From Psychromonas ossibalaenae ATCC BAA-1528 (GTDB lineage: Bacteria > Pseudomonadota > Gammaproteobacteria > Enterobacterales > Psychromonadaceae), in assembly GCF_000381745.1 (NCBI RefSeq), contig NZ_KB906991.1:1-64000 (forward strand): 64,000 nt of DNA. The letters run 5' to 3'. Below, piece after piece: positions 1 to 64,000 of the stretch. The notes beneath the pieces were generated by a model. That model did not search any database. It saw nothing but the letters and a program-made list of their open reading frames with translations, and was not told where the DNA came from. The position numbers were made by a program, and so were the translations under genes. Within the stretch, counting starts at the first letter, position 1, and each line of letters opens with the position of its first letter.

Positions 1-1
1 G

Positions 2-328
2 AAAAGTGCGCTTGGAAAAGCCGTCAGTTACAGCATTAATCAGTGGCCTAAGCTGGTGCAATATATTAATGACGGTCAATTATCTATTGATAATAATCGT
101 GCAGAGCGGGCGATCAAACCATTTGTTATTGGTCGTAAGAACTGGTTGTTTGCTAATACTAAAAATGGAGCTGTAGCCAGTGCGATTCTTTATAGCGTTA
201 TCGAAACGGCGAAAGCAAACGGGTTAATGCCCTTTAACTACTTAATGCACTGCCTTGAACAGTTATCAAATCAGCCAGATGAGATAGATTCGCTCTTGCC
301 ATGGAACGTAAAACTCGAGCCAGTGTAG
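2..328 (+). CDS. IS66 family transposase, C-terminal fragment
   Basis: This is the C-terminal 108 residues of an IS66-type DDE transposase, open from the first complete codon of the window, so the gene is cut by the window edge and not necessarily broken. The region holds the family's recognisable block DGQLSIDNNRAERAIKP followed by FVIGRKNWLF, which contains the catalytic glutamate segment (NNxAERAI) of the DDE site. The end reads LPWNVKLEPV. The terminal inverted repeat lies a few bases beyond the stop codon, as expected for the last gene of an IS66 element. The family assignment is secure; whether the whole element is intact cannot be seen. Confidence 0.9.
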   Translation, partial: KSALGKAVSYSINQWPKLVQYINDGQLSIDNNRAERAIKPFVIGRKNWLFANTKNGAVASAILYSVIETAKANGLMPFNYLMHCLEQLSNQPDEIDSLLPWNVKLEPV

Positions 329-333
329 TTGGC

Positions 334-344
334 CGGACGCTTAC
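334..344 (+). repeat. Right terminal inverted repeat of the IS66 element
   Basis: The sequence CCGGACGCTTAC-like end sits 6-16 bases after the transposase stop. IS66 elements typically begin with GTAAGCG, and CGCTTAC at 338-344 is its reverse complement, so the element should end at about 344. The left end is outside the window, so the target duplication cannot be checked here. Confidence 0.6.
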
Positions 345-717
345 TAATCATTTACCTCTACATAAGCGAGCAAAACTATTGTGCCACTATAATGTTCATA
401 GAAGGATGCCAATTATTTCACTGATTTTTGCCAGAAATATGTCATGAATTGTAATGACAGGGCATTATAAAAAGTTAACTTAGATAGAAGATAGGTTGAC
501 TGTTTTCTGTGACACATAGAAGCACATACAGCCTTAGAATTTTTGTAGTATTTATCTGTTGAGGTTACCCCCATAGTGGCTTAGCAATATATATGAGGGC
601 AATTTTTCTATTCCCAACTTAACTATCCAATCAAACAGTTAAGTTGAAGTCAGGTTAGATTTATAAATACCTAATCAAGTCAATGCAGACTACATGTCAG
701 TGCTGTGCTTACGATTA
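345..717. other. Non-coding stretch between IS66 end and lepB
   Basis: No credible gene is seen. A 9-bp perfect inverted repeat (AACTTAACT at 616-624 and AGTTAAGTT at 637-645, 12-base loop) lies here. It has no T-run on either side, so it is not a clear intrinsic terminator. It may be a hairpin downstream of lepB. Confidence 0.5.
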
Positions 718-1632
718 TCACTTGATCTTACCAATACGTCCAAAGCGTACTGCACTCGGTATCCAGGTTGGTAAAAATCCGTTCGCATCCCGATCAAGCT
801 CAAAGCTTATCCAAGTAAACACGGCTTTACCTACTAAGTTCTTTTCCGGAACAAAACCCCAGAAGCGACTGTCCTCACTATTATCACGGTTATCGCCCAT
901 CACAAAGTAATGACCTTGCGGAACAACCCACTCATACTGATAGGTTACGGTATCCTGCTGCTGGAAATACCTGCTGATACGCTCACCCGCTATCGGAGTG
1001 ATTAATATTTGATGTTCAGTTTTTCCTAAAACTTCATTGTATATTTTCTGCACTCCTCTTTCATCGCTAAAGGTTTTATCTTGTAAAAAGTGAGTATCCA
1101 ATTTTTTGTAGGATCCACATTGCTCTTTCGCGCAGTTGGACACTAAATACATCTGCTTATCTTTATAAACGATACGATCTCCGGGCAGCCCAATCACTCG
1201 CTTGATAAAATCTATACGAGTGTCTTCAGGGTATTTAAAAACAGCAACATCACCGCGTTTAGGTTTACTTGTCGGAATAAGAGTATTGTGCCAGAGTGGC
1301 TCCTTTACACCGTAGGAGTATTTTTCCACGAGAATAAAATCACCAATCAACAGAGTTGGCATCATCGAACCCGACGGAATCTGGAAAGGTTCATACAAAA
1401 AGGAACGTAATACAAACACCACAGCTATTACCGGAAATAGAGAGCGTGCATTTTCTATCAGAACATTCTCAGGCTGAATATTATTCCGCATTTTCTCATT
1501 AAGAGGCTCCCCAACCTGAGCTCTCTGACGCGCTTTATCACGCACAGGGGCCCATCTGACTTTATCGATGACCCAGACAATACCGGTGAAAAAAGTTAAA
1601 ATTACTAATATTAGTGCAAACGTATTTGCCAT
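718..1632 (-). CDS. lepB: Signal peptidase I (LepB)
   Basis: Membrane-bound serine protease that removes signal peptides from secreted preproteins. It has 304 residues, close to the usual size in gammaproteobacteria. The N-terminus has one membrane segment (about 3-22), a cytoplasmic loop with basic residues, and a second membrane segment (about 64-80). These precede the catalytic block QIPSGSMMPTL with nucleophile Ser89. The general base is Lys144 in DFIKRVIGLPGD, and the late box GDNRDNSEDSRFWGFV is present. The gene stands alone: its usual partners lepA, rnc and era are absent, an IS66 end lies downstream and a cassette-like hydrolase upstream. It may therefore be an extra or relocated copy. 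Identification is secure; copy status is inference. Confidence 0.95.
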   Translation of the reverse strand: MANTFALILVILTFFTGIVWVIDKVRWAPVRDKARQRAQVGEPLNEKMRNNIQPENVLIENARSLFPVIAVVFVLRSFLYEPFQIPSGSMMPTLLIGDFILVEKYSYGVKEPLWHNTLIPTSKPKRGDVAVFKYPEDTRIDFIKRVIGLPGDRIVYKDKQMYLVSNCAKEQCGSYKKLDTHFLQDKTFSDERGVQKIYNEVLGKTEHQILITPIAGERISRYFQQQDTVTYQYEWVVPQGHYFVMGDNRDNSEDSRFWGFVPEKNLVGKAVFTWISFELDRDANGFLPTWIPSAVRFGRIGKIK

Positions 1633-2021
1633 TATTAAATCCTTTTAAATTGTTGTTAATTCAATTGACTATGTAGGCAACAAAAATTTGACTTAGTTCG
1701 CTATGGTATTAATTAATATGATTTTTAATGATCTGCTTAAATGTAGCTATTGACTGTAGTGTTTTAGTTAAAATGACCACGCCATTAGCGTTGTTATGAT
1801 AATAATTTCTATGGTGGTTGGTGATCCAAAGCGCTTTAGTAATTTTCTGGTATGGCTATTATTCTGTTCTATTTAGAAGCCATGCGATAATACGTTTCCT
1901 ATATCGTCATTAAAATTGTGCCCAAAGATGGTAAATGCAGAAGCATCATTTCAATAACTTTACAAACAGCTAGCTGTGTATCACAACCTGTTTAAGCGGG
2001 TAATTATGAGCTTTTCTTCTA
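1633..2021. other. Non-coding stretch, lepB to hydrolase, with possible half attC
   Basis: No gene is supported. At 1986-2008 the + strand reads like one arm of an integron attC site (CTGTTTAAGCGGG followed by TAATTATG). It resembles the arm found at 2931-2952, but the matching second arm is not found in the following 200 bases. If it is an attC remnant it would belong to the hydrolase cassette and be truncated. Confidence 0.35.
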
Positions 2022-2933
2022 TCATTGCTTGTTTCCACGTTGTTTGTTGAAATAATTAAGAACTTCAGTTTTCAATTTTTCATGAAAAGCCTCTCGATCA
2101 AATCCATCGGGATCTTGTGATGGAGAAAAGTATTTATTTCGCATGCTCTCTGGGAATGGTGCAAGAAAAGATAAGTGGCCGGCATTTTCAACTGTTTTTA
2201 AAGTGATGAGCGCTGGGTTCTTTACGTTTTGTTTTATCAGGTCGGCTTGCCAATAAGGTGTGAGAGTGTCGTGCTCCGCTGAAAAAAACAAAATGGGCAG
2301 ATTGACATGGTTGAACGAATCAGGCTGCTGGAACCATGCTGCAGCTGGAGCAAAAAGCACAAGCGCCTTAACTCGTTGATCGTTAACAACTTCGACTTGT
2401 TTCCTTTCTATCGACCAGGGAACAGCCCCTGCGACGGCAAGCGCAGTGCTCCCCCCCATAGAATGTCCGATCATAAAAATCTGTCGAGAGTCTATACATT
2501 CCATCAACTCAGGATCACAGAGCAATGTGTCTGTGACAAGACGTATATGTCTTGTACGCAAGGTTAAATTTTTATTATGTCCTTCAAGGTAATTGTCGTT
2601 TCTGTTATTACCATGATGTTCAGGCATCGCCACAATATAACCATTTTCTGCTAAATGCTGAGCTACTATCCGATAAAGCAGATGTGATCCACCGCCGCCG
2701 TGGGATATTATCACCAGTGGAAAATTACCTTTTGCCAATTTCCCTTCGGGGCATACATTAATACTATAGGGACCAATCTTTATATCCTGAGAATTATCTA
2801 TACTCGGATATAAAATCCAAGACTGGAAATTGATATTGTTGATTTCATCTTGTATTTTGATTGTTTTGCTTCCAGCAGAATAATTCATGTTACTAATTAT
2901 CAAAATAATTTCCTCTAATAATGGGTCGTTCAT
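2022..2933 (-). CDS. Alpha/beta hydrolase (dienelactone hydrolase/PAF-acetylhydrolase-like)
   Basis: Predicted serine hydrolase of 303 residues, substrate unknown. Visible family features are an oxyanion-hole region (PLVIISHGGGGS), the nucleophile elbow GHSMGGS, a late aspartate block (LFFSAEHDTLTPYW) and a catalytic histidine in NAGHLSFLAPFP. There is no signal peptide. The ATG at 2933 is preferred over a GTG three codons upstream. This ATG falls inside the GTTATG end of an attC-like site, the place where integron cassette genes usually begin. The setting suggests acquisition as a mobile cassette. It could be an esterase or an acetylhydrolase; nothing nearby indicates which. Confidence 0.85.
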   Translation of the reverse strand: MNDPLLEEIILIISNMNYSAGSKTIKIQDEINNINFQSWILYPSIDNSQDIKIGPYSINVCPEGKLAKGNFPLVIISHGGGGSHLLYRIVAQHLAENGYIVAMPEHHGNNRNDNYLEGHNKNLTLRTRHIRLVTDTLLCDPELMECIDSRQIFMIGHSMGGSTALAVAGAVPWSIERKQVEVVNDQRVKALVLFAPAAAWFQQPDSFNHVNLPILFFSAEHDTLTPYWQADLIKQNVKNPALITLKTVENAGHLSFLAPFPESMRNKYFSPSQDPDGFDREAFHEKLKTEVLNYFNKQRGNKQ

Positions 2934-3024
2934 AACGCCCACTTAAGCGGGCAAAAATTGTTGGCTATAATTGTGTAGCAAAGCGGAACGTAGCCAACTT
3001 TTTGTTCCGTTTAAAGTGCTTATG
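2931..3024 (-). repeat. attC-like integron recombination site
   Basis: This 94-bp imperfect palindrome sits between the AraC gene and the hydrolase gene. Read on the minus strand it starts CATAAGCACTTTAAACGG and ends CCGCTTAAGTGGGCGTTATG, which pair with each other with a few mismatches. An inner pair GTTGGCTA / TAGCCAAC is also present. Length, outer simple sites (GTTATG end) and paired inner arms match the architecture of attC sites of chromosomal integrons. No integrase is in the window. The call rests on architecture only. Confidence 0.55.
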
Positions 3025-3136
3025 TGCTGGAGCTGACTGCTAGGTTGCTCCCTAAATAAACAAAAACGGTAGCCGCCGCTTCATCGAGTAATACACTAAC
3101 CAGGCAATGGATCTGCCGTCACCTGATATCAACTTG

Positions 3137-4000
3137 CTATTTTAGCGGCAGATAGATTTCAGTTAATAATTCACATTCGTCTACTTCATGAACAAAGTTT
3201 AGGTAGCGGAAGAAGCATGGAAAATCTCTTAGCTCTTTTCCACTATCCGGCAGCCATTTTTGATACAAGTAATACAGGGTTTCACTAATAAGATCATGAC
3301 TTCCCTTATGTAGAGCAACGGCACAGCGACCTTCTGGTATTACCCCTGATTTTATTCCATAGACATTTTCGGGAACTTCACCTTTATGGGTTCCACATAT
3401 ATCAAATCGAAACTCTTCATCTGGTGTATCATTTGGATCTGAGTAAGGTATACCGAACGTCTCGCTTGTTTTAATGGGTGATAAGCCAGTTGTTTTTCTC
3501 CAGGCAATAAATTTTGCGACTGTCTCAAAAACTAATCGAGGACTGCCTTTATGCTCAATCAAAGCGACATCTCTCTCATTGAAGTCTATTATTTTTACTT
3601 TCACAGCACTTTTTCTGTTTATCGGTGGATTAAATTCATATTTTGAGTACCAAGATTGCCACTCTGGCCGATTCCTAAACAGGGAGGGGGACTGTCCAAA
3701 AATTCTAGAAAATGCACGTGAAAAAGCTTCTGGACTCTCGAAATGAGCTTCATAAGCAATATCGGTAATACTGTATTCTGGTTCAAATGCCAACCTAAAT
3801 GAAGCTCGCTTCATTCGTGTTAAGCGAACAAACTGAATCGTACTAATTCCCATGAATGACTTAAATATGCGGTGAAAATGGTACTTAGAGCATGCGGCTG
3901 TGTCACTCAACAGCTCTAGAGAGAGGTCTTGATCTAAGTTGCCATTGATAAAATCACACACTTTTCTTATTCGTTCTTCATTTTGTTGAACTACTTTCAT
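3137..4000 (-). CDS. AraC-family regulator with GyrI-like effector domain
   Basis: Transcription regulator of 287 residues, arranged like E. coli Rob. An N-terminal double helix-turn-helix of the AraC type (about 8-108, with CSKYHFHRIFKSFMG and AHFESPEAFSRAFSRIFG) is followed by a GyrI-like small-molecule-binding domain (about 125-287, ending ECELLTEIYLPL). Family members usually answer to drugs or other hydrophobic ligands. The neighbouring gene downstream is a hydrolase, separated by an attC-like site, so the two need not be functionally linked. No operator could be identified. The family call is firm; the regulon is unknown. Confidence 0.9.
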   Translation of the reverse strand: MKVVQQNEERIRKVCDFINGNLDQDLSLELLSDTAACSKYHFHRIFKSFMGISTIQFVRLTRMKRASFRLAFEPEYSITDIAYEAHFESPEAFSRAFSRIFGQSPSLFRNRPEWQSWYSKYEFNPPINRKSAVKVKIIDFNERDVALIEHKGSPRLVFETVAKFIAWRKTTGLSPIKTSETFGIPYSDPNDTPDEEFRFDICGTHKGEVPENVYGIKSGVIPEGRCAVALHKGSHDLISETLYYLYQKWLPDSGKELRDFPCFFRYLNFVHEVDECELLTEIYLPLK

Positions 4001-4602
4001 TTTCTTCTATTTGCCTCTCAATTCAGAAATCCCAGAAATGATACCTATGGATAAAGAATAGTTCCTGATTGAAATTGCGATATTTATGTAGCCCTGTCAT
4101 GCTTCGTTCCTCGACTTCATTTGAACTATTGGTTTAATGGTAGGATTCTGAGGGACTAGTGTATTAGTGCATAAAGTTTCATAATTGCAGCATGGAACAG
4201 TCAGGTATTCCTGCAGCACAACGCTCGCTTATTCCAGGCGGGGCTAATAACTCTCGAATCTTTAACTAAGCAGAACCTTAAAACACCTTATAAAACGATA
4301 AAATATGATCAAATATGATCAAATACATTTAGTCACAACACTCTCAGAAGTGATACTCGTTTCTGTAAATATGATCTAGATAGCAAAAACGCAAAACCCG
4401 CATATCGCCACAATTAAAACAAGGTTATATGTACTATATTAGGTTTATCTTATGTAGGTTTTGCTAATCTACATTGAAGGCTGCACCGTTGAGCGTTAAG
4501 TCGCCTTATCCAGAGTGAATTTTCGTTGAATTAATCAACAAAAATTCATTGATTTGGTGAGCTCAATTGATCGAGAAGGGATCTTGTTGTAAGGCTAATC
4601 TC
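4001..4602. other. Upstream region of the octaheme cytochrome operon with repeated decamer
   Basis: No gene is supported. The decamer AAATATGATC occurs three times: tandemly at 4301-4310 and 4311-4320, and again at 4368-4377. The tandem pair creates overlapping TGATCA palindromes. The position 220-300 bases before the cytochrome start makes these candidate operator sites; the regulator is unknown. A ribosome-binding AAGG lies at 4591-4594. Confidence 0.4.
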
Positions 4603-6237
4603 ATGAATAAACTCCGCAATACTATTTTGATTATATTGTCTGCTGTTAGTGTCATGCCCATTGTGAGCATTGCATCACCTCCTGCCGCGCCTTCAATGGA
4701 AGATCGTGAAGTATCGAGCGTTGCCGGCACTGCGGATCACTCACAATTTGAAGTTTTGCAGCAGGAATTCGATTACGCGCCAGATGTAACTGAAGCTTGT
4801 CTTGAATGCCACACCGAAGCCGCCAAACAGGTCCATAAAACCTTCCACTGGACTTGGAAAAAAGAAGTGGACGGCGTTGAAATGGGGAAGTCAAAAAATG
4901 CATTTAACAATTATTGTGTTTCTGCTCTTGGCAATGAAAGCTGTACTCAATGTCATGTAGGTTATGGCTGGCGTAACAAAGAATTTGAGCTGGATGCAGA
5001 AGAGAATGTCGATTGTTTAGTGTGTCACGATAAAACCGGCACTTATAAAAAATCGGCGGCGATGTCAGGGCACCCGTATTATGAAGACACTAAAGTTGGG
5101 GCCAGAATTGAAAAAGCGGTTGATTTGAGTTTTGTTGCTCAACATGTTGGCGATCCTGGGCGCGAAAACTGCTTAGCTTGTCATGCCGTTGGCGGAGGCG
5201 GCAACGGTGTGAAACATGGCGATACAGACCTTTCGCTACTCAACCCTGAGTTTGCACTCGATGTACATATGAGTCCTGATAAACTCAACTTTACCTGTCA
5301 AAACTGCCACTCAGCGGATGATCATCAAATATCTGGACGTTACTACGATAGAAAATCTTTTATCGATTATGAATTGGATATGGGCCGAAGCGATCGTGAC
5401 GGCAGCAATGTTTCTTGTGAATCTTGTCATAGCAGTACGCCGCATAATGATCGTGACATAGATAACCACACCGCTAAAGTAGCTTGTGCATCTTGTCATA
5501 TTCCAGAAATGGCACGCGGCCCTTATCTCACCAAGTTGTCATGGGACTGGTCGACAGCAGGTGATCTAAAAAACGGCAAGCCGTATTCTATTGATGAAGA
5601 ATTTGACGGCGTGACCCATCATGCCTACATGAGTAAAAAAGGGACCTTTACGTGGGGACGAAATGTTGTGCCGGAATATCGCTGGTACAAAGGTGAGCTT
5701 AAACAAATCACTTTCTTAGATAATATTGATCCAAGTAAAGCGCCCATCGATATCAATCCACCCACTGGCGGCTACCAGGATCCTAAAGCGCGTATCTGGC
5801 CATTCAAAATCCACCGAGGCAGACAGCCTTACGATACAGAGTTGAATCATTTCCTGCCGATTAAACTGTATGGAAGAAAAGGGACGGGGGCATTCTGGAC
5901 CGAGTTTGACTGGCCAAAAGCGCTAACCGCAGGGGCCAGGTTAAACGACGTTGAGTTCAGCGGTCAATATGATTTTATTGAAACTAACGGTTACTGGCCG
6001 ATCAAACATATGGTCGCACCAAAAGAGCAGGCACTTGAGTGCGAGGCATGTCATGGTAGACCGAGCCGTTTACAGGGGCTCAATGATTTCTACTTAGTAG
6101 GGCGTGATCGTTACAACTTGGTGGAATGGTTTGGTGTATTAGCTATTTGGGGAACGCTTGGCGGGATGCTGCTGCATGTAGGTTACCGTGTTGTGAGTGC
6201 ATATCGCAGAAAGTCTTCTTCACAAGTTCAGTCATAG
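4603..6237 (+). CDS. otr: Octaheme c-type cytochrome, tetrathionate reductase family
   Basis: Periplasmic multiheme cytochrome of 544 residues. The ATG at 4603 was chosen because it follows AAGG at 8 bases and begins a proper signal peptide (MNKLRNTILIILSAVS...SIAS); the frame is open further upstream. Eight CXXCH heme sites are visible: CLECH, CTQCH, CLVCH, CLACH, CQNCH, CESCH, CASCH and CEACH. This is the count and size of the Shewanella octaheme tetrathionate reductase, which reduces tetrathionate and in vitro also nitrite and hydroxylamine. A C-terminal hydrophobic helix (VEWFGVLAIWGTLGGMLLHVGY) probably anchors it to the membrane near the cytochrome b encoded next. The physiological substrate is not settled by sequence. 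Confidence 0.9.
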   Translation: MNKLRNTILIILSAVSVMPIVSIASPPAAPSMEDREVSSVAGTADHSQFEVLQQEFDYAPDVTEACLECHTEAAKQVHKTFHWTWKKEVDGVEMGKSKNAFNNYCVSALGNESCTQCHVGYGWRNKEFELDAEENVDCLVCHDKTGTYKKSAAMSGHPYYEDTKVGARIEKAVDLSFVAQHVGDPGRENCLACHAVGGGGNGVKHGDTDLSLLNPEFALDVHMSPDKLNFTCQNCHSADDHQISGRYYDRKSFIDYELDMGRSDRDGSNVSCESCHSSTPHNDRDIDNHTAKVACASCHIPEMARGPYLTKLSWDWSTAGDLKNGKPYSIDEEFDGVTHHAYMSKKGTFTWGRNVVPEYRWYKGELKQITFLDNIDPSKAPIDINPPTGGYQDPKARIWPFKIHRGRQPYDTELNHFLPIKLYGRKGTGAFWTEFDWPKALTAGARLNDVEFSGQYDFIETNGYWPIKHMVAPKEQALECEACHGRPSRLQGLNDFYLVGRDRYNLVEWFGVLAIWGTLGGMLLHVGYRVVSAYRRKSSSQVQS

Positions 6238-6250
6238 AAAAGGTATCAAG

Positions 6251-6847
6251 ATGAAAAAGACAACCACGCTTTACAAACGTTTTGAACGTTTCTGGCACTG
6301 GGGGCAAGCATTGTTGGTAGTTGCCCTGATATTTACGGGTTTAGAGCTGCACGGCATTACTTCAATTATTGGTTTTGAAACAAGCTCTCATCTTCACCAT
6401 ATTGGAGGATTTGTATGGACTGGATTAGTGGTACTGATTTTTACCTGGATATTGACCACAGGAGAGTGGAAGCAGTTTATTCCTGATATGGATGGCATTG
6501 ATGGAGTTTTACGTTACTACCTATATGGCGTATTTATAGGCGAAGCACACCCTCATCATATGACAGCGGAAAACAAGTTTAATCCATTACAGCGTATGAC
6601 CTATTTACTGGTGTTATTCGGCTTAGTGCCGCTGCAGATTATCACCGGATTAGTTTTCTTTTTCTTTCCTGAAATACGCGCCGCAGGTGTGATTGAACAT
6701 ATTGGATTTGTGGCGGCAGTTCATACATTCTGTGCCTATGCAGTCATCGCCTTTTTGATTGTTCATCTATATATGATCACTTTTGGAGCAAAGCTTTCAA
6801 GCCACCTTAAGAGCATGTTGACAGGAAAAGAAACGCTTGGAAAATAA
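6251..6847 (+). CDS. Membrane cytochrome b (b561/NrfD-like partner of octaheme cytochrome)
   Basis: Integral membrane protein of 198 residues with four predicted helices and paired histidines suited to two b hemes (FWHWGQALL, HLHHIGGFVW, VHTFCAYAVIAFLIVHLY). The ATG at 6251 is preferred over an earlier in-frame codon that would overlap the preceding gene. It follows the octaheme cytochrome by 13 bases, so the two are surely cotranscribed. The likely role is quinol oxidation and electron delivery to the periplasmic octaheme protein. It resembles the Ni/Fe-hydrogenase and formate-dehydrogenase cytochrome b family. The pairing with otr matches the organisation known in Shewanella; the direction of electron flow is inference. 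Confidence 0.85.
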   Translation: MKKTTTLYKRFERFWHWGQALLVVALIFTGLELHGITSIIGFETSSHLHHIGGFVWTGLVVLIFTWILTTGEWKQFIPDMDGIDGVLRYYLYGVFIGEAHPHHMTAENKFNPLQRMTYLLVLFGLVPLQIITGLVFFFFPEIRAAGVIEHIGFVAAVHTFCAYAVIAFLIVHLYMITFGAKLSSHLKSMLTGKETLGK

Positions 6848-6912
6848 TTATATAAAGTAAACGCTTAGGTGGGGGACCACCAATAATGGATCAACGCAGA
6901 GAGGTACGGGAC

Positions 6913-7236
6913 ATGAAAATAATACTCACGGCATTGCTGTTAATGTTTTCTATTAATGCATCTGCCGATGCCACTAAAGGACAAGAATATTACTTAGAAT
7001 ACTTAAGGCCTGTTTTTGGTTATAACGGGCAGGAATTTGCATCTCAATACTTAACAGTGGAATGGAAACGTTACTTTAAAAAAGACGCAAGTAGATTTAT
7101 TAAGAAATTTTCCAAAAAACATCCTGAATCGGCCGCGTTTCTTGCCAGTGAAAAATTTCAGGAAATAGCGCCGGATATTAAAGATTTTGCTATGAAATAT
7201 GCAGCAGACAGCGGTGAGTTGGCAGCATGTGATTAA
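6913..7236 (+). CDS. Small secreted protein of unknown function in the octaheme operon
   Basis: Unrecognised 107-residue protein. It begins with a signal peptide (MKIILTALLLMFSINASADA), so it is exported to the periplasm. The mature part is charged and helical, with aromatic residues (GQEYYLEYLRPVFGYNGQEF) and a single cysteine as the penultimate residue (AACD). There is no CXXCH motif, so it is not a c-type cytochrome. The ATG at 6913 is preferred because it starts the signal peptide; an upstream ATG at 6886 would add nine polar residues. It lies between the cytochrome b and rhodanese genes with short gaps, which points to a role in maturation or sulfur handling for this operon. That role is inference. 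Confidence 0.8.
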   Translation: MKIILTALLLMFSINASADATKGQEYYLEYLRPVFGYNGQEFASQYLTVEWKRYFKKDASRFIKKFSKKHPESAAFLASEKFQEIAPDIKDFAMKYAADSGELAACD

Positions 7237-7256
7237 CGGTTATTAGGAGAAATTTT

Positions 7257-8540
7257 ATGTGGAACAAAATCATTATTGTCTTGTGTTTAACGATAATGCC
7301 TTATTCGCTTCTTGCTGCTGAAGTAGTGGGAAAGGTTCAGTCAATTTCAATAAAGGGTAAGGTCATTAAATACCTAAACCCCAAGACGAAAGAAATCAGC
7401 GTGATTAAGTTTAGCGATGAAACGGTACTTGAAAGCGCAGAAGATTTTAAAGATCTGACGGTCAATACTAAGTTCAAGGCGAGTGTAAACGAGCAAGGGG
7501 TAGCAACTAAAATAAAACGGATCCTGGTTAAGCTGCCGCCTGAAAGAGTGATCAACACTGAGGAACTTGAAACCCTGATGGAGGGGAGCGGTCCTTACTT
7601 TTTAGGAGATGCTCGTCCGGCTAGAATTTATAATTTAGGTCATATTCCAACAGCGATGCCAACCCCTGCTTCAGCACTTGCGAAAAACCTTAAGTGGCTG
7701 CCTAAAGACAAAACAACGGCAATTGTTTTTTACTGCGGCGGCGTAACCTGCCCCCTAAGCCCAAAAGCGATGAACATCGCAATGAAGAAAGGCTACACCA
7801 ATGTACGCGCTTATGTGGAAGGTTATCCTGCATGGAAAGAGGAGGTTTATCCTGCTCATGTTAATGCCGGCTGGCTTTCAAAAAATCTTGATATTCATCA
7901 TGTGATTCTGGACGTTCGTGACGTGGCACCTAGTTTCATCAAAGGCTCTGCCCATATGCCAGCGTCGACGCTGGCTGCTATGCATGCAAAATGGAATCAA
8001 GATAAATATCCAGTGAAAAAACGTTTAGTCATGGCAGTACGTGATAAAAAAGCGCCTATTGTTATTATTGCGAATAGCGATGACAGTGATGAAGCGATTG
8101 AAGCTTATGAGATATTAACGTTTTGGAAATATAAAAATGTAACCATTCTTAATGGTGGTTTGGACGCATGGTCTGGGCCGAAAGAGACGGGCAGGATAGC
8201 AGACACTCTGGAATATGTGAAAAAACCGATAAAAGGAGCGGTGCAAGAAAGTGTGTTTGTAAAAGCTGTGTTAGAAGGCGGAGCAACCATCCTTGATGTG
8301 CGTGATACAGAGGAAGCTGCCACTGGGCGTCTTGCGAAATCGGTACACATTCCACTTGATGATTTAGGTAAAAATTTATCTAAAATTCCGAAGGGTGCTA
8401 AGGTGATTGTGCACTGTGCTGGTGGTGCTCGGGCCGCATTAGCCTATGAGATTCTGCTTAAATACGGATACACCGATGTGGCATTCCTTAACGACTCATT
8501 TGAAGCAGTGGTGAAGGAAAATAACATTACCTTGTTGTAG
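7257..8540 (+). CDS. Periplasmic triple-rhodanese-domain protein
   Basis: Exported protein of 427 residues with a signal peptide (MWNKIIIVLCLTIMPYSLLAA), an N-terminal beta-rich segment (about 22-100) and three rhodanese-like domains. The first has an active-site-like cysteine (VFYCGGVTC), the second has lost it (IVIIANSDDSDEA) and the third has a cysteine loop (VIVHCAGGARAA). Rhodaneses carry persulfide sulfur on this cysteine. Placement after an octaheme tetrathionate-reductase-type cytochrome fits handling of sulfane sulfur released from polythionates. The link is inferred from gene order, and no transcription terminator separates it from the genes upstream. Confident as a rhodanese protein; substrate unknown. 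Confidence 0.9.
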   Translation: MWNKIIIVLCLTIMPYSLLAAEVVGKVQSISIKGKVIKYLNPKTKEISVIKFSDETVLESAEDFKDLTVNTKFKASVNEQGVATKIKRILVKLPPERVINTEELETLMEGSGPYFLGDARPARIYNLGHIPTAMPTPASALAKNLKWLPKDKTTAIVFYCGGVTCPLSPKAMNIAMKKGYTNVRAYVEGYPAWKEEVYPAHVNAGWLSKNLDIHHVILDVRDVAPSFIKGSAHMPASTLAAMHAKWNQDKYPVKKRLVMAVRDKKAPIVIIANSDDSDEAIEAYEILTFWKYKNVTILNGGLDAWSGPKETGRIADTLEYVKKPIKGAVQESVFVKAVLEGGATILDVRDTEEAATGRLAKSVHIPLDDLGKNLSKIPKGAKVIVHCAGGARAALAYEILLKYGYTDVAFLNDSFEAVVKENNITLL

Positions 8541-8612
8541 TCAACCCATCTTGTTCTACTTGAATGGGTGGTGTCTGAACGGCACAGCCCCTGATTAGGT
8601 GACAAAGGTAGT

Positions 8613-8745
8613 CGCCAGGAAGGTAAAGTAACAACAGTTTGAATATGCGTATCTTTTTGGATCTGTTTGTGTGACAAATGGTACTTCAGAGGCAATGGTT
8701 GTTCCATTTGTTAATAAAGAGATTATGAAAATCCCTTTTGAGTAA
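8613..8745 (+). pseudogene. Decayed IS630-type transposase fragment
   Basis: A short remnant reads RQEGKVTTV in one frame. After a one-base shift at about 8640 it continues EYAYLFGSVCVTNGTSEAM, VVPFVNKEIMKIPFE and a stop. The pattern (YLFGxVC...G..EA...P.VNKE.M) is typical of the catalytic core of IS630-family transposases. Only about 45 residues survive and there are no terminal repeats, so it is inactive. The family call is from pattern memory. Confidence 0.5.
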
Positions 8746-8902
8746 ATATCAAAGGCTAGTGACATTCATACCCCGTCATCTTAGTGACTAGGTAAGGGGG
8801 ATAGATGATGTTTTGCGTTGAGTTTTAAATCGTTAGTAAAAAGTTGGGATGTCGCTAATTGTTTTCTAGCTAAGATTCATCGTTTTTTCATTCAGGAGAT
8901 AA

Positions 8903-8934
8903 ACTGAGTCAGATTAACTTTAACCTGACTCAGT
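8903..8934 (-). terminator. Hairpin downstream of torD
   Basis: A perfect 10-bp inverted repeat (ACTGAGTCAG / CTGACTCAGT) with a 12-base loop lies 56 bases past the torD stop. On the minus strand it is followed by TTTAT, a short T-run, so it could end the torECAD transcript. The rest of 8541-8990 holds only the transposase remnant. Confidence 0.5.
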
Positions 8935-8990
8935 CTGCTTTACTCAGCAATGAGGTAATGCCTCGTTACTGATTGATTACGGGTCAATAA

Positions 8991-9617
8991 TTAGGCTTTT
9001 ATTGCTGCAATATCCTGCTCGATAAAAGCCTGCATTAACTGACAAATTCCCTGGTAAAAACCGGAGTTACTCACCTTTGTGGTTGCCGTTACAAAAAGCC
9101 CCAGCCATGGTAAAACCGACTCTTCGATAAACGCTACTTGTGTTTCACTTACCTCACCTCCATCCTGTATGATCAGGTTACCGAGGTAGTCAAGCTGAAT
9201 GGCAATATGGTCAGCAGGTTCATTAAAAGTCGGATCAACCGCTAAACCCTGCTTTTTAAATATCGCCAGCATATCGTGATGAGGCTGCTCAAAGAGTTGT
9301 CCCGTTTCCGATAGATAAACAGATGCGTAGGGTGGTGCACCTTTTTTTGCATCCGTTAAAAACAGCTCACTAAAATCAGCAGCTAACTCTAGCTCAGGTT
9401 GTTTAACTGCTAATACCGTTAATAAAGCGGATTTAATCTGCTTAACCGGCTTTTCAAAAACCGCTTCTTCGGCTAATTGATCTAATAACTGCAAACCTTC
9501 ACCAGAGAAATATAAAGCTAACTGCTCTTTATCCAGCTCTTTAGTGAGCAAGGTGGCAAACCACCAGTACAAACTTGCGCGTGATTCATTAACCACTGAA
9601 ATATCAGTATCCATCAT
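8991..9617 (-). CDS. torD: TorD, TorA-specific chaperone
   Basis: Cytoplasmic chaperone of the TorD/DmsD family, 208 residues, the standard length. It binds the Tat signal and core of apo-TorA and assists molybdenum cofactor insertion before export. The sequence shows the family's all-helical make-up and the conserved central motif region YASVYLSETGQLFEQPHHDM and EPADHIAIQLDYLGNLI (the E-P-x-D-H motif). It follows torA with a 3-base gap, so it is translationally coupled in the torECAD operon. The start could be either of two adjacent ATG codons. Confidence 0.95.
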   Translation of the reverse strand: MMDTDISVVNESRASLYWWFATLLTKELDKEQLALYFSGEGLQLLDQLAEEAVFEKPVKQIKSALLTVLAVKQPELELAADFSELFLTDAKKGAPPYASVYLSETGQLFEQPHHDMLAIFKKQGLAVDPTFNEPADHIAIQLDYLGNLIIQDGGEVSETQVAFIEESVLPWLGLFVTATTKVSNSGFYQGICQLMQAFIEQDIAAIKA

Positions 9618-9620
9618 CGC

Positions 9621-12086
9621 TTAACTCGCTTCTATTGGGCCAGAAAATGCAGTAACAGCAGGTGCCTGACCTTGGAATTTTTCATATTGCACTTGGCAGG
9701 TATTCGCACTGGTTGCCTGCGCAAGCTCTGAGGTTGGTATGTCCTGTGTTAAGGTATTTGGATCGCCATAGGTATCAAGTGAACCTATTTTCTCATCAAG
9801 AGGTGCATACCATGCGCCTTCTTCAATACGTGCAACACCTGTCGGGAAATTATCAGAGATAACTGCACCCGCGAGTAATTGTCCGCGTTTATTGAATACG
9901 CGTACTAAATCACCATCATTGATGTTACGTTTTTTTGCATCATCACTATTGATATATATAGGCTCGCGGCCTTGTACGGTGTAAGTTTCACGGAACGCTT
10001 GTGAATCACACATCTGCGAGTGTAAACGTTTATTAGGGTGGCAAGACTGCAGCCAAATAGGGTGCTTATCTGAACCTGGACCGCCGTGTGAACGTTCTGA
10101 CTTCTCAAACCACATTGGATGACCTTGGCACTCTTTGTAACCATATCTATCAATTTTACGGCTAAATATTTCGATAAATCCTGATGGTGTACCTAATGCA
10201 TTAATTTCAGGGTCTTCTCTGAAATCTGCTTGGCGAGTCCAATCTTTACCTTTACCAAAATCAACAAAACCTTCTTTCCAGAATGTTTTAAAGTCTGGCA
10301 TTGGGAAGTTGGCTTTATTCGATTCTACACAGTCGCTGTAAAGCTCTTCAACCCATTGCATCTCTGTTTTGCCGCGTGTGTAATCTTTTTCTTGACCAAG
10401 CTTACGCGCAAGCAGCGTAAATATTTCGAAATCTGTTTTAGATTGAAACAGGGGATCAACCAATTTCTGCATAGCAATAATGCCGCGTGCACTGTAAGAG
10501 CCATAAAGATCTAAATCATTACGTTCCCATTGCGTACAAGCGGGTAATACAATATCAGAGAAACGACAGGTTGCAGTCCAAGTAAAATCAACCGAAACAA
10601 CGGTTTCTAATTTATGAAATGCTTTTTTCATGTTGTTACGGTCTTGGTGATGATGCCAAGGGTTACAGCCTGAAAATACCATCATTTTAAGGTCGGGCAG
10701 GGTAATTGTTGCACCATTCGTTTGGATTTTTTTACCCGGCTCTAATATACAATCTATCCAGCGCGCAACAGGAATCGTACTGCTGTAACCTTTAAAGTCT
10801 TGATTTTTGTGGATACGATTTTGTGGTTTATCAGGGTTACGCGGGAAACCACCGGGGCCTGCTGCACCAGTTGAAGATACACCCACGGAGCTGTAATGAT
10901 GTGCGTAACTGATGCCGCCGCCCGGTAGGCCAATCTGGCCTAACATAGTTGCAAGTACCGCGGCCATCCAATAAGGCTGCTCACCATGCTGCTGACGTTG
11001 AATGCTCCAACCCACCATAATTTGAGTGCGTTCTTTAACAATGGAGCGTGCAAATTCGCGAATATCATCAGCTTTAATGCCGCAAATGGTTTCTGCCCAT
11101 TCAGGTGTTTTTTCAACTTTATCTTTTGTCTCACCTAACAAGTAAGGTAGAAAATCTTCAAAACCTAATGCATAGGTTTCGATAAACTTTTTATCGTATA
11201 ACTCTTCTTTGTACAGCGTATGTGCAATCGCCAGCATAAACGGTACATCGGTTTGCGGGTTAATGTACTGCTGCTCTGAATTTAGGTAATCTTGAGTTTT
11301 AGTGACAACCGGATCAACGCTGATCACGCGGATCTCTTTATTAGCAATTTTCTCTTTTAATTGCTCAAGATATTCAAATGATTCGTGGGTTTCACAGTTC
11401 CAGCCTACTTGTAGGTTTTTAACTAAATCATTTCCCCACAATACAATGGTTTTACTGTTTTTAAGAATAAGCGGCCATGATGTACCTTGTGCGTAAACTT
11501 CAGTCGTACCAAGTACATAAGGCATAATTGTTTGCCCTGCACCGGTTGAGTAGTCTCCCACTTTGTTAACCGTATAACCGTGCATCGCAATAGCACGTGC
11601 CATATGATTACCACATGAATGTACTTGGCCTGTTGAACGCCAGCCGGTGCTGCCGGCATGAATTGCCCATGGACCATACTGAGTCTGCATGCGCTCTAGT
11701 TCAGCATGGAAAAGCGAAATAGCTTCATCCCAGGTGACACGAATAAAGCGGTTGTCTCCACGTTTAGTCGTATCACTTTTTTCACGGTTTAAATACCACT
11801 CATAACGCACCATAGGGTAACGGATACGAGATGGGCTATAGATAATACCTTTGATGCCGTTAAGCATCTCGGTTGGGTATTTATCGGCTTCAAATGCTTT
11901 AATTTCTTGCACTTTACCGGCATAAACGCGGGCGCGGAATGCGCCCCAGTGTGAGCCTGATATTTTCCAGGTCCCTTTTGTTTCTGCTGCCGCCGCTTCT
12001 GCGACTTGTAATAAACCAGGGCCGACTAATACCGCTGTACTGGAGACCATCAAACCTTTTAAAAAACTACGTCTTGAAATTGACAT
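9621..12086 (-). CDS. torA: Trimethylamine-N-oxide reductase TorA
   Basis: Periplasmic molybdopterin-guanine-dinucleotide enzyme that reduces TMAO to trimethylamine as the terminal step of anaerobic respiration. It has 821 residues. The N-terminus carries a twin-arginine signal ([19 protein letters not shown]) ending near residues 31-33. Typical DMSO-reductase-family blocks follow: [17 protein letters not shown], an active-site region around [26 protein letters not shown], and a C-terminal cofactor-binding half ending in the [13 protein letters not shown] region. There is no N-terminal CxxC cluster motif, as expected for TorA, which lacks an iron-sulfur cluster. It lies 12 bases after torC, which donates electrons to it. 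Confidence 0.97.
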
Positions 12087-12098
12087 GAGACCTCCTAA

Positions 12099-13280
12099 TT
12101 AATGTGCTTCATCTGAAAAATCAGATGAATGTTTTTGTAGATATTTAAGCACTAGGGCTTGCGTATCGCCATCTAAGTTTACAAACGACAACATACCATT
12201 GAACATGCCTGGCCAAGTGTTGCTGTCAAAATGGCCTTCAGCTGGCTGGGTATGACAAACACTACAACTTGTGTCGTAAGTCGTTTTTGCAAAGGTCCAT
12301 AAAGTATCGCGCGACTCGGTTAATGACTTATTATGCATCCACAGTTCTAGGCTTACTTTCTGCCATGGCAATCCAGTTAAATTATCTTCTTTAGTTTCAC
12401 CTTTCTGCATGTATTGATCGCTTTGGGCAACTTCTTTGGTTAAGTACCCTTCGTTAATATTCATCGCAAAATCTTCAAACATCACGCGGCCGAAACCTTT
12501 GGTCTTACGCCATGTGTCGATTTCAACTTTAATTGCATCACCACTGACTTCAAGTATCTTTACTTCTGTCGCTGCATTTAGCTGTCCAGCTTCAGTGGCC
12601 AAACTTTTATCGGTAAATAGCGGCAGTTGACGAACGCTGTAATAGTTTTCACCTTTTTTATAACCCGAGGTTGCCATTGCTTCTAATTTAGCTAATGTGC
12701 CTTCACCAGACTCCATATCTTCAGGTAATTCATGGGCAATACCTTTATGACAATCGACACAGCTTTGATCGCGTTCTGCCGCCATTTTCATCTGCACTTG
12801 TGCTCGTTCAGACATGATTTCAAAATCCATGCTGTCGTAATTATGGCAGTTTTTACACTCTAATGAGTTGTTTGCAGAGAATCGATCCCACTCATGCTGA
12901 GCAAGTTCGCCGCGTTTATCCAGGAATTTTTCGCGTGTATCTATGGTGCCGAATACCGCTCCCCAGACCTCTTTTGACGCCTGCATTTTACGTGCAATTT
13001 TATCCGTCCAATTATGTGGTACGTGACAATCAGGACAAGTTGCGCGAACACCAGAGCTGTTTTTCCAATGTACAGTTTCTTGTAGCTCGACATAAACATT
13101 TTCTGACATTTCGTGGCAGCCAATACAAAACTCTTCAGTATTGGTGACTTCAAGTGCGGTATTAAAACCACCCCAGAAAATAATACCCGCGAGAAAACCG
13201 CCAATGGTGAGGAATCCAAAACTTAAATGGACGCTTGGTTTACTGACAATCTGCCAGAACCGTTTAAATAGTTTATTCAT
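12099..13280 (-). CDS. torC: TorC, pentaheme c-type cytochrome
   Basis: Membrane-anchored NapC/NirT-family cytochrome of 393 residues that oxidises menaquinol and passes electrons to TorA. An N-terminal helix (about 17-37, [20 protein letters not shown]) anchors it. Five CXXCH sites are visible: CIGCH, CPDCH, CKNCH, CVDCH and, in the extra C-terminal domain, CSVCH. The last heme domain is the TorC-specific part that contacts TorA and, in E. coli, TorS. The gene lies between torE and torA in the same direction. Confidence 0.96.
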
Positions 13281-13340
13281 AACTAGACCTTAGTAATGAG
13301 AATAATGAAAAGGTAAAAAGAAAAAGGGCTGCTGGTGTGT

Positions 13341-13514
13341 TTAACCATGACCAGGAGGGCCCATTACAAACATTTGTAAAAACCAAACGGAAAATCCATA
13401 TCCACCAATAGCGAAAAGGCTTAAGATAGGAAATAATAAGACAGTTAGCATTAAAAAAGTCTTCCATTCGGAAATGCGTGTTATCTGTTCTGATTCTGTT
13501 TTTTTATTCGCCAT
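13341..13514 (-). CDS. torE: TorE, small membrane protein of the TMAO reductase system
   Basis: Short gene of 57 residues that I read directly from the minus strand. It begins MANKKTESEQ and has one membrane helix (MLTVLLFPILSLFAIGGYGF), followed by a tail ending FVMGPPGHG. This matches the TorE/NapE family, whose members are about 55-65 residues and share the FPIL...GGYGF...GPPG pattern. It is the first gene of the operon, 60 bases before torC, and a tor box lies 155 bases upstream. The function of TorE is not well defined. A longer antisense-frame reading over the same bases has no such support. Confidence 0.9.
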   Translation of the reverse strand: MANKKTESEQITRISEWKTFLMLTVLLFPILSLFAIGGYGFSVWFLQMFVMGPPGHG

Positions 13515-13668
13515 AATGATTCCAATGTCGTGTAGTTATGATAATAAAAGTTAATGGATTGAAACTTCTGTCATTAATTAGAGCAATTAGTGTAATAACC
13601 GCACTTTAACTAAGTGATATGAATAACGATGAGGGGAGAAATGTCAGTTTGCGTAAAATTGTGAAAAA

Positions 13669-13678
13669 ATATGAACAG
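13669..13678 (-). promoter_or_regulatory. tor box (TorR binding decamer) upstream of torECAD
   Basis: The minus strand reads CTGTTCATAT, identical to the decameric tor-box consensus described for TorR in E. coli. It lies in the 345-base divergent region between torE and torR. A weaker match (GTGTTCATCT, two mismatches, minus strand) is at 13796-13805, close to the torR start, and may serve autoregulation. Promoter hexamers were not assigned. Confidence 0.7.
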
Positions 13679-13859
13679 AATGGCGGCGACAAAACGGTTT
13701 GTTGTTTTCATACATATTTATAAGTGCCTACTGCAAGATTGATAATAATCAGAACAATTATTTTTGACGGCGTTATCATAGCGGCCAGTTAAGTTAGATG
13801 AACACAATATGTAAAAATGTTATTAGATTTTTCGATAACAAGCGAATAGGAAGTAAAGC

Positions 13860-14588
13860 TTGAACGGTAAACATATTTTAGTGGTTGAAGATGAAGCGAT
13901 AACGCGAGCCAAGTTGGTTGGTTATTTTCAGCATTCGGGTTATCAAGTGAGTGAAGCAGAAAATAAAGCTCAAATGAATGCGGTCTTAGAAAATCATCAC
14001 ATTGATTTAGTCATGTTAGATATTAATCTACCGGATGAAGATGGTTTGATGATTACGCGAAATTTACGCAGTCAGTCGACTATTGGTATTGTACTGGTGA
14101 CGGGGCGCAGTGACTCAATTGATAAAATCATCGGCTTAGAAATGGGGGCGGATGATTACGTTACTAAGCCGTTTGAATTAAGAGAGTTATTAGTTAGAGT
14201 TAAAAATATTCTATGGAGAATGTCTCTTACTGAACAAAAGCCTGTTACCGCAGCAAAAACGGTTAAAATTGAAGAGGATGATCTGTTTCGCTTCGGTGAA
14301 TGCTGTTTTGATATTCCAAAACGTAAATTACTTAAAAACAATATTCCGGTAAAATTGACCAAAGCTGAATACGACATGTTAGTCGCTTTTGTGGCTAACC
14401 CGAGTCGAGTGCTTAGTCGCGATCGATTACTTAACCTTATTGATCATCGTGTTGATGCGCCCAATGATCGAACTATCGATGTGCTTGTTCGAAGGTTACG
14501 TAATAAAATTGAAGATAATGCAAAAGATCCTCAGATTTTCATTACTGTTCACGGTGAAGGTTATTTCTTTGCTTCAGATGTAAGTTAG
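13860..14588 (+). CDS. torR: TorR, response regulator of TMAO respiration
   Basis: OmpR-family response regulator of 242 residues. The receiver domain (about 3-118) has acidic residues at VVEDEA, the phosphoacceptor aspartate in VMLDINLPDEDG and the late lysine in VTKPFELRELLVRVKN. The DNA-binding winged helix occupies about 140-242 (LTKAEYDMLVAF, TIDVLVRRLRNKIE). The sequence tracks E. coli TorR almost block by block. The start is TTG, preceded by AGGAAG at good spacing, because the receiver begins within seven residues of it. It is divergent from torE, and its last four bases overlap the end of torT on the other strand. Confidence 0.95.
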   Translation: MNGKHILVVEDEAITRAKLVGYFQHSGYQVSEAENKAQMNAVLENHHIDLVMLDINLPDEDGLMITRNLRSQSTIGIVLVTGRSDSIDKIIGLEMGADDYVTKPFELRELLVRVKNILWRMSLTEQKPVTAAKTVKIEEDDLFRFGECCFDIPKRKLLKNNIPVKLTKAEYDMLVAFVANPSRVLSRDRLLNLIDHRVDAPNDRTIDVLVRRLRNKIEDNAKDPQIFITVHGEGYFFASDVS

Positions 14589-15643
14589 TTGCTGCCAACT
14601 TCATAGGTCGGTTTAAAGTGACTCGGTGATAAAGAGTGCTCAGCATTAAATTTATTTATAGTATTCTGGTCGATGGAAATTATTTCAGGTGCTTGTTCTA
14701 CATTTAATGCTCCCGTTTGTAAATAATCAACTGCTTGATTGATAGCCATTCTACCTTGCAGTACCATTTGATCTGAATTCGCCATTAATATTTTTTTACG
14801 TTTGATACCTCGATAGACACCATGGCTAAGATAATGACTCAGAATTTTAGGCCGCTGCTCTTTAGATAATTGTGCAACTTCACTAATCGCCATCTCTGCC
14901 ATCACTGCATTACCCGCTAAATAATCGATATTTGAATATTTTTCCAAGGTGTTTTTTAACAAAGAGAATTGAATGATTTTTTCATTTAACCCGTATTGTA
15001 TTGTCACTATTTCTATATTGCTGTCTGCTAAGGCCGCTTGTAAACCTGCCGTAGATTGTGAACTGCCGCCACCCGTTTTAGGACCTGGGAACCATGCAAG
15101 TTGAGCCGTTTTTTGATGAGACTGCATATTGTGATATTTAACCAGGTACTCACCCAGTTTATAGCTCATTTGATACCAGGAAACACCCGTTCTTCCGGTA
15201 ATGTTTTGTGTGGAAATTTCATTGACGAGGGCAAAAATGGGGGTTTTTTGGTTTACCTGTATTAATTTTTGATTCAATTGTTCAAAATTGACAGAACCAA
15301 CTAATATAGCACTTGCCTGCCAGTGAATACATTGTTCAATCTGTCTTAATTGTTCATCGGTATTTCCATAACCACCTGCTTCAAGGACTTTTAATTCAAT
15401 TGATCTTTGTTTTGCTTGTTCAGTCATGCCAAAATTGATACTTAGCCAGTAAGAATCTTTTAGGTGTGGATAGACGGCGCAAATTTTGATAGCAGTTACT
15501 GGTTGAGGATTGACTGGTCGAACGCTGATTGGTTGAGGGCTGTTATTTGTTATCTGCTCAGCAGAGTGAACTGCGGATGAAAAACAAAAGAAAAAACTTA
15601 TCATTGTTAGTGGTAAAACTAAAAATATTTTCACAAAAATCAA
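14585..15643 (-). CDS. torT: TorT, periplasmic TMAO-binding sensor protein
   Basis: Periplasmic binding protein of 352 residues that presents TMAO to the sensor kinase TorS. It has an N-terminal signal peptide (IFLVLPLTMISFFFCFSSAVHS) followed by a two-lobed sugar-binding-protein fold. Typical segments are IKICAVYPHLKDSYWLSINFG, a central AWFPGPKTGGGSSQSTAGL, and MVLQGRMAINQAVDYL. The gene is divergent from torS (46 bases apart) and converges on torR with a 4-base tail overlap. The set of three regulators together with torECAD makes the assignment firm. Confidence 0.93.
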   Translation of the reverse strand: MIFVKIFLVLPLTMISFFFCFSSAVHSAEQITNNSPQPISVRPVNPQPVTAIKICAVYPHLKDSYWLSINFGMTEQAKQRSIELKVLEAGGYGNTDEQLRQIEQCIHWQASAILVGSVNFEQLNQKLIQVNQKTPIFALVNEISTQNITGRTGVSWYQMSYKLGEYLVKYHNMQSHQKTAQLAWFPGPKTGGGSSQSTAGLQAALADSNIEIVTIQYGLNEKIIQFSLLKNTLEKYSNIDYLAGNAVMAEMAISEVAQLSKEQRPKILSHYLSHGVYRGIKRKKILMANSDQMVLQGRMAINQAVDYLQTGALNVEQAPEIISIDQNTINKFNAEHSLSPSHFKPTYEVGSN

Positions 15644-15689
15644 CTCTATTTAAAGATTAATCAGCCGTTCAGTATAAGAGGATATTACA

Positions 15690-18671
15690 TTGCACTTTCG
15701 TCGAAGTATAGGTAACAAGCTATTATTTGCCTTTAGCTTTGTAGCCGGTCTGCTGCTTTTTGTGAGTATCGTTGCTTGGAATGGACTCAGTCTTATTGCC
15801 AGTACCGGCGATACGATCACACGGCAAACATTACCCATACTTTCAAGTGCTCGCGAACTGGCAAATATCAGCTTACAAATTACTCATGCCGCGACGTTAT
15901 TAAAAAACACCACTGATGAAGCGCAGCGAAAAGAAAATAGTCTGCAGCTTAAACAACTTAACTTAACGATTGAAGAGGAATTTACCGCACTTGAATTACT
16001 TAACATTAATAATAACAATTTAGTCTACTTGTTAGCGCTTAAAAACGAAATTAGTCAAAACATTGAACAACTTGGTAACTTTTCAAAAGCTAAAATTACC
16101 AATAAGAAGCAACTGGATGAAAATTTTGGGGTAGTAAAAACGTCTGTACATGCACTTTCAGTGTTGTCTCAATCACAAGTCGCCAATGCAAGTACTTTTG
16201 CATTAGTACGTTTATCTGGGCTTTATGATCTGATAGAGCAAAGCAATAAACTTGTGCAGGCGCAGCAGGAGATTGATTTAATTATTGAGGATGATTTAAA
16301 TCTACTTGATAAAATGTCAGCGCTGGAACGCCATGCTTTAGAACTCGAGCAAATAGCGAACTTAGTGATGTCTACAGGGCAATATCAGCAGTTAAATGAG
16401 CTTGCTAAGCTAAAAAACAGCCACTTGCAGCTGATACACCAACTGGTTGAAGCAATTTCTGATCCCTATAGATTTAACCTGGCGCGTTCAGCGTTGAGTC
16501 AGCTAAAATTATTTGATGACTTTATTGCTGACCAACAAAGAGCCATTGATTTAGAACAGCAGCAAAATCAACTGCATCAGCACATTTCAACGCAGTTAGA
16601 TCAATTAAATCAAGGCATTTTAAGCTTAGTTAAGCGCCAAGGTGAATTAGCCAAGCAAACCAGTTTACAGCATCAAAAATTGGTTTTCTGGTCACAAAAC
16701 GTTTTCTTAATAACGACCTTAATCTCACTTATTGTTATCGTATTCGTGATGTGGAAAGTGGTATATCAAGGCATCGTTTTTAAATTACAAAAACACACCG
16801 ATGCAATTGAAAAACTGGCTGCAGGCGATCTTGAAATTACCGTAGCGTCATCTAATGATGAAGAGTTAAAGCATATGGCTGATGCCCTAGGTGTTTTTCG
16901 AGAACAGGCCATTAAAAAGCAGCAGCTTGAAGTTGAACAACAGCAGACAGAAAAAGAATTACGTCTGCACAAAGACAACCTAGAACAACTGGTCGGCCTT
17001 AGAACTGAGGAGTTAAGCCAAACCAACAAAAAATTAAATAATGAATCTAAAGCACATGCCGCCGCTAAGCTGCAGGCTGAACAAGCTAATAGGGCTAAGT
17101 CAGTATTTTTGGCGACTATGAGCCATGAAATACGCACACCAATGAGCGGCATGATTGGTACTTTAGAGCTTTTAGCCGATACAAACCTTACTAACGATCA
17201 ACAAAAGTACGCTGAGACAATTTTATATTCAGGGGAAAGTTTGCTTGAGATCCTTAATGATATTCTTGACTATTCTAAAATAGAAGCGGGTCATATTGAG
17301 CTTTCTTACCGTGCTGTGGATTTAGTTAAATTAGGTCAAGATGTAATCCAGTTGATGCAGGCTAGGGCGGTAAACAAGGGCTTACTGTTACGTTTTGAAA
17401 TGGGGCTGAATATTGAAATCTGGCGTCATGCTGACCTTGGAAAGTTACGACAAGTATTATTGAATCTGATTAGTAATGCGATTAAGTATACGCAGCGGGG
17501 AAGTATCGTTTTATCTATATCTGCCAGTAATGAGAACAAGACAGGCTCATCCGAGATTACCTTTTCAGTAACAGACACAGGCTGCGGCATTGCTAAAGAT
17601 AAACAAGCACTCGCATTCGAAGCATTTACTCAAGTGGAAAATTTACAAACTGCAACAGGTACAGGCTTAGGGTTGGCAATATGTCAGCATCTGGTTAGTG
17701 CAATGCAGGGGAGTTTATCTCTGATAAGTGAAGAAAATCGAGGCAGCTGCTTTTCGTTTACTATACCTGCTGATAAAGCCTCCACTGAGGCGGTTCAGGC
17801 ACAACAGGTAGTAACCATGCCGTCAAATGCGCTATCACCAAGCTATAACGTTTTAATCGTCGAAGATAATGAAATCAACCTTGATGTTGCGTGTGCTTTA
17901 GTTAATAAGCTTGGACATCATGTAACTGCGGCTAAAAATGGGACTAGCGCACTTAAGTACATGTTAGAAAGCAACTATGACTTAGCCTTGCTTGATATCA
18001 ACTTACCCGATATTGACGGCGTTACGCTCTGCAGGCAGCTCAAAGCGATGGCTAAAGAAAAACAGCATGCGCTTAAAACGATTGCAGTGTCTGCTCATGT
18101 TTTTAATGAAGATATTACCAAGTTTATCGCATCAGGTTTTGATGGTTTTGTCGCAAAACCCGTGCAGATGAAAAAGCTAAAACCAAGTGTTGCCCAAGTC
18201 ATGTTAAACGCTGCAGGTTTGATTAGTCAGCCCCTTGAAAAAGGTAAAACGGCGAGTGAACCCGTCAATGAAAGTAATACTAGTTCAGCATCAGAAGCTA
18301 ACCCGAACAACGATTTTTCAAAAAATGAAAATGACTATCTAAATTCGTTATTATTCGATCTTGATATCCCTAACCAGGATATCGAGTATCTAGGTTGTGA
18401 AAAAGTAAAACAACTTGCTTTGTTATTCTGTCAGCAAGTGGAAAGTGAATACAACCGTTTTTCCACGCTGTCGGCTCATCAACAACAAAAAAAACTCCAT
18501 AAACTCAAAGGTGCGGCTATCGCTTTAGGTTTAGTGAGATTACACCACTTATGTGAGCAGTTAGAGTCACATTGCCAGACTGAAGCGCTTAATAATAAGC
18601 AGCTGCATAGACTCGATGAATTAATCACTCGGTCATCTTTTGAGCTTAATCAATACGCTAAAAATATTTAA
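15690..18671 (+). CDS. torS: TorS, hybrid sensor histidine kinase for TMAO
   Basis: Inner-membrane tripartite sensor kinase of 993 residues. Order: a first membrane helix (about 10-35), a long helical periplasmic sensor (about 36-330) that receives TorT, a second helix (about 335-360), HAMP, a coiled coil, and a histidine kinase core with [11 protein letters not shown]. The ATPase boxes include a GTGLGLAI G-box. A receiver domain ([12 protein letters not shown]) and a C-terminal HPt domain with [13 protein letters not shown] follow. The phosphorelay ends on TorR. The start is TTG with AGAGGA upstream, and it reads straight into the first helix. Stretches of the coiled coil are rich in glutamine ([11 protein letters not shown]). 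Confidence 0.95.
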
Positions 18672-18896
18672 ATAAGTAAAAATAAATGTAAGGTTGTTGT
18701 AGTTATTTTCGGGAAATCGCTATGGGCCTTTATTAAGACTGCAACATATTGTAACTGAGTAATATTTACCGCAAATTTGAAGTTTCTAAGTCATCACAAG
18801 ACGGTAATGGATGCTATAAGGTTAAGATATCTTATGTCATTGTTTTTGAAGGCTTTGGGGAGTTTTATTAGATGTATGAGGATGTTACTGAAAAAA

Positions 18897-18972
18897 TGGT
18901 GCTCGCTACTGGACTCGAACCAGTGACCTACGCCATGTCATGGCGGCACTCTACCAACTGAGTTAAGCGAGC
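18897..18972 (-). tRNA. tRNA-Val(GAC), first copy
   Basis: A 76-nt cloverleaf is read on the minus strand: acceptor GCTCGCT pairing with AGCGAGC, D-arm ACTC...GAGT, anticodon loop ATGACAT (anticodon GAC, valine), T-loop TTCGAGT in stem ACTGG/CCAGT, and encoded CCA. The outermost anticodon-stem pair is C-T, a mismatch, while the other four pairs are normal. T6 follows the CCA on the minus strand and may help termination. Confidence 0.9.
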
Positions 18973-19013
18973 ATTATTTTTTGTATGCTGATCAACGTTG
19001 CAGAACAAGAAAA

Positions 19014-19089
19014 TGGTGCTCGCTACTGGACTCGAACCAGTGACCTACGCCATGTCATGGCGGCACTCTACCAACTGAGTTAAGCGAGC
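19014..19089 (-). tRNA. tRNA-Val(GAC), second copy
   Basis: It is identical over its 76 nt to the copy 41 bases away, and on the minus strand this one is transcribed first. It has anticodon GAC and encoded CCA, with the same C-T top pair in the anticodon stem. The short spacer suggests a shared precursor transcript processed into two tRNAs. Confidence 0.9.
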
Positions 19090-19205
19090 GTTATTTTCTT
19101 TGCTGTTGAAAGCGAGATGATTTTGCTTTGTCCTCGGTAAACTGTCAATAGTTCTTTTAAGTTTCTGGTTCGTTTGATGTTTTTTTGCACGTATCGGATA
19201 AAAAA

Positions 19206-19246
19206 CTGTTAAGTTAAGCAAAAGTGATGGTTTTTTAACTTAACAG
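19206..19246 (-). terminator. Intrinsic terminator of the lipoprotein gene
   Basis: A perfect 12-bp inverted repeat (CTGTTAAGTTAA / TTAACTTAACAG) with a 17-base loop is followed on the minus strand by TTTTTTA. It lies 40 bases past the lipoprotein stop codon. Confidence 0.75.
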
Positions 19247-19285
19247 CTAAGTGTTGCTGTATACCCTTTATTATGGGGCGGGTGT

Positions 19286-19801
19286 TTAAATCTCATCAAA
19301 CTGAGATTCTAATTCACTCATTTTTTCTTTATCGTTTAATAATTCATCGAACTTCTCATTACTCTTGTCCCAGACCTCATTACTTTTATCTTTTGCATCA
19401 TCCCAGATTTGATCGCCGCTTTTTTTTCCCTCGGACCAAATCTCTTCGGAGCTTTTTTTTGCAGAATCCCATAGTTCAGTTGAAGCTTCTTTACTCTCTT
19501 CCCATATTTTTTCACCGGAGTCTTTACCAGCTTTTAGTAGATCTTCTCCTGCTTTTTTGCCCTGTGCCCAGGCCTGATCTGTAGATTCTTTTGCTTTATC
19601 CCAGTTATCCGGTGTTTTTTCTTTTACTGACTCAGCTGACGGCGCTTTCTCTTCGGCAGCACTTTTCACCGGTGCTGCTTCGGCTTGTTCTGTTTTTTGA
19701 ATTTCAGCGGACTCTGGCGCTGTTTCAGTTTCTTGAGCATCGCAGGCTGAAAGCGATAATATTAACGGGCTTAACATGACAAGCGGGATATTTATGTTCA
19801 T
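19286..19801 (-). CDS. Tryptophan-repeat lipoprotein of unknown function
   Basis: Predicted lipoprotein of 171 residues. The N-terminus is a lipoprotein signal with lipobox LSAC (Cys20). A low-complexity Glu/Ala/Lys segment (about 24-62) follows, and then a run of degenerate 11-12-residue repeats with one tryptophan each (NWDKAKEST, AWAQGKKAG, IWEESKEAS, LWDSAKKSS, IWSEGKKSG, IWDDAKDKS, VWDKSNEK). The repeats predict an extended amphipathic helix with tryptophans on one face, a form suited to lying on the membrane or peptidoglycan. I recognise no named family. It stands alone between the tRNA pair and topB and has its own terminator. Confidence 0.8.
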   Translation of the reverse strand: MNINIPLVMLSPLILSLSACDAQETETAPESAEIQKTEQAEAAPVKSAAEEKAPSAESVKEKTPDNWDKAKESTDQAWAQGKKAGEDLLKAGKDSGEKIWEESKEASTELWDSAKKSSEEIWSEGKKSGDQIWDDAKDKSNEVWDKSNEKFDELLNDKEKMSELESQFDEI

Positions 19802-20023
19802 AACTAGTGTACCAATGGCGAAGTTGAAAAGAATAAGAAACTTAATTTTGTGCTGATTTGTTTAGCAGTCAGCCGCATTTGTAAGTGCGTTGTTTATGTT
19901 AGTCTCTGTTATTGTTGATTGGTTCCACAAACACTGGTTTTACAGTGATTTAATTTGTGTTGTGCTTGAAATTCGAAAATCATTCGACTACTGTGTAAAA
20001 AAACAGTCACAAATGAAGGCTTA

Positions 20024-21931
20024 ATGAAACTTTATATTGCTGAAAAACCAAGTCTTGCACGTGCTATTGCGGATGCGCTGCCTAAACCACATCGAAAAGC
20101 AGACGGATGTATTCATGTTGGTAATGGTGATGTGGTCAGCTGGTGTATCGGACACTTGTTAACACAGGTCGATCCTGAAGCTTACGATCCTGAATATAAA
20201 AAATGGAAGTTTGAACACCTGCCTATAATTCCTGAAAAATGGAAATTAAAATCGACTCCCCGTACCAGTAAGCAGCTTGCAGTATTAAAAAAACTGATTA
20301 AACAGGCTGAACAGCTTATTCATGTTGGCGATCCTGATAGAGAAGGGCAGCTGCTGGTGGATGAGGTTATCCACTTCAGTGGTGTTAAAGGTAATAAACT
20401 TAAACAGACGCAGCGGTGTCTGGTGAGTGATTTAACTACCAATGCAGTTAAGCGCTCGCTACAACAGTTACGATCTAATCAGGAGTTTGTCGCTCTGTCT
20501 ACTTCAGCACTGGCAAGAACCCGGGCAGATTGGTTATATGGTTTGAATCTGACTCGTGTTTATACACTGCAGGCGCAGAAGTCGGGTTATAAAGGGGTTA
20601 TTTCAGTCGGTCGAGTACAGACACCATTATTGGGACTGGTAGCAAGACGGGATCAGCAGATAGAGCAGTTTGTCAGTAAACCTTTTTACGAAGTACTGGC
20701 ATCATTAATTACTAATGCTGAGAACGGTGCAGAGACGTTTACGGCAAAATGGAAACCCAGCGAAGCGTGTGCTCAGTATCAGGATGAAGAGGGGCGTGTT
20801 TTAATAAAAGGGCTTGCTGAGAATGTTGCAGCTCGAATTACTAATCAGCCTGCGGTAGTGAAGAGTTTCACCGCTAAGAATAAAAAACAGGCGCCACCGC
20901 TGCCTTATAATTTATCTGCACTGCAGATTGATGCTGCTAAACGTTACGGCTGCAGCGCGCAGCAGGTTTTAGATATTTGTCAGGTTTTGTATGAAAGATA
21001 TAAGTTAATAACTTATCCTCGTTCGGACTCGCGATATTTACCGCGTAATCATCACAGCCAGGCAAAATCGGTTACTCAGGCCATTTCACACAATGATATA
21101 TCTCTACAACAAGCTGTGGATAACATTGATTTGTCTATTAAGGGACGCGCCTGGAATGATAAAAAAGTTGATGCGCATCATGCAATTATCCCCACGGACA
21201 GTAAAAAGTCGTTAAGCAGTTTAGATAAAATGTCTCAGAATATTTATAACCTTATTGCCCGCCAGTTTCTGTGTCAGTTTTATCCAGATTATCAATATGC
21301 AGAGTGTAAGGCTGAGATTGAAATTAATAACGGTTTGTTTATCAGTAAAGCAAAATCAAAACTCAGTGACGGCTGGAAAGTCTTATTTGATAAGCAGGAA
21401 AAAGATACATTTCTACCCAAGCTGACTAAGGGGCAGAAGCTGCTTTGTAATAAGGGGGAGGTGATCGAGAAGAATACTCAGCCGCCTGCATATTTCACCG
21501 ATGCAACTCTTCTGGCCGCTATGAGTAATATTGCCCGTTATGTTAAAGATGCCGAGCTTAAGAAAATACTGAAAGAGACCGATGGATTAGGTACGGAGGC
21601 GACAAGAGCAGGCATTATTGAGCTGTTGTTTAAGCGGCAGTTTTTACAGAGAACGGGCAAAGTCATTAAAGCGACGGAAACTGGACGTAAGCTGATTGAC
21701 AGTTTACCTGAAATGTTGACTTTGCCGGATATGACTGCGCAGTGGGAGATGCAGTTGAATGCGATCAGTGAAAAATCGCAAAGCTATCAGGGTTTTGTGC
21801 AGCCGCTGCAGGGACAGTTAAAAAATATTATTGAGAAAGCGATTGCAGACGGACCGCAGGCACTGACTAATTTACCCGCAGGTGTGAATGTGTTTAAAAA
21901 GAAAAGAAGAGTCAAAAGAAAGAAACCTTAG
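20024..21931 (+). CDS. topB: DNA topoisomerase III
   Basis: Type IA topoisomerase of 635 residues, near the E. coli TopB length. It relaxes and decatenates DNA through single-strand passage. The Toprim domain begins at the N-terminus (MKLYIAEKPSLARAIADALP, then HVGDPDREGQLLVDEV with the DxD-type acidic residues). The catalytic tyrosine is in the block LITYPRSDSRYLP, and GLGTEATRAGIIELL is the usual downstream box. The C-terminus is basic (KKKRRVKRKKP), as in TopB, without the zinc fingers of TopA. It is a single gene with no close partner. Confidence 0.95.
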   Translation: MKLYIAEKPSLARAIADALPKPHRKADGCIHVGNGDVVSWCIGHLLTQVDPEAYDPEYKKWKFEHLPIIPEKWKLKSTPRTSKQLAVLKKLIKQAEQLIHVGDPDREGQLLVDEVIHFSGVKGNKLKQTQRCLVSDLTTNAVKRSLQQLRSNQEFVALSTSALARTRADWLYGLNLTRVYTLQAQKSGYKGVISVGRVQTPLLGLVARRDQQIEQFVSKPFYEVLASLITNAENGAETFTAKWKPSEACAQYQDEEGRVLIKGLAENVAARITNQPAVVKSFTAKNKKQAPPLPYNLSALQIDAAKRYGCSAQQVLDICQVLYERYKLITYPRSDSRYLPRNHHSQAKSVTQAISHNDISLQQAVDNIDLSIKGRAWNDKKVDAHHAIIPTDSKKSLSSLDKMSQNIYNLIARQFLCQFYPDYQYAECKAEIEINNGLFISKAKSKLSDGWKVLFDKQEKDTFLPKLTKGQKLLCNKGEVIEKNTQPPAYFTDATLLAAMSNIARYVKDAELKKILKETDGLGTEATRAGIIELLFKRQFLQRTGKVIKATETGRKLIDSLPEMLTLPDMTAQWEMQLNAISEKSQSYQGFVQPLQGQLKNIIEKAIADGPQALTNLPAGVNVFKKKRRVKRKKP

Positions 21932-22490
21932 GGCTGTTTGTTATTAATGCTTTGCGGCTATCGTGCATACATTTCGTTTTTAGTGCATCAAAACGAGCCG
22001 CTCAGCAGCATGCCCCAATAGGCGTTAATTTCAATTCCGATGGCTCGTTTAAAAAAAGCAAAAAAACTATAATAAAATGGGTGTTTTTAAGTTAAATAGT
22101 GGATTTTTGATTGATGTTTTTATGTTGAATGTGAGGCGGGATTATAAAGTATGCAGTTTTCAGAACTGCGCCTCTGTTGTAAATGCCGTTAAGCTGATTT
22201 TAACATCGCTTATGCTTATGCATAAATTCAAACCCGCCGATAGTGCTTAATTCTTTAGCAGTTGTTTTTATCGTGTCATTTCAGCAAAACAGCCTGCTTG
22301 CTTGTCTTTTAAACAGTAAATTTATTTGTGAAATTCTTGATTAGACTGCTTATGTTAAACTGTTATGATGCACTTATAAAATGAGAGCTGAAACGTAATG
22401 CTAGTATAGAAATATTGCAAAATATCTATTACTACCGTAACCTTTTTATCCAATTTCAGAGCTTCTTGCTCACAATAAAATGAAAAAAAC
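21932..22490. other. Upstream region of the modification cluster
   Basis: No gene is seen. The last 110 bases before the first kinase contain short blocks that recur before the other two kinase genes: GCTGAAACG, TATTACTACCGTA and TGCTCACAATAAAATGAA. These are a shared but partly decayed leader. An inverted pair (AACGAGCC at 21993-22000 and GGCTCGTT at 22041-22048) brackets a 40-base loop; there is no T-run. Confidence 0.4.
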
Positions 22491-25400
22491 ATGACGACAA
22501 AAATAACTCTGTGTGATGATATTTCTGAGCAGTTTGATTCTCCGGCATATCAGCTGCTTGAAAAAATAGGTGAAGGTGGTTTCGGGCGTGTTTATCGGGC
22601 CATACAGGTTAATACCGGACAGATTGTTGCTATTAAATTTTTGTCGATCGGTGCTGAGTTTGATTTGTCTAAAAGGACTCGTTATATTGAACGTTTTCAG
22701 CGTGAAACGTTACTAGGCAGCCGCCTGCAGCATCCTAATATTGTACGTTTGCTGGATAAAGGTAAAAGTGGGGAGCTTCTTTATGCAGTCTTTGAGTTTG
22801 TAGAGGGGAAAACCTTAAAACAAACATTACTCGAGTCCGGTACGCTGATGCCCTCTGATGCCGCCGCCGTTATGTCTCAGGTTTTAGATGCCCTTTCTCA
22901 TGCGCATGAGCAGGGGGTTATCCACCGCGATATTAAACCCGCTAATATTATCCTTACTAAAACAGGCGCCAAAACACATGCTAAAGTATTAGATTTTGGT
23001 ATCGGTACCTTTGTGAATGAGGCTCGTTTAGAAGATCATAAAAGCATCACCTTGACGCAGGAAACGTTAGGTACGCCTTCCTATAGTTCCCCTGAACAGC
23101 TGCGCGGGGAGCCACCGACAGTAAAGACCGATCTTTATGTATGGGGTCTTGTCTTTATCGAGTGCCTGACCGGGCAGCCTGCGATGTCGGGATCTAATCT
23201 GGCATCGGTTTTTCATAAGCAGCTCAGTCAGAGCAATGTACCTCTGCCGGCCGCTATTGTCGGTCATCCGATTGCTGCTCTACTGCGGCGGGTATTACAG
23301 AAAAAGGCACATGAGCGCACGGTTAATGCGCGAGAGTTATATCAGGAACTTACGCAGATTAATTTTTCTAATCTTGTCGGTGATATGGCGGCACCCAAAG
23401 AGCACCGCAGTGAACATTCCACAACTGTACTGCGCAGTGATTTTGACGAAACCGTTATTCATGATAGTGCAATGCAGTACAGCAGCTTAACAGAGCGTAA
23501 ACAGATAACTGCATTGAGTATTAATTTAAGTGTGCATTCGGTAACAGATCAGGTGATTGATCATGAAGTGGCTGATGCACTGCACCGCGATCAAAAAAAC
23601 CAGTGTTTAGATACGGCAGTGCGTTACGGTGGTTTCCATGCCGGTACGCTGGGTGATACGCAGTTGTTTTATTTTGGTTACCCTGCGGTGAGTGATAATG
23701 ATTCTCGCCTGTGTGCGCGCACCGCCCTGGATATGATCAGTAGTTTACGAAAACGTAATGCCCTGCTTAAAAACAGTCAGGGAATACGGATGGAGATCCG
23801 GGCCGGCATGCATACTGGTTTAGTTACCTGTTATGCAGATGCGGTGCCGGAAGGAGATACACCTAATATTGCTATGCAGCTTGCGCGCATGGCAAATTGT
23901 TGTCAGGTACTGTGTTCTGACAGCAGCCGCAATATGCTCGAAGGTTATATTAATTTTGAACCTCGGCAGAGCTGCATGCTGGGCATCGATTCTACTGAAA
24001 CGGCTCTGTATAATTTATCTTCAGAGCGTCACGTTGAAGCATTTGGTTTTTTACGCGGCACACAGAATAATAATGTCTTTATCGGCCGGGAAGAAGAACT
24101 TAAGTCTCTAGACGCGCTGCTTTATAATCCTGAGCTGGATAATACATCCAGCATACTAAGCCCCAATAAATTCGCTCATGTTTATGGTGAAGCTGGGATT
24201 GGTAAATCACGTCTTATATTTGAATTAAGAAACCGCTGTCCGCAGATGTTTCATTATGGTGCGCAGTGTCTGCCTGAACAGGTAAATAATGCCCTGTATC
24301 CTATTTTAAATATGCTTAAATATAAGTATTCATTAGAAGCTCTAACACAGTCTGGCGCGGTGAATAAACTTATTAACGTGCTGAATCATATACAACCGCA
24401 GAGTGCGCAGGAAACGGTACCTGTGCTTTGCTCGTGGTTAGGTTTACCTTTACCGGAAGGGTTGCCTGTTTCTCCTCTCAGCCCGGAACTGCAAAAACAG
24501 GTTTTATTTGCAGGTTTAGCCGCCTTATTGATCAGCCCTGACCAAGTGAAGGAAACTCAGCCGAATTTATTTATCTTTGAAGATATGCACTGGGCGGATC
24601 CCGTCAGTATTGAATTTGTTGCTTATTTGAATCAGGATCAAGGATTTATTGATTCAAGCGATGTGTTTATTACGACGTCTCGTCTGCCTTTACCTAAGTT
24701 GTTAAAAGCTGCTGATTTTGAATTAATTGAAATAGGCAGATTATGCCAGGCTAAAACTCGTGAATTTGTCATTAACCTTTTTGATAACAAAAAAGTATCC
24801 AGTCATTTATTAGATGTCGTGGTTTCCCGGACTGATGGTATTCCGCTGTTTATTGAAGAACTGGTTAATATGCTTAAGCAGAAAGGCCTGACACAACATT
24901 TAAATGGTATTACTGACTTTACGCACGCTGAAAATATTGATGAGGTACCTAATAGCTTACGTGACTCCCTGCAGCAGAAACTTGATGCATTAGTATCAGC
25001 CAAAGAAACAATACAACTGGCCGCTGTTATCGGCCGCGAGTTTGATTATGCTCTGTTTGCCAGCGCTTCAAAGCGAAGTGAAGCACAGCTGCAGAATGAT
25101 TTAACTGAATTATTAGAAGCTGAGCTTATCTATCTGCAGCGAAAGGTTGCCGGAGACAGCTACATTTTCAAGCATGCTCTGGTAAGGGATGCTGCGTATG
25201 ACTCGATTCCATCTGCTGCTTTAATCGCACTTCACAGCCGTGTAGCTGATGCGCTGAAAACGCATCCGGAAACAGCAGACATGGTGGTGGCGGAGCATTT
25301 AGCTAATGCACAGCGTTATGCTGAAGCTATCGCACTTGGGTTATCAGCAGCTCAAACCGCATTAGCTAAGTCGCTTAGTCAGAGTGCGTTTGATATTGCG

Positions 25401-26654
25401 AATAAAGCACTTAACTGGAATGAGTTACGGGAAGACAGTGCAGAAAAATTTGAATCCTCGCTGCACTTATTAGCAGTGACTCTACCGGCAATTATGATTG
25501 TTTCAGGCATGGGGGCGGATAGTGTCGGCGAAGAGATAAAAAGGTGTGAAATCGCACTACAGGGCTTGAAAGATTTACCTTCCGGTTCATTAACACAAGC
25601 GCAGATGGAACTTGAAAGAAGCAGTAAGTTTGCATTAGTTGGTTTTTATAATGTGCGCTCCATGCGCCGCAAGGCAAGAGTAACCGCTGAAGAACTGCTT
25701 AAGCAGGCGATGTTTTTAAAAGATGTGGAATTCGAAATAGCTATCAGAAGTATTTTAGGGCAGAACTATTATATGGAAGGCATGTATCTACAGGCCAAAG
25801 AGACCTTGGAAACGGCTATTGCTATGTATGAACCGGAAAAGCATCAGGGGTTAGCGGTTAAATACTCGCTCGAGCCGGAGTCTTACTGTCGAATGACGCT
25901 GGCACTAGCCTTATGGAAATTAGGCTATGCAGATCAGGCTGTAACCACAGCTAAAAGTGCCCATGAGCGGGCGACTGCAATAGGTCATACCGCATCGGTT
26001 GCGATGGCAAATGTATATCTTGGTTTGATCGGCTACTTTCGAAAAGAGCCTGACTTTATTCTTGAAGTTTCCGAAAACAATAAAAAAATGTGTGAACGTT
26101 ATCCGGACATGGCCTGGTGCACATTATTTTTGAAGTGTCTGGAGGAGTGGTCGAATAAATCTACGCTGCATACGGAGCCGTTTATTGCACAAAAGCGCGC
26201 TGAAAACGAGCTGTTTGCAATGACCTTTTACGAAGCGACACTTGCTGAAACTAAAATCCAGTTGGGTGATATCGAACAAGCACTAGAGTTATTAAGTGAA
26301 AGCATTAACTGGTGCCATAAAACCGGAGAAACGATTGCATTGCCCACTCTTTACCGCATTCGTGCACAAGGTTATTTAGCTTCGTCTAAATATGATACGG
26401 ATGCTGCTGTGAACGCTTTAAAAAATGCTGTTAATATTGCACAAAAACAGGGCTCAATTGCTTTAGAGTTAGACGCCTGCGTGGATCTTTGTATGTTCTA
26501 TAAACTTGAACAGCAGTTCTCTAAGGTCGTTGAGTTACTGGGACCTTTATTAGCTAAATTTAGCGAAGGTTTTGAAACCACAGTTTTTCAGGAGGCAAGT
26601 TTATTATTAGCAGACTGCCGTGAAAACCAGAAAAAACATGAGTACACAGCTTAA
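22491..26654 (+). CDS. TOMM-type kinase/cyclase-like/STAND fusion protein 1
   Basis: Giant signalling protein of 1387 residues, of the kind named TOMM system kinase/cyclase fusion. The Ser/Thr kinase (about 20-290) has loop GEGGFGRVYRA, Lys49, HRD 145-147 and DFG 168-170. The class III cyclase-like domain (about 335-505) keeps one metal aspartate (Asp389 in GTLGDTQ). Asn345 replaces the first metal aspartate and Gln463 the transition-state arginine, so it is probably inactive. The STAND/AAA ATPase (about 530-900) has GEAGIGKSR with Lys572 and Walker B EDMHWAD at 697-703. Helical TPR-like repeats run from about 920 to 1387. There is no membrane segment, so it is cytoplasmic. A 130-residue precursor gene follows. 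Family known; signal and target unknown. Confidence 0.9.
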   Translation: MTTKITLCDDISEQFDSPAYQLLEKIGEGGFGRVYRAIQVNTGQIVAIKFLSIGAEFDLSKRTRYIERFQRETLLGSRLQHPNIVRLLDKGKSGELLYAVFEFVEGKTLKQTLLESGTLMPSDAAAVMSQVLDALSHAHEQGVIHRDIKPANIILTKTGAKTHAKVLDFGIGTFVNEARLEDHKSITLTQETLGTPSYSSPEQLRGEPPTVKTDLYVWGLVFIECLTGQPAMSGSNLASVFHKQLSQSNVPLPAAIVGHPIAALLRRVLQKKAHERTVNARELYQELTQINFSNLVGDMAAPKEHRSEHSTTVLRSDFDETVIHDSAMQYSSLTERKQITALSINLSVHSVTDQVIDHEVADALHRDQKNQCLDTAVRYGGFHAGTLGDTQLFYFGYPAVSDNDSRLCARTALDMISSLRKRNALLKNSQGIRMEIRAGMHTGLVTCYADAVPEGDTPNIAMQLARMANCCQVLCSDSSRNMLEGYINFEPRQSCMLGIDSTETALYNLSSERHVEAFGFLRGTQNNNVFIGREEELKSLDALLYNPELDNTSSILSPNKFAHVYGEAGIGKSRLIFELRNRCPQMFHYGAQCLPEQVNNALYPILNMLKYKYSLEALTQSGAVNKLINVLNHIQPQSAQETVPVLCSWLGLPLPEGLPVSPLSPELQKQVLFAGLAALLISPDQVKETQPNLFIFEDMHWADPVSIEFVAYLNQDQGFIDSSDVFITTSRLPLPKLLKAADFELIEIGRLCQAKTREFVINLFDNKKVSSHLLDVVVSRTDGIPLFIEELVNMLKQKGLTQHLNGITDFTHAENIDEVPNSLRDSLQQKLDALVSAKETIQLAAVIGREFDYALFASASKRSEAQLQNDLTELLEAELIYLQRKVAGDSYIFKHALVRDAAYDSIPSAALIALHSRVADALKTHPETADMVVAEHLANAQRYAEAIALGLSAAQTALAKSLSQSAFDIANKALNWNELREDSAEKFESSLHLLAVTLPAIMIVSGMGADSVGEEIKRCEIALQGLKDLPSGSLTQAQMELERSSKFALVGFYNVRSMRRKARVTAEELLKQAMFLKDVEFEIAIRSILGQNYYMEGMYLQAKETLETAIAMYEPEKHQGLAVKYSLEPESYCRMTLALALWKLGYADQAVTTAKSAHERATAIGHTASVAMANVYLGLIGYFRKEPDFILEVSENNKKMCERYPDMAWCTLFLKCLEEWSNKSTLHTEPFIAQKRAENELFAMTFYEATLAETKIQLGDIEQALELLSESINWCHKTGETIALPTLYRIRAQGYLASSKYDTDAAVNALKNAVNIAQKQGSIALELDACVDLCMFYKLEQQFSKVVELLGPLLAKFSEGFETTVFQEASLLLADCRENQKKHEYTA

Positions 26655-27088
26655 TTATTTTTTAAGAATTTAAGTTTTTCTTTTTGTCCGATGCTGATCA
26701 GCGCCGGGCACTTGCTTCTCTCATATACCTGAAATGCATTTACTAATAATTTACATTTATTTGTATTGTTTAAGGGTGCTGAAAAGCTAATTCCATAAAA
26801 GTGTTTGAAGACAAACGCGATACTGATAAAAAAAATCATAAAACCTGTCTGTTAAAGGTATTTATTTTGTGATAATAGGGTGAAAAAAATGACTGGGTAA
26901 AGTAATATCGGTGCTCGATAGGGAAATGTTATCAACGAGATTTATTGAATTTATAAAACAGCAGTTTAATAATTTCTCATATTGAGCAAACCTGCGTAGA
27001 TGTTCAAATGGAGTGATGATAATTCTATTTTTTAGGTTGTTCGCTGAGTGTTTAAATTAATATTACATAACTACAAAGGAAACTTAAC
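26655..27088. other. Gap between kinase 1 and precursor 1
   Basis: This 434-base AT-rich stretch has no convincing gene. A strong ribosome-binding AAAGGAAA ends it, 7 bases before the precursor start. The corresponding gap at the third kinase is only 55 bases, so precursor 1 may have its own promoter here. I could not assign hexamers with confidence. Confidence 0.4.
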
Positions 27089-27481
27089 ATGTCAGAAATA
27101 ATGCAAACCAGCCTGCCGGGTGATGAACACGTGATTTTGGGTCTTAAGGACGATGAAGAGTGGAAATATGCCTGGGCAAGAGCTGTCGCTAAGGCGTGGG
27201 AATGTCCTCAATTTCGTGAACTGTTATTAACAGATGCTGAAACGGCTGTACGCGAGTTCGGTTACAAAATGCCGCTTGGCACAAAATTGAAAGTTGAAAA
27301 CTATGCCGGAGATAACGCATTCCAGGAAGAAAAAGGTTTGAACGGCTGGGCACATTTTAAAAATGAATTAGCTTCAGAAGTGATCATGGTATTACCGCCA
27401 ACGCCGCAGTTAGAGAAAAGAGCAATCGCTTTAGCTGACTACCAGGCTACAGGCAGAACTTACCCGTTCTCTACAATCTAA
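27089..27481 (+). CDS. TOMM precursor peptide 1 with nitrile-hydratase-like leader
   Basis: Predicted ribosomal peptide precursor of 130 residues. The N-terminal part resembles the alpha subunit of nitrile hydratase (EEWKYAWARAVAKAWECPQF, LLLTDAETAVREFGYKMP), the leader type of the NHLP and BMA_0021-like TOMM precursors. The C-terminal part is PPTPQLEKRAIALADYQATG followed by RTYPFSTI. The second precursor in this cluster matches it nearly residue for residue but ends FTCV. Here Ser128-Thr129 replaces Thr-Cys, so the tail has no cysteine to form a thiazoline. Its only cysteine is in the leader (WECPQF). No protease cleavage motif such as GG is evident. The family name is from memory; the modification is not shown. 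Confidence 0.85.
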   Translation: MSEIMQTSLPGDEHVILGLKDDEEWKYAWARAVAKAWECPQFRELLLTDAETAVREFGYKMPLGTKLKVENYAGDNAFQEEKGLNGWAHFKNELASEVIMVLPPTPQLEKRAIALADYQATGRTYPFSTI

Positions 27482-27506
27482 GTTAATTACTTTTATACCG
27501 AGTTTT

Positions 27507-27528
27507 AAGGGACATTTGTCCCTTTTTT
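27507..27528 (+). terminator. Intrinsic terminator after precursor 1
   Basis: Stem AAGGGAC / GTCCCTT with a 4-base loop is followed by T4. The same GGGAC/GTCCC hairpin stands after precursor 2, so the terminator was duplicated with the gene. Confidence 0.85.
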
Positions 27529-28176
27529 ATTATCGAAACACTGCTGACCCTATTGAACTTATAGCATTCCGCATAAATATGTTACCAATATTACTGCTTA
27601 AAGTTACGTTAAGTTCGTGGTGTTAAATACCAATAGCTAGTGCTCAATCAAACGCCTCACTTCCATTAATTTCCCCTTTATAATTTCAGACGCATCTGCT
27701 TATGCGCATTGCTATTTTCTGCCTAATTATTAGCATTATTTTATCTATCAGCATACTGCTGACAGCAGTCAAAAACGGATATGTTTTCTTGATTATATAA
27801 AGTGCATCAGCGCCGTTCATTACGTGTCTGACATGCGAAGTGTTTAATTAGTGCTGCTGTTATGCATTTAAATTTGTCGTACCAGTGTAGCTTTTCATTC
27901 TAATTAAACTAAGCTTTGGCTATTGTGTTTTTGTGATGGGTGTGTTTTTACTGTGAATTTTCAGGGTGATAGAAATGAAAACTTGCATTTGTTGATTTAG
28001 TTGCTGGTATCATAATTAAACTCGCTCTGTCAAACCCTGCTTTAATCTTGAAAGTGAGATCTGAAACGCACTGATGATACCGTTTATCCGCATTGATACA
28101 TTGAAAAACATCAATTACTGCCGTAGTCTTTTTAGTTGATTTCATAGCTATATGCTCACTAAATAATGAAAATAAT
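27529..28176. promoter_or_regulatory. Leader region of kinase 2, conserved with that of kinase 3
   Basis: No gene is supported. From about 27955 the sequence parallels 36400-36635 before kinase 3. Shared blocks, in order, are TTTTCAGGG.GATAG, GATC.GAAACGCA, GTTTAT, a TATTGAAAAA-like block, TCAATTACTG and ATGCTCAC.AAATAATGAA. The conservation outside coding sequence suggests a shared promoter or a structured leader rather than chance. Confidence 0.55.
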
Positions 28177-31100
28177 ATGACTAGAGAAGCAGTTACTAAC
28201 GATAAAATCGCCGCGCAGTTCGACTCGCCTTCATATCAACTCCTAGAAAAAATCGGTGAAGGTGGTTTCGGCCGTGTTTACCGTGCCAGGCAGATTAATA
28301 CCGGGCAGATTGTTGCTATTAAGTTCTTATCAATCGGCGCTGAATTTGACGAGTCTAAAAGGGCGCGTTATATCGATCGTTTTGAGCGGGAAACTTTACT
28401 GGGCGGGCGTCTGCAGCATCCTAATATTGTGCGTTTATTAGATAAAGGAAATTGTGCTGATCTGCTTTATGCGGTATTTGAGTTTGTAGAAGGTAAAACC
28501 TTAAAACAGACGTTAGCTGAATGCGGCACCCTGCTGCCTATTGATGCTGCTGAAATTATGCGCCAGGTTTTAGATGCATTATCCCATGCACATGAGCAGG
28601 GGGTCATTCACCGAGATATTAAACCAGCCAATATTATTCTTAGTAAAACCGGTGCTAAAACACACGTTAAAGTACTAGATTTTGGTATAGGTACCTTAGT
28701 GGACGAAGCGCGGCTACAGGATTATAAAAGTATTACCCTGACCCAGGAAACCCTAGGGACGCCTTCTTATAGTTCTCCCGAACAGCTCAGAGGGGAGCCG
28801 CCGACGGTCAAAACCGACCTCTATGTGTGGGGCTTAGTTTTTATTGAATGTCTGACCGGACAGCCTGCAATGTCGGGCTCTAATCTGGCATCGGTATTTC
28901 ATAAACAGCTTAGTCAGGAAAATGTGCCTCTTCCGGCAGCCATTGTCGGACACCCGATTGCCGCTCTGCTTCGCCGCGCCCTGCAGAAAAAAGCACATGA
29001 GCGCACGGTTAATGCCGCCGAATTATATCAAGAGCTTACCCAGATTAACTTTTCTAATCTGGTGGGGGATATGGCAGCTCCCAAGGAGCATGCTGTAGAG
29101 CACCATACAACAGTGATACGTGCCGATTTTGATGAAACCATTATTCATGAGCAGCCGCTTAGTTTTACTTCACTGATCGAACGTAAACAGATTACGGCAT
29201 TGAGCATTAATTTAAGTGCATATTCAGCGGCTGATCAAGCTGTTGATTATGAAGTGGTTGACGCACTGCACCGAGATCAAAAAAACCAGTGTCTAGATAC
29301 GGCTGTTCGTTACGGCGGTTACCATGCAGGCACGCTGGGTGACACGCAGTTATTTTATTTTGGTTATCCTGTCGTAAGTGATAATGACAGCCGTTTATGT
29401 GCCCGCAGCGCATTGGATATCATCAGCAGTTTACGTAAACGCAATACCCTGCTTAAAGTAACGCACGGTATAGAGCTGGAGCTTCGCATCGGTATACATA
29501 CCGGTTTAGTCACCTGTTATGCAGATGCGGTACCGGAAGGTAATACGCCTAATATTGCTATGCAGCTTTCGCGTATGGCCTGCTCTGAGCAGGTGCTTTG
29601 TTCAGATGCAAGTCGTAAAATTCTTGAAAGTCATATTGAATTTGAGCCAGTTCAAAGTCATGAGCTGGGAATTAAGCGCACTGAAACTGCTGTTTATAAA
29701 ATGGTAGCAGAACGAACTGTAGAGGCGTTTGGTTTTTTACGGGGAACACAAAATAATCATGCTTTTATCGGGCGTACTGATGAGCTTAGCCGCTTAAACG
29801 ATCTTCTTTGTAACAAGGGAGTTGAAAGTAACAGCAATAATAAGCTCGCACATATTTATGGTGAAGCGGGAATAGGTAAATCACGTTTGATTTTCGAGCT
29901 GCGGAATAACGCGGCCCATATGCATCATTATGTAGCGCAGTGCCTGCCGGAGCATGTTAATAACGCTCTGTATCCTATTTTGAATATGCTTAAATATAAG
30001 TATTCACTGGAGGCGCTGACACCTGAAGCGGCTGCTCAGAAGCTAAGCTGTGAAATAAATCAGATAGAGCATCTGCAGGCTAAAGATGCGTTACCTCTGC
30101 TTTGTTCCTGGTTAGGTTTCCCCTTGCCGGAAGAGATGGAAGCATCGGTGCTCAGTCCGGATCTACAGAAAAAGGTATTATTTACAAGCTTAAGCGCTTT
30201 GTTAGTTAATCAGGATCAAAGCACTGCTTCGCGCCCGAATTTATTTCTTTTTGAAGATATGCATTGGGCAGATCCTACTAGTATTGAGTTTATCGCTTTT
30301 TTAAGTACCAATGATGCATTCAGCAGTTCTAATGATGTGTTAATTAGTACATCGCGTCAGCCGTTACCTGCTTCATTAGGGCAGGCCGGATTTAATTTAA
30401 TTGAACTAGTAAAACTCTCTAAGCAGGATACGCGTGATTTTGTTCGTATTTTATTTGATAAACAGAATGTTTCGGCAAGTTTACTCGATATTGTTGTAAC
30501 CCGTACGGACGGTATTCCTCTGTTTATTGAAGAACTGGTCAACATGCTTAAACAAAAAGGGCTGGTACATCATTTAAACGGTATTACCGATTTTGTAAAT
30601 GCCGACAAAATAAGTGAAGTACCTAACAGCTTACGCGACTCGCTGCAGCAGAAACTCGATGCATTAGTATCTGCAAAGGGGACTGCACAGCTGGCCGCTG
30701 CTATTGGTCGTGAATTTGATTATAACTTGTTAACTGCCGCCTCAGAACTGGGGGAGTCTCAGCTGCAAAATGATTTAAATGAACTGATAGATGCAGAGCT
30801 TATTTATCTGCAGCGTAAAGTAGCTGGTGACAGTTATATCTTTAAGCATGCGTTGGTAAGGGATGCCGCTTACGAGGGAATAAGTTCCCATGCGCTTAGT
30901 CACTCTCATCTTCAAATAGCTGATTCATTAGAGAAGTATTTCCCTGAAGTTGCAGAGAAAGAGCCTGCAATTGTAGCGCAGCACTTTGCATCTGCAGAAA
31001 AATTTTCGCAGGCAGTTTATTATGGTCTTCGGGCTGCAAAACAATCTCTGCAGGCGGCTGCATTTTCTGAAACAGTATCTCAAACTAAGCAGGTGGAATT

Positions 31101-32169
31101 ATGGCTCACAAATTTGAGTGAAGAGGATCAGATTGACAGTAAACTTGAATTGAATGAGATTCTAACAACGGTGAGTATGCATACTGACGGCTGGGCATCA
31201 GATCAGATTAAAGAATATACCAGCCAGTCCATTGAGTTATTAAACTCGAAGCAAGGTTATGAGAAAAAAGAGCTTATTAAATACTTGTGGTGGAAGATTA
31301 TGCAGAGTCTTGTGGCTGGAGATCGGGAACATTTGCCCGAAGTCGCTCAAGAAATTGAAGAACTGCTGGATGTAGCAAGTCCATCAGATAAGTCCGCTAT
31401 TTTGAGTATTTTAGGATATTACTATTACACAGAAGGATGTTGTCAAAAAGGAAGAAAATTTCTTGAATCAGCAGTTGATTATCATTCTGAAGTAGATCAA
31501 GACCAGGAGCATTTTAAGACTTATGGCTGGCATAGCGCTATTTTTTCTTTAGCCAGCTTAGCGCGAGTCTGCTGGGATATGGGGGATACTGATTTAGCGC
31601 TCAACTATGTGGAAAAAGCGGTAAAAAAAGCGAAAGATGCCGATGATATTGGAACTTTAGGCATAACATTAATGTATGCAAGTATTGTCCATCAATACAA
31701 CAACGATAAAGCTTCATGTTTAACTACTGCAGAAGAGTTAGTAACTCTGTCAAATGAATACGATCTTTCCGTCTTTGCCGCTTATGGGCGTTTGATCTTT
31801 TCATGGGCTGCTAATGATGACAGTAAACAGCTGCTGTCATTGGAGGAGCTGAAAAATTATGGCTCTAGACATGCAGTCGCTTATTTCTCTTCATTAATCG
31901 CCGATATCTATATATCACATGGTGCTGTAAATAAAGCAATTGAACGTTTGGATGAATGTATCCATTTATGTCAAACCATAGGTGAGCACTATTACGAAGC
32001 ACAGCTGTACCATCGCAGAGCCCTGTGCCGTGTCCATTATTTCCCTGAACAAAAAGAATTAGCAAAAAAAGATTTTCAACAAGCTTTGATGCAGGCGGAA
32101 AAAGTAGGTGCTTCTTATGTTGTTGAAAAAGTGAAGCATGATCTAACGGCAATTTTTAATGATAATTAA
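28177..32169 (+). CDS. TOMM-type kinase/cyclase-like/STAND fusion protein 2
   Basis: Paralogue of 1330 residues. The first 905 or so residues match the other two closely: loop GEGGFGRVYRA, Lys49, HRD 145-147, a cyclase-like domain with LSINLS and NIAMQ (both key residues replaced), and Walker A GEAGIGKSR with Lys568. After KHALVRDAAY the sequence parts company. The C-terminal 400 residues (from about ISSHALSHSHLQIADSLEKY) are a different helical-repeat domain from that of proteins 1 and 3. The next gene is also different, a protein of about 407 residues in place of a 130-residue precursor. The tail thus appears matched to the partner. The stop codon precedes the next start by 13 bases, so the two are cotranscribed. 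Confidence 0.9.
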   Translation: MTREAVTNDKIAAQFDSPSYQLLEKIGEGGFGRVYRARQINTGQIVAIKFLSIGAEFDESKRARYIDRFERETLLGGRLQHPNIVRLLDKGNCADLLYAVFEFVEGKTLKQTLAECGTLLPIDAAEIMRQVLDALSHAHEQGVIHRDIKPANIILSKTGAKTHVKVLDFGIGTLVDEARLQDYKSITLTQETLGTPSYSSPEQLRGEPPTVKTDLYVWGLVFIECLTGQPAMSGSNLASVFHKQLSQENVPLPAAIVGHPIAALLRRALQKKAHERTVNAAELYQELTQINFSNLVGDMAAPKEHAVEHHTTVIRADFDETIIHEQPLSFTSLIERKQITALSINLSAYSAADQAVDYEVVDALHRDQKNQCLDTAVRYGGYHAGTLGDTQLFYFGYPVVSDNDSRLCARSALDIISSLRKRNTLLKVTHGIELELRIGIHTGLVTCYADAVPEGNTPNIAMQLSRMACSEQVLCSDASRKILESHIEFEPVQSHELGIKRTETAVYKMVAERTVEAFGFLRGTQNNHAFIGRTDELSRLNDLLCNKGVESNSNNKLAHIYGEAGIGKSRLIFELRNNAAHMHHYVAQCLPEHVNNALYPILNMLKYKYSLEALTPEAAAQKLSCEINQIEHLQAKDALPLLCSWLGFPLPEEMEASVLSPDLQKKVLFTSLSALLVNQDQSTASRPNLFLFEDMHWADPTSIEFIAFLSTNDAFSSSNDVLISTSRQPLPASLGQAGFNLIELVKLSKQDTRDFVRILFDKQNVSASLLDIVVTRTDGIPLFIEELVNMLKQKGLVHHLNGITDFVNADKISEVPNSLRDSLQQKLDALVSAKGTAQLAAAIGREFDYNLLTAASELGESQLQNDLNELIDAELIYLQRKVAGDSYIFKHALVRDAAYEGISSHALSHSHLQIADSLEKYFPEVAEKEPAIVAQHFASAEKFSQAVYYGLRAAKQSLQAAAFSETVSQTKQVELWLTNLSEEDQIDSKLELNEILTTVSMHTDGWASDQIKEYTSQSIELLNSKQGYEKKELIKYLWWKIMQSLVAGDREHLPEVAQEIEELLDVASPSDKSAILSILGYYYYTEGCCQKGRKFLESAVDYHSEVDQDQEHFKTYGWHSAIFSLASLARVCWDMGDTDLALNYVEKAVKKAKDADDIGTLGITLMYASIVHQYNNDKASCLTTAEELVTLSNEYDLSVFAAYGRLIFSWAANDDSKQLLSLEELKNYGSRHAVAYFSSLIADIYISHGAVNKAIERLDECIHLCQTIGEHYYEAQLYHRRALCRVHYFPEQKELAKKDFQQALMQAEKVGASYVVEKVKHDLTAIFNDN

Positions 32170-32182
32170 GGACAATAATAAA

Positions 32183-33406
32183 ATGACTAGAGATAGAACA
32201 GAAACAGAAGTACCAAGTTCAGTTGCAGACAGAATGATTAATTTAAGACTATTACATTTACGAGAATGTGCAGAAATTTGGTCTGAAAGTGACAATATTG
32301 AAGACTTTATTAATGAATGTAATGGAAAAAAAATAGATTTTCGCTGGCAGGATCCATTAGATGAAACATTGTTTGATATAAAGTTTAAAGACAAAGGCTG
32401 GGTAAAATATTTAAAAGCTTTTGGTCCCAGAATAGCAGAAGCTCCAGTAAAAGAGGGAAATCCATATTTGTTCTGGTACGAAGGTATCCCTCCATTTTAT
32501 AACCCTGCAAATAGTTCAATGATGCTGCAGCCTTTTATTAATAACCGTATCATTGTAAAGGTACCAAAAAAACAAAGGGTGAAGTATATTGAGAATGGCC
32601 TACTCGTTGAAAGTAAAGAGTATTTAACTGGATTTCAACAAGCGATAGCCCTTACTAGCTTTGCCGCTGATGATCCTGCTGTATTTTCTGCCAAGCAGAA
32701 ATCCAATCAAAACCTCACATATAAATCGGGTGCAGAGACCATGTATACTCTGGCTCTTAGTGAAAAAGAGTATAATATCGATACAGGGCTCTTTGTCGGT
32801 GACTCTGGACGATATAGTGTTTATTTCTCAGTCGCTTATAAAGAATACCGGAAATTATTCGATCTGCCGCCTATTGTACCGCGTGATCCTACGCAGTTAA
32901 TTCCTGAGATACTTGCACCGGAACAACCAAAGAAATCATTTAATTTAGATAATGATAGTTCTGGTTTATATTTTTCAATCAGTGCTGGTATTCGCAATTT
33001 ATTAACAACAATGTGGACGGAAGATTCAATTTGGAATTTAGTCATTACTGAAAAAGAGATGTTTGATCAGCATAAACCCGGGCAAACAGTAAAGTTAATC
33101 AATGAACTGCTTGATACAACCTATCCGCTGCATTTTGATTTCGTGCTCATGGAAGATGAACATGCTCATTATATCCTTGATAAAAATACCGGCAAAGGAT
33201 CTTGGAAATGGATGTATGATGATGAATTCGTTGGTAAATTTAAGGAGGGTAGTGATATTAAGGCGGGAGTGCCGTATTCAATTTCAAAACTCCCGTTACA
33301 ATTTATTGAGTATACAATACCTACACCGCCTCAAAATGAAGGCATGGCTCCAATAGCATTAATGAATTACGATGTGGATGATTATGGAATGCCTTTCACT
33401 TGCTAA
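32183..33406 (+). CDS. Unrecognised ~407-aa protein with a precursor-like C-terminal tail
   Basis: I do not recognise the body of this protein. It is soluble, without signal peptide or membrane helix, and rich in aromatic and acidic residues. The ATG at 32183 is preferred, having AAGGA 10 bases upstream; an in-frame upstream codon would overlap kinase 2. The notable part is the end. A Pro-rich turn (IPTPPQNEG) leads to IALMNYDVDDYGMPFTC, which aligns with VALADYQATGRTYPFTCV of precursor 2: the same PTP, AL..Y and PFTC spacing. It lies between kinase 2 and the first YcaO gene. It may be an unusually large substrate of the YcaO enzymes, or a carrier with a modifiable terminal Thr-Cys. This is inference from the tail. 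Confidence 0.75.
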   Translation: MTRDRTETEVPSSVADRMINLRLLHLRECAEIWSESDNIEDFINECNGKKIDFRWQDPLDETLFDIKFKDKGWVKYLKAFGPRIAEAPVKEGNPYLFWYEGIPPFYNPANSSMMLQPFINNRIIVKVPKKQRVKYIENGLLVESKEYLTGFQQAIALTSFAADDPAVFSAKQKSNQNLTYKSGAETMYTLALSEKEYNIDTGLFVGDSGRYSVYFSVAYKEYRKLFDLPPIVPRDPTQLIPEILAPEQPKKSFNLDNDSSGLYFSISAGIRNLLTTMWTEDSIWNLVITEKEMFDQHKPGQTVKLINELLDTTYPLHFDFVLMEDEHAHYILDKNTGKGSWKWMYDDEFVGKFKEGSDIKAGVPYSISKLPLQFIEYTIPTPPQNEGMAPIALMNYDVDDYGMPFTC

Positions 33407-33607
33407 CTCTGTAATTTGATGATTTTTCTGCAGTCCTGATATAGGGCTGCAGGAATACATTAATCCAGCAAAAGTTTTCTTAAAAACCTTAATAGATTGA
33501 TTTTAACCAGCATAAAGGATCAGAGACTTTTTCAGATTGGTAATAAATCAACATCTCTTTTTAGTAATTAATCTACAAATCTATAACTATCAAAAAGGTA
33601 ACAGAAA

Positions 33608-35821
33608 TTGATTATTTTTGAACAATATTATGAATGGCATCCCAAATATTCAATCAGCTCTCTCTATAATAATTATGTTCGTGTATTAGCCGATTTTAAT
33701 CATAATATTTTGAATATTTCATCTGTTACAGCTTTAAATGAAATACTGATTAATGCTAAAACATTAGATGAATTAAGTCGAAAATTTCCGGTAAATATTA
33801 TTTTACAGCTGCATCAGCAGCTGCAGGCATTATTAAGCGCAGGATATATTCGTGTACGAGATAATAGTACAGATGATGTTACTTACCAGCTGCCCGATTT
33901 TTCCCAAAAAGCATTGCAGATAATTAATAAACATCAATCACATGAAATAACAGTACTATCTCAATGTAATTCTTTAGAGCCTCTTTTTAATGTATTCAAT
34001 CAGCTTGATATCACTAATAAATGTAATGTTGTGATAGTTGATGATTACCTGGATCCTCGCCTAGAAACAATTAACCAAAAGTATCAAGACAGTAAACAGG
34101 ACTGGGTTTTAATTAAAGTTACTGGCGACCAAACATTTGTCGGGCCGCTGTTTAGCACTGAAAATCAGACAGCCTGCTGGCAGTGTTTAAACCACCGTAT
34201 GCGCATTAATAATGCACTTCGATGGATAGAATATAATAACGATTCAGACTCTTTAATTGAAGATGTACCGCTAGAAACGAGTGATATGGCGACAAAGCCA
34301 GTACCAATAAAGTATGATGCAGAACTTATTAATAAGCATATCACTCTGTTAATACCAAAATTACAACAGCTGCTCGTTGATGAGCTCCAAAATTGCTTTT
34401 TCGAAATAAACACTGAGCGTGCTCATCAAGAAAGCCATCCGGTGATTAAACGTCCACAATGCCCATGCTGCGGCGATCAAGATTTATATAAGAAGCAAAC
34501 CCGGCTGCCAGTCAAGTTTCAGCAGGCTAAAAAAATGTTTAACATCGACGGGGGCGTACGCTGTGTTGCTCCAGAAGAAACATGTGCTCTTCTCAAAACT
34601 GTTATAAGCCCTATCAGCGGATTATTGAGTCACTTTAATACGGTATCTAAAACAGGAGAAAACCTTAACCAGATTTATCGCAGTGGATTTTTTCAAGTTC
34701 CCCGATTAATCAATACATTTACTCACAAATTATCCAATGCTACTTTTTTATATACGAGCATGGGCAAAGGTATTGCTGCGGAACAGTCACAAGCCAGTGC
34801 ATTAAGTGAAGGTATTGAACGTCTTGCATCGCAATATCAAGGTGATGAAGTTGTCTTTTCTTTAATACCTCCCGAGAATAATCCTGATTATATACTGCCG
34901 CAGCAGCTGAGTCCTTTTACAGACAAGCAATACAAAAAATTTGCAACAGAGCAAAATGCAGAATATCAGTTATATGCAGCGGAAAAGTACAATGCAAATA
35001 CTCCCTTAAACTGGACCCCTGTATGGTCATTAACTCGCAATAAACAATGTTTTGTTCCCCTGAGTTATTGTTACGCACACACGCCGTTTGAAGATCATAA
35101 ATTCAGTCGTTTTTATCATAATGGTGGTGCAGCTGGAAATACGTTAGAAGAAGCCGTGCTGCAAGGTTTTTTAGAGATTGTTGAAAGAGATGCTATTGCA
35201 GTTTGGTGGTATAACAAATTACAAAAGCCTAGTGTCGATTATTCAAATATGAGTGATGCACTGCTCAGTCAGTTAGCACACACGTTAGGTGATGACTGGC
35301 AATACTGGGCAATTGATTTAACCACTGATTTTAATATCCCGGTCATCGCAGCCGTAAGCCAGCATAAATTGGAAGGCAAAGTCTGCTTCGGTTTTGGCTG
35401 CCACTTAAATCCCTTTATAGCTTGTCAGCGGGCATTCACGGAACTTTGTCAAATTACAGAAATAAGAAACAGTAATACGGCGCCATTTGATTTTGATCTG
35501 ATTAAACAAGACAACTACTTAGCAGCCAGCAGCAAGCCGCCAGTCAAACTCGAAGAGTATGCTGTAGAAGCTAATGACGATATATTAGATGATATTAATT
35601 TATGTATTAAAAGGGCGTCTCAGCTAGGGCTTGAAACGCTAGTTTTGGACTATACCCGCCCAGATATGATACTCAATACGGCTAAAGTAATTATCCCTGG
35701 AACTTGCCACCTGTTTCCCTATTTTGCCGCTGAGCGACTTTATAATGTCCCTGTAAAAATGGGCTGGCTTGAAAAGGCAAACAGTGAATCTGACTTAAAT
35801 CAGCAGGCGCTGCTGATTTAG
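33608..35821 (+). CDS. Fused E1-like/YcaO cyclodehydratase 1 (zinc-site intact)
   Basis: TOMM cyclodehydratase of 737 residues. The N-terminal 80 residues form a PqqD/RRE-like leader-binding clamp (SVTALNEILINAKTLDEL...LLSAGYI). An E1-like part (about 95-300) has zinc cysteines Cys190 and Cys193 (ACWQCLNHR) and Cys285 and Cys288 (CPCC). The YcaO domain (about 325-737) has the ATP-site motifs SEGIERL (Glu401, Glu404) and NTLEEAVLQ...EIVERDA. The enzyme class activates peptide amide bonds with ATP to form azolines at Cys, Ser or Thr. The C-terminus is NQQALLI, not the PxPxP seen in many azoline-forming YcaO proteins. The start is TTG with AAAAGGTAA upstream, and this start aligns with the second YcaO. 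Confidence 0.88.
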   Translation: MIIFEQYYEWHPKYSISSLYNNYVRVLADFNHNILNISSVTALNEILINAKTLDELSRKFPVNIILQLHQQLQALLSAGYIRVRDNSTDDVTYQLPDFSQKALQIINKHQSHEITVLSQCNSLEPLFNVFNQLDITNKCNVVIVDDYLDPRLETINQKYQDSKQDWVLIKVTGDQTFVGPLFSTENQTACWQCLNHRMRINNALRWIEYNNDSDSLIEDVPLETSDMATKPVPIKYDAELINKHITLLIPKLQQLLVDELQNCFFEINTERAHQESHPVIKRPQCPCCGDQDLYKKQTRLPVKFQQAKKMFNIDGGVRCVAPEETCALLKTVISPISGLLSHFNTVSKTGENLNQIYRSGFFQVPRLINTFTHKLSNATFLYTSMGKGIAAEQSQASALSEGIERLASQYQGDEVVFSLIPPENNPDYILPQQLSPFTDKQYKKFATEQNAEYQLYAAEKYNANTPLNWTPVWSLTRNKQCFVPLSYCYAHTPFEDHKFSRFYHNGGAAGNTLEEAVLQGFLEIVERDAIAVWWYNKLQKPSVDYSNMSDALLSQLAHTLGDDWQYWAIDLTTDFNIPVIAAVSQHKLEGKVCFGFGCHLNPFIACQRAFTELCQITEIRNSNTAPFDFDLIKQDNYLAASSKPPVKLEEYAVEANDDILDDINLCIKRASQLGLETLVLDYTRPDMILNTAKVIIPGTCHLFPYFAAERLYNVPVKMGWLEKANSESDLNQQALLI

Positions 35822-36635
35822 TGATAAAACACATTCTTACCAGAAGATTCTGGCGCCCGCCAAACAATACTAAGTAAAGTGAGGCCATTATCATTGAGGA
35901 AATTTAGCCTTCCTTACCCTATGAAATGGGGACATTGAATGTGGTTTCTACTCTACATTAGGCATCAGTCCCATTTTTCTGCTATTCGAAGAAGATCACG
36001 GTTTTAGCAGCCGCTGCTCGAAGCTTTTCCTGCGTGCAATATTCACTATTTTGATTGGATAAAGCGACAGTCTGAATGGAATCGTGATGTTTATTAAGTG
36101 CATGTCTGACAAAAACTTCAGTAGAGAATATTGCAGGTAAAAGTCAAAAAATAGCCCCGCAGTGCTGTACTCAAAGTTAGATTTTTTATTGATTTATTAA
36201 AAATTAGTTGAATTTTAGCCCCTTAATAAAGATGTGTTAACTTGTTTATAGCGGGTTAGCTGCTTGCGCGTCAGTGTTGCCTATTAAATGGCAGCAATGT
36301 TTTTTCAGCAGTAAATTTCGCTTAATAATTCCCATGTTACTGCATAGACGGCAGTTAGTTTGAATTGTAAATTTTTCGATGTTTTTCTTTGTTGTTATTT
36401 TTCAGGGAGATAGTTTCTCTGTGAAAATTTTCACCATTTTAATAACTTGAATAAATTATTAATTAAACCTGCGGTAGCAAGTTCTCGTTAAGCTGCTATT
36501 ATAATATCAAAAGTTAGATCAGAAACGCATTGCGGGTAGTGTTTATGAACATTGGTATATTGAAAAAAGTCAATTACTGTCCCATCCTTTTCATTTGATT
36601 TTATACCGACATGCTCACAAAATAATGAAGGTAAT
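35822..36635. promoter_or_regulatory. Long non-coding stretch and leader of kinase 3
   Basis: 814 bases without a supported gene. The first 550 bases show nothing I recognise. From about 36400 it parallels the leader of kinase 2 (see 27529-28176). It ends with CAATTACTGTCCCATCC, then ATGCTCACAAAATAATGAAG and GTAAT before the ATG. GAAGG provides the ribosome-binding site. Confidence 0.5.
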
Positions 36636-39600
36636 ATGACTATAAAAGCAGTTTTTAGCGATAAAACCTCCGAGAAGTTTGACTCTTCTGCATATGAACT
36701 ACTCGAAAAAATAGGTGAAGGCGGCTTTGGCCTAGTTTATCGTGCCAGACAGATTAATACCGGGCAGATTGTTGCCATTAAGTTCTTATCAATCGGCAGC
36801 GAATTTGACCAGGCTAAAAGAACACGTTATATCGATCGTTTTGAACGGGAAACATTACTTGGCGGACGTCTGCAGCACCCCAATATAGTACGTTTATTAG
36901 ATAAAGGTAATTGTGCTGATCTGCTTTATGCGGTATTTGAGTTTGTAGAAGGTAAAACCTTAAAACAAACATTAGTTGAATGCGGCACCCTGCTGCCTAG
37001 TGATACGGCTGAAATTATGCGCCAGGTTTTAGATGCATTATCCCATGCTCATGAGCAGGGGGTTATTCATCGAGATATTAAACCGGCCAATATTATTCTT
37101 AGTAAGACAGGGGCCAAAACACACGTTAAAGTATTAGATTTTGGTATTGGTACCTTAGTCGACGAAGCGCGGTTACAGGATTATAAAAGTATTACCCTAA
37201 CCCAGGAAACCTTAGGGACACCTTCTTACAGTTCGCCCGAGCAGCTCAGAGGCGAACCGCCGACAGTAAAAACTGATTTGTATGTGTGGGGCTTAGTTTT
37301 CATTGAATGCCTGACCGGACAGCCGGCAATGTCGGGATCTAATCTTGCGTCGGTATTTCACAAACAGCTTAGTCAGGAAAATGTACCTCTTCCTGCCGCC
37401 ATTGTCGGGCACCCGATTGCGGCGCTCCTTCGCCGGGTCTTACAGAAAAAAGCACATGAGCGCGCAGTTAATGCCTCAGAGTTATATCAAGAGCTTACCC
37501 AGATTAATTTTTCCAACCTGGTGGGGGATATGGCAGCTCCAAAGGAGAAGGCTGCTGAGCACCATACGACGGTGATACGTGCAGATTTTGATGAAACTAT
37601 TATTCATGAACAGCCGCTTAGTTTTACTTCGCTGGTCGAGCGTAAACAGGTAACTGCACTGAGTATTAATTTAAGTGCGTACTCAGCGGCTGATCAAGAT
37701 GTTGATTATGAAGTGGTTGATGCACTGCACCGCGACCAAAAAAACCAGTGTCTGGATACGGCTGTCCGTTATGGCGGTTACCATGCAGGTACGCTGGGGG
37801 ACACACAGCTATTTTACTTTGGTTATCCTGTCGTAAGTGATAATGACAGCCGTTTATGTGCGCGCAGTGCACTGGATATCATCAGCAGTTTACGTAAACG
37901 TAATACACAGCTTAAAGCGACGCATGGTATTGAGCTGGAGCTTCGCATCGGTATCCATACCGGTTTAGTCACCTGTTATGCTGATACGGTACCTGAAGGT
38001 AATACGCCTAATATTGCGATGCAGCTTTCTCGTCTGGCGGGATCTGAACAGGTGCTTTGCTCTGATGCAAGTCGAAAAATACTTGAAAGCCACATTGAAT
38101 TTGAACCTGCTCAAAGTCATGAGCTGGGGATCAAGCGCACCGAAACACCTATTTGCAAATTAGTCGCAGAGCGTACTGTAGAGGCTTTTGGTTTTTTACG
38201 AAGCACGCAGAACAATCATGTATTTATCGGGCGAGATGAGGAACTTAGCCGTTTAAAAGTGCTGCTCAATAATAGAGAGGCACAAGACAATAACCAGAGT
38301 AAACTTGCACATATTTGTGGTGAAGCGGGGATCGGTAAATCCCGTTTGATTTCTGAGCTGCGAAACAGCGCCTCACATATGTTTCATTATGTGGCGCAGT
38401 GTCTGCCGGAACATATTAATAACGGCCTGTACCCTATTTTGAATATGCTTAAATATAAGTATTCATTAGAAGCGCTGACACCAGAAACTACAGTACATAA
38501 ACTGCGTAACCTGATAAATATATCTGAGCCGCTGACTGAGCAGCAGAGCTTACCCGTACTCTGTTCCTGGTTAGGCCTGCCTCTACCTGAAGACATCGGC
38601 ATTTCGGCGCTCAGTCCGGAGCAGCAGAAACAGGTGTTATTTGCAAGTTTAAGCACTTTATTAGTCAGCCAGGACTCACGTACGACTTCGCAGTCGAGTT
38701 TGTTTCTTTTTGAAGATATGCACTGGGCAGATCCTACCAGTGTTGAGTTTATCGCTTTTTTAAGTGCCGATAATACATTCAACAATTCTAATGACGTGTT
38801 TATTAGTACATCGCGTCAGCCGCTGCCTGGTTCATTAGCTGATGCCGGGTTCAATACAGTTGAGTTAGTTAAATTAGGCAGAGCAAAAACCCGTGAGTTT
38901 GTTCGTATTCTGTTCGATAAGAAAAACATATCGGCAAATTTATTAGATGTTGTGGTCAGTCGTGCTGACGGTATTCCGCTGTTTATCGAAGAACTGGTAA
39001 ACATGCTCAAACAAAAGAATCTAGTACAGCATTTAAATGGGATTACTGACTTTGTTCATGCCGATAAAATCCACGAAGTACCTAACAGCCTACGAGACTC
39101 ACTGCAGCAGAAACTTGATGCATTGGTACATGCCAAAGAAACAGCACAGCTGGGAGCTGCCATTGGTCGTGAGTTTGATTATGCACTGCTGGCTGCTTCC
39201 TCAAATAGAAGCGAAGCTCAGCTGCAGACTGATTTAGTTGAATTAATTGAAGCTGAATTGATCTATCTGCAGCGAAAAGTTGCAGGTGACAGTTATATCT
39301 TTAAGCATGCCTTGGTAAGAGATGCTGCTTATGACTCAATTATCCCTGCTGCATTAGTACAAGTTCACGGCCGTGTTGCGGATGCCATGATAACGCGGCA
39401 GTCAGCTGCACCTATGGTGCTGGCTGGACATTTAGCAAATGCGCACCGTAACCGTGAAGCGGCTGCATTAGGCTTATCCGAATCGCAGAATGCATTAGCT
39501 AAGTCTCTTAGTCAAAGTGCATTTGAAATCGCTCGAAAAGCGATTATATGGAATGAGAAGCGGGCAGACAGTGCCGCAAAATTTGAGGTCTCACTGAATT

Positions 39601-40757
39601 TGTTAGCAGTAAGTCTCCCTGCGATTATGACGGCAGAGGGAATGGGATCGGCTAAAGTTGGTGATGAAATAAAGCGCTGTGAGTTCGCGCTTAAAAACTT
39701 AAAAGATGTCTCATCAGGTTCGTTATCTGAAGCCCAGATTGAGCTGGAAAGAAGAAGTAAATTTGCATTAGTGGGTTTTTATAACCTCAGATCGATGCGG
39801 ACTAAGGCCCGCTTACTCGCTGAAGAGCTGCTCGATCAAGCTGTAAGTATGGGAGATATTGAGTTTGAAATTGCCATCCGCAGCAACCTCGGACAGTGTT
39901 ATTACATGGAAGGTAACTACCTGAAAGCTAAAGATGTCTTGGAAAGAGCCATTGCTATGTACGATCCCGAAAAACATCAGGGGTTAGCTGTTAAGTATTC
40001 GTTAGAGCCGGAATCATTATGCAGAATGACGCTTGCATTGTCCTTGTGGAAACTAGGTTATGCCGATCAAGCTGTTGTCAGCGCGAAAAAAGCACATCAA
40101 AGAGCGGTTCAACTTGGTCATTTCGCTTCCGAAGGAATGGCTAACATATACCTTGGTTTAGTGGCATATTTTAGAAGAGATCCTGATTTTGTAATTGAAA
40201 CCTGCAATGAGAATGAAATTTTGTGCAAAAAACACCCCGATATGGCTTTCTCTATGCTGTTTTTGAAATGTTTAGAAGAATGGGCAAATCAAAGTACAGA
40301 GAATACAGAGCAGCTTATTTCCCAGAGACGTCAGACAAAAGAGTTATACGCTATGACCCTTTACGAGGCCATGCTGGGGGAAACCAAGATAAAACTGGGG
40401 GATGCTGACGGTGCTCTGCAGATATTAGGTGAGAGTATTCAATGGTGTAATAAAACCGGAGAAACGCTGGCTTTATCTACTCTGTATCGTTTACAAGCCC
40501 AAGGTTACTTCGCATCTAAGTCCCATGGAATATATGAAGCTGTTAATGCACTAGAAATGTCGATTAATACAGCTAAAAAACAAAGTTCTATCGCATTAGA
40601 GTTAGATGCCTGTCTGGATCTTTGTAACTTATACAAGTTAGAAAATAAAACCGATAAAATTTCGGGCTTACTAAAGCCGTTATTGAATAAATTTAGCGAA
40701 GGTTTTGCGACAAAAGTTTATCAGGAAGCTAGTTTATTATTAGCTGAATATCGGTAA
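36636..40757 (+). CDS. TOMM-type kinase/cyclase-like/STAND fusion protein 3
   Basis: Paralogue of 1373 residues with the same order of domains. The kinase has a glycine loop altered to GEGGFGLVYRA, but keeps Lys49, HRD 145-147 and the DFG. The cyclase-like domain again has Asn and Gln (LSINLS, NIAMQLSRLA) at catalytic positions. Walker A GEAGIGKSR has Lys568 and Walker B is EDMHWAD. Unlike protein 2, its C-terminal repeat domain follows that of protein 1 throughout (for example KVGDEIKRCEFALKNLKD beside SVGEEIKRCEIALQGLKD). It is followed after 55 bases by precursor 2. The kinase domain is close to protein 2 at nucleotide level, which suggests recent duplication or gene conversion. Confidence 0.9.
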   Translation: MTIKAVFSDKTSEKFDSSAYELLEKIGEGGFGLVYRARQINTGQIVAIKFLSIGSEFDQAKRTRYIDRFERETLLGGRLQHPNIVRLLDKGNCADLLYAVFEFVEGKTLKQTLVECGTLLPSDTAEIMRQVLDALSHAHEQGVIHRDIKPANIILSKTGAKTHVKVLDFGIGTLVDEARLQDYKSITLTQETLGTPSYSSPEQLRGEPPTVKTDLYVWGLVFIECLTGQPAMSGSNLASVFHKQLSQENVPLPAAIVGHPIAALLRRVLQKKAHERAVNASELYQELTQINFSNLVGDMAAPKEKAAEHHTTVIRADFDETIIHEQPLSFTSLVERKQVTALSINLSAYSAADQDVDYEVVDALHRDQKNQCLDTAVRYGGYHAGTLGDTQLFYFGYPVVSDNDSRLCARSALDIISSLRKRNTQLKATHGIELELRIGIHTGLVTCYADTVPEGNTPNIAMQLSRLAGSEQVLCSDASRKILESHIEFEPAQSHELGIKRTETPICKLVAERTVEAFGFLRSTQNNHVFIGRDEELSRLKVLLNNREAQDNNQSKLAHICGEAGIGKSRLISELRNSASHMFHYVAQCLPEHINNGLYPILNMLKYKYSLEALTPETTVHKLRNLINISEPLTEQQSLPVLCSWLGLPLPEDIGISALSPEQQKQVLFASLSTLLVSQDSRTTSQSSLFLFEDMHWADPTSVEFIAFLSADNTFNNSNDVFISTSRQPLPGSLADAGFNTVELVKLGRAKTREFVRILFDKKNISANLLDVVVSRADGIPLFIEELVNMLKQKNLVQHLNGITDFVHADKIHEVPNSLRDSLQQKLDALVHAKETAQLGAAIGREFDYALLAASSNRSEAQLQTDLVELIEAELIYLQRKVAGDSYIFKHALVRDAAYDSIIPAALVQVHGRVADAMITRQSAAPMVLAGHLANAHRNREAAALGLSESQNALAKSLSQSAFEIARKAIIWNEKRADSAAKFEVSLNLLAVSLPAIMTAEGMGSAKVGDEIKRCEFALKNLKDVSSGSLSEAQIELERRSKFALVGFYNLRSMRTKARLLAEELLDQAVSMGDIEFEIAIRSNLGQCYYMEGNYLKAKDVLERAIAMYDPEKHQGLAVKYSLEPESLCRMTLALSLWKLGYADQAVVSAKKAHQRAVQLGHFASEGMANIYLGLVAYFRRDPDFVIETCNENEILCKKHPDMAFSMLFLKCLEEWANQSTENTEQLISQRRQTKELYAMTLYEAMLGETKIKLGDADGALQILGESIQWCNKTGETLALSTLYRLQAQGYFASKSHGIYEAVNALEMSINTAKKQSSIALELDACLDLCNLYKLENKTDKISGLLKPLLNKFSEGFATKVYQEASLLLAEYR

Positions 40758-40812
40758 ACCTGTCAAATAGAGCAAAACTGGATTATTTCACAACCACAGG
40801 AAGGAGATAGAA

Positions 40813-41205
40813 ATGCCAGAAATAATGCAAATTAGTCAGGTCGGAGATGAGAACACTATCATGGGCCTTAAGGCCGATGAAGAGTGGAAGTATGCCTGGG
40901 CAAGGGCTGTAGCGAAAGCATGGGAAAGTCCTGGGTTTCGTGATCTGCTGTTGACTGATGCGGCCGCTGCGTTAAAAGATTTCGGATATACAATGCCGCA
41001 GGGTACCAAACTAAAAGTCGAAAGTTATGCCGGTGACTGTCAGTACCAGGATGAAAAAGGCTGTAACGGCTGGATGCAGTTTAAAGACGAATTAGCATCT
41101 GAAGTTACAATGATTCTGCCGCCGACTCCTGATTTAGAAAAAAGAGCCGTTGCGTTAGCTGACTATCAGGCAACGGGCAGAACATACCCGTTCACATGCG
41201 TTTAA
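40813..41205 (+). CDS. TOMM precursor peptide 2 with nitrile-hydratase-like leader
   Basis: Predicted precursor of 130 residues, paralogue of precursor 1. The leader part has EEWKYAWARAVAKAWESPGF and LLLTDAAAALKDFGYTMPQG. The middle has two cysteines not present in precursor 1 (GDCQYQDEKGCNGW). The end is ALADYQATGRTYPFTCV, so Thr128-Cys129 could be converted to azolines. Heterocyclisable residues are few, unlike microcin-B17-type precursors with long Cys/Ser/Thr runs. It has a strong ribosome-binding AAGGAG and lies 55 bases after kinase 3, probably in one transcript. A short intrinsic terminator follows. Confidence 0.87.
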   Translation: MPEIMQISQVGDENTIMGLKADEEWKYAWARAVAKAWESPGFRDLLLTDAAAALKDFGYTMPQGTKLKVESYAGDCQYQDEKGCNGWMQFKDELASEVTMILPPTPDLEKRAVALADYQATGRTYPFTCV

Positions 41206-41226
41206 CTCGTTGACTGTTTAGAAAAT

Positions 41227-41246
41227 AAAGGGACTTTTGTCCCTTT
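41227..41246. terminator. Bidirectional terminator between precursor 2 and the radical SAM gene
   Basis: Stem AAAGGGAC / GTCCCTTT with loop TTTT is followed by ATTTTA on the + strand and by ATTTTC on the minus strand. It serves convergent genes. Confidence 0.8.
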
Positions 41247-41249
41247 ATT

Positions 41250-42503
41250 TTATTCAAAAACAGATCTTAAATTTTCAATTTGAGTTATTTCCGGATCAAA
41301 AGGATAAAGCCTGATTTTTCCTTCATGTTTATCATCTAATGCTTGTAGGCATTTCAGCACAAAGAACTTTTCATTGTTTATCTCTTCTATGGATAAAATC
41401 TCAACACGCATGTTGTTATTCATAAATGTCGGCCCTCTAACTGCACGGGCAATACTGGTCGCTTTTTTTCGCGCCTCCTGAAATACTGCAACAGTTTTTG
41501 CAAGTGGAATCTGGAAACAGCCGTTAGGATCTGTGTCTGCCTCTACAAACATGTGGTAGGGAAACATGCCTAACTGTACCTGCGTATCCCATAACTCAGT
41601 CCAGTCCTGTGCGCTGTCATTAATGTTTTTCACTATCGGAGCCTGACAGCGAATAACGGCACCGGTTTCCTGGATTCGTCTGATAGCTTCTTTTACCACA
41701 TCGGTCTGCAGTTCATTAACATGGGTTATATGTGCCATGATAGCGACATGTTTGCCTTGTGTTTTCAGATATCTAAAATAATCAAGCAGCTCATCCGCAT
41801 CTTTATCCGTGGTAAAACGGAAAGGCCAGTAAGTAAGCGATTTGGTGATAAAGCGGATCACGTCCAGGCTTTCTACATTAATCAGCGGATCAGTAAATTT
41901 TTTGACTTGTGAAGTGGTCATAACCAGCGGGTCTGCACCGGTCATAAAGATATCTTTAATGTGCGGATTATCGCGCAGAAAAGCAATCGGTGTTGCCGGA
42001 TCTGAATAACTGGTTTCTGGAAGAAATTTGCCGCGGGTATGATGGATCCATCTGAAACAATAATTGCACACTGCATGGCATGTTTTTACTGCCGGTGCCG
42101 GGAAAAGGTACAGGTTGGTTGGAAAAGTATGGTAGAGACCAGGAATAATATCACCGTTACATTTAGGGATTCTATCTTCATCAAGAGCAACTGCAGGCCA
42201 GATTTTCTGCTGAACCATGTTGGATACCATATCCATCTCTAATGCACTTGCACCGTCCTTAATCATTCCTGATAATGTTTTAAAATCAAATGCACTTATC
42301 ATATCTTTACGTGGAAATATAAGCTGGTATATGGGATCGTCAGGCAGGTTTTCCCAGTTAATTAAATGCTCCGCTACATAGTTATTTATTTTAAACGGCA
42401 ATACCTTAGTTAATACATCAAACTCGTTGCGCAGCGTTTCTGACATATTCAGATAATAGGGTGTTTTTTTGAAAGAGATTTGAGAGTAAGCTTGATATTT
42501 CAA
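41250..42503 (-). CDS. KamA-like radical SAM protein in the TOMM cluster
   Basis: Radical SAM enzyme of 417 residues resembling lysine 2,3-aminomutase. The iron-sulfur motif is CHAVCNYCF (Cys142, Cys146, Cys149), with the C-x3-C-x2-C spacing. A SAM-binding block, DIFMTGADPLVM, replaces the KamA form SGGDPL. A typical FTTDKDADELLDYFRYLKTQGK region and AIMAHITHVNEL follow. The lysine that binds PLP in KamA lies in a PGGGGK motif. At the matching place this protein reads ARAVRGPTFMNNNMRVEIL, so that lysine is not seen. It therefore may be a PLP-independent relative acting on a peptide. It is transcribed against the other cluster genes and shares the upstream gap with the second YcaO gene. Substrate unknown. 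Confidence 0.85.
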   Translation of the reverse strand: MKYQAYSQISFKKTPYYLNMSETLRNEFDVLTKVLPFKINNYVAEHLINWENLPDDPIYQLIFPRKDMISAFDFKTLSGMIKDGASALEMDMVSNMVQQKIWPAVALDEDRIPKCNGDIIPGLYHTFPTNLYLFPAPAVKTCHAVCNYCFRWIHHTRGKFLPETSYSDPATPIAFLRDNPHIKDIFMTGADPLVMTTSQVKKFTDPLINVESLDVIRFITKSLTYWPFRFTTDKDADELLDYFRYLKTQGKHVAIMAHITHVNELQTDVVKEAIRRIQETGAVIRCQAPIVKNINDSAQDWTELWDTQVQLGMFPYHMFVEADTDPNGCFQIPLAKTVAVFQEARKKATSIARAVRGPTFMNNNMRVEILSIEEINNEKFFVLKCLQALDDKHEGKIRLYPFDPEITQIENLRSVFE

Positions 42504-42659
42504 ATTTGACCTGCTTAATAAGTTAAGATTTGTTTGACGTTAACATAGCAATATCAGCCATTCAAGCCGCTGAACAGGAAATATGCGGATAGTAACGGAT
42601 TTTACGTTTTAGCTGTTTTTATGTGTAAATTCAAACACAAGGCAACGGGCTGCTGATAC

Positions 42660-42745
42660 ATACCCGTTAGACCTTCACTTTCACGGCTAGAGCCTGTTCA
42701 CCTCACGACTTGCTGATTTTTTGCATCTTGAATGATAACGGGTAT
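42660..42745. repeat. Short MITE-like element
   Basis: An 86-bp unit has ends ATACCCGTTA and TAACGGGTAT that are exact inverted repeats. Its right part (CTTGCTGA...TTGCATCTTGAA...GGGTATA) resembles the right end of the larger element at 45007-45329, so the two are related. It lies in the divergent gap between the radical SAM gene and YcaO 2. Nothing else is recognised in 42504-42862. Confidence 0.6.
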
Positions 42746-42862
42746 AAGTCTCATTGTTTAAAACTTTATTGTGCTGGCGGTTGTTTTTGTCCGTTGAACA
42801 GTAAATAGTAGTTTAAACACAGTTGATAAATAAAAAATCAAAATATATAGATAGGTATTAAT

Positions 42863-44998
42863 GTGAACGAAATTTTAAGCTGGCATCCTAAATTTAATGT
42901 GTATTGTTTAGATAACCTGGATCTTTTATTAATTAGTGAGTCCGATAGTTTTTCTCTGCCTCATACAAACTTCGCACTGTTCAGTAAGTTCGACGGTGTA
43001 AAAACCGTTGATGAAATTATCGCAGAAACACCCTTAGCTATGCATGAAACTGCGGATTTTCTCTATCAGATAGACAACTTTAAAAAACAACAGCTGCTTG
43101 TCGATAAAAACTATGCACAATCTGCCGCTTATATTAATTATTACACCAATAACAGCACTCTTATTGCTCAAGAAAAAAGTTACTCGCTGTTAAATCTTTG
43201 CGCGTTAAGCAGTGAGAGTTTGGAGCCGTGGGCGACTTTGACTGCTCAATTGAATCTGCCGGAAAAATTTAATTCATCATTGTGTTTTATACTGACTGAC
43301 AGCTTCCTTAATCCGGAAATTATTAACCAGTTACCTGAATGTGAACATATTTGCTTAATTAAAGTCTGCGGTGAGAAGATCTGGTTAGGACCGCTTTTAT
43401 CCGCAGTGAATGCTGCTGAATATTTAACTGCGCTGCAGTCACGTCTGAAGCATAATAATCCGACGCTGACTTTAGCAGAGTCGCTGTTTCCTGAGCAGAG
43501 CCTGTGCATTCCCTATTGCGAACAAGATAGACTGTCTGATGCCCAGCTGCTGCACATTACTAATGAATTAAGTAAGCAGCTAAACGGCCGGCAGGATCAG
43601 ATTGTAATTATTTCGCCGGCAGCACAGCGGGTGGAATATCACCCTGTCTGCTTAGCTGATAATCATCAACAGGCTTTTTCTGAGCAGGTTAACTCAGCCG
43701 TTAAACTGCAGAACTGCCCGGTTAATTTCAATATTGACGGCGGCTCCCGTGCGGTTGCTCCTGAACAGACGGTAGCAAGTATTAAACCTTTTATCAGCCC
43801 GGTCACCGGCCTGATCACCCATATTCAGGTTTTAAAAGAGTGTAAAAATGACCCGGTAAAAATATATTCCACAGCATTTTTTAAAACACCTGCGCTTAAA
43901 GATTCATGGAAATTAGATCAAAGCAGTTTTGTACACAGCTGCATGGGTAAAGGTGTTTCTCATATGCAGTCGCAAGCTAGTGCTTTGTGTGAAGCCATTG
44001 AGCGTTATTCTTCACATTATCAGGGAGATGAACCGCTGCATCTTTCTGTAAAATCTAAGCTTGATAAACGTAATTATGATTTTCAGCAGCTGGTTCCCTA
44101 CAGTCAGAAGCAATATAAGAATTTTACTGACCAGAATCATAGTGACTCATTATTAAAGCAGGCCGCCATACCTTATCAGGATCAGGCAGTGCACTGGCTG
44201 CCGACCTGGTCTCTTAGTGAACAGCAGCAGGTTTACCTGCCGTTGACCCATTGTCTGGCTAATATTCCCTTTAAAGATGATCAGTTCGCGCGCTGGCATT
44301 CGAACGGCTGTGCTGCTGGAAATACGTTAGAGGAAGCAGTCCTGCAGGCGCTGTTTGAATTGATTGAACGTGATGCTGTCGCTATCTGGTGGTATAACCG
44401 CACCCCGAGACCTGAGTTTAATATGGCGCTTATTGACCCGGAGCATTTTAGTTTATTGGATGCGACCTTATCAAAGGAGCATGATTTTTGGGTACTGGAT
44501 TTAACCCATGATATTGAAGTCCCGGTGATGGTGGCTGTTGGACGTAATAAACAAACTCAAGGCTTAAGTTTTGGTTTTGGCTGCCATTTACAAAGTGAGC
44601 TGGCTGCACAGCGTGCACTGACTGAGTTATGTCAGCTTATTCCGATTCGTGATCAGAACGGTGCGCCTTTTGATTTTAATGCTGTTGTTGAACATCCGTT
44701 TCTATTTCCGGGAAATTTCCCGGCAGTAGAAGGTGACGATTTTAACGCTAGCGGTAATATAAAAACGGATATTGAAAATATTGTTAATAAATTAAAAGAG
44801 CTGGATTTAGAAACCTTAGTACTTAATTATTCCCGTGAGCCGTTACCGATTAAAGCAGCTAAAGTATTTGTGCCCGGGCTCTGTCATATCTGGCCGCAGC
44901 TGGCTAACCCGCGCTTATATCAGGCGCCGGTTGATTTAGGCTGGTTAGAAAGTGCCAATACTGAAGATACGATTAATCAGCAAGCTTTGTATATTTAG
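42863..44998 (+). CDS. Fused E1-like/YcaO protein 2 (zinc site lost)
   Basis: Paralogue of the first YcaO fusion, 711 residues. The clamp-like N-terminus (FDGVKTVDEIIAETPL...FKKQQLLVDK) and the YcaO domain with SASALCEAIERY and NTLEEAVLQALFELIERDA are kept. The E1-like part has lost the zinc cysteines. Where protein 1 has ACWQCLNHR this one has AAEYLTALQSR, and the CPCC segment is replaced by VEYHPVCLADNH. The C-terminus ends NQQALYI, as in protein 1, again without PxPxP. ATP use is plausible; leader handling may differ, or it may work as a partner of YcaO 1. The start is GTG with ATAGGTATT upstream; it lines up with the start of protein 1. Confidence 0.85.
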   Translation: MNEILSWHPKFNVYCLDNLDLLLISESDSFSLPHTNFALFSKFDGVKTVDEIIAETPLAMHETADFLYQIDNFKKQQLLVDKNYAQSAAYINYYTNNSTLIAQEKSYSLLNLCALSSESLEPWATLTAQLNLPEKFNSSLCFILTDSFLNPEIINQLPECEHICLIKVCGEKIWLGPLLSAVNAAEYLTALQSRLKHNNPTLTLAESLFPEQSLCIPYCEQDRLSDAQLLHITNELSKQLNGRQDQIVIISPAAQRVEYHPVCLADNHQQAFSEQVNSAVKLQNCPVNFNIDGGSRAVAPEQTVASIKPFISPVTGLITHIQVLKECKNDPVKIYSTAFFKTPALKDSWKLDQSSFVHSCMGKGVSHMQSQASALCEAIERYSSHYQGDEPLHLSVKSKLDKRNYDFQQLVPYSQKQYKNFTDQNHSDSLLKQAAIPYQDQAVHWLPTWSLSEQQQVYLPLTHCLANIPFKDDQFARWHSNGCAAGNTLEEAVLQALFELIERDAVAIWWYNRTPRPEFNMALIDPEHFSLLDATLSKEHDFWVLDLTHDIEVPVMVAVGRNKQTQGLSFGFGCHLQSELAAQRALTELCQLIPIRDQNGAPFDFNAVVEHPFLFPGNFPAVEGDDFNASGNIKTDIENIVNKLKELDLETLVLNYSREPLPIKAAKVFVPGLCHIWPQLANPRLYQAPVDLGWLESANTEDTINQQALYI

Positions 44999-45006
44999 CG
45001 GGTAAT

Positions 45007-45329
45007 TATACCCATGTTACTTCAAGATGCTTTGTCAGGCACTAGCTCGAATACCAGAGCAAGGAGTAACATGAGGCCTTTCGAGCGATTAACTCCGTTA
45101 ATCCTCTATCGGCAGGTGTAAATGCAAGCATTTACACCTTGAATGGTAATCCCTTTTCGATTGCAACACAGGACTGGTTTTCGAGCTGGCGCCCCGTAGG
45201 GCAAGGCAAACTGCACCAATTTGCGTTGTTATAAAATCTCTATGTAGAATAACTATACTTCAATTTCATGCCTAGCATATCGGCACAGTTTGTCTTGCTG
45301 ACTTTGCATCTTGAAGTATCATGGGTATA
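45007..45329. mobile_element. MITE-like element, 323 bp
   Basis: The ends are inverted repeats of about 24 bp: left TATACCCATG.TACTTCAAGATGC, right its reverse complement with one mismatch (ending CATGGGTATA). The centre holds a perfect 12-bp hairpin, AGGTGTAAATGC / GCATTTACACCT, at 45114-45139. There is no coding capacity. The element stops 3 bases before the ATG of the AsnB-like gene, so it has replaced or supplied that gene's upstream signals. Flanking TA-rich sequence prevents a clear target duplication call. Confidence 0.8.
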
Positions 45330-45332
45330 TAT

Positions 45333-47159
45333 ATGTGCGGTATTATTTTTTATCATTCTGAGTTGAATCGATGTAACTGTGAAAAATTCAGCAGGGCGTT
45401 ATTGTCGCTTAAGCACCGCGGTCCGGATAATGATGGTTTGTGGTTTTCAGAGAGTAAAAATCTGGCCATCGGCCACACTCGTTTAGAAATAAACGGCAGC
45501 AGCGATGCTTCACAGCCGATGCACAGTAGTGACGGCAGTATAGTGATTGCTGTTAATGGTGAGATATATAATAACCGCACAGATATTGAAAAACAGGGCA
45601 TTACTTTCACTACTGAAAGTGACAGTGAGTTTTTACTGCATCAATTTATGCTTAAAGGCCCTGCCGGGCTGGCTGAGCTTGACGGTGAGTTTGCTTTTGT
45701 GGTGCATGATAAAAAGGCCGGGTGCTCCTATTTAGGACGAGACCGCTTTGGTATTAAACCATTATTTTACAGTTTTTCTAACGGTCAGCTGCTGGCCGCT
45801 TCGGAAATTAAGGCACTTTTAGAATATGGCGTAGAAGCTAAGTGGAATAAAAACTACCTGTCGGGTACAGAGTACTTTATTCATGATGCGCTCGAGACTT
45901 TTGTTGAGGGGGTGTACGCAATTCCGCCCGGTCATATCCTTAAGGTTTCAAACCGTGGTGTTGAATGTTTACCTTATATCACTAAATCACCGCTTAATCC
46001 GTCATTATTCGAAGCGCAGCCGATTTCATTTTCTTCGGCGTGCACTGAATTTGAAGATTTATTATTTAACGCGATTGATAAACGTTTAATAAAAAAATGC
46101 AGTAACCACACTTATTTAAGCAGCGGTATCGACTCTTCTGCGGTTACTGCGATGGCGGCTCGTTTAAGCGGCTCTATACACTCCTACAGTATAGGTTTTG
46201 AAAATCAGATCTTTGATGAAAGTAAACTGGCCTCGCAGTTCGCCCGGGAAATTGGTGTAACTCATGAGACAATAACAGTGACCGACCAGATACTTGCTGA
46301 TAACTTCTGTAGTGCGGTCGTGCACAGTGAAATGCCGATACCGAATATTAATGTCGCGGCAAAATTTCACCTTAGTAAAGTATTATCACAGGCAGGGCAT
46401 AAAACAGTATTAACCGGAGAAGGGGCTGATGAGTCTCTTCTCGGTTATGGTTTTTTCCGTCAGGATCTGACTCAGTCTTATGTTGATGTGGAGAAATTTC
46501 CATCGAGCTGGCAGCCTCATTTATTACAGGTGCAGAATAAGCTTGGTCTCATGCCTACTCAGGCCGTACATGCAACGCCAAATGGTTTGTTATTAACAAG
46601 CTTACGAAATAATGAACATCTGATTAGATCATCATTTGCTTCTTTTAGTAAATTTGAACGTACTGTTACCGAGCATCCAATTGAGCTTTCACAAAAACTC
46701 CATTATCAGTCAGTTTTTCAAACCTATAATTTAGGCGCGCTGGCAGATAGAACCGAAATGGCCCATGGCATAGAAGGGCGCCCGCCGTTTTTGGATAATA
46801 AGCTGGTGGAGTTTGTGCACAGTTTACCGCTGAGTTATAAGTTTGACGGGCAGGTGGATAAGCGCCTTTTACGCCAGGTGGCCGGAAAATTTATGCCTCA
46901 AAATTATACGCAGATAGAAAAAAAAGCTTTTATCAGTGCGCCTGCGAGTTTAAAGAGTCGAGGACCCTTAGCGTCATTATTTCAAACTCAGTTTTTAGAT
47001 CTGAACTACCTTCCTGATTTTTACAATAAAGACAAAGTACGAAGCTTGTATTTACAAGCATTAACGATAAGCCCCGACAAACAAGCGTCTTTAGATCCTG
47101 TTTTTATGCATTTAAGCAGTCTAATGGTGCTGCAGGAACGATTTGGGTTAACTTTGTAA
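45333..47159 (+). CDS. Asparagine synthetase B-like amidotransferase
   Basis: Class II glutamine amidotransferase/ATP-dependent amide ligase of 608 residues. The ATG at 45333 was chosen because it gives MCGI, exposing the catalytic Cys2; an earlier in-frame ATG lies inside the MITE end. The glutaminase half (about 1-200) has LKHRGPDNDG, VNGEIYN and GRDRFGIKPLFYS. The synthetase half has LSSGIDSSAVTAMA (PP-loop), LTGEGADESLLGYG and GIEGRPPFLDNKLVEF. In peptide clusters such enzymes amidate or cyclise carboxylates (lasso-peptide cyclases are relatives), but the intact Cys2 suggests ammonia transfer. It could also be an ordinary asparagine synthetase. The ribosome-binding site is weak (GGG at 45323-45325, within the MITE). 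Confidence 0.85.
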   Translation: MCGIIFYHSELNRCNCEKFSRALLSLKHRGPDNDGLWFSESKNLAIGHTRLEINGSSDASQPMHSSDGSIVIAVNGEIYNNRTDIEKQGITFTTESDSEFLLHQFMLKGPAGLAELDGEFAFVVHDKKAGCSYLGRDRFGIKPLFYSFSNGQLLAASEIKALLEYGVEAKWNKNYLSGTEYFIHDALETFVEGVYAIPPGHILKVSNRGVECLPYITKSPLNPSLFEAQPISFSSACTEFEDLLFNAIDKRLIKKCSNHTYLSSGIDSSAVTAMAARLSGSIHSYSIGFENQIFDESKLASQFAREIGVTHETITVTDQILADNFCSAVVHSEMPIPNINVAAKFHLSKVLSQAGHKTVLTGEGADESLLGYGFFRQDLTQSYVDVEKFPSSWQPHLLQVQNKLGLMPTQAVHATPNGLLLTSLRNNEHLIRSSFASFSKFERTVTEHPIELSQKLHYQSVFQTYNLGALADRTEMAHGIEGRPPFLDNKLVEFVHSLPLSYKFDGQVDKRLLRQVAGKFMPQNYTQIEKKAFISAPASLKSRGPLASLFQTQFLDLNYLPDFYNKDKVRSLYLQALTISPDKQASLDPVFMHLSSLMVLQERFGLTL

Positions 47160-47547
47160 ATCTGTAACCATTTAGAATACAAGTGTTTGTAATTTATTAC
47201 ATGTAATTACACCTGTTTGTTTCAGCTGCCGGGCTGAAATTAACAGGCTGGAAATTTGTTTGTAATAGATTTGTCATTGCAACGTCATAACATTTTTATA
47301 TAACTTAATACAACTGTTTGATTCTAGAAAAACTTGCTCACAGCCCGGTAGGCATAATACTAATAAATGAGTATCGTCGCTGCCATATTATCAGCAAAAC
47401 TAAATTTCTGTTATTCAGTCAAAATCCGCGTGTAATAAGGTGTAATAGTTTTTATCACCTCTTACAGCTAATCTATTTGGTAACAGTTTCCTTACTAGTT
47501 CAACGTTTTAATTAAGGTTTGAAAAGGTAAGGTGACGATCAAGGAGT
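47160..47547. promoter_or_regulatory. TGTAAT-rich region upstream of the GGDEF gene
   Basis: No gene is supported. TGTAAT recurs at 47188, 47202, 47262, 47431 and 47441. 47188-47201 is a perfect palindrome TGTAATTTATTACA. At 47431 and 47441 two copies stand exactly 10 bases apart, an arrangement repeated before the FHA gene. These look like binding sites of one regulator. Confidence 0.5.
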
Positions 47548-48123
47548 TTGCTAAAACTTGAAAGCAGTTCCAGAGTGTTAAATTTTTTACTGAACCTGCC
47601 TTTCGATGATGTACTGGAGTATCAGAATATGGAAGACCTGAACTTACAAGATGATTTAACTGGACTTGATAATCGTAATCAGTTTTCGATATCGTTTAAA
47701 AATTCGGTTAAGAATAGTCAGATACAATGCAGAAGTTTCTCCTTATTAGTGCTCGAACTAGATGGATTTGAGGGGATTAACAAAAAATTTGGACGTCAGT
47801 CTGGTGATTTAGTATTAACCAGTTTTGCTAAAATTTTATCTAATTATATTCGCTATAGAGATCAGGTATTTCGTTATGGCGGAGATCAATTTACTATCAT
47901 ATTAAACGATGCAGTAATAGCTTCGGTTCCTCAGATTATCGAGCGTATTCAACAGGCAATATCAGAAAGTCCTTTGTTGTTGGAATTTAATATTTCATGC
48001 AATATCGGTAGTGCCAACTTTGAGAAAAATGATAATCTGGATACGTTATTTGAGCGGGCAGATCACGATCTATTTCGCGCTAAAAGCAGATCTCATTTCA
48101 AACTAGCAGCCTGCAGTGCGTAG
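47548..48123 (+). CDS. Degenerate GGDEF-domain protein
   Basis: GGDEF-domain protein of about 191 residues, with no visible sensor domain or membrane helix. The domain begins DDLTGLDNRNQF and holds the active-site segment RYGGDQF, where glutamine replaces the second acidic residue of GGDEF. The inhibitory I-site RxxD (RYRD, five residues before GGDQF) is kept. It may therefore bind cyclic di-GMP rather than make it. The start is uncertain: TTG at 47548 follows AAGGAG too closely (1 base), and GTG at codon 10 or ATG at about codon 28 are alternatives. It lies between the AsnB-like and FHA genes; both gaps carry TGTAAT repeats. Confidence 0.75.
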   Translation: MLKLESSSRVLNFLLNLPFDDVLEYQNMEDLNLQDDLTGLDNRNQFSISFKNSVKNSQIQCRSFSLLVLELDGFEGINKKFGRQSGDLVLTSFAKILSNYIRYRDQVFRYGGDQFTIILNDAVIASVPQIIERIQQAISESPLLLEFNISCNIGSANFEKNDNLDTLFERADHDLFRAKSRSHFKLAACSA

Positions 48124-48179
48124 TTTTATAGTAAAAAACGTTAATTGGTGAAAAATTAAGCACAAATTCGGCATTTGAG

Positions 48180-48195
48180 TGTAATAGAGTGTAAT
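48180..48195 (+). promoter_or_regulatory. Direct repeat TGTAAT, 10-bp spacing, before the FHA gene
   Basis: TGTAAT occurs at 48180 and 48190 in the form TGTAATAGAGTGTAATGG, almost the same as TGTAATAAGGTGTAATAG at 47431-47448. Two half-sites one helical turn apart are typical for winged-helix regulators of the OmpR kind. Confidence 0.5.
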
Positions 48196-48253
48196 GGACT
48201 TTTATTATTATCTCTTTAGACTCTACTTAAAGGAATTTGGAGACCAAGCAGTT

Positions 48254-49198
48254 ATGACAAAGATTATAAATACCGATACTGGGGAACAAGTTATTTTATT
48301 GATCCAGCATGTTTTTGGACGCCACCCTAGTACATCACACACAATACTAATCAACCCCGATGCATCACGCATGCATGCGACTATTTTCTGGGATGGTGAA
48401 GAGTGGCTGCTTCAGGATTCCAGCAGCAACGGTACTTATATAAACGGTCACGCGGTTGTTCGTGGTACTAAACAGCGTCTGCATAAAGGTGATCAAATCC
48501 ATTTTGCCAGTCTGTTTGGTGATACCTGGAAGATGCTTGATGCTGCTCCACCGAAAAGTTTGTTAGTCCCGGTTACTGCTGGTTTAGGCACCATTGAATT
48601 AGATCATTTAGCGGTACTGCCGAGTGAAGAATCACCGGAAATTACCATGTATCAGTCTCCGAACGGTCACTGGGTTTGTGAAAGTCAATCGGGTATTTCT
48701 ATATTAAAAACGGGAGATCTGGTCGGCTGTCATGATCAGACATGGCGTTTTATTGAAGCCCGCGCCAGTGAAGAAACCGTATTTATTGAGTCAAGCGAAC
48801 TGTCAACGTCACCGCAGATTGGCATTTACTTTGATGTCAGCCAGAACGAAGAACATGTTTCTTTCAAATTGAGAATGGACGATCATGAGTATGATTTAGG
48901 ACAGCGCAATCATCATTATTTACTGCAGCTTCTGGCTCGTAAACGTATTCATGATATGGAAACTGGAGTCAGCGAAACTGAACAGGGCTGGATAGATAAA
49001 GAAGAGTTAAGCAAGATGCTTGGACAGAATGAAAGTCATATTAATATTCAGGTTTATCGTTTCAGAAAGCAGGTTGTTAGTATTCTACCTAAGTCATTCA
49101 ATTTGCCGCAGGCGATTGAGCGACGCAGTCGAGAAATTCGTTTTGCCTATGAGGATATTAAAATAACAGGCGGTTCACAAATGACGGATCTCGTCTAA
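48254..49198 (+). CDS. FHA-domain protein with C-terminal winged-helix-like region
   Basis: Soluble protein of 314 residues from the ATG at 48254 (GGAG 11 bases before). An in-frame ATG at 48194 would add a hydrophobic stretch and lies inside the repeat region. The FHA domain (about 12-95) has the phosphothreonine-binding residues Gly22-Arg23, Ser38...His41 and Asn59-Gly60 in DSSSNGTYING. The C-terminal part (about 215-300, LLQLLARKRI, GWIDKEELSKMLGQ, NIQVYRFRKQVVSILP) looks like a winged helix that could bind DNA. FHA domains read phosphothreonine, so the three nearby Ser/Thr kinases are natural partners. It is the last gene of the cluster. Partner and DNA binding are inferred. Confidence 0.82.
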   Translation: MTKIINTDTGEQVILLIQHVFGRHPSTSHTILINPDASRMHATIFWDGEEWLLQDSSSNGTYINGHAVVRGTKQRLHKGDQIHFASLFGDTWKMLDAAPPKSLLVPVTAGLGTIELDHLAVLPSEESPEITMYQSPNGHWVCESQSGISILKTGDLVGCHDQTWRFIEARASEETVFIESSELSTSPQIGIYFDVSQNEEHVSFKLRMDDHEYDLGQRNHHYLLQLLARKRIHDMETGVSETEQGWIDKEELSKMLGQNESHINIQVYRFRKQVVSILPKSFNLPQAIERRSREIRFAYEDIKITGGSQMTDLV

Positions 49199-49556
49199 AG
49201 TTACCCATTCGGTGCGTGAGAGTTTTTTAAATCGCTCGCGCATCGTTTTTTTTATTAGCAGCGGTGGTGTTGCCAGTTTATATTCACCGCCATAAAAGTT
49301 ACCCATTCGATGCGCGATAGTTTATAAGCGCTCGCGCATCGTTTTTTTTATTTCAGTTATTAGCGGTGGTGTTCTCAGATTACATTAACCACCTTAAAAG
49401 TTACCCATTCGGTGCGCGATAGTTTATAAGCGCTCGCGCATCGTTTTTTTTATTTCAGTTATTAGCGGTGGTGTTCTCAGATTACATTAACCACCTTAAA
49501 AGTTACCCATTCGGTGCGCGAGGTTTATTAATTCTCGTGCACCGTTTTTTTTGTAA
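49197..49556 (+). repeat. Four tandem terminator-like repeats
   Basis: Units start at 49197, 49295, 49397 and 49499 (98, 102 and 102 bases; the last is partial). Each begins AAAGTTACCCATTC and carries a GC-rich hairpin (CGATGCGCGA / TCGCGCATCG in unit 2) followed by T8. All but the last also carry a second hairpin (GGTGG...CCACC). Units 2 and 3 differ by about one base. All T-runs face the + strand, so they would stop transcription leaving the FHA gene. They separate the cluster from the convergent ylqF gene. Confidence 0.88.
49308..49349 (+). terminator. Representative intrinsic terminator of the tandem array (unit 2)
   Basis: Perfect 10-bp stem CGATGCGCGA (49308-49317) / TCGCGCATCG (49332-49341) with T8. 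Equivalent structures lie at about 49210-49253, 49410-49451 and 49511-49552. Unit 4 has a compensated stem (CGGTGC...GCACCG), so base pairing has been kept where the sequence changed. Confidence 0.8.
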
Positions 49557-49559
49557 ATA

Positions 49560-50489
49560 CTATCTGCGTTTATGTTTACGCTTTCTTGATTTTTTCTTTT
49601 CAACTTTATTCTCTGCCTGCTCTGCCATAATTCTGGCAACCTCGACTTTTTCTACAGCTGCCATTTCAGGTGTTTCTACGCTCAACGAGCCAAGTGCGCC
49701 TGAGCGCAGTTCATTTAATAAAATTGTTGAGACCTTATAGATATCAAAGTGTCCGCCAGCTCGTAAACAGCCGCGGCGCAGGGCAATTGCTTCCATTAAC
49801 TCATGATCGCTCTGCGGCAGCGTCTCCAGCTCATAACGCTCTTTTAAGCGTGCCGGGTAATTTTCTAAAAGGTATTCGGCTGCGTAATAGGCGATATCTT
49901 CATATTCGATGGCGGTATCTTTTATTGCTCCGGTGACGGCAAGGCGGTAACCTGAGTTGACGTTTTCAATTTTCGGCCATAAAAATCCGGGAGTATCCGT
50001 AAGCATAATGCCGCTTGGTAAACGGATTCGCTGCTGGTTTTTGGTTACCGCCGGTTCGTTACCTGTTTTAGCAATAATACGGTCCGCTAAGATATTGATA
50101 ATAGTGGACTTACCCACATTAGGAATGCCCATGATCATCGCGCGGATCTGTTTGTCTTGGCTCAAACGATTAGGTAACATCTGCTCACAAAGTTTAGTGA
50201 TTTGGTGTACTTGTTCTATCTTACTGGTTGTGATTGCAAGTGCTTTAATACCTTCTTCTTGCTCCATGTAAGTGATCCACTTCTCTGTGATCTCAGGATC
50301 GGCAAGGTCAGATTTATTTAACACTTTAATACAAGGCGTTTTTTCTCGGATTGAAGCAATGAGTGGGTTTTCACTGCTGTAAGGGATACGCGCATCTACC
50401 ACTTCGATAATGATATCAACCTGTGGTAAGACCTCTTTAATCTCTTTGTGTGCCTTGTGCATATGCCCGGGAAACCATTGAATCGCCAT
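49560..50489 (-). CDS. ylqF: Ribosome biogenesis GTPase YlqF/RbgA
   Basis: Circularly permuted GTPase of 309 residues that acts in large-subunit ribosome assembly. It begins MAIQWFPGHMHKAHKEIKE, the family's hallmark start. The G motifs come in permuted order: G4 NKSD (LNKSDLADP), then G1 GIPNVGKSTIIN, and G3 DTPGFLWPK. The C-terminal tail is highly basic (KKKSRKRKHKRR) and likely contacts rRNA. It stands alone, facing the end of the modification cluster across the tandem repeats. Confidence 0.95.
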   Translation of the reverse strand: MAIQWFPGHMHKAHKEIKEVLPQVDIIIEVVDARIPYSSENPLIASIREKTPCIKVLNKSDLADPEITEKWITYMEQEEGIKALAITTSKIEQVHQITKLCEQMLPNRLSQDKQIRAMIMGIPNVGKSTIINILADRIIAKTGNEPAVTKNQQRIRLPSGIMLTDTPGFLWPKIENVNSGYRLAVTGAIKDTAIEYEDIAYYAAEYLLENYPARLKERYELETLPQSDHELMEAIALRRGCLRAGGHFDIYKVSTILLNELRSGALGSLSVETPEMAAVEKVEVARIMAEQAENKVEKKKSRKRKHKRR

Positions 50490-50632
50490 ATTTGAAATTA
50501 CTCATTTATTAAAGAATCCGGCATTTTAACAGGGATTGTTATGCTTGTGGCACTATTTTAGTGTTTGCGGCTTCACTGTGTATCTTGTTCAAGTTAAAAT
50601 AGATGTTTCTGTCATGCTAAAAGAAGAACAAG

Positions 50633-50965
50633 ATGGCCTATATACCAAGTAATTATAAAAGTGTAGAAAGTGATTATCGCGATAAAGCGTTGAAATTATT
50701 CCCGTGGGTATGCGGTAAATGTGCGCGTGAATTTGTTTACTCTAATTTAAAAGAGTTAACGGTTCATCATATGGATCATGATCACAGTAATAACCCTGCT
50801 GACGGCAGTAACTGGGAGCTGTTATGTATCTATTGTCATGATCATGAGCATGATAAATACACGCAGGCAGATTTGTACGGTAGTACAGTTGAAGCGGGTG
50901 ATGATGAGCAGGCAAGTGCTACTTATAATCCTTTTGCTGACTTAAAAAGTAAAATGAAAAAATAA
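50633..50965 (+). CDS. yajD: HNH nuclease family protein YajD
   Basis: Small protein of 110 residues with an HNH-type fold. Two zinc-binding CxxC pairs (CGKC and CIYC) bracket the HNH core LTVHHMDHDHSNNP and NWELLCIYCHDHEH. It matches the conserved YajD family of gammaproteobacteria in length and motif order. Its biological role is unknown. It is divergent from ylqF, with about 140 bases between, and the gene appears monocistronic. Confidence 0.92.
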   Translation: MAYIPSNYKSVESDYRDKALKLFPWVCGKCAREFVYSNLKELTVHHMDHDHSNNPADGSNWELLCIYCHDHEHDKYTQADLYGSTVEAGDDEQASATYNPFADLKSKMKK

Positions 50966-51018
50966 CTTCTACAAATAAAAGCTGATACTTATTATGAGTA
51001 TCGGCTTCCATTGTTTTG

Positions 51019-51393
51019 TTAAAATATTGAGGCCGCCTGCGAGTGTCTGCCGCTCAGCCAGTCCTGATAAAAAGCCCAGCCGTGTGAGTATCGGTTGCAG
51101 GCGTATGGGTAGGGTTGCCTTTTTACACCGTATATATAAGCATTATTTGGCTGACAATAAAGACTTAATGCCTTTTCATAACTTCCCTGATAGGACTCAT
51201 AATCAACAGTTCCGCTCGCAAATTTATCGCTTAACTTCTGCAGTGCGCTTAACGTTTTTTCATTTAAGCCGTTTTCTCCGTCATATTGACCGACTGCCTG
51301 CCAGTTATTACTGCTGATTGCATGCTGAACCTGCATTGTGGTGCAGGCGGATAAAGAAAGGGATAACATTAATAGGAAAGAATTTTTTAACAT
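51019..51393 (-). CDS. DUF2799-like lipoprotein
   Basis: Predicted lipoprotein of 124 residues with lipobox LSAC (Cys17). The mature part has the pattern of DUF2799 proteins: a WQAVGQYDGENGL segment, a YESYQGSYEKALSLYC block and C-terminal aromatic residues. Function unknown. It lies downstream of motY in the same direction with a 58-base gap, so cotranscription is possible. Family assignment is from motif memory. Confidence 0.78.
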   Translation of the reverse strand: MLKNSFLLMLSLSLSACTTMQVQHAISSNNWQAVGQYDGENGLNEKTLSALQKLSDKFASGTVDYESYQGSYEKALSLYCQPNNAYIYGVKRQPYPYACNRYSHGWAFYQDWLSGRHSQAASIF

Positions 51394-51451
51394 ATCGCTG
51401 CCGGCCCGCTAGAGCTAATGATTTACTGCCTTAACTATAAATGAGCTGTCG

Positions 51452-52321
51452 CTAAATATCTTCTCTTTCAATAGAGATAACCACTCGGCGGTTCTGCATA
51501 CGTCCTAAAATATCGCGATTATCTGCTACATGGTGTTTTTCACCAAAACCTGTCACTTTAATTTTCTCATCATTCAAGCCTAGCTGTGCCAGATACTCTT
51601 TTACAGAAGTCGCGCGCTGCTCTGATAATTCCTGATTGTGGTAACGGGCACCGTAACTGTCTGAATAACCTGAAACAAGAATAACGCTGATATTTTCATC
51701 ATGCTTAATATAGTCGCCGATCATTTTCAAACGCTTCTTAGAAAAAGGAGTCAGTTTTATGCCGTTTTTGTTGTATTTAAGTATGCTGTAAGCGATATCA
51801 TCAAAGTTATAAGGTAAAAGCTGGTCAATACAGTTATTAAAATCGTCATAACTCTTCAAGAAATTGATTGATGATAAACCGACGCTGGTGATCTGCTCAT
51901 TGTTGTACCAGTCGTTGAAATAAAAAGTGGGGAACTGCCCAGACTCTAATTCATTGAGCATCTGCCATGCACTTTGGCGGGTAACATAACCGTCAAACTG
52001 TTGATAGAATTTGACTGTATCAATCTTTTCAGCCGGGCTTCCTGCCCGCCATTGTGGAGGTACAGACTTTAACGTAGCCATGCGTGTTTTCGGCATTGCT
52101 TTTTTACTATGCAGTATAAAATCCAGATTAACCTGTTTACTGGCTTTAGCCTCAAAGTGAGCTTGCCCGTAGCGGGGAATAGGATGCTCGAGAGTGCACT
52201 GAATAGGCGTAGAGCTGGATATATACCATAATGAGTTATCCATATTAGCCTGGTAGCTTTTATTCAGTGCATAAGCATTATTGAGACAGAACATCAGTGC
52301 AGTTAGGATTATTTTTTTCAT
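51452..52321 (-). CDS. motY: MotY, T-ring protein of the sodium-driven flagellar motor
   Basis: Secreted protein of 289 residues that, with MotX, forms the T ring around the basal body of Na+-driven polar flagella. It has a signal peptide (MKKIILTALMFCLNNAYA), an N-terminal MotX-binding domain (about 20-150) and a C-terminal OmpA-like peptidoglycan-binding domain (about 175-285). The OmpA-like part includes ISVILVSGYSDSYGARYHNQ and LSEQRATSVKEYLAQLG. It is divergent from rnt, an arrangement I recall from Vibrio. The length fits MotY and not a general OmpA protein. Confidence 0.9.
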   Translation of the reverse strand: MKKIILTALMFCLNNAYALNKSYQANMDNSLWYISSSTPIQCTLEHPIPRYGQAHFEAKASKQVNLDFILHSKKAMPKTRMATLKSVPPQWRAGSPAEKIDTVKFYQQFDGYVTRQSAWQMLNELESGQFPTFYFNDWYNNEQITSVGLSSINFLKSYDDFNNCIDQLLPYNFDDIAYSILKYNKNGIKLTPFSKKRLKMIGDYIKHDENISVILVSGYSDSYGARYHNQELSEQRATSVKEYLAQLGLNDEKIKVTGFGEKHHVADNRDILGRMQNRRVVISIEREDI

Positions 52322-52486
52322 AATTCAGCTCGTTAAATTAAGGCGTCCTATCTGATATCGGCCGCAGTTAAATAATCTTTAGTTTAAATTCAACTGTTTT
52401 ATCTGTTTTCTGAACTTACTGCAGAGCTCGCATTTACAGTTGGCTTGGGTATAATCGCCATTCTTATTTTGACCTTAGAGTAAACT

Positions 52487-53101
52487 ATGGAATATTTACT
52501 GGCTGCGCGTTTTCGTGGTTATTACCCTGTTATTATTGATATTGAAACTTCCGGCCTGAATTCTCAAACAGACGCGATGCTGGAAATAGCCGCTATCATG
52601 CCGGCAATGGATGAGCAGGGGTATTTGTATTGTGCTGAGAAGATTCATTTTCACGTACTGCCTTTTGAAGGTGCTAATTTAGATCCAAAAGCACTGGCAT
52701 TTACAGGTATTGATCCTTTTAACCCGTTACGCGGGGCTGTTGACGAACGTGAAGCATTAACAGAAATCTTTAAATGTGTCCGTAAGCACCAGAAAAACAA
52801 CGGCTGTAACCGCTCTATTCTGGTGGCGCATAATGCGGCGTTTGACCAGGGATTTATTAATCAGGCTACACAGCGCTGTAATTTAAAACGAGTGCCGTTC
52901 CATCCTTTTGCGAGTTTTGATACTGCCTGTATGGCTGGATTAACGTTAGGGCAGACAGTGCTTGCTAAAGCCTGTGAGCAGGCAAAAATACCCTATGATA
53001 ATAATGAAGCCCATTCCGCTTTATACGATACTGAAGTGACAGCAGAGCTTTTCTTTTATATGGTTAACAAATGGAAAGCTTTGGGCGGCTGGCCTGTTTA
53101 G
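52487..53101 (+). CDS. rnt: Ribonuclease T
   Basis: DEDD-family 3'-5' exoribonuclease of 204 residues that trims tRNA and other stable RNA ends. The catalytic acids are visible in [10 protein letters not shown] (Exo I) and in [12 protein letters not shown] (Exo II). The C-terminal Exo III histidine-aspartate motif is in [17 protein letters not shown]. It has about the usual length and lacks extra domains. A hairpin with T-run follows 30 bases after the stop codon and is shared with grxD. Confidence 0.95.
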
Positions 53102-53130
53102 AAATGATTTGGTTATACAATAGAAATTAA

Positions 53131-53156
53131 AAAAGGGATACCGAAGTATCCCTTTT
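53131..53156. terminator. Bidirectional terminator between rnt and grxD
   Basis: A perfect 11-bp stem, AAAAGGGATAC / GTATCCCTTTT, has a 4-base CGAA loop. A-rich and T-rich flanks serve both convergent genes. Confidence 0.88.
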
Positions 53157-53181
53157 ATATTTATAAGTGACTGAATATAAA

Positions 53182-53520
53182 TTACTCTGCAGCTGCCGTC
53201 TCTGCTTTTGCAGCCGCTTGTTCAATGATAGGCTTTAATTCACCCTGTTGGAACATTTCTAAAATAATGTCACAACCGCCGATTAATTCTCCGTCAACCC
53301 ATAACTGCGGGAATGTAGGCCAGTCAGCGTATTTTGGTAATTCAGCGCGGATATCCGGATTTTGTAAGATATCAACATATGCAAAAGGGTGGCCGCACTG
53401 CATTAATGCTTGTGATGCCTGTGATGAAAAACCACAGCTAGGTAGTTTTGGTGAGCCTTTCATGTACAGTAAAACTGCATTTTCGCTGATTTGGCTTTTG
53501 ATTTTGTCTAAAGTTTCCAT
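53182..53520 (-). CDS. grxD: Monothiol glutaredoxin Grx4
   Basis: CGFS-type monothiol glutaredoxin of 112 residues that carries and transfers [2Fe-2S] clusters. The active site is CGFS (Cys29), preceded by the conserved KGSPKLP. The glutathione-binding region WPTFPQLWVDGELIGGCDII is intact. It is convergent with rnt and divergent from sodB, an iron enzyme; the neighbourhood is common in this group of bacteria. Confidence 0.96.
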   Translation of the reverse strand: METLDKIKSQISENAVLLYMKGSPKLPSCGFSSQASQALMQCGHPFAYVDILQNPDIRAELPKYADWPTFPQLWVDGELIGGCDIILEMFQQGELKPIIEQAAAKAETAAAE

Positions 53521-53742
53521 TGTATAATCCAGTTAGTATTTTAAATGATTGTACCCAAATTTAACCATTAAAAAAACGTTATAAATATTAGGGCTAATAA
53601 AAACAGCATACCACAAATAAACGTTGACATAGATCAATTTCTTACCGAGAATTAAATCACACAAATGCTTTATTAAACGGACAAATGACTATAAATTACT
53701 TTATAGTTATTAAGTAATTACATTCTATTGAGGATTAAAATC

Positions 53743-54324
53743 ATGGCTTTTGAACTACCTGCTCTACCTTTTGCTAAAAATGCATTAGAACCTCATATTT
53801 CGGCTGAAACACTTGAATTTCATCACGGAAAGCATCACGCAACATATGTGCAGAAATTAAACGGTCTTGTTGAAGGGACTGAACTGGCATCTAAATCTTT
53901 AGAAGAGATTATTAAAACAACGCAAGGGCCGTTATTTAATAATGCAGCACAAATCTGGAACCATACCTTTTACTGGAACTGTCTGGCACCGAATGCCGGC
54001 GGCGATCCATCGGGGGCAATTGCTGATGCGATTACTAAAGATTTTGGCTCTTTTGCTGAGTTCCAAGCTGCCTGGAACGACAAAGCCGTTAATAACTTTG
54101 GGTCTTCCTGGACCTGGTTAGTGAAAAAAGCAGACGGTTCTTTAGATATTGTTAACACATCAAACGCGGCTACACCGCTAACAGATGAATCGGTTACTGT
54201 ACTGCTAACGGTTGATTTATGGGAACACGCCTATTACATCGATTATCGTAATGTTCGTCCTAATTATTTAAACGGATTCTGGGCATTAGTTAACTGGGAT
54301 TTTGTAAATAACAATTTCGCTTAA
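53743..54324 (+). CDS. sodB: Iron superoxide dismutase
   Basis: Cytoplasmic superoxide dismutase of 193 residues. The ATG at 53743 has GAGG 9 bases before it and gives the standard N-terminus MAFELPALPF. Metal ligands are visible as His in SAETLEFHHGKHHATYV, His in NNAAQIWNHTFYW, and Asp/His in LLTVDLWEHAYYIDY. The local sequence NAGGDPSG and the C-terminal WALVNWDFV fit the Fe type. A strong intrinsic terminator follows directly. Confidence 0.96.
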   Translation: MAFELPALPFAKNALEPHISAETLEFHHGKHHATYVQKLNGLVEGTELASKSLEEIIKTTQGPLFNNAAQIWNHTFYWNCLAPNAGGDPSGAIADAITKDFGSFAEFQAAWNDKAVNNFGSSWTWLVKKADGSLDIVNTSNAATPLTDESVTVLLTVDLWEHAYYIDYRNVRPNYLNGFWALVNWDFVNNNFA

Positions 54325-54345
54325 ATTAGTTTGACTGCAAACTAT

Positions 54346-54378
54346 AAAAAACCTTAATGGCGGCATTAAGGTTTTTTT
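54346..54378 (+). terminator. Intrinsic terminator after sodB
   Basis: Stem AAAACCTTAATG / CATTAAGGTTTT with loop GCGG is followed by T-run and A. The A-rich left arm lets it also act for the convergent ytjB gene. Confidence 0.88.
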
Positions 54379-54381
54379 ATA

Positions 54382-55005
54382 TCAGGCGTTAGGTTTATTA
54401 CTGTCAATTAGTCTTGGAATCAGCGTTGCTAACCGGTAATAGGCCGCTTCTGCTCTTCTGAAAAAGAGCGCCATAATGATTGTACCTGCAGTAAAAGACA
54501 GGATTAATAATAACAGCATGGTCGAGAAGCCTTTTTCCTGGTAGTTATGAATTAAACTTAAAATATTCTCCTGCTCAAGAGATATTCGAATATAACCAAT
54601 CTTTTTATCCTCATTATATAATTCTGCAATATACGGAATAACGCCTTCTGCACTGACGCCGTCTGAATCATTAATTTTTAACAGTACCTGCAGAGGCAGA
54701 GAGTTTTTTGACTGGTAAAGTATCTGCCCTAAATTATCATAAACGGTTGCATCGCGGACAATCGGGTCATTACTTAAATCATCAATAAGCAGCTGCAGAT
54801 CTTTTATTTTATTTTGCGAAAGGTAACGGGTCGCTTCAGCCGCCGCTAAATTGGTTAAAGAATATGAAAATTTTTCTGTCTGCTGATAACGCATCTCATT
54901 TGAGGTGTTTTCAAGCATGGCAATCTGATAAAGGATGACAGCGCACACAATAATTAGGCCGCTAATTTGGCATGTACGCAAAAGATAATACATTTTCTTG
55001 TTCAT
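54382..55005 (-). CDS. ytjB: AhpA/YtjB family membrane protein
   Basis: Inner-membrane protein of 207 residues with two membrane helices (about 13-30 and 158-178) that flank a periplasmic region. It resembles the YtjB/Smp family, whose gene lies beside serB and divergent from it in E. coli, as here. The periplasmic part resembles a small sensor domain (LAAAEATRYLSQNKIKDLQ). Role not established. Its start lies 150 bases from the preferred serB start. Confidence 0.82.
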   Translation of the reverse strand: MNKKMYYLLRTCQISGLIIVCAVILYQIAMLENTSNEMRYQQTEKFSYSLTNLAAAEATRYLSQNKIKDLQLLIDDLSNDPIVRDATVYDNLGQILYQSKNSLPLQVLLKINDSDGVSAEGVIPYIAELYNEDKKIGYIRISLEQENILSLIHNYQEKGFSTMLLLLILSFTAGTIIMALFFRRAEAAYYRLATLIPRLIDSNKPNA

Positions 55006-55155
55006 TTATTCTTATTCCTTAAGAAGCCGCGGGTAAAACTTGCAATGCTAAAATGCAATAGTTATCGTGTGTGCGATTCATTTAATTCAAATACTCAAGT
55101 CTTATTAAACTCACCGTTAGGTGGGCAGGGTATCTATAAGCATAGGGATTGTACT

Positions 55156-56199
55156 GTGAAAACTAAAGAAATACTTCAAGTTCCTTTAAATTCTCAATCA
55201 TTAATTCAATGGAGAGATTATTTAAAACAACAAGTTAGCGGATTAGAACATTTGTTTTACCAAAATGGGAAGTTAATTGAGCTGCCGGATTATGATTTTA
55301 ATCAGCAGGCTGAACTGATTGTAATGGGGCGCTCATTCACCACTGAGCAGTTAAGTAACCTTTTGATATTACTGGTTAAAAATGGGGTTGATAGTGTTCG
55401 TCTGCATAAACCGGAACTAATTGAAAATGTAACTGTAATGCGTTTTGCATTAGGTGCTTATCCCGATTCTCTTAAAGTTGTTATTGATGCCTTCGCAAAA
55501 CACAATCAGCTGGATTTTGCTTTGATGGCGTCTTTTCCTGACTGGAATCAGCCGGGTTTAGTTCTGATGGATATGGATTCAACAACCATTCAGATTGAAT
55601 GTATCGATGAAATTGCTGAATTATTCGGTGTCGGAGAGCAGGTGTCTGCTGTTACTGCTCTGGCAATGCAGGGTAAGCTGGATTTCAATCAAAGTCTGCG
55701 TACCCGTGTCGGAAAATTAGAAAATGCGCCTGTTTCGATACTACAGGAAGTGGCTGACAATATGCCTTTGATGCCGGGCTTAGAAGCATTAATCGCGGGA
55801 CTTAAAGCTGCCGGTTGGAAAGTTGCTATCGCCTCTGGTGGTTTTAACTATTTTGCCGACCGTCTGAAAGATGACCATGGGTTTGATGCTGCCGTTGCCA
55901 ATACATTAGAAATATCTGACAGCCGTTTAACCGGAAAAGTAGTGGGGGAAATTGTTAATGCACAGGTTAAAGCGCGTACCTTAGGTGAGTTAGCTGAGTC
56001 TTATGGTATTCCGCTTTCACAAACGGCTGCTATTGGTGACGGTGCAAATGATCTGGTTATGATGGACGCCTCTGCGGTGGGGATCGCAATTCATGCTAAG
56101 CCTATTGTGCAGGAGAAAGCGCCTGTTTCGCTTAATCATTTAGATCTGCAGGGCGCTTTGTGTATTTTGAGTGCGTCAAGCTCGCTTAGATGGTTTTAA
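55156..56199 (+). CDS. serB: Phosphoserine phosphatase
   Basis: HAD-family phosphatase of 347 residues that catalyses the last step of serine synthesis. The nucleophile motif is DMDSTTIQIECIDE, followed by the SGGFNYF motif II and IGDGANDLVMM motif IV. The N-terminal ACT-like part is longer than in E. coli. The GTG at 55156 was chosen because it has TAGGGA 7 bases before it and leaves room for the divergent ytjB promoter. The frame remains open back into ytjB, and an ATG at 55045 is the alternative. The start is therefore moderately certain; function is certain. Confidence 0.93.
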   Translation: MKTKEILQVPLNSQSLIQWRDYLKQQVSGLEHLFYQNGKLIELPDYDFNQQAELIVMGRSFTTEQLSNLLILLVKNGVDSVRLHKPELIENVTVMRFALGAYPDSLKVVIDAFAKHNQLDFALMASFPDWNQPGLVLMDMDSTTIQIECIDEIAELFGVGEQVSAVTALAMQGKLDFNQSLRTRVGKLENAPVSILQEVADNMPLMPGLEALIAGLKAAGWKVAIASGGFNYFADRLKDDHGFDAAVANTLEISDSRLTGKVVGEIVNAQVKARTLGELAESYGIPLSQTAAIGDGANDLVMMDASAVGIAIHAKPIVQEKAPVSLNHLDLQGALCILSASSSLRWF

Positions 56200-56236
56200 A
56201 AAGCAGTGTCTCGTATCTTAAGCACTTTATAAGTGC

Positions 56237-58576
56237 TTAAGTTGAATCTCCTTTAACAGCGTCTAATATATCTTTACTTCTGTCGAATATTTCGATCATG
56301 GCGTGAACCGCCGTTAACTCTTCCTCAAGTTTTTTGGTTAAGTGAATAGCGAACCGGGATATGGCGCGAATTTCAGGTTTAATGGTTGATAAATCAGGTT
56401 TATCTAATGCACTAAGCCGGTAATGCAGCGCGTAAAATGTCGATTCCTGCTCACTCTTAATTATAAAATCTCTTTTTTCCTGCTCAGATTTAAAGTCATT
56501 ATCAAGTAAACTGTGTATCTGCCATTGTTTATCTACGGTCTGCACTGCGCGAACATAAATTAGCGCCTCTTTTGCCAGCGGTTCATTTTCCATATTTTTA
56601 AACGGCTCTGCTATCAGACGCTCGTAGAGTAAATTATTTGCCAGCGGGTAGTAATTTAGTTCAGCAGGATTATCACTGCACATGGAAAAAAGTTTGTGAA
56701 GAGGGTGATCGACGCTGTCTATGGCTGCAAATCTAATTTTAGGGCGTCCGCCTTCTTTACCGATAAAGAAAACACAATTAGTTAATGCTTCCTCTGAAAT
56801 TTCGATTAAACGCTTGGATGCAGGCTGTTTAGGCGTTGTTAATGGTAAACACTTAAAGTGTTTGGCATTATTTTTTATTAATAACGAGAAAAAAGAGTTT
56901 GTCACTTTCAGGCTGTCTGTTTCGCAAACTTGTAAATGCCAGCTGTTATTTGGGCCTGCGCAGACCACCTGATAATGCAGATGATTTAATGCGAATTTCT
57001 TAGATATTCTTTGTAATTCCTTTAAATTGATAGTTACTTTGCTTCCAACTGCCATTGAAACAATTTTATCCAGCTGAATTCTCAGACCTGATAATGAGAA
57101 GTTTAGAATTTTTCCCTGGTAGTTCGTGCCTTTGTCATTTAGTACTAACTGACTTTCATAAAGATAACGTTCCTCTTTTCTTCTCTCGGTTGAAAACAGG
57201 GTGAATATATGTGCTTCGTTATCTTCATTCTGTATATGAACAAATTGGTTTAAGGTACTTAAGTCATATTTGTCAGTTGTGTCGTTGACCGGCTGCGGAT
57301 ATGCCTTAGTTAACGGCTCTAATATGGCAATATGGGTGACACGGTTAAACTCTGCAGGTACAGGTTCGGTTATGTCGTAACTGTTGTTCTGATTCTGCCG
57401 ATACTGATATTCTCGCAGTGTCAGGTGATAAACTTTCCAGCTGCTTTTACTTTGTCCGTAGCTAATAAATAATTTCTTTAAATCCTTTTCTATCAACTCT
57501 TCTTCGGTTGCAGATAAAAAGTACTGTCTGCCGCCGCTAATATGGGTAAAACAGTAAAGTGTACTGGTCGGCTGCTGCATTTGTGCCAGCTGCTTAGTCA
57601 GGCGTAATTCATTAAATAATATCGGCAGCTGGCTGTTACCTTCACAGGTCCACTCATTAATTATTTTTTTATTGGATTTATTATTCAAAGTAAAGATAAA
57701 GGGACTGGAAGAGCGGCAGTCAAGGTAAACCGGTAATGAATTCATCTGTGCCAGGCAGCTGTGTTTTAAGGCATTGATTTTGGCAAGTTGATAATAATAG
57801 TACACATCAATTTTATACTTATGCTGATTCATACGGATGAATTCACGAATAAAATTGATGAACTGATCGTTGTCATCGGCAAGCATTAAATAAAAATAGT
57901 GAATATTATCGTTATGCTTCTGCTTGATTAACTGATAATTAATTCTTTTCTCAAGGTGTGTTTCGATGTATTCATTTTTCAGACCGGTAAAAATGACTTG
58001 TATATACTGATCGTTAAGCATATGAATATCTTCATGTAGTTTTACCTTTAAACCAGATGATGAGATATTAGAGGTTTGCGCGTTTAATATTGTGCCGTCT
58101 TCAAGAATAAGCTGTACATCAGAAACAAAAAACATACGCGGTGCACTGCGTTTGGTTTTCTGAGAAAGGCGCAGAAATTCACATTGCTCCTCTTTTACCG
58201 GTAATTCATTGTCTGAAAAGTGTTTTTCTGTTTGTTTCTGTTTCTGCTGCAGAAGGTAATAGTGAACATATTCATATACGCCGATAGTATAAAGGCCGTA
58301 TAACTCAATTGTCTCCTGTAATACTTTAACAGTATCTTTGGTTAGATAATGCTTCAGACCGTCCTGCTGATGCAGCTGGCAGTCTTCAGTTACTTTATGT
58401 CGTAAATCAATAATTCGCTGACACGGCTGCGACAAACGGTTGAGTTCCATCTTGATCAGAAATTTATCACTGGTGCTTTCACCAAATAGGATTTTATTGA
58501 GTAGATCATTAAAATCGGGCGCATTCCGTAACGGAATAAGCTCTCTGATTTGTGACTGGTAATCTTTAAAATCCAT
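56237..58576 (-). CDS. Large protein with two PilZ domains
   Basis: Cytoplasmic protein of 779 residues. PilZ-like segments lie at about 150-250 (RMFFVSDVQLILEDG, then NISSSGLKVKL) and 470-560 (RRKEERYLYESQLVL, then NFSLSGLRIQL). The second has the clearer RxxxR and N/DxSxxG cyclic di-GMP signature; the first lacks a full RxxxR. Flanking regions are helical and unrecognised. Its place next to serB is as in Vibrio, where a PilZ protein gene is also the serB neighbour. The likely role is cyclic di-GMP-dependent control of motility or surface behaviour; partner unknown. Confidence 0.85.
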   Translation of the reverse strand: MDFKDYQSQIRELIPLRNAPDFNDLLNKILFGESTSDKFLIKMELNRLSQPCQRIIDLRHKVTEDCQLHQQDGLKHYLTKDTVKVLQETIELYGLYTIGVYEYVHYYLLQQKQKQTEKHFSDNELPVKEEQCEFLRLSQKTKRSAPRMFFVSDVQLILEDGTILNAQTSNISSSGLKVKLHEDIHMLNDQYIQVIFTGLKNEYIETHLEKRINYQLIKQKHNDNIHYFYLMLADDNDQFINFIREFIRMNQHKYKIDVYYYYQLAKINALKHSCLAQMNSLPVYLDCRSSSPFIFTLNNKSNKKIINEWTCEGNSQLPILFNELRLTKQLAQMQQPTSTLYCFTHISGGRQYFLSATEEELIEKDLKKLFISYGQSKSSWKVYHLTLREYQYRQNQNNSYDITEPVPAEFNRVTHIAILEPLTKAYPQPVNDTTDKYDLSTLNQFVHIQNEDNEAHIFTLFSTERRKEERYLYESQLVLNDKGTNYQGKILNFSLSGLRIQLDKIVSMAVGSKVTINLKELQRISKKFALNHLHYQVVCAGPNNSWHLQVCETDSLKVTNSFFSLLIKNNAKHFKCLPLTTPKQPASKRLIEISEEALTNCVFFIGKEGGRPKIRFAAIDSVDHPLHKLFSMCSDNPAELNYYPLANNLLYERLIAEPFKNMENEPLAKEALIYVRAVQTVDKQWQIHSLLDNDFKSEQEKRDFIIKSEQESTFYALHYRLSALDKPDLSTIKPEIRAISRFAIHLTKKLEEELTAVHAMIEIFDRSKDILDAVKGDST

Positions 58577-58965
58577 ATATTAGTTTTTCATCCGCGGTTC
58601 TTGTCTTTTATAGTAATTTTAATCACTTTATCTGCAGTTGCAGAGAATTGTTTAGCCTTTTGTCAGTAATCTGCGGTTGTAATGCTGATATTTAACTTCT
58701 AAGGCATGATCTGTTTAATAATAATTAATACACTGAGTAAAGCACAATATAGTAAAGGATTTCAATGCTTAAGAGTTATAAAGCATTAAGAGAATAACAA
58801 TCTGCTCAAGTTTATTCAGTATTATAAGTAAGGCATTAACAGATATAGAAGGAGCGTTTCGGCACCTAATCAGTGCGTCTGCGATATGGTTTTCTATATG
58901 ACCGTGTATTTTAACTGATAAGGCCACTGCTCATCAGTTAAAATACACTTAGATGTAAACTTTAA
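58577..58965. other. Gap between the PilZ genes with a long hairpin
   Basis: No gene is supported. A perfect 16-bp inverted repeat, GTGTATTTTAACTGAT (58904-58919) and ATCAGTTAAAATACAC (58933-58948), lies 17 bases past the end of the small PilZ gene. There is no T-run on the minus strand, so it may be a 3' stabilising or processing structure, or a binding site. Confidence 0.6.
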
Positions 58966-59343
58966 TTAGTCTTCAATATTAACCAACTGCGAGATCTCTC
59001 GGTGCAGTAGATTTTCGTCCGCTAAGTTTAACTGCACCAGGCGTTTCAGATGGGAAATACTGTCTAAACTTAATGTTAAGAATTTGACTCCTAATAACCC
59101 CTCCTCATAGTGACAAATCACACCGCCTATTTCTAAGACTATGTCAGAGCCTTCAAGCTGCAGATTTAACTGTACCGGTACATTTTCTTTATTTGACCAG
59201 TCAGCCGGGCTGAGAACTAATGCCCCTTTTAAAGATATATCTAAAATTTCGGTCGACCAGGTTTCTGTTTCACCAGAAGAATCTTCGCTTATTGAACACT
59301 GTCCTGCAAAGGTGATTCGTGAAAATTTGCGTCTTTCTGACAT
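58966..59343 (-). CDS. Single-domain PilZ protein
   Basis: Cyclic di-GMP receptor-type protein of 125 residues. It consists of one PilZ domain that starts MSERRKFSRITFAGQCSI (RRKFSR, the RxxxR signature). The second signature is at DISLKGALVLSP (DxSxxG). Short length, no membrane segment and intact binding signatures make cyclic di-GMP binding likely. It lies between an M15 peptidase gene and a larger PilZ gene, both on the same strand. Confidence 0.92.
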   Translation of the reverse strand: MSERRKFSRITFAGQCSISEDSSGETETWSTEILDISLKGALVLSPADWSNKENVPVQLNLQLEGSDIVLEIGGVICHYEEGLLGVKFLTLSLDSISHLKRLVQLNLADENLLHREISQLVNIED

Positions 59344-59367
59344 GTTTTTTTCCCATCATGTTGTTAG

Positions 59368-60039
59368 TTACAATTGATTTATATTACATATGAATTGTTT
59401 ATATATCATAGGTAGTTGTTGGCAAATTAGCGATTTCCCAAGCACATTATTATTGATAATTGTGTCTTCAATGAGGGCTAGATCTAATTGTTTAAGTGCT
59501 TTCTCTGCAATCGGATAATAACTTATATGCCAGGGCTCTACTGCAACACCACCTTGATAATTCTGATAAGGGCGGTAGAAACCGAATAAGTGCATATTGT
59601 CACTTAACCAGAGGCTTAACTCATGGAAATAACCATTCTGTTCATATTCACTGACGGTTAGCTGCAGACTCTGTTTTTGCGGTAATAAATCAGGATCATA
59701 GATATCAAAATCACTTCCCCAGTGATGACGGCTTGCACCTGGTAATGCAGACCAGTGCAGAATCGCCAGCAGCTTTTCTAATTCAGATAAAGTCTGCAGG
59801 TTCAATACTTGTTCGTTTCTATCTAAAACTGCTCTCTTACCTGAATATTTATTATTCCAGATAAACTGCTGCCGTTCAAAACTGCGAAATCCGCTGGCAA
59901 TCTGCAGGTTAAAACCGGCTGATTTTGCCGCCTGCTGCAGAGCGCAGAAATCAGCCTCGGCATTTCGATGAATTAAAATCCCGTTACCGGTTTCAGTCAG
60001 GTGAGAGGTTACCTGACCGGTTAACTGCTGTGCTAACAC
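59368..60039 (-). CDS. M15-family D-alanyl-D-alanine carboxypeptidase-like protein
   Basis: Zinc peptidase of the VanY/M15 type, 223 residues. Zinc ligands fit the motifs [13 protein letters not shown] (HxxxxxxD) and EPWHISYYP (the C-terminal His), and SGFRSFERQ is the typical substrate-site block. No signal peptide is seen, which is common for this group although the substrate is peptidoglycan. It overlaps the end of dapE by 7 bases, so it is translated from the same message. Physiological substrate unknown. Confidence 0.9.
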
Positions 60040-61169
60040 GCTAATAACTTTTCCAGTGTCAGCTGATATATCTTAACTAACTCTTCTAAGTCATCAACCT
60101 TTACGCATTCATTGAGTTTATGAATGGTTTTATTACCCGGCCCCACTTCAACCACCTGTGCGCCGGTAGGTGCGATGAATCGAGCGTCTGATGTACCGCC
60201 GCTGGTAGATAGTTCGGTGGTTAAACCGTTTACCTCAAAAATAGCTTGAGCGACTGCATCAGTTAGAGTGCCGGGCTGGGTGATAAAAGGTGAACCGTTG
60301 TAAGTCCATTGAACATCAAAATTAAGTTCATGTTTATGTAAAATAGACTCCACCTGTGTGGTTATCTGCTCGGCGGTTAATTCGGTGGAATATCTGAAAT
60401 TACATTGAATGAATGCTTCTCCCGGTACTACATTGCTCGCGCCGGTGCCGGAGTTAAAATTGGTGATCTGGAAACTCGTAGGCGGAAAATATTGATTGCC
60501 GCTATCCCATTGAGTATTCGCCAGTTCAGACAGTGCACAGGTGCAGCTGTGTATCGGGTTGTGAACCAGATGCGGGTAAGCGACATGACCCTGTGTCCCT
60601 TTGATTATCAGATCTGCGGTTAACGAACCTCTGCGGCCGTTTTTAATCGCGTCACCGACATGCTCTGTGCTTGAGGGCTCACCAACAATACAATAATCAA
60701 TTTTTTCATCACGGGCTTCAAGGGTATCCACAACACGTGTCGTTCCATTGATAAACGGGCCTTCTTCATCGCTGGTGATTAACAGTGCGATTGAACCGTT
60801 ATGATCTTGATGTGCTTCTATAAACTGCTCCAGTGCGACCATAAAAGCTGCAATACCGCTTTTCATATCAGCAGTGCCGCGGCCGTATAGAAATCCGTCA
60901 ATTACCTGCGGCTCAAAGGGAGGGCATATCCATTTGTCTTCCGGTCCGGTTGGAACAACATCAGTATGGCCGGCGAAGCAGAATAATGGTTTTTCACTGC
61001 CGCGGCGTGCCCATAAGTTGGTGGTATCTTCAAATATCATGACTTCACATTCAAAGCCCAGCTTTTCAAGTTTTGAAATCAATAACGGCTGACAGCCGGC
61101 GTCTTCAGGGGTAATCGAACGGCGGCTTACTAAATCTTTGAGTAAAACCAAAACAGGACTGTCTGACAT
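60033..61169 (-). CDS. dapE: Succinyl-diaminopimelate desuccinylase
   Basis: Zinc-dependent M20 hydrolase of 378 residues that makes LL-diaminopimelate for lysine and peptidoglycan. Metal-ligand blocks are [11 protein letters not shown] (His, Asp), [11 protein letters not shown] (Asp), TSDEEGP (Glu-Glu), IVGEPSS and the late [12 protein letters not shown] (His). It follows the ArsC/Spx-like gene by 9 bases, as yffB-dapE does in E. coli. Length and motif order are standard. Confidence 0.96.
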
Positions 61170-61178
61170 GGATCTTCC

Positions 61179-61529
61179 TTATACTGAAAATAGAGTCTGG
61201 TAGGTTTCAATCTTAAAACCAAGTTGATAATGGCTGTTATGAACAAGAAGAGGGCGCTTGATTAAAGTCGGAAGTTCAATAAACAGATCGCTCACTGTGC
61301 TTTCGCTGAGTGATGTTTTTTGTGCATCGCTGAGTTGTCGATAACTGGTACTGCGTTTGTTGACTAAATCAGACCAGGGTAGGTTTTTCAGAAATGCGTC
61401 GATAAGAGTTTTATCTAAGCCGTCTTTACGAAAGTCATGAAATGTATATGGGATGTTATTTTGTAAAAGCCATTTTTGCGCTTTTTTTACCGTATCACAG
61501 TTAGGGATGCCGTACAGAATTGTTGTCAT
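61179..61529 (-). CDS. ArsC/Spx family protein (YffB-like)
   Basis: Small thioredoxin-fold protein of 116 residues that resembles arsenate reductase and the YffB/Spx group. The N-terminal motif is YGIPNCDTVKKAQKWL with a single active-type cysteine (Cys10). The family signature RKDGL and the late LIKRPLLVHN follow. True arsenate reduction is doubtful in the YffB group. It is the first gene before dapE with a 9-base gap, an arrangement shared with E. coli. Confidence 0.9.
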   Translation of the reverse strand: MTTILYGIPNCDTVKKAQKWLLQNNIPYTFHDFRKDGLDKTLIDAFLKNLPWSDLVNKRSTSYRQLSDAQKTSLSESTVSDLFIELPTLIKRPLLVHNSHYQLGFKIETYQTLFSV

Positions 61530-61601
61530 GATTTACCCGCTGAAAATAAAATGATTGTAGCAGGGAATAAAAAGAAAAACAGCAGTGCTTAGCAGAAACA
61601 A

Positions 61602-61626
61602 AAAGAGCCGCATAAGCGACTCTTTT
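61602..61626. terminator. Intrinsic terminator after crr
   Basis: Stem AAAGAGCCGC / GCGACTCTTT with a 4-base loop and T-run on both sides lies 21 bases past the crr stop (minus strand). There is one mismatch in the stem. Confidence 0.85.
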
Positions 61627-61647
61627 TAAAACATAAATAAGGTTTAC

Positions 61648-62157
61648 TTATTTAATGATTTTAAGTACCGGGTCAGAAGCGACTGTAACAGCACCAGACA
61701 TCTTCTGTAGTTCTTTAATCTCATCCATGTTTGAAATAACAACAGGTGTTAAGATTGATTTTGCTTTTTCTTTTAGGAACTCAAGATCAAATTCGATGAT
61801 TGTATCACCCATTTTCACTTTCTGGCCTTCTTGTGCGATACGAGTGAAACCTTCGCCTTTAAGCTCAACGGTATCAATACCGAAGTGAACAAAAAGTTCG
61901 ATACCAGTGTCAGACTCTAAAGAGAATGCATGGTTAGTTTCGAAGATTTTACCAATCTCCCCGTCACAAGGTGCAACCATTTTGTTGCCGGTTGGACGAA
62001 TTGCGATACCGTCACCAACAATTTTTTCAGCGAATACAACATCCGGCACATCTTCAATTGCTACGATTTCACCTGAAAGCGGTGCAATAATGTCAATTGT
62101 GTCGTCTGTTTCTGTCGTGCCTGAAATTGCTTTTTTTAATGAATCGAAAAAACCCAT
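61648..62157 (-). CDS. crr: PTS glucose-specific EIIA component
   Basis: Phosphocarrier of 169 residues that takes phosphate from HPr and passes it to EIIB of the glucose system. It also regulates adenylate cyclase and uptake systems. The phosphorylated histidine is His91 in [10 protein letters not shown], with the supporting His76 in [10 protein letters not shown]. It follows ptsI by 81 bases in the usual ptsH-ptsI-crr order, and an intrinsic terminator ends the transcript. Confidence 0.96.
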
Positions 62158-62238
62158 AGGTTAACTCCAAATTGTTATTGATAGATATATAATATCAAAC
62201 GGGCGTCTGCTTTACTGCATTATAACCCGTTTAAATAA

Positions 62239-63960
62239 TTAGTTAATGCCTTTAGTCTTATTAAATTCGTTAACCAGGGCTTCGATTTCAGCTGCCGTTG
62301 CCATTGATAGTGCTTCATCAGCAAGGGCTTTAACATCAGAGAAATTCGTATTACGGATAATTTTCTTAACAGTAGGGATAGAGATAGCACTCATAGAGAA
62401 CTCGTCAAGACCCATACCTAGAAGTAGTAACGTTGCACGTTCATCACCCGCTAACTCACCACACATACCCGTCCATTTACCAGCAGCATGAGAAGCATCG
62501 ATGACTGTTTTGATGATGCTTAATACTGAAGGTGTCATCGGGTTGTAAAGATCTGAGATAAGTTCATTACCACGGTCTACAGCTAGTGTGTACTGCGTTA
62601 AATCGTTTGTACCGATACTGAAGAACTCAACTTCTTTAATCAGATGATGAGCGATAGCCGCTGCAGCTGGTGTTTCGATCATTACACCGATTTCAATTGC
62701 TTCATCAAAAGCGTGACCTTCACCAGTCAATTCTGCTTTTAGTACCGCAATAATTGATTTAAGTCGGCGAATTTCTTCAACAGAGATAATCATCGGGAAC
62801 ATGATACGGATTTTACCGAATGCAGAAGCACGTAATAAAGCACGTAACTGCGGGTTCATGATTTCCGGACGGTCGAAACAGATACGGATTGCACGCCAGC
62901 CTAGGAAAGGATTCATTTCAGTCGGCAGGTCAAGGTAAGGCAGATCTTTGTCACCACCAATATCCATAGTACGGATAATGCAGGCTTTACCTTCCATTGC
63001 TTCCACAACATCTTTATAAGCGATGAACTGTTCTTCTTCAGTCGGAAGCTGGTCACGGTCCATGAATAAGAATTCAGTACGGTATAAACCAACGCCTTCA
63101 GCACCGTTACGTTTAGCCCCGTCAGTATCTTTAACAGTACCGATGTTTGAGCAGACTTCAACGTGATGACCGTCAAGGGTCATTGCCGGAAGGTCTTTTA
63201 ATTTAGCAAGCTCTTCTTTCTCAGCTAAGAAAGTCGCTTTAATTTGTTTAGCTTCAGCTAATTCAGCTGCACTTGGGTTAATGATGATTTTATTATTAAG
63301 CGCATCTAGAATGATGTTGTCACCATTTTTAACACGTTTAGTTATATCATTAGTACCTACGATGGCAGGGATTTCCAGTGAGCGGGCCATGATAGAAGTA
63401 TGAGATGTACGACCACCGATATCGGTGATAAAACCAAGTACTTTATCAAGGTTAATCTGTGCTGTTTCTGAAGGTGTTAAATCGTTAGCAATTAATACAA
63501 CTTCTTCAGCGATGTTGCTTAAGTTAACAATTTCAATGCCTAAAACATTTTTTAGTAAACGGCTTCCGATATCACGGAAATCAGAAGCACGCTCGCGTAA
63601 ATAAGGATCGTCCAACTCCTGAAGCATATTTGCATTTTCTTCAACGATGTAGTTGATAGCAAAGTCTGCAGAACATTTGTTTTCTTTGATGTAAGCTACG
63701 ATATCTTCTTCTAGCTCTTCATCTTCAAGGAGCATGATATGTCCTTCGAAGATAGCTTCTTTCTCTTCACCGAATGTTTCTAATGCTTTTTGTTTTACAA
63801 CCTCAAGTTGAGCGGACGCTTTGCCACGCCCTTCTATGAAGCGAGCAATTTCCTTGTCGATGTCATCAACTTTACCCGTGTTTAGAGATATTTCATCTTC
63901 CTGCAGTAATAATGCTTTTGCGAACGTTATTCCAGGAGACGCTAGAATGCCAGATATCAT
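62239..63960 (-). CDS. ptsI: PTS enzyme I
   Basis: Phosphoenolpyruvate-protein phosphotransferase of 573 residues, the first enzyme of the sugar PTS. The N-terminal domain has the active-site histidine in [13 protein letters not shown]. The C-terminal barrel has the PEP-binding arginine block [20 protein letters not shown], and the cysteine motif GMCGELAGD. The gene is complete, with AAAGGAT 6 bases before its ATG at 63960. ptsH is expected just beyond the window edge. Confidence 0.97.
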
Positions 63961-64000
63961 ATTCGATCCTTTAAGTACTGATTAAAAACTAAATAATACG

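Follow-up and report, generated by a model that had tools for sequence, protein, structure and literature searches.

Precursors of the NHLP-Burk family of TOMM clusters are known to be encoded beside a large Ser/Thr kinase, and they occur as a tandem pair or as a fusion (Haft, Basu and Mitchell 2010, PMC2887384). The window analysed here, a stretch of 64,000 nucleotides from Psychromonas ossibalaenae, contains a TOMM-type cluster, extending to position 49198, which resembles the NHLP-Burk clusters in its precursor family, in a YcaO enzyme with a leader-binding domain and in a giant kinase adjoining the precursors. However, it differs from them in having three kinase-precursor units, in the presence of a diverged 415-aa product (X415), a second YcaO and KamA, amidotransferase and GGDEF genes, and in its gammaproteobacterial host. 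PreA and PreB are each single behind their own kinase, in contrast to the tandem or fused arrangement. While the precursor family and its kinase are already known (Haft 2010, PMC2887384), the pairing of the kinase C-terminal domain (C-domain) with the product is new here. A limited literature search met neither a statement of this pairing nor an account of the function of the NHLP-Burk giant kinase.

The kinases also resemble STAND ATPases with a TPR sensor. In MalT and PH0952 (PMC6468293), a P-loop/Walker B ATPase is followed by a non-conserved TPR domain and an effector lies at one end. The effector here, in contrast, is a Ser/Thr kinase with a probably dead cyclase, and the type of sensor varies with the neighbouring product. 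A Ser/Thr kinase is likewise paired with an FHA protein in PknH-EmbR (PMC4601284), although the FHA domain is C-terminal in EmbR, whereas it is N-terminal here, where no recognisable OmpR-type domain was found.

Layout of the locus

The first-pass annotation had described three kinases, each followed by a product ending in PFSTI, PFTC or PFTCV, together with two YcaO enzymes, and all these reading frames are present, with PF02624 matches in both YcaO proteins (Table 1). It had missed that PreA and PreB belong to a known family and that X415 is a diverged relative, as well as the KamA, asparagine-synthase, GGDEF and FHA genes. K1, K2 and K3 are full-length members of the TOMM kinase/cyclase family and all score over the TIGR03903 TOMM_kin_cyc cut-off (705.75 bits, whole-protein score). 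Their kinase motifs are intact, as are the STAND P-loop and Walker B, and the P-loop/Walker B NTPase is followed by a repeat (TPR) sensor, which is the arrangement of a STAND ATPase. Class III nucleotide cyclases have two metal-binding Asp residues. Because the first of these is missing in all 18 kinases read at that stretch (of 22 in total), the cyclase domain is probably dead, and an active cyclase was dropped from consideration. PADLOC gave kinase-domain matches for K1 and none for the three other proteins tried.

Table 1. Positions of the cluster features in the window
Feature	Position	Strand	Evidence
17-bp element CTNNCGTANYCTTTTTA before K1, candidate operator/promoter	22432..22448	+	exact match, 42 bp upstream of ATG
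K1, Ser/Thr kinase + degenerate cyclase + STAND ATPase + TPR domain	22491..26654	+	TIGR03903 TOMM_kin_cyc 949.1 bits
Variable C-terminal TPR domain of K1, type common to K3	25227..26651	+	identity; TPR Pfam matches
PreA, NHLP-Burk TOMM precursor, ending YPFSTI	27089..27481	+	TIGR03795 53.2 bits
17-bp element before K2	28118..28134	+	exact match, 42 bp upstream of ATG
K2, kinase of same family as K1	28177..32169	+	TIGR03903 1012.4 bits
Variable C-terminal TPR domain of K2, type common to P. aquimarina K2 and G227	30901..32166	+	
X415, diverged NHLP-Burk-like 415-aa product, ending GMPFTC	32159..33406	+	C-terminal half similar to Comamonadaceae-type fused precursors
YcaO1 with leader-binding domain	33608..35821	+	PF02624 249.5 bits; TIGR03882 85.8 bits (cut-off 36.9)
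K3, same kinase family; K2-like front and K1-like C-domain	36636..40757	+	TIGR03903 940.1 bits; DNA similarity
Variable C-terminal TPR domain of K3	39360..40754	+	
PreB, NHLP-Burk TOMM precursor, ending YPFTCV	40813..41205	+	TIGR03795 52.3 bits
KamA-like radical SAM enzyme	41250..42503	-	TIGR00238 101.4 bits, under cut-off 199.2; CX3CX2C present
YcaO2	42863..44998	+	PF02624 258.5 bits
Asparagine-synthase-like amidotransferase	45321..47159	+	TIGR01536 348.8 bits (cut-off 267.1)
GGDEF-domain protein	47548..48123	+	PF00990 110.4 bits
FHA-domain protein, conserved C-terminal domain of unknown fold	48194..49198	+	PF00498 61.9 bits

The leader-binding domain of YcaO1 accompanies its PF02624 match, YcaO2 has PF02624 only, and both miss the TIGR03604 cut-off of 219.25 (215.4 and 190.6 for YcaO1 and YcaO2). 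The motif read in the KamA-like protein is that of radical SAM enzymes. In the FHA protein, the binding residues G42, R43, S58, H61, N79 and G80 are invariant among 11 aligned proteins including that of the window. Of 19 loci, 17 have an FHA gene close to the kinase, and the other two have none in the fetched stretch. An FHA transcription factor of the EmbR kind combines the FHA domain with a DNA-binding domain. For the C-terminal domain of the FHA protein, however, neither Pfam nor PDB gave a credible match, and it did not match the single OmpR-type domain compared with it (score 11.9, best of 30 shuffles 16.9).

The 17-bp element, which was derived from the same sequences in which it occurs, fits two of the three kinases of the window (K1 and K2) and the K3 copy does not match. 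With two mismatches allowed it has three matches in the window, a number equalled by 12 of 100 shuffles. No 16-mers are shared between the upstream regions of the kinases and those of five other cluster genes.

Products with a common tail

Both PreA and PreB are over the cut-off of 41 bits of TIGR03795, the model for NHLP-Burk precursors. X415 is not recognised by TIGR03795 and has no family match in scans with TIGR/Pfam-type models, and a profile of X415-like proteins found nothing credible among PDB sequences. Without the tail, the body of its C-terminal half scores 23.8 with Comamonadaceae-type precursors, where the best of 20 shuffles reached 14.4, and 20.0 with Burkholderia-type second precursors; there is no signal against the bodies of PreA and PreB (11.3), and the first half gave 16.8 against 18.0. 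With the tail included, the C-terminal half reaches an E of 6e-11. By these scores the C-terminal half of X415 is a diverged relative of the NHLP-Burk precursors. The view that X415 is an unrelated protein was dropped, as this half matches the second half of the Comamonadaceae-type fused precursors.

Seventeen products from 13 loci have W37, P62, W87, P103, P106, A114 and Y118 (PreA numbering) in common, and their tail is close to AIALxxYxxTGxxYPFTC; the product alignment (A1) is without the G244 product. A profile of the 17 products finds three places in the P. ossibalaenae genome, each beside one of the three full kinases. Because of the common residues and tail and because the profile matches lie only beside full kinases, the common C-terminal ending of the three products is, judged by alignment, not due to chance. 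A YcaO enzyme probably modifies these tails. The Gly-Gly cleavage site of NHLP RiPPs is absent from PreA, PreB and X415.

The locus might also be an ordinary RiPP bacteriocin cluster, in which the bodies would be leaders, the short tails cleaved cores, and the kinases regulators or immunity proteins sensing stress or a competitor. The naming of TIGR03795 as a TOMM bacteriocin family and the leader-binding domain of YcaO1 agree with such a role, as does the earlier view of the tandem genes as possible two-peptide products (Haft 2010, PMC2887384). However, in all 113 between-group pairs conservation is higher in the tail than in the body, which is the reverse of a leader with a hypervariable core. 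Moreover, no ABC transporter or C39 peptidase was found in the 29 scanned of the 33 window ORFs of at least 180 aa, and Table 3 of Haft 2010 (PMC2887384) does not give cleavage motif 2 for NHLP-Burk. We consider a bacteriocin cluster unlikely.

Kinase C-domains and neighbouring products

Within the window, K1 is from residue 901 onwards 62-71% identical to K3 and 16-27% to K2. The DNA of K3 matches that of K2 at 83% across the first 2.84 kb and that of K1 at 72% throughout, and the DNA similarity between K2-type and K1-type genes stops near codon 900, inside the kinase gene.

Neighbourhoods were compared for 22 full kinases, a count which omits two G266 kinase fragments (631 and 162 aa); of seven records from the plasmid collection with 80% coverage or more, five were used, the second Pseudoalteromonas record and B. 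cenocepacia being left out. The tailed product is encoded by the next gene in 12 cases, the second gene in four and the fifth in one, and is not found in the fetched stretch in five. The expectation of the first-pass annotation that it always lies directly downstream is therefore refuted. Kinases with unrelated neighbours, which would have spoken against the pairing, do occur in part: for five of the 22 no product was found in the fetched stretch, whereas 17 have one within five genes. The P. piscicida, G069 and G103 kinases have CxxCH-containing proteins as neighbours, and the G079 kinase has YcaO-TfuA genes next to it. In G519, a weak TIGR03795 match has a YcaO gene as its neighbour, the 20 kb fetched contain no matching kinase, and this case was left out of the counts.

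In these comparisons the type of the C-terminal TPR domain goes with the type of the product, and the rest of the kinase does not. Compared with four kinases lacking a tailed product, the front part of the seven Psychromonas TOMM kinases retains 49-68% of self bits, but the C-domain is detectable in none of the 28 pairs at E<1e-5. Against nine betaproteobacterial TOMM kinases, the front part falls to 22-32% of self bits and the C-domain is detectable in 62 of 63 pairs. In a held-out test, a profile was built from these 16 TOMM C-domains, with G244 and G266 left out. G244, whose tailed product is the fifth gene downstream, scored 58 bits, and four of the five kinases for which no product was found scored low (32, 20, 19 and 17 bits). 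The fifth, G266, scored 107 bits and shows that a kinase can stand without its product. G244 has 77% of front-part bits in common with P. piscicida and no detectable C-domain match to it. Pairwise BLAST matched the G244 C-domain to none of the 16 TOMM C-domains; it also misses three of the 120 TOMM C-domain pairs, including K2-K3 of the window.

The tree tests rejected two product-type groupings on the front-part data (p-AU 0.0019 and 3e-11) and two front-part groupings on the C-domain data (p-AU 1e-66 and 0.003); the trees were built quickly, with warnings of long branches and uneven composition, and the groupings were picked after the C-domain identity comparison. The 22 kinases are not independent, as G069 and G103 hardly differ (98% front, 100% C-domain), the Comamonadaceae-type and Burkholderia-type entries amount to two groups, and Psychromonas offers only three C-domain types paired with three product types. 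The modular, interchangeable units proposed in the first-pass annotation are supported, in that C-domain and product type vary jointly and in conflict with the phylogeny of the remaining kinase, and in that the whole K3-PreB unit is present in P. ossibalaenae and missing from P. aquimarina.

The change of the sensor part with the neighbouring product points to recognition of each product by its own kinase. Since the product gene adjoins the C-domain, a single crossover moves both, so that co-variation alone is no proof of binding. Linkage might then explain the pattern by itself: recombination in the conserved STAND part would exchange the following gene along with the 3' end of the kinase gene, the two would not be functionally matched, and the TPR domain would sense something else. 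The genes are indeed adjacent or overlapping (K2 and X415 by 11 bp), and the similarity does break within the kinase gene. However, the C-domains of gamma- and betaproteobacterial TOMM kinases are still recognisable though their fronts have drifted, and G244 is recognised by the profile with its product five genes off. Linkage alone appears improbable to us.

A possible signalling role

Our preferred reading, to which we give even credence, is a three-module NHLP-Burk TOMM system in which STAND kinases sense the product of the neighbouring gene and signal via the FHA protein, while shared enzymes modify the tails. Each of the three modules would consist of a STAND-type Ser/Thr kinase and its own precursor. 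The conserved C-terminal ...YPF(T/S)C tail would be the site of modification by YcaO1 and YcaO2, possibly with KamA and the amidotransferase. The exchangeable TPR domain may recognise the matching product, either its body or its modified form. By analogy with other STAND proteins, a bound ligand would cause the ATPase to open and the protein to oligomerise, and would thereby turn on the N-terminal kinase, which would signal via the co-encoded FHA protein, presumably by phosphorylating it. The FHA protein is a putative regulator, and its output would probably be control of cluster expression.

The naming of the products as kinase substrates in the first-pass annotation is not supported. In class III and IV lanthipeptide synthetases a Ser/Thr kinase-like domain is found beside a RiPP precursor, and the kinases here could similarly be maturation enzymes which phosphorylate Ser/Thr of the product tail. 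The tails do contain Ser/Thr, the kinases adjoin the products, and the LanL and LanKC models match the kinase domain, far under their cut-offs. However, model scans found no lanthionine enzyme in the cluster, which has separate YcaO enzymes instead, the same kinase front stands without a tailed product found nearby in the five cases above, and the kinase domain does not vary with the product. A maturation kinase is thus very unlikely.

Returning to sensing kinases, a broader and more doubtful proposal is that the products, rather than being leader-core peptides, are full-length proteins with an enzymatically altered C-terminus, acting as private ligands of the adjacent STAND kinases. A wider STAND-kinase/FHA signalling chassis would then accept TOMM as one of its plug-ins, with sensor and product swapped as a cassette, and the CxxCH proteins and YcaO-TfuA would be other plug-ins.

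That a conserved tail sits on variable bodies calls into question the leader-core reading of the NHLP-Burk family. A sensor that changes in step with a probably modified neighbouring product makes the role of the giant kinase directly testable, and one marine genome provides three natural kinase-product pairs, allowing a 3 x 3 matrix of binding or activation. If the match holds, RiPP biosynthesis would be joined with STAND (NLR-like) recognition, and a bacterial STAND kinase would have a known ligand.

Content of the cluster

An ORF check found the three giant proteins where the first-pass annotation had them, and likewise the three tailed products (ending in YPFSTI, PFTC or YPFTCV), and the TOMM kinase/cyclase membership proposed there is borne out, K1, K2 and K3 all exceeding the TOMM_kin_cyc (TIGR03903) cut-off. 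NCBIfam and Pfam reveal kinase, cyclase-like and AAA/STAND domains and TPRs in these giant proteins. PreA and PreB score above the cut-off for NHLP-Burk precursors (family BMA_0021/BMA_0022), and no family in NCBIfam or Pfam matches X415. Surrounding genes encode two YcaO proteins and KamA-like radical SAM, asparagine-synthase, GGDEF and FHA proteins. Among 29 of the 33 window ORFs of at least 180 aa (the other four are in the table), no ABC transporter or C39 peptidase was seen, and the product may therefore be active intracellularly.

The region resembling a TMAO-respiration (tor) locus has Pfam matches to a nitrate-reductase-delta-like chaperone, a molybdopterin oxidoreductase, a NapC/NirT cytochrome and a response regulator; we presume that a periplasmic binding protein and a hybrid sensor kinase also belong to it, and the tor naming is likewise presumptive.

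Haft, Basu and Mitchell (2010, PMC2887384) described the NHLP-Burk precursors of Burkholderiales: they come in tandem or fused together, one of them has a C-terminal Cys or Cys-Cys, and a large Ser/Thr kinase goes with them. A 2015 survey also names NHLP-Burk as a group, with its precursors in tandem or fused, and 'kinase' is absent from its main text as available (PMC4603692). A TOMM kinase/cyclase gene is among the genes of lowered expression in one transcriptome study (PMC6997564). Our search of the open-licence literature, mostly at listing level, met no report of kinase function or of a link between kinase domain and precursor.

Coordinates of features in the window and in compared genomes (G, genome; L, stretch around a locus with its own coordinates)
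Feature	Sequence	Position
tor-like locus	window	8991-18671
ORFs outside the transporter/peptidase scan	window	14585-15643, 15690-18671, 49560-50489, 54382-55005
K1, kinase (start)	window	22491
PreA, product after K1	window	27089-27481
K2, kinase (start)	window	28177
X415, 415-aa product after K2	window	32159-33406
YcaO1, KamA and amidotransferase genes compared with product type	window; L023, L025, L026, L079	33608-47159 (window)
K3, kinase (start)	window	36636
PreB, product after K3	window	40813-41205
Further ~1685-aa frame, kinase and STAND-like TIGR03903 matches below cut-off	G000:C34; G197:C7	45859-47823; 35451-37412
Methyltransferase gene between KamA and YcaO2	G176, L026	4348-5172
Genes behind kinase: weak PhyH-like, 171-aa and 283-aa proteins, YcaO, 245-aa product	G244, L089	2749-8045
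Genes behind kinase: 318-aa protein, YcaO, TfuA protein	G079, L090	5383-8979
Large CxxCH protein after TOMM-type kinase	P. piscicida, L061	18282-20812
Distant YcaO-like frame	P. piscicida, L061	20944-23181
Large CxxCH protein after TOMM-type kinase	G069, L087	10671-12931
Large CxxCH protein after TOMM-type kinase	G103, L088	10439-12699

Kinase modularity and co-variation with the product

In 100-residue windows over residues 1-900 (the front), identity among K1, K2 and K3 is 61-97%. From residue 901 onward K1 and K3 still share 62-71%, whereas K2 is only 12-27% identical to both. At the DNA level, K2 and K3 are 83% identical along 2.84 kb; this similarity stops near codon 900 and nothing matches beyond; K1 and K3 match at 72% across the kinase gene and again within the product gene. 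Judged from these identity and DNA patterns, K3 is a K2-like front joined to a K1-like sensor. The K3-PreB unit is absent from P. aquimarina. The G227 and G176 kinases are 67-91% alike over residues 1-900 and 0-31% thereafter; their products are X378-type and 189 plus 207 aa, respectively.

The claim that a tailed product always lies directly downstream failed, being true for just 12 of 22 full kinases at 19 loci (the window's three, two of P. aquimarina, and G227, G176, G477, G843, G777, G847 and Variovorax). The product is the second gene in four (G797, Paraburkholderia PGU19, B. stagnalis and B. arboris) and the fifth in G244; none was found in the stretches examined near the G266, P. piscicida, G069, G103 and G079 kinases.

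Between seven Psychromonas and nine betaproteobacterial TOMM kinases, 62 of 63 pairs of C-domains (TPR ends) were detected (E<1e-5), with fronts at 22-32% of self bits (the score of a part against itself). Against four kinases without a tailed product, the same seven gave 0/28 C-domain pairs with fronts at 49-68%, and the nine gave 0/36 with fronts at 23-35%. Among all 16, 117 of 120 pairs were detected, the exceptions being K2-K3, K3-G227 and G176-G847. A profile of these 16 C-domains scored six held-out kinases at 107 (G266), 58 (G244), 32 (G079), 20 (G069), 19 (G103) and 17 bits (P. piscicida). G244 and P. piscicida have 77% of front-part bits in common and undetectable C-domain similarity. 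In quick trees of 18 kinases, front-part and C-domain trees conflict, and AU tests rejected four groupings suggested by the other part, for groups picked after the residue-identity comparison and with long branches and uneven composition flagged.

Such co-variation can be mimicked by linkage, and the 22 kinases do not count as independent samples: those of G069 and G103 are almost the same. The sampling is also sparse, with tailed products in 4/295 genomes of the order and 2/398 of the phylum (overlapping samples), and kinases above cut-off in 9/295 of the order, 5/24 of the genus and 5/250 of one betaproteobacterial family.

Product tails and neighbouring genes

Alignment of 17 products from 13 loci (Psychromonas and betaproteobacteria) reveals seven invariant columns and a tail approximating AIALxxYxxTGxxYPFTC, with endings that differ (e.g. 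YPFSTI, YPLC, YLFTCC). Tail similarity exceeds body similarity in 113/113 between-group pairs (mean 39% vs 21%). In hhalign, X415 and its two relatives are similar to fused Comamonadaceae-type precursors in the second half of the latter, with a probability of 95.5% (E 1.4e-8); once the tail is removed this match scores 23.8, and the best of 20 column shuffles reaches 14.4. For the first half of X415 the score is 16.8, where shuffles reach up to 18.0. Tail-removed hhalign gave no signal between X415-type and PreA/PreB bodies. G244 belongs to a different family of the order; its 245-aa product ends in HPFTSC, and the last part of this product matches PreA (E 2e-6, search of nine sequences).

Across four Psychromonas genomes (n only 4), YcaO1 and the amidotransferase are found in those with the X415 type, and KamA in those with single-domain precursors or the G176 pair. 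No TOMM-kind YcaO was seen near the P. piscicida, G069 and G103 kinases; the CxxCH proteins of P. piscicida and G069 resemble each other weakly (E 0.011). In G079 no tailed product was seen in L090, and its YcaO and TfuA are presumably a thioamide-type pair. G266 (L027, L028; assembly 85% complete) retains kinase, kinase fragments, GGDEF and FHA genes, with neither tailed product nor YcaO seen; this locus is a decayed or broken-up cluster. In G519 (L030) a weak TIGR03795 match of 22 bits lies close to a YcaO gene; the 20 kb examined there contain no matching kinase.

The FHA partner and a proposed model of signalling

The element CTNNCGTANYCTTTTTA lies upstream of 8/9 Psychromonas kinase starts compared, at a distance of 39-57 bp from the start codon used. 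It occurs eight times in 11 genomes, always upstream of kinases (reversed control, once); with two mismatches it is no rarer in the window than in shuffles.

A homologous FHA gene is present in the stretches examined at 17 of 19 loci, including G069, G103, G079 and G266, where no tailed product was found; it was not seen near the P. piscicida kinase (31 kb examined) or the G244 kinase (20 kb examined). Therefore, the FHA protein tends to follow the kinase front and the product the kinase end. The FHA-domain residues that we take to bind phosphothreonine do not vary among 11 aligned proteins.

The kinase TPR domain, the part matched to the product, holds the sensor place of STAND proteins. The simplest reading, and a probable one, is that of product-switched kinases signalling via the FHA protein: each kinase would be switched by its neighbour's product, and the conserved tail would be modified by YcaO enzymes common to the modules. 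Regulation through a kinase and an FHA protein has a precedent in PknH and EmbR (PMC4601284), and regulation of this kind is predicted for the present cluster.
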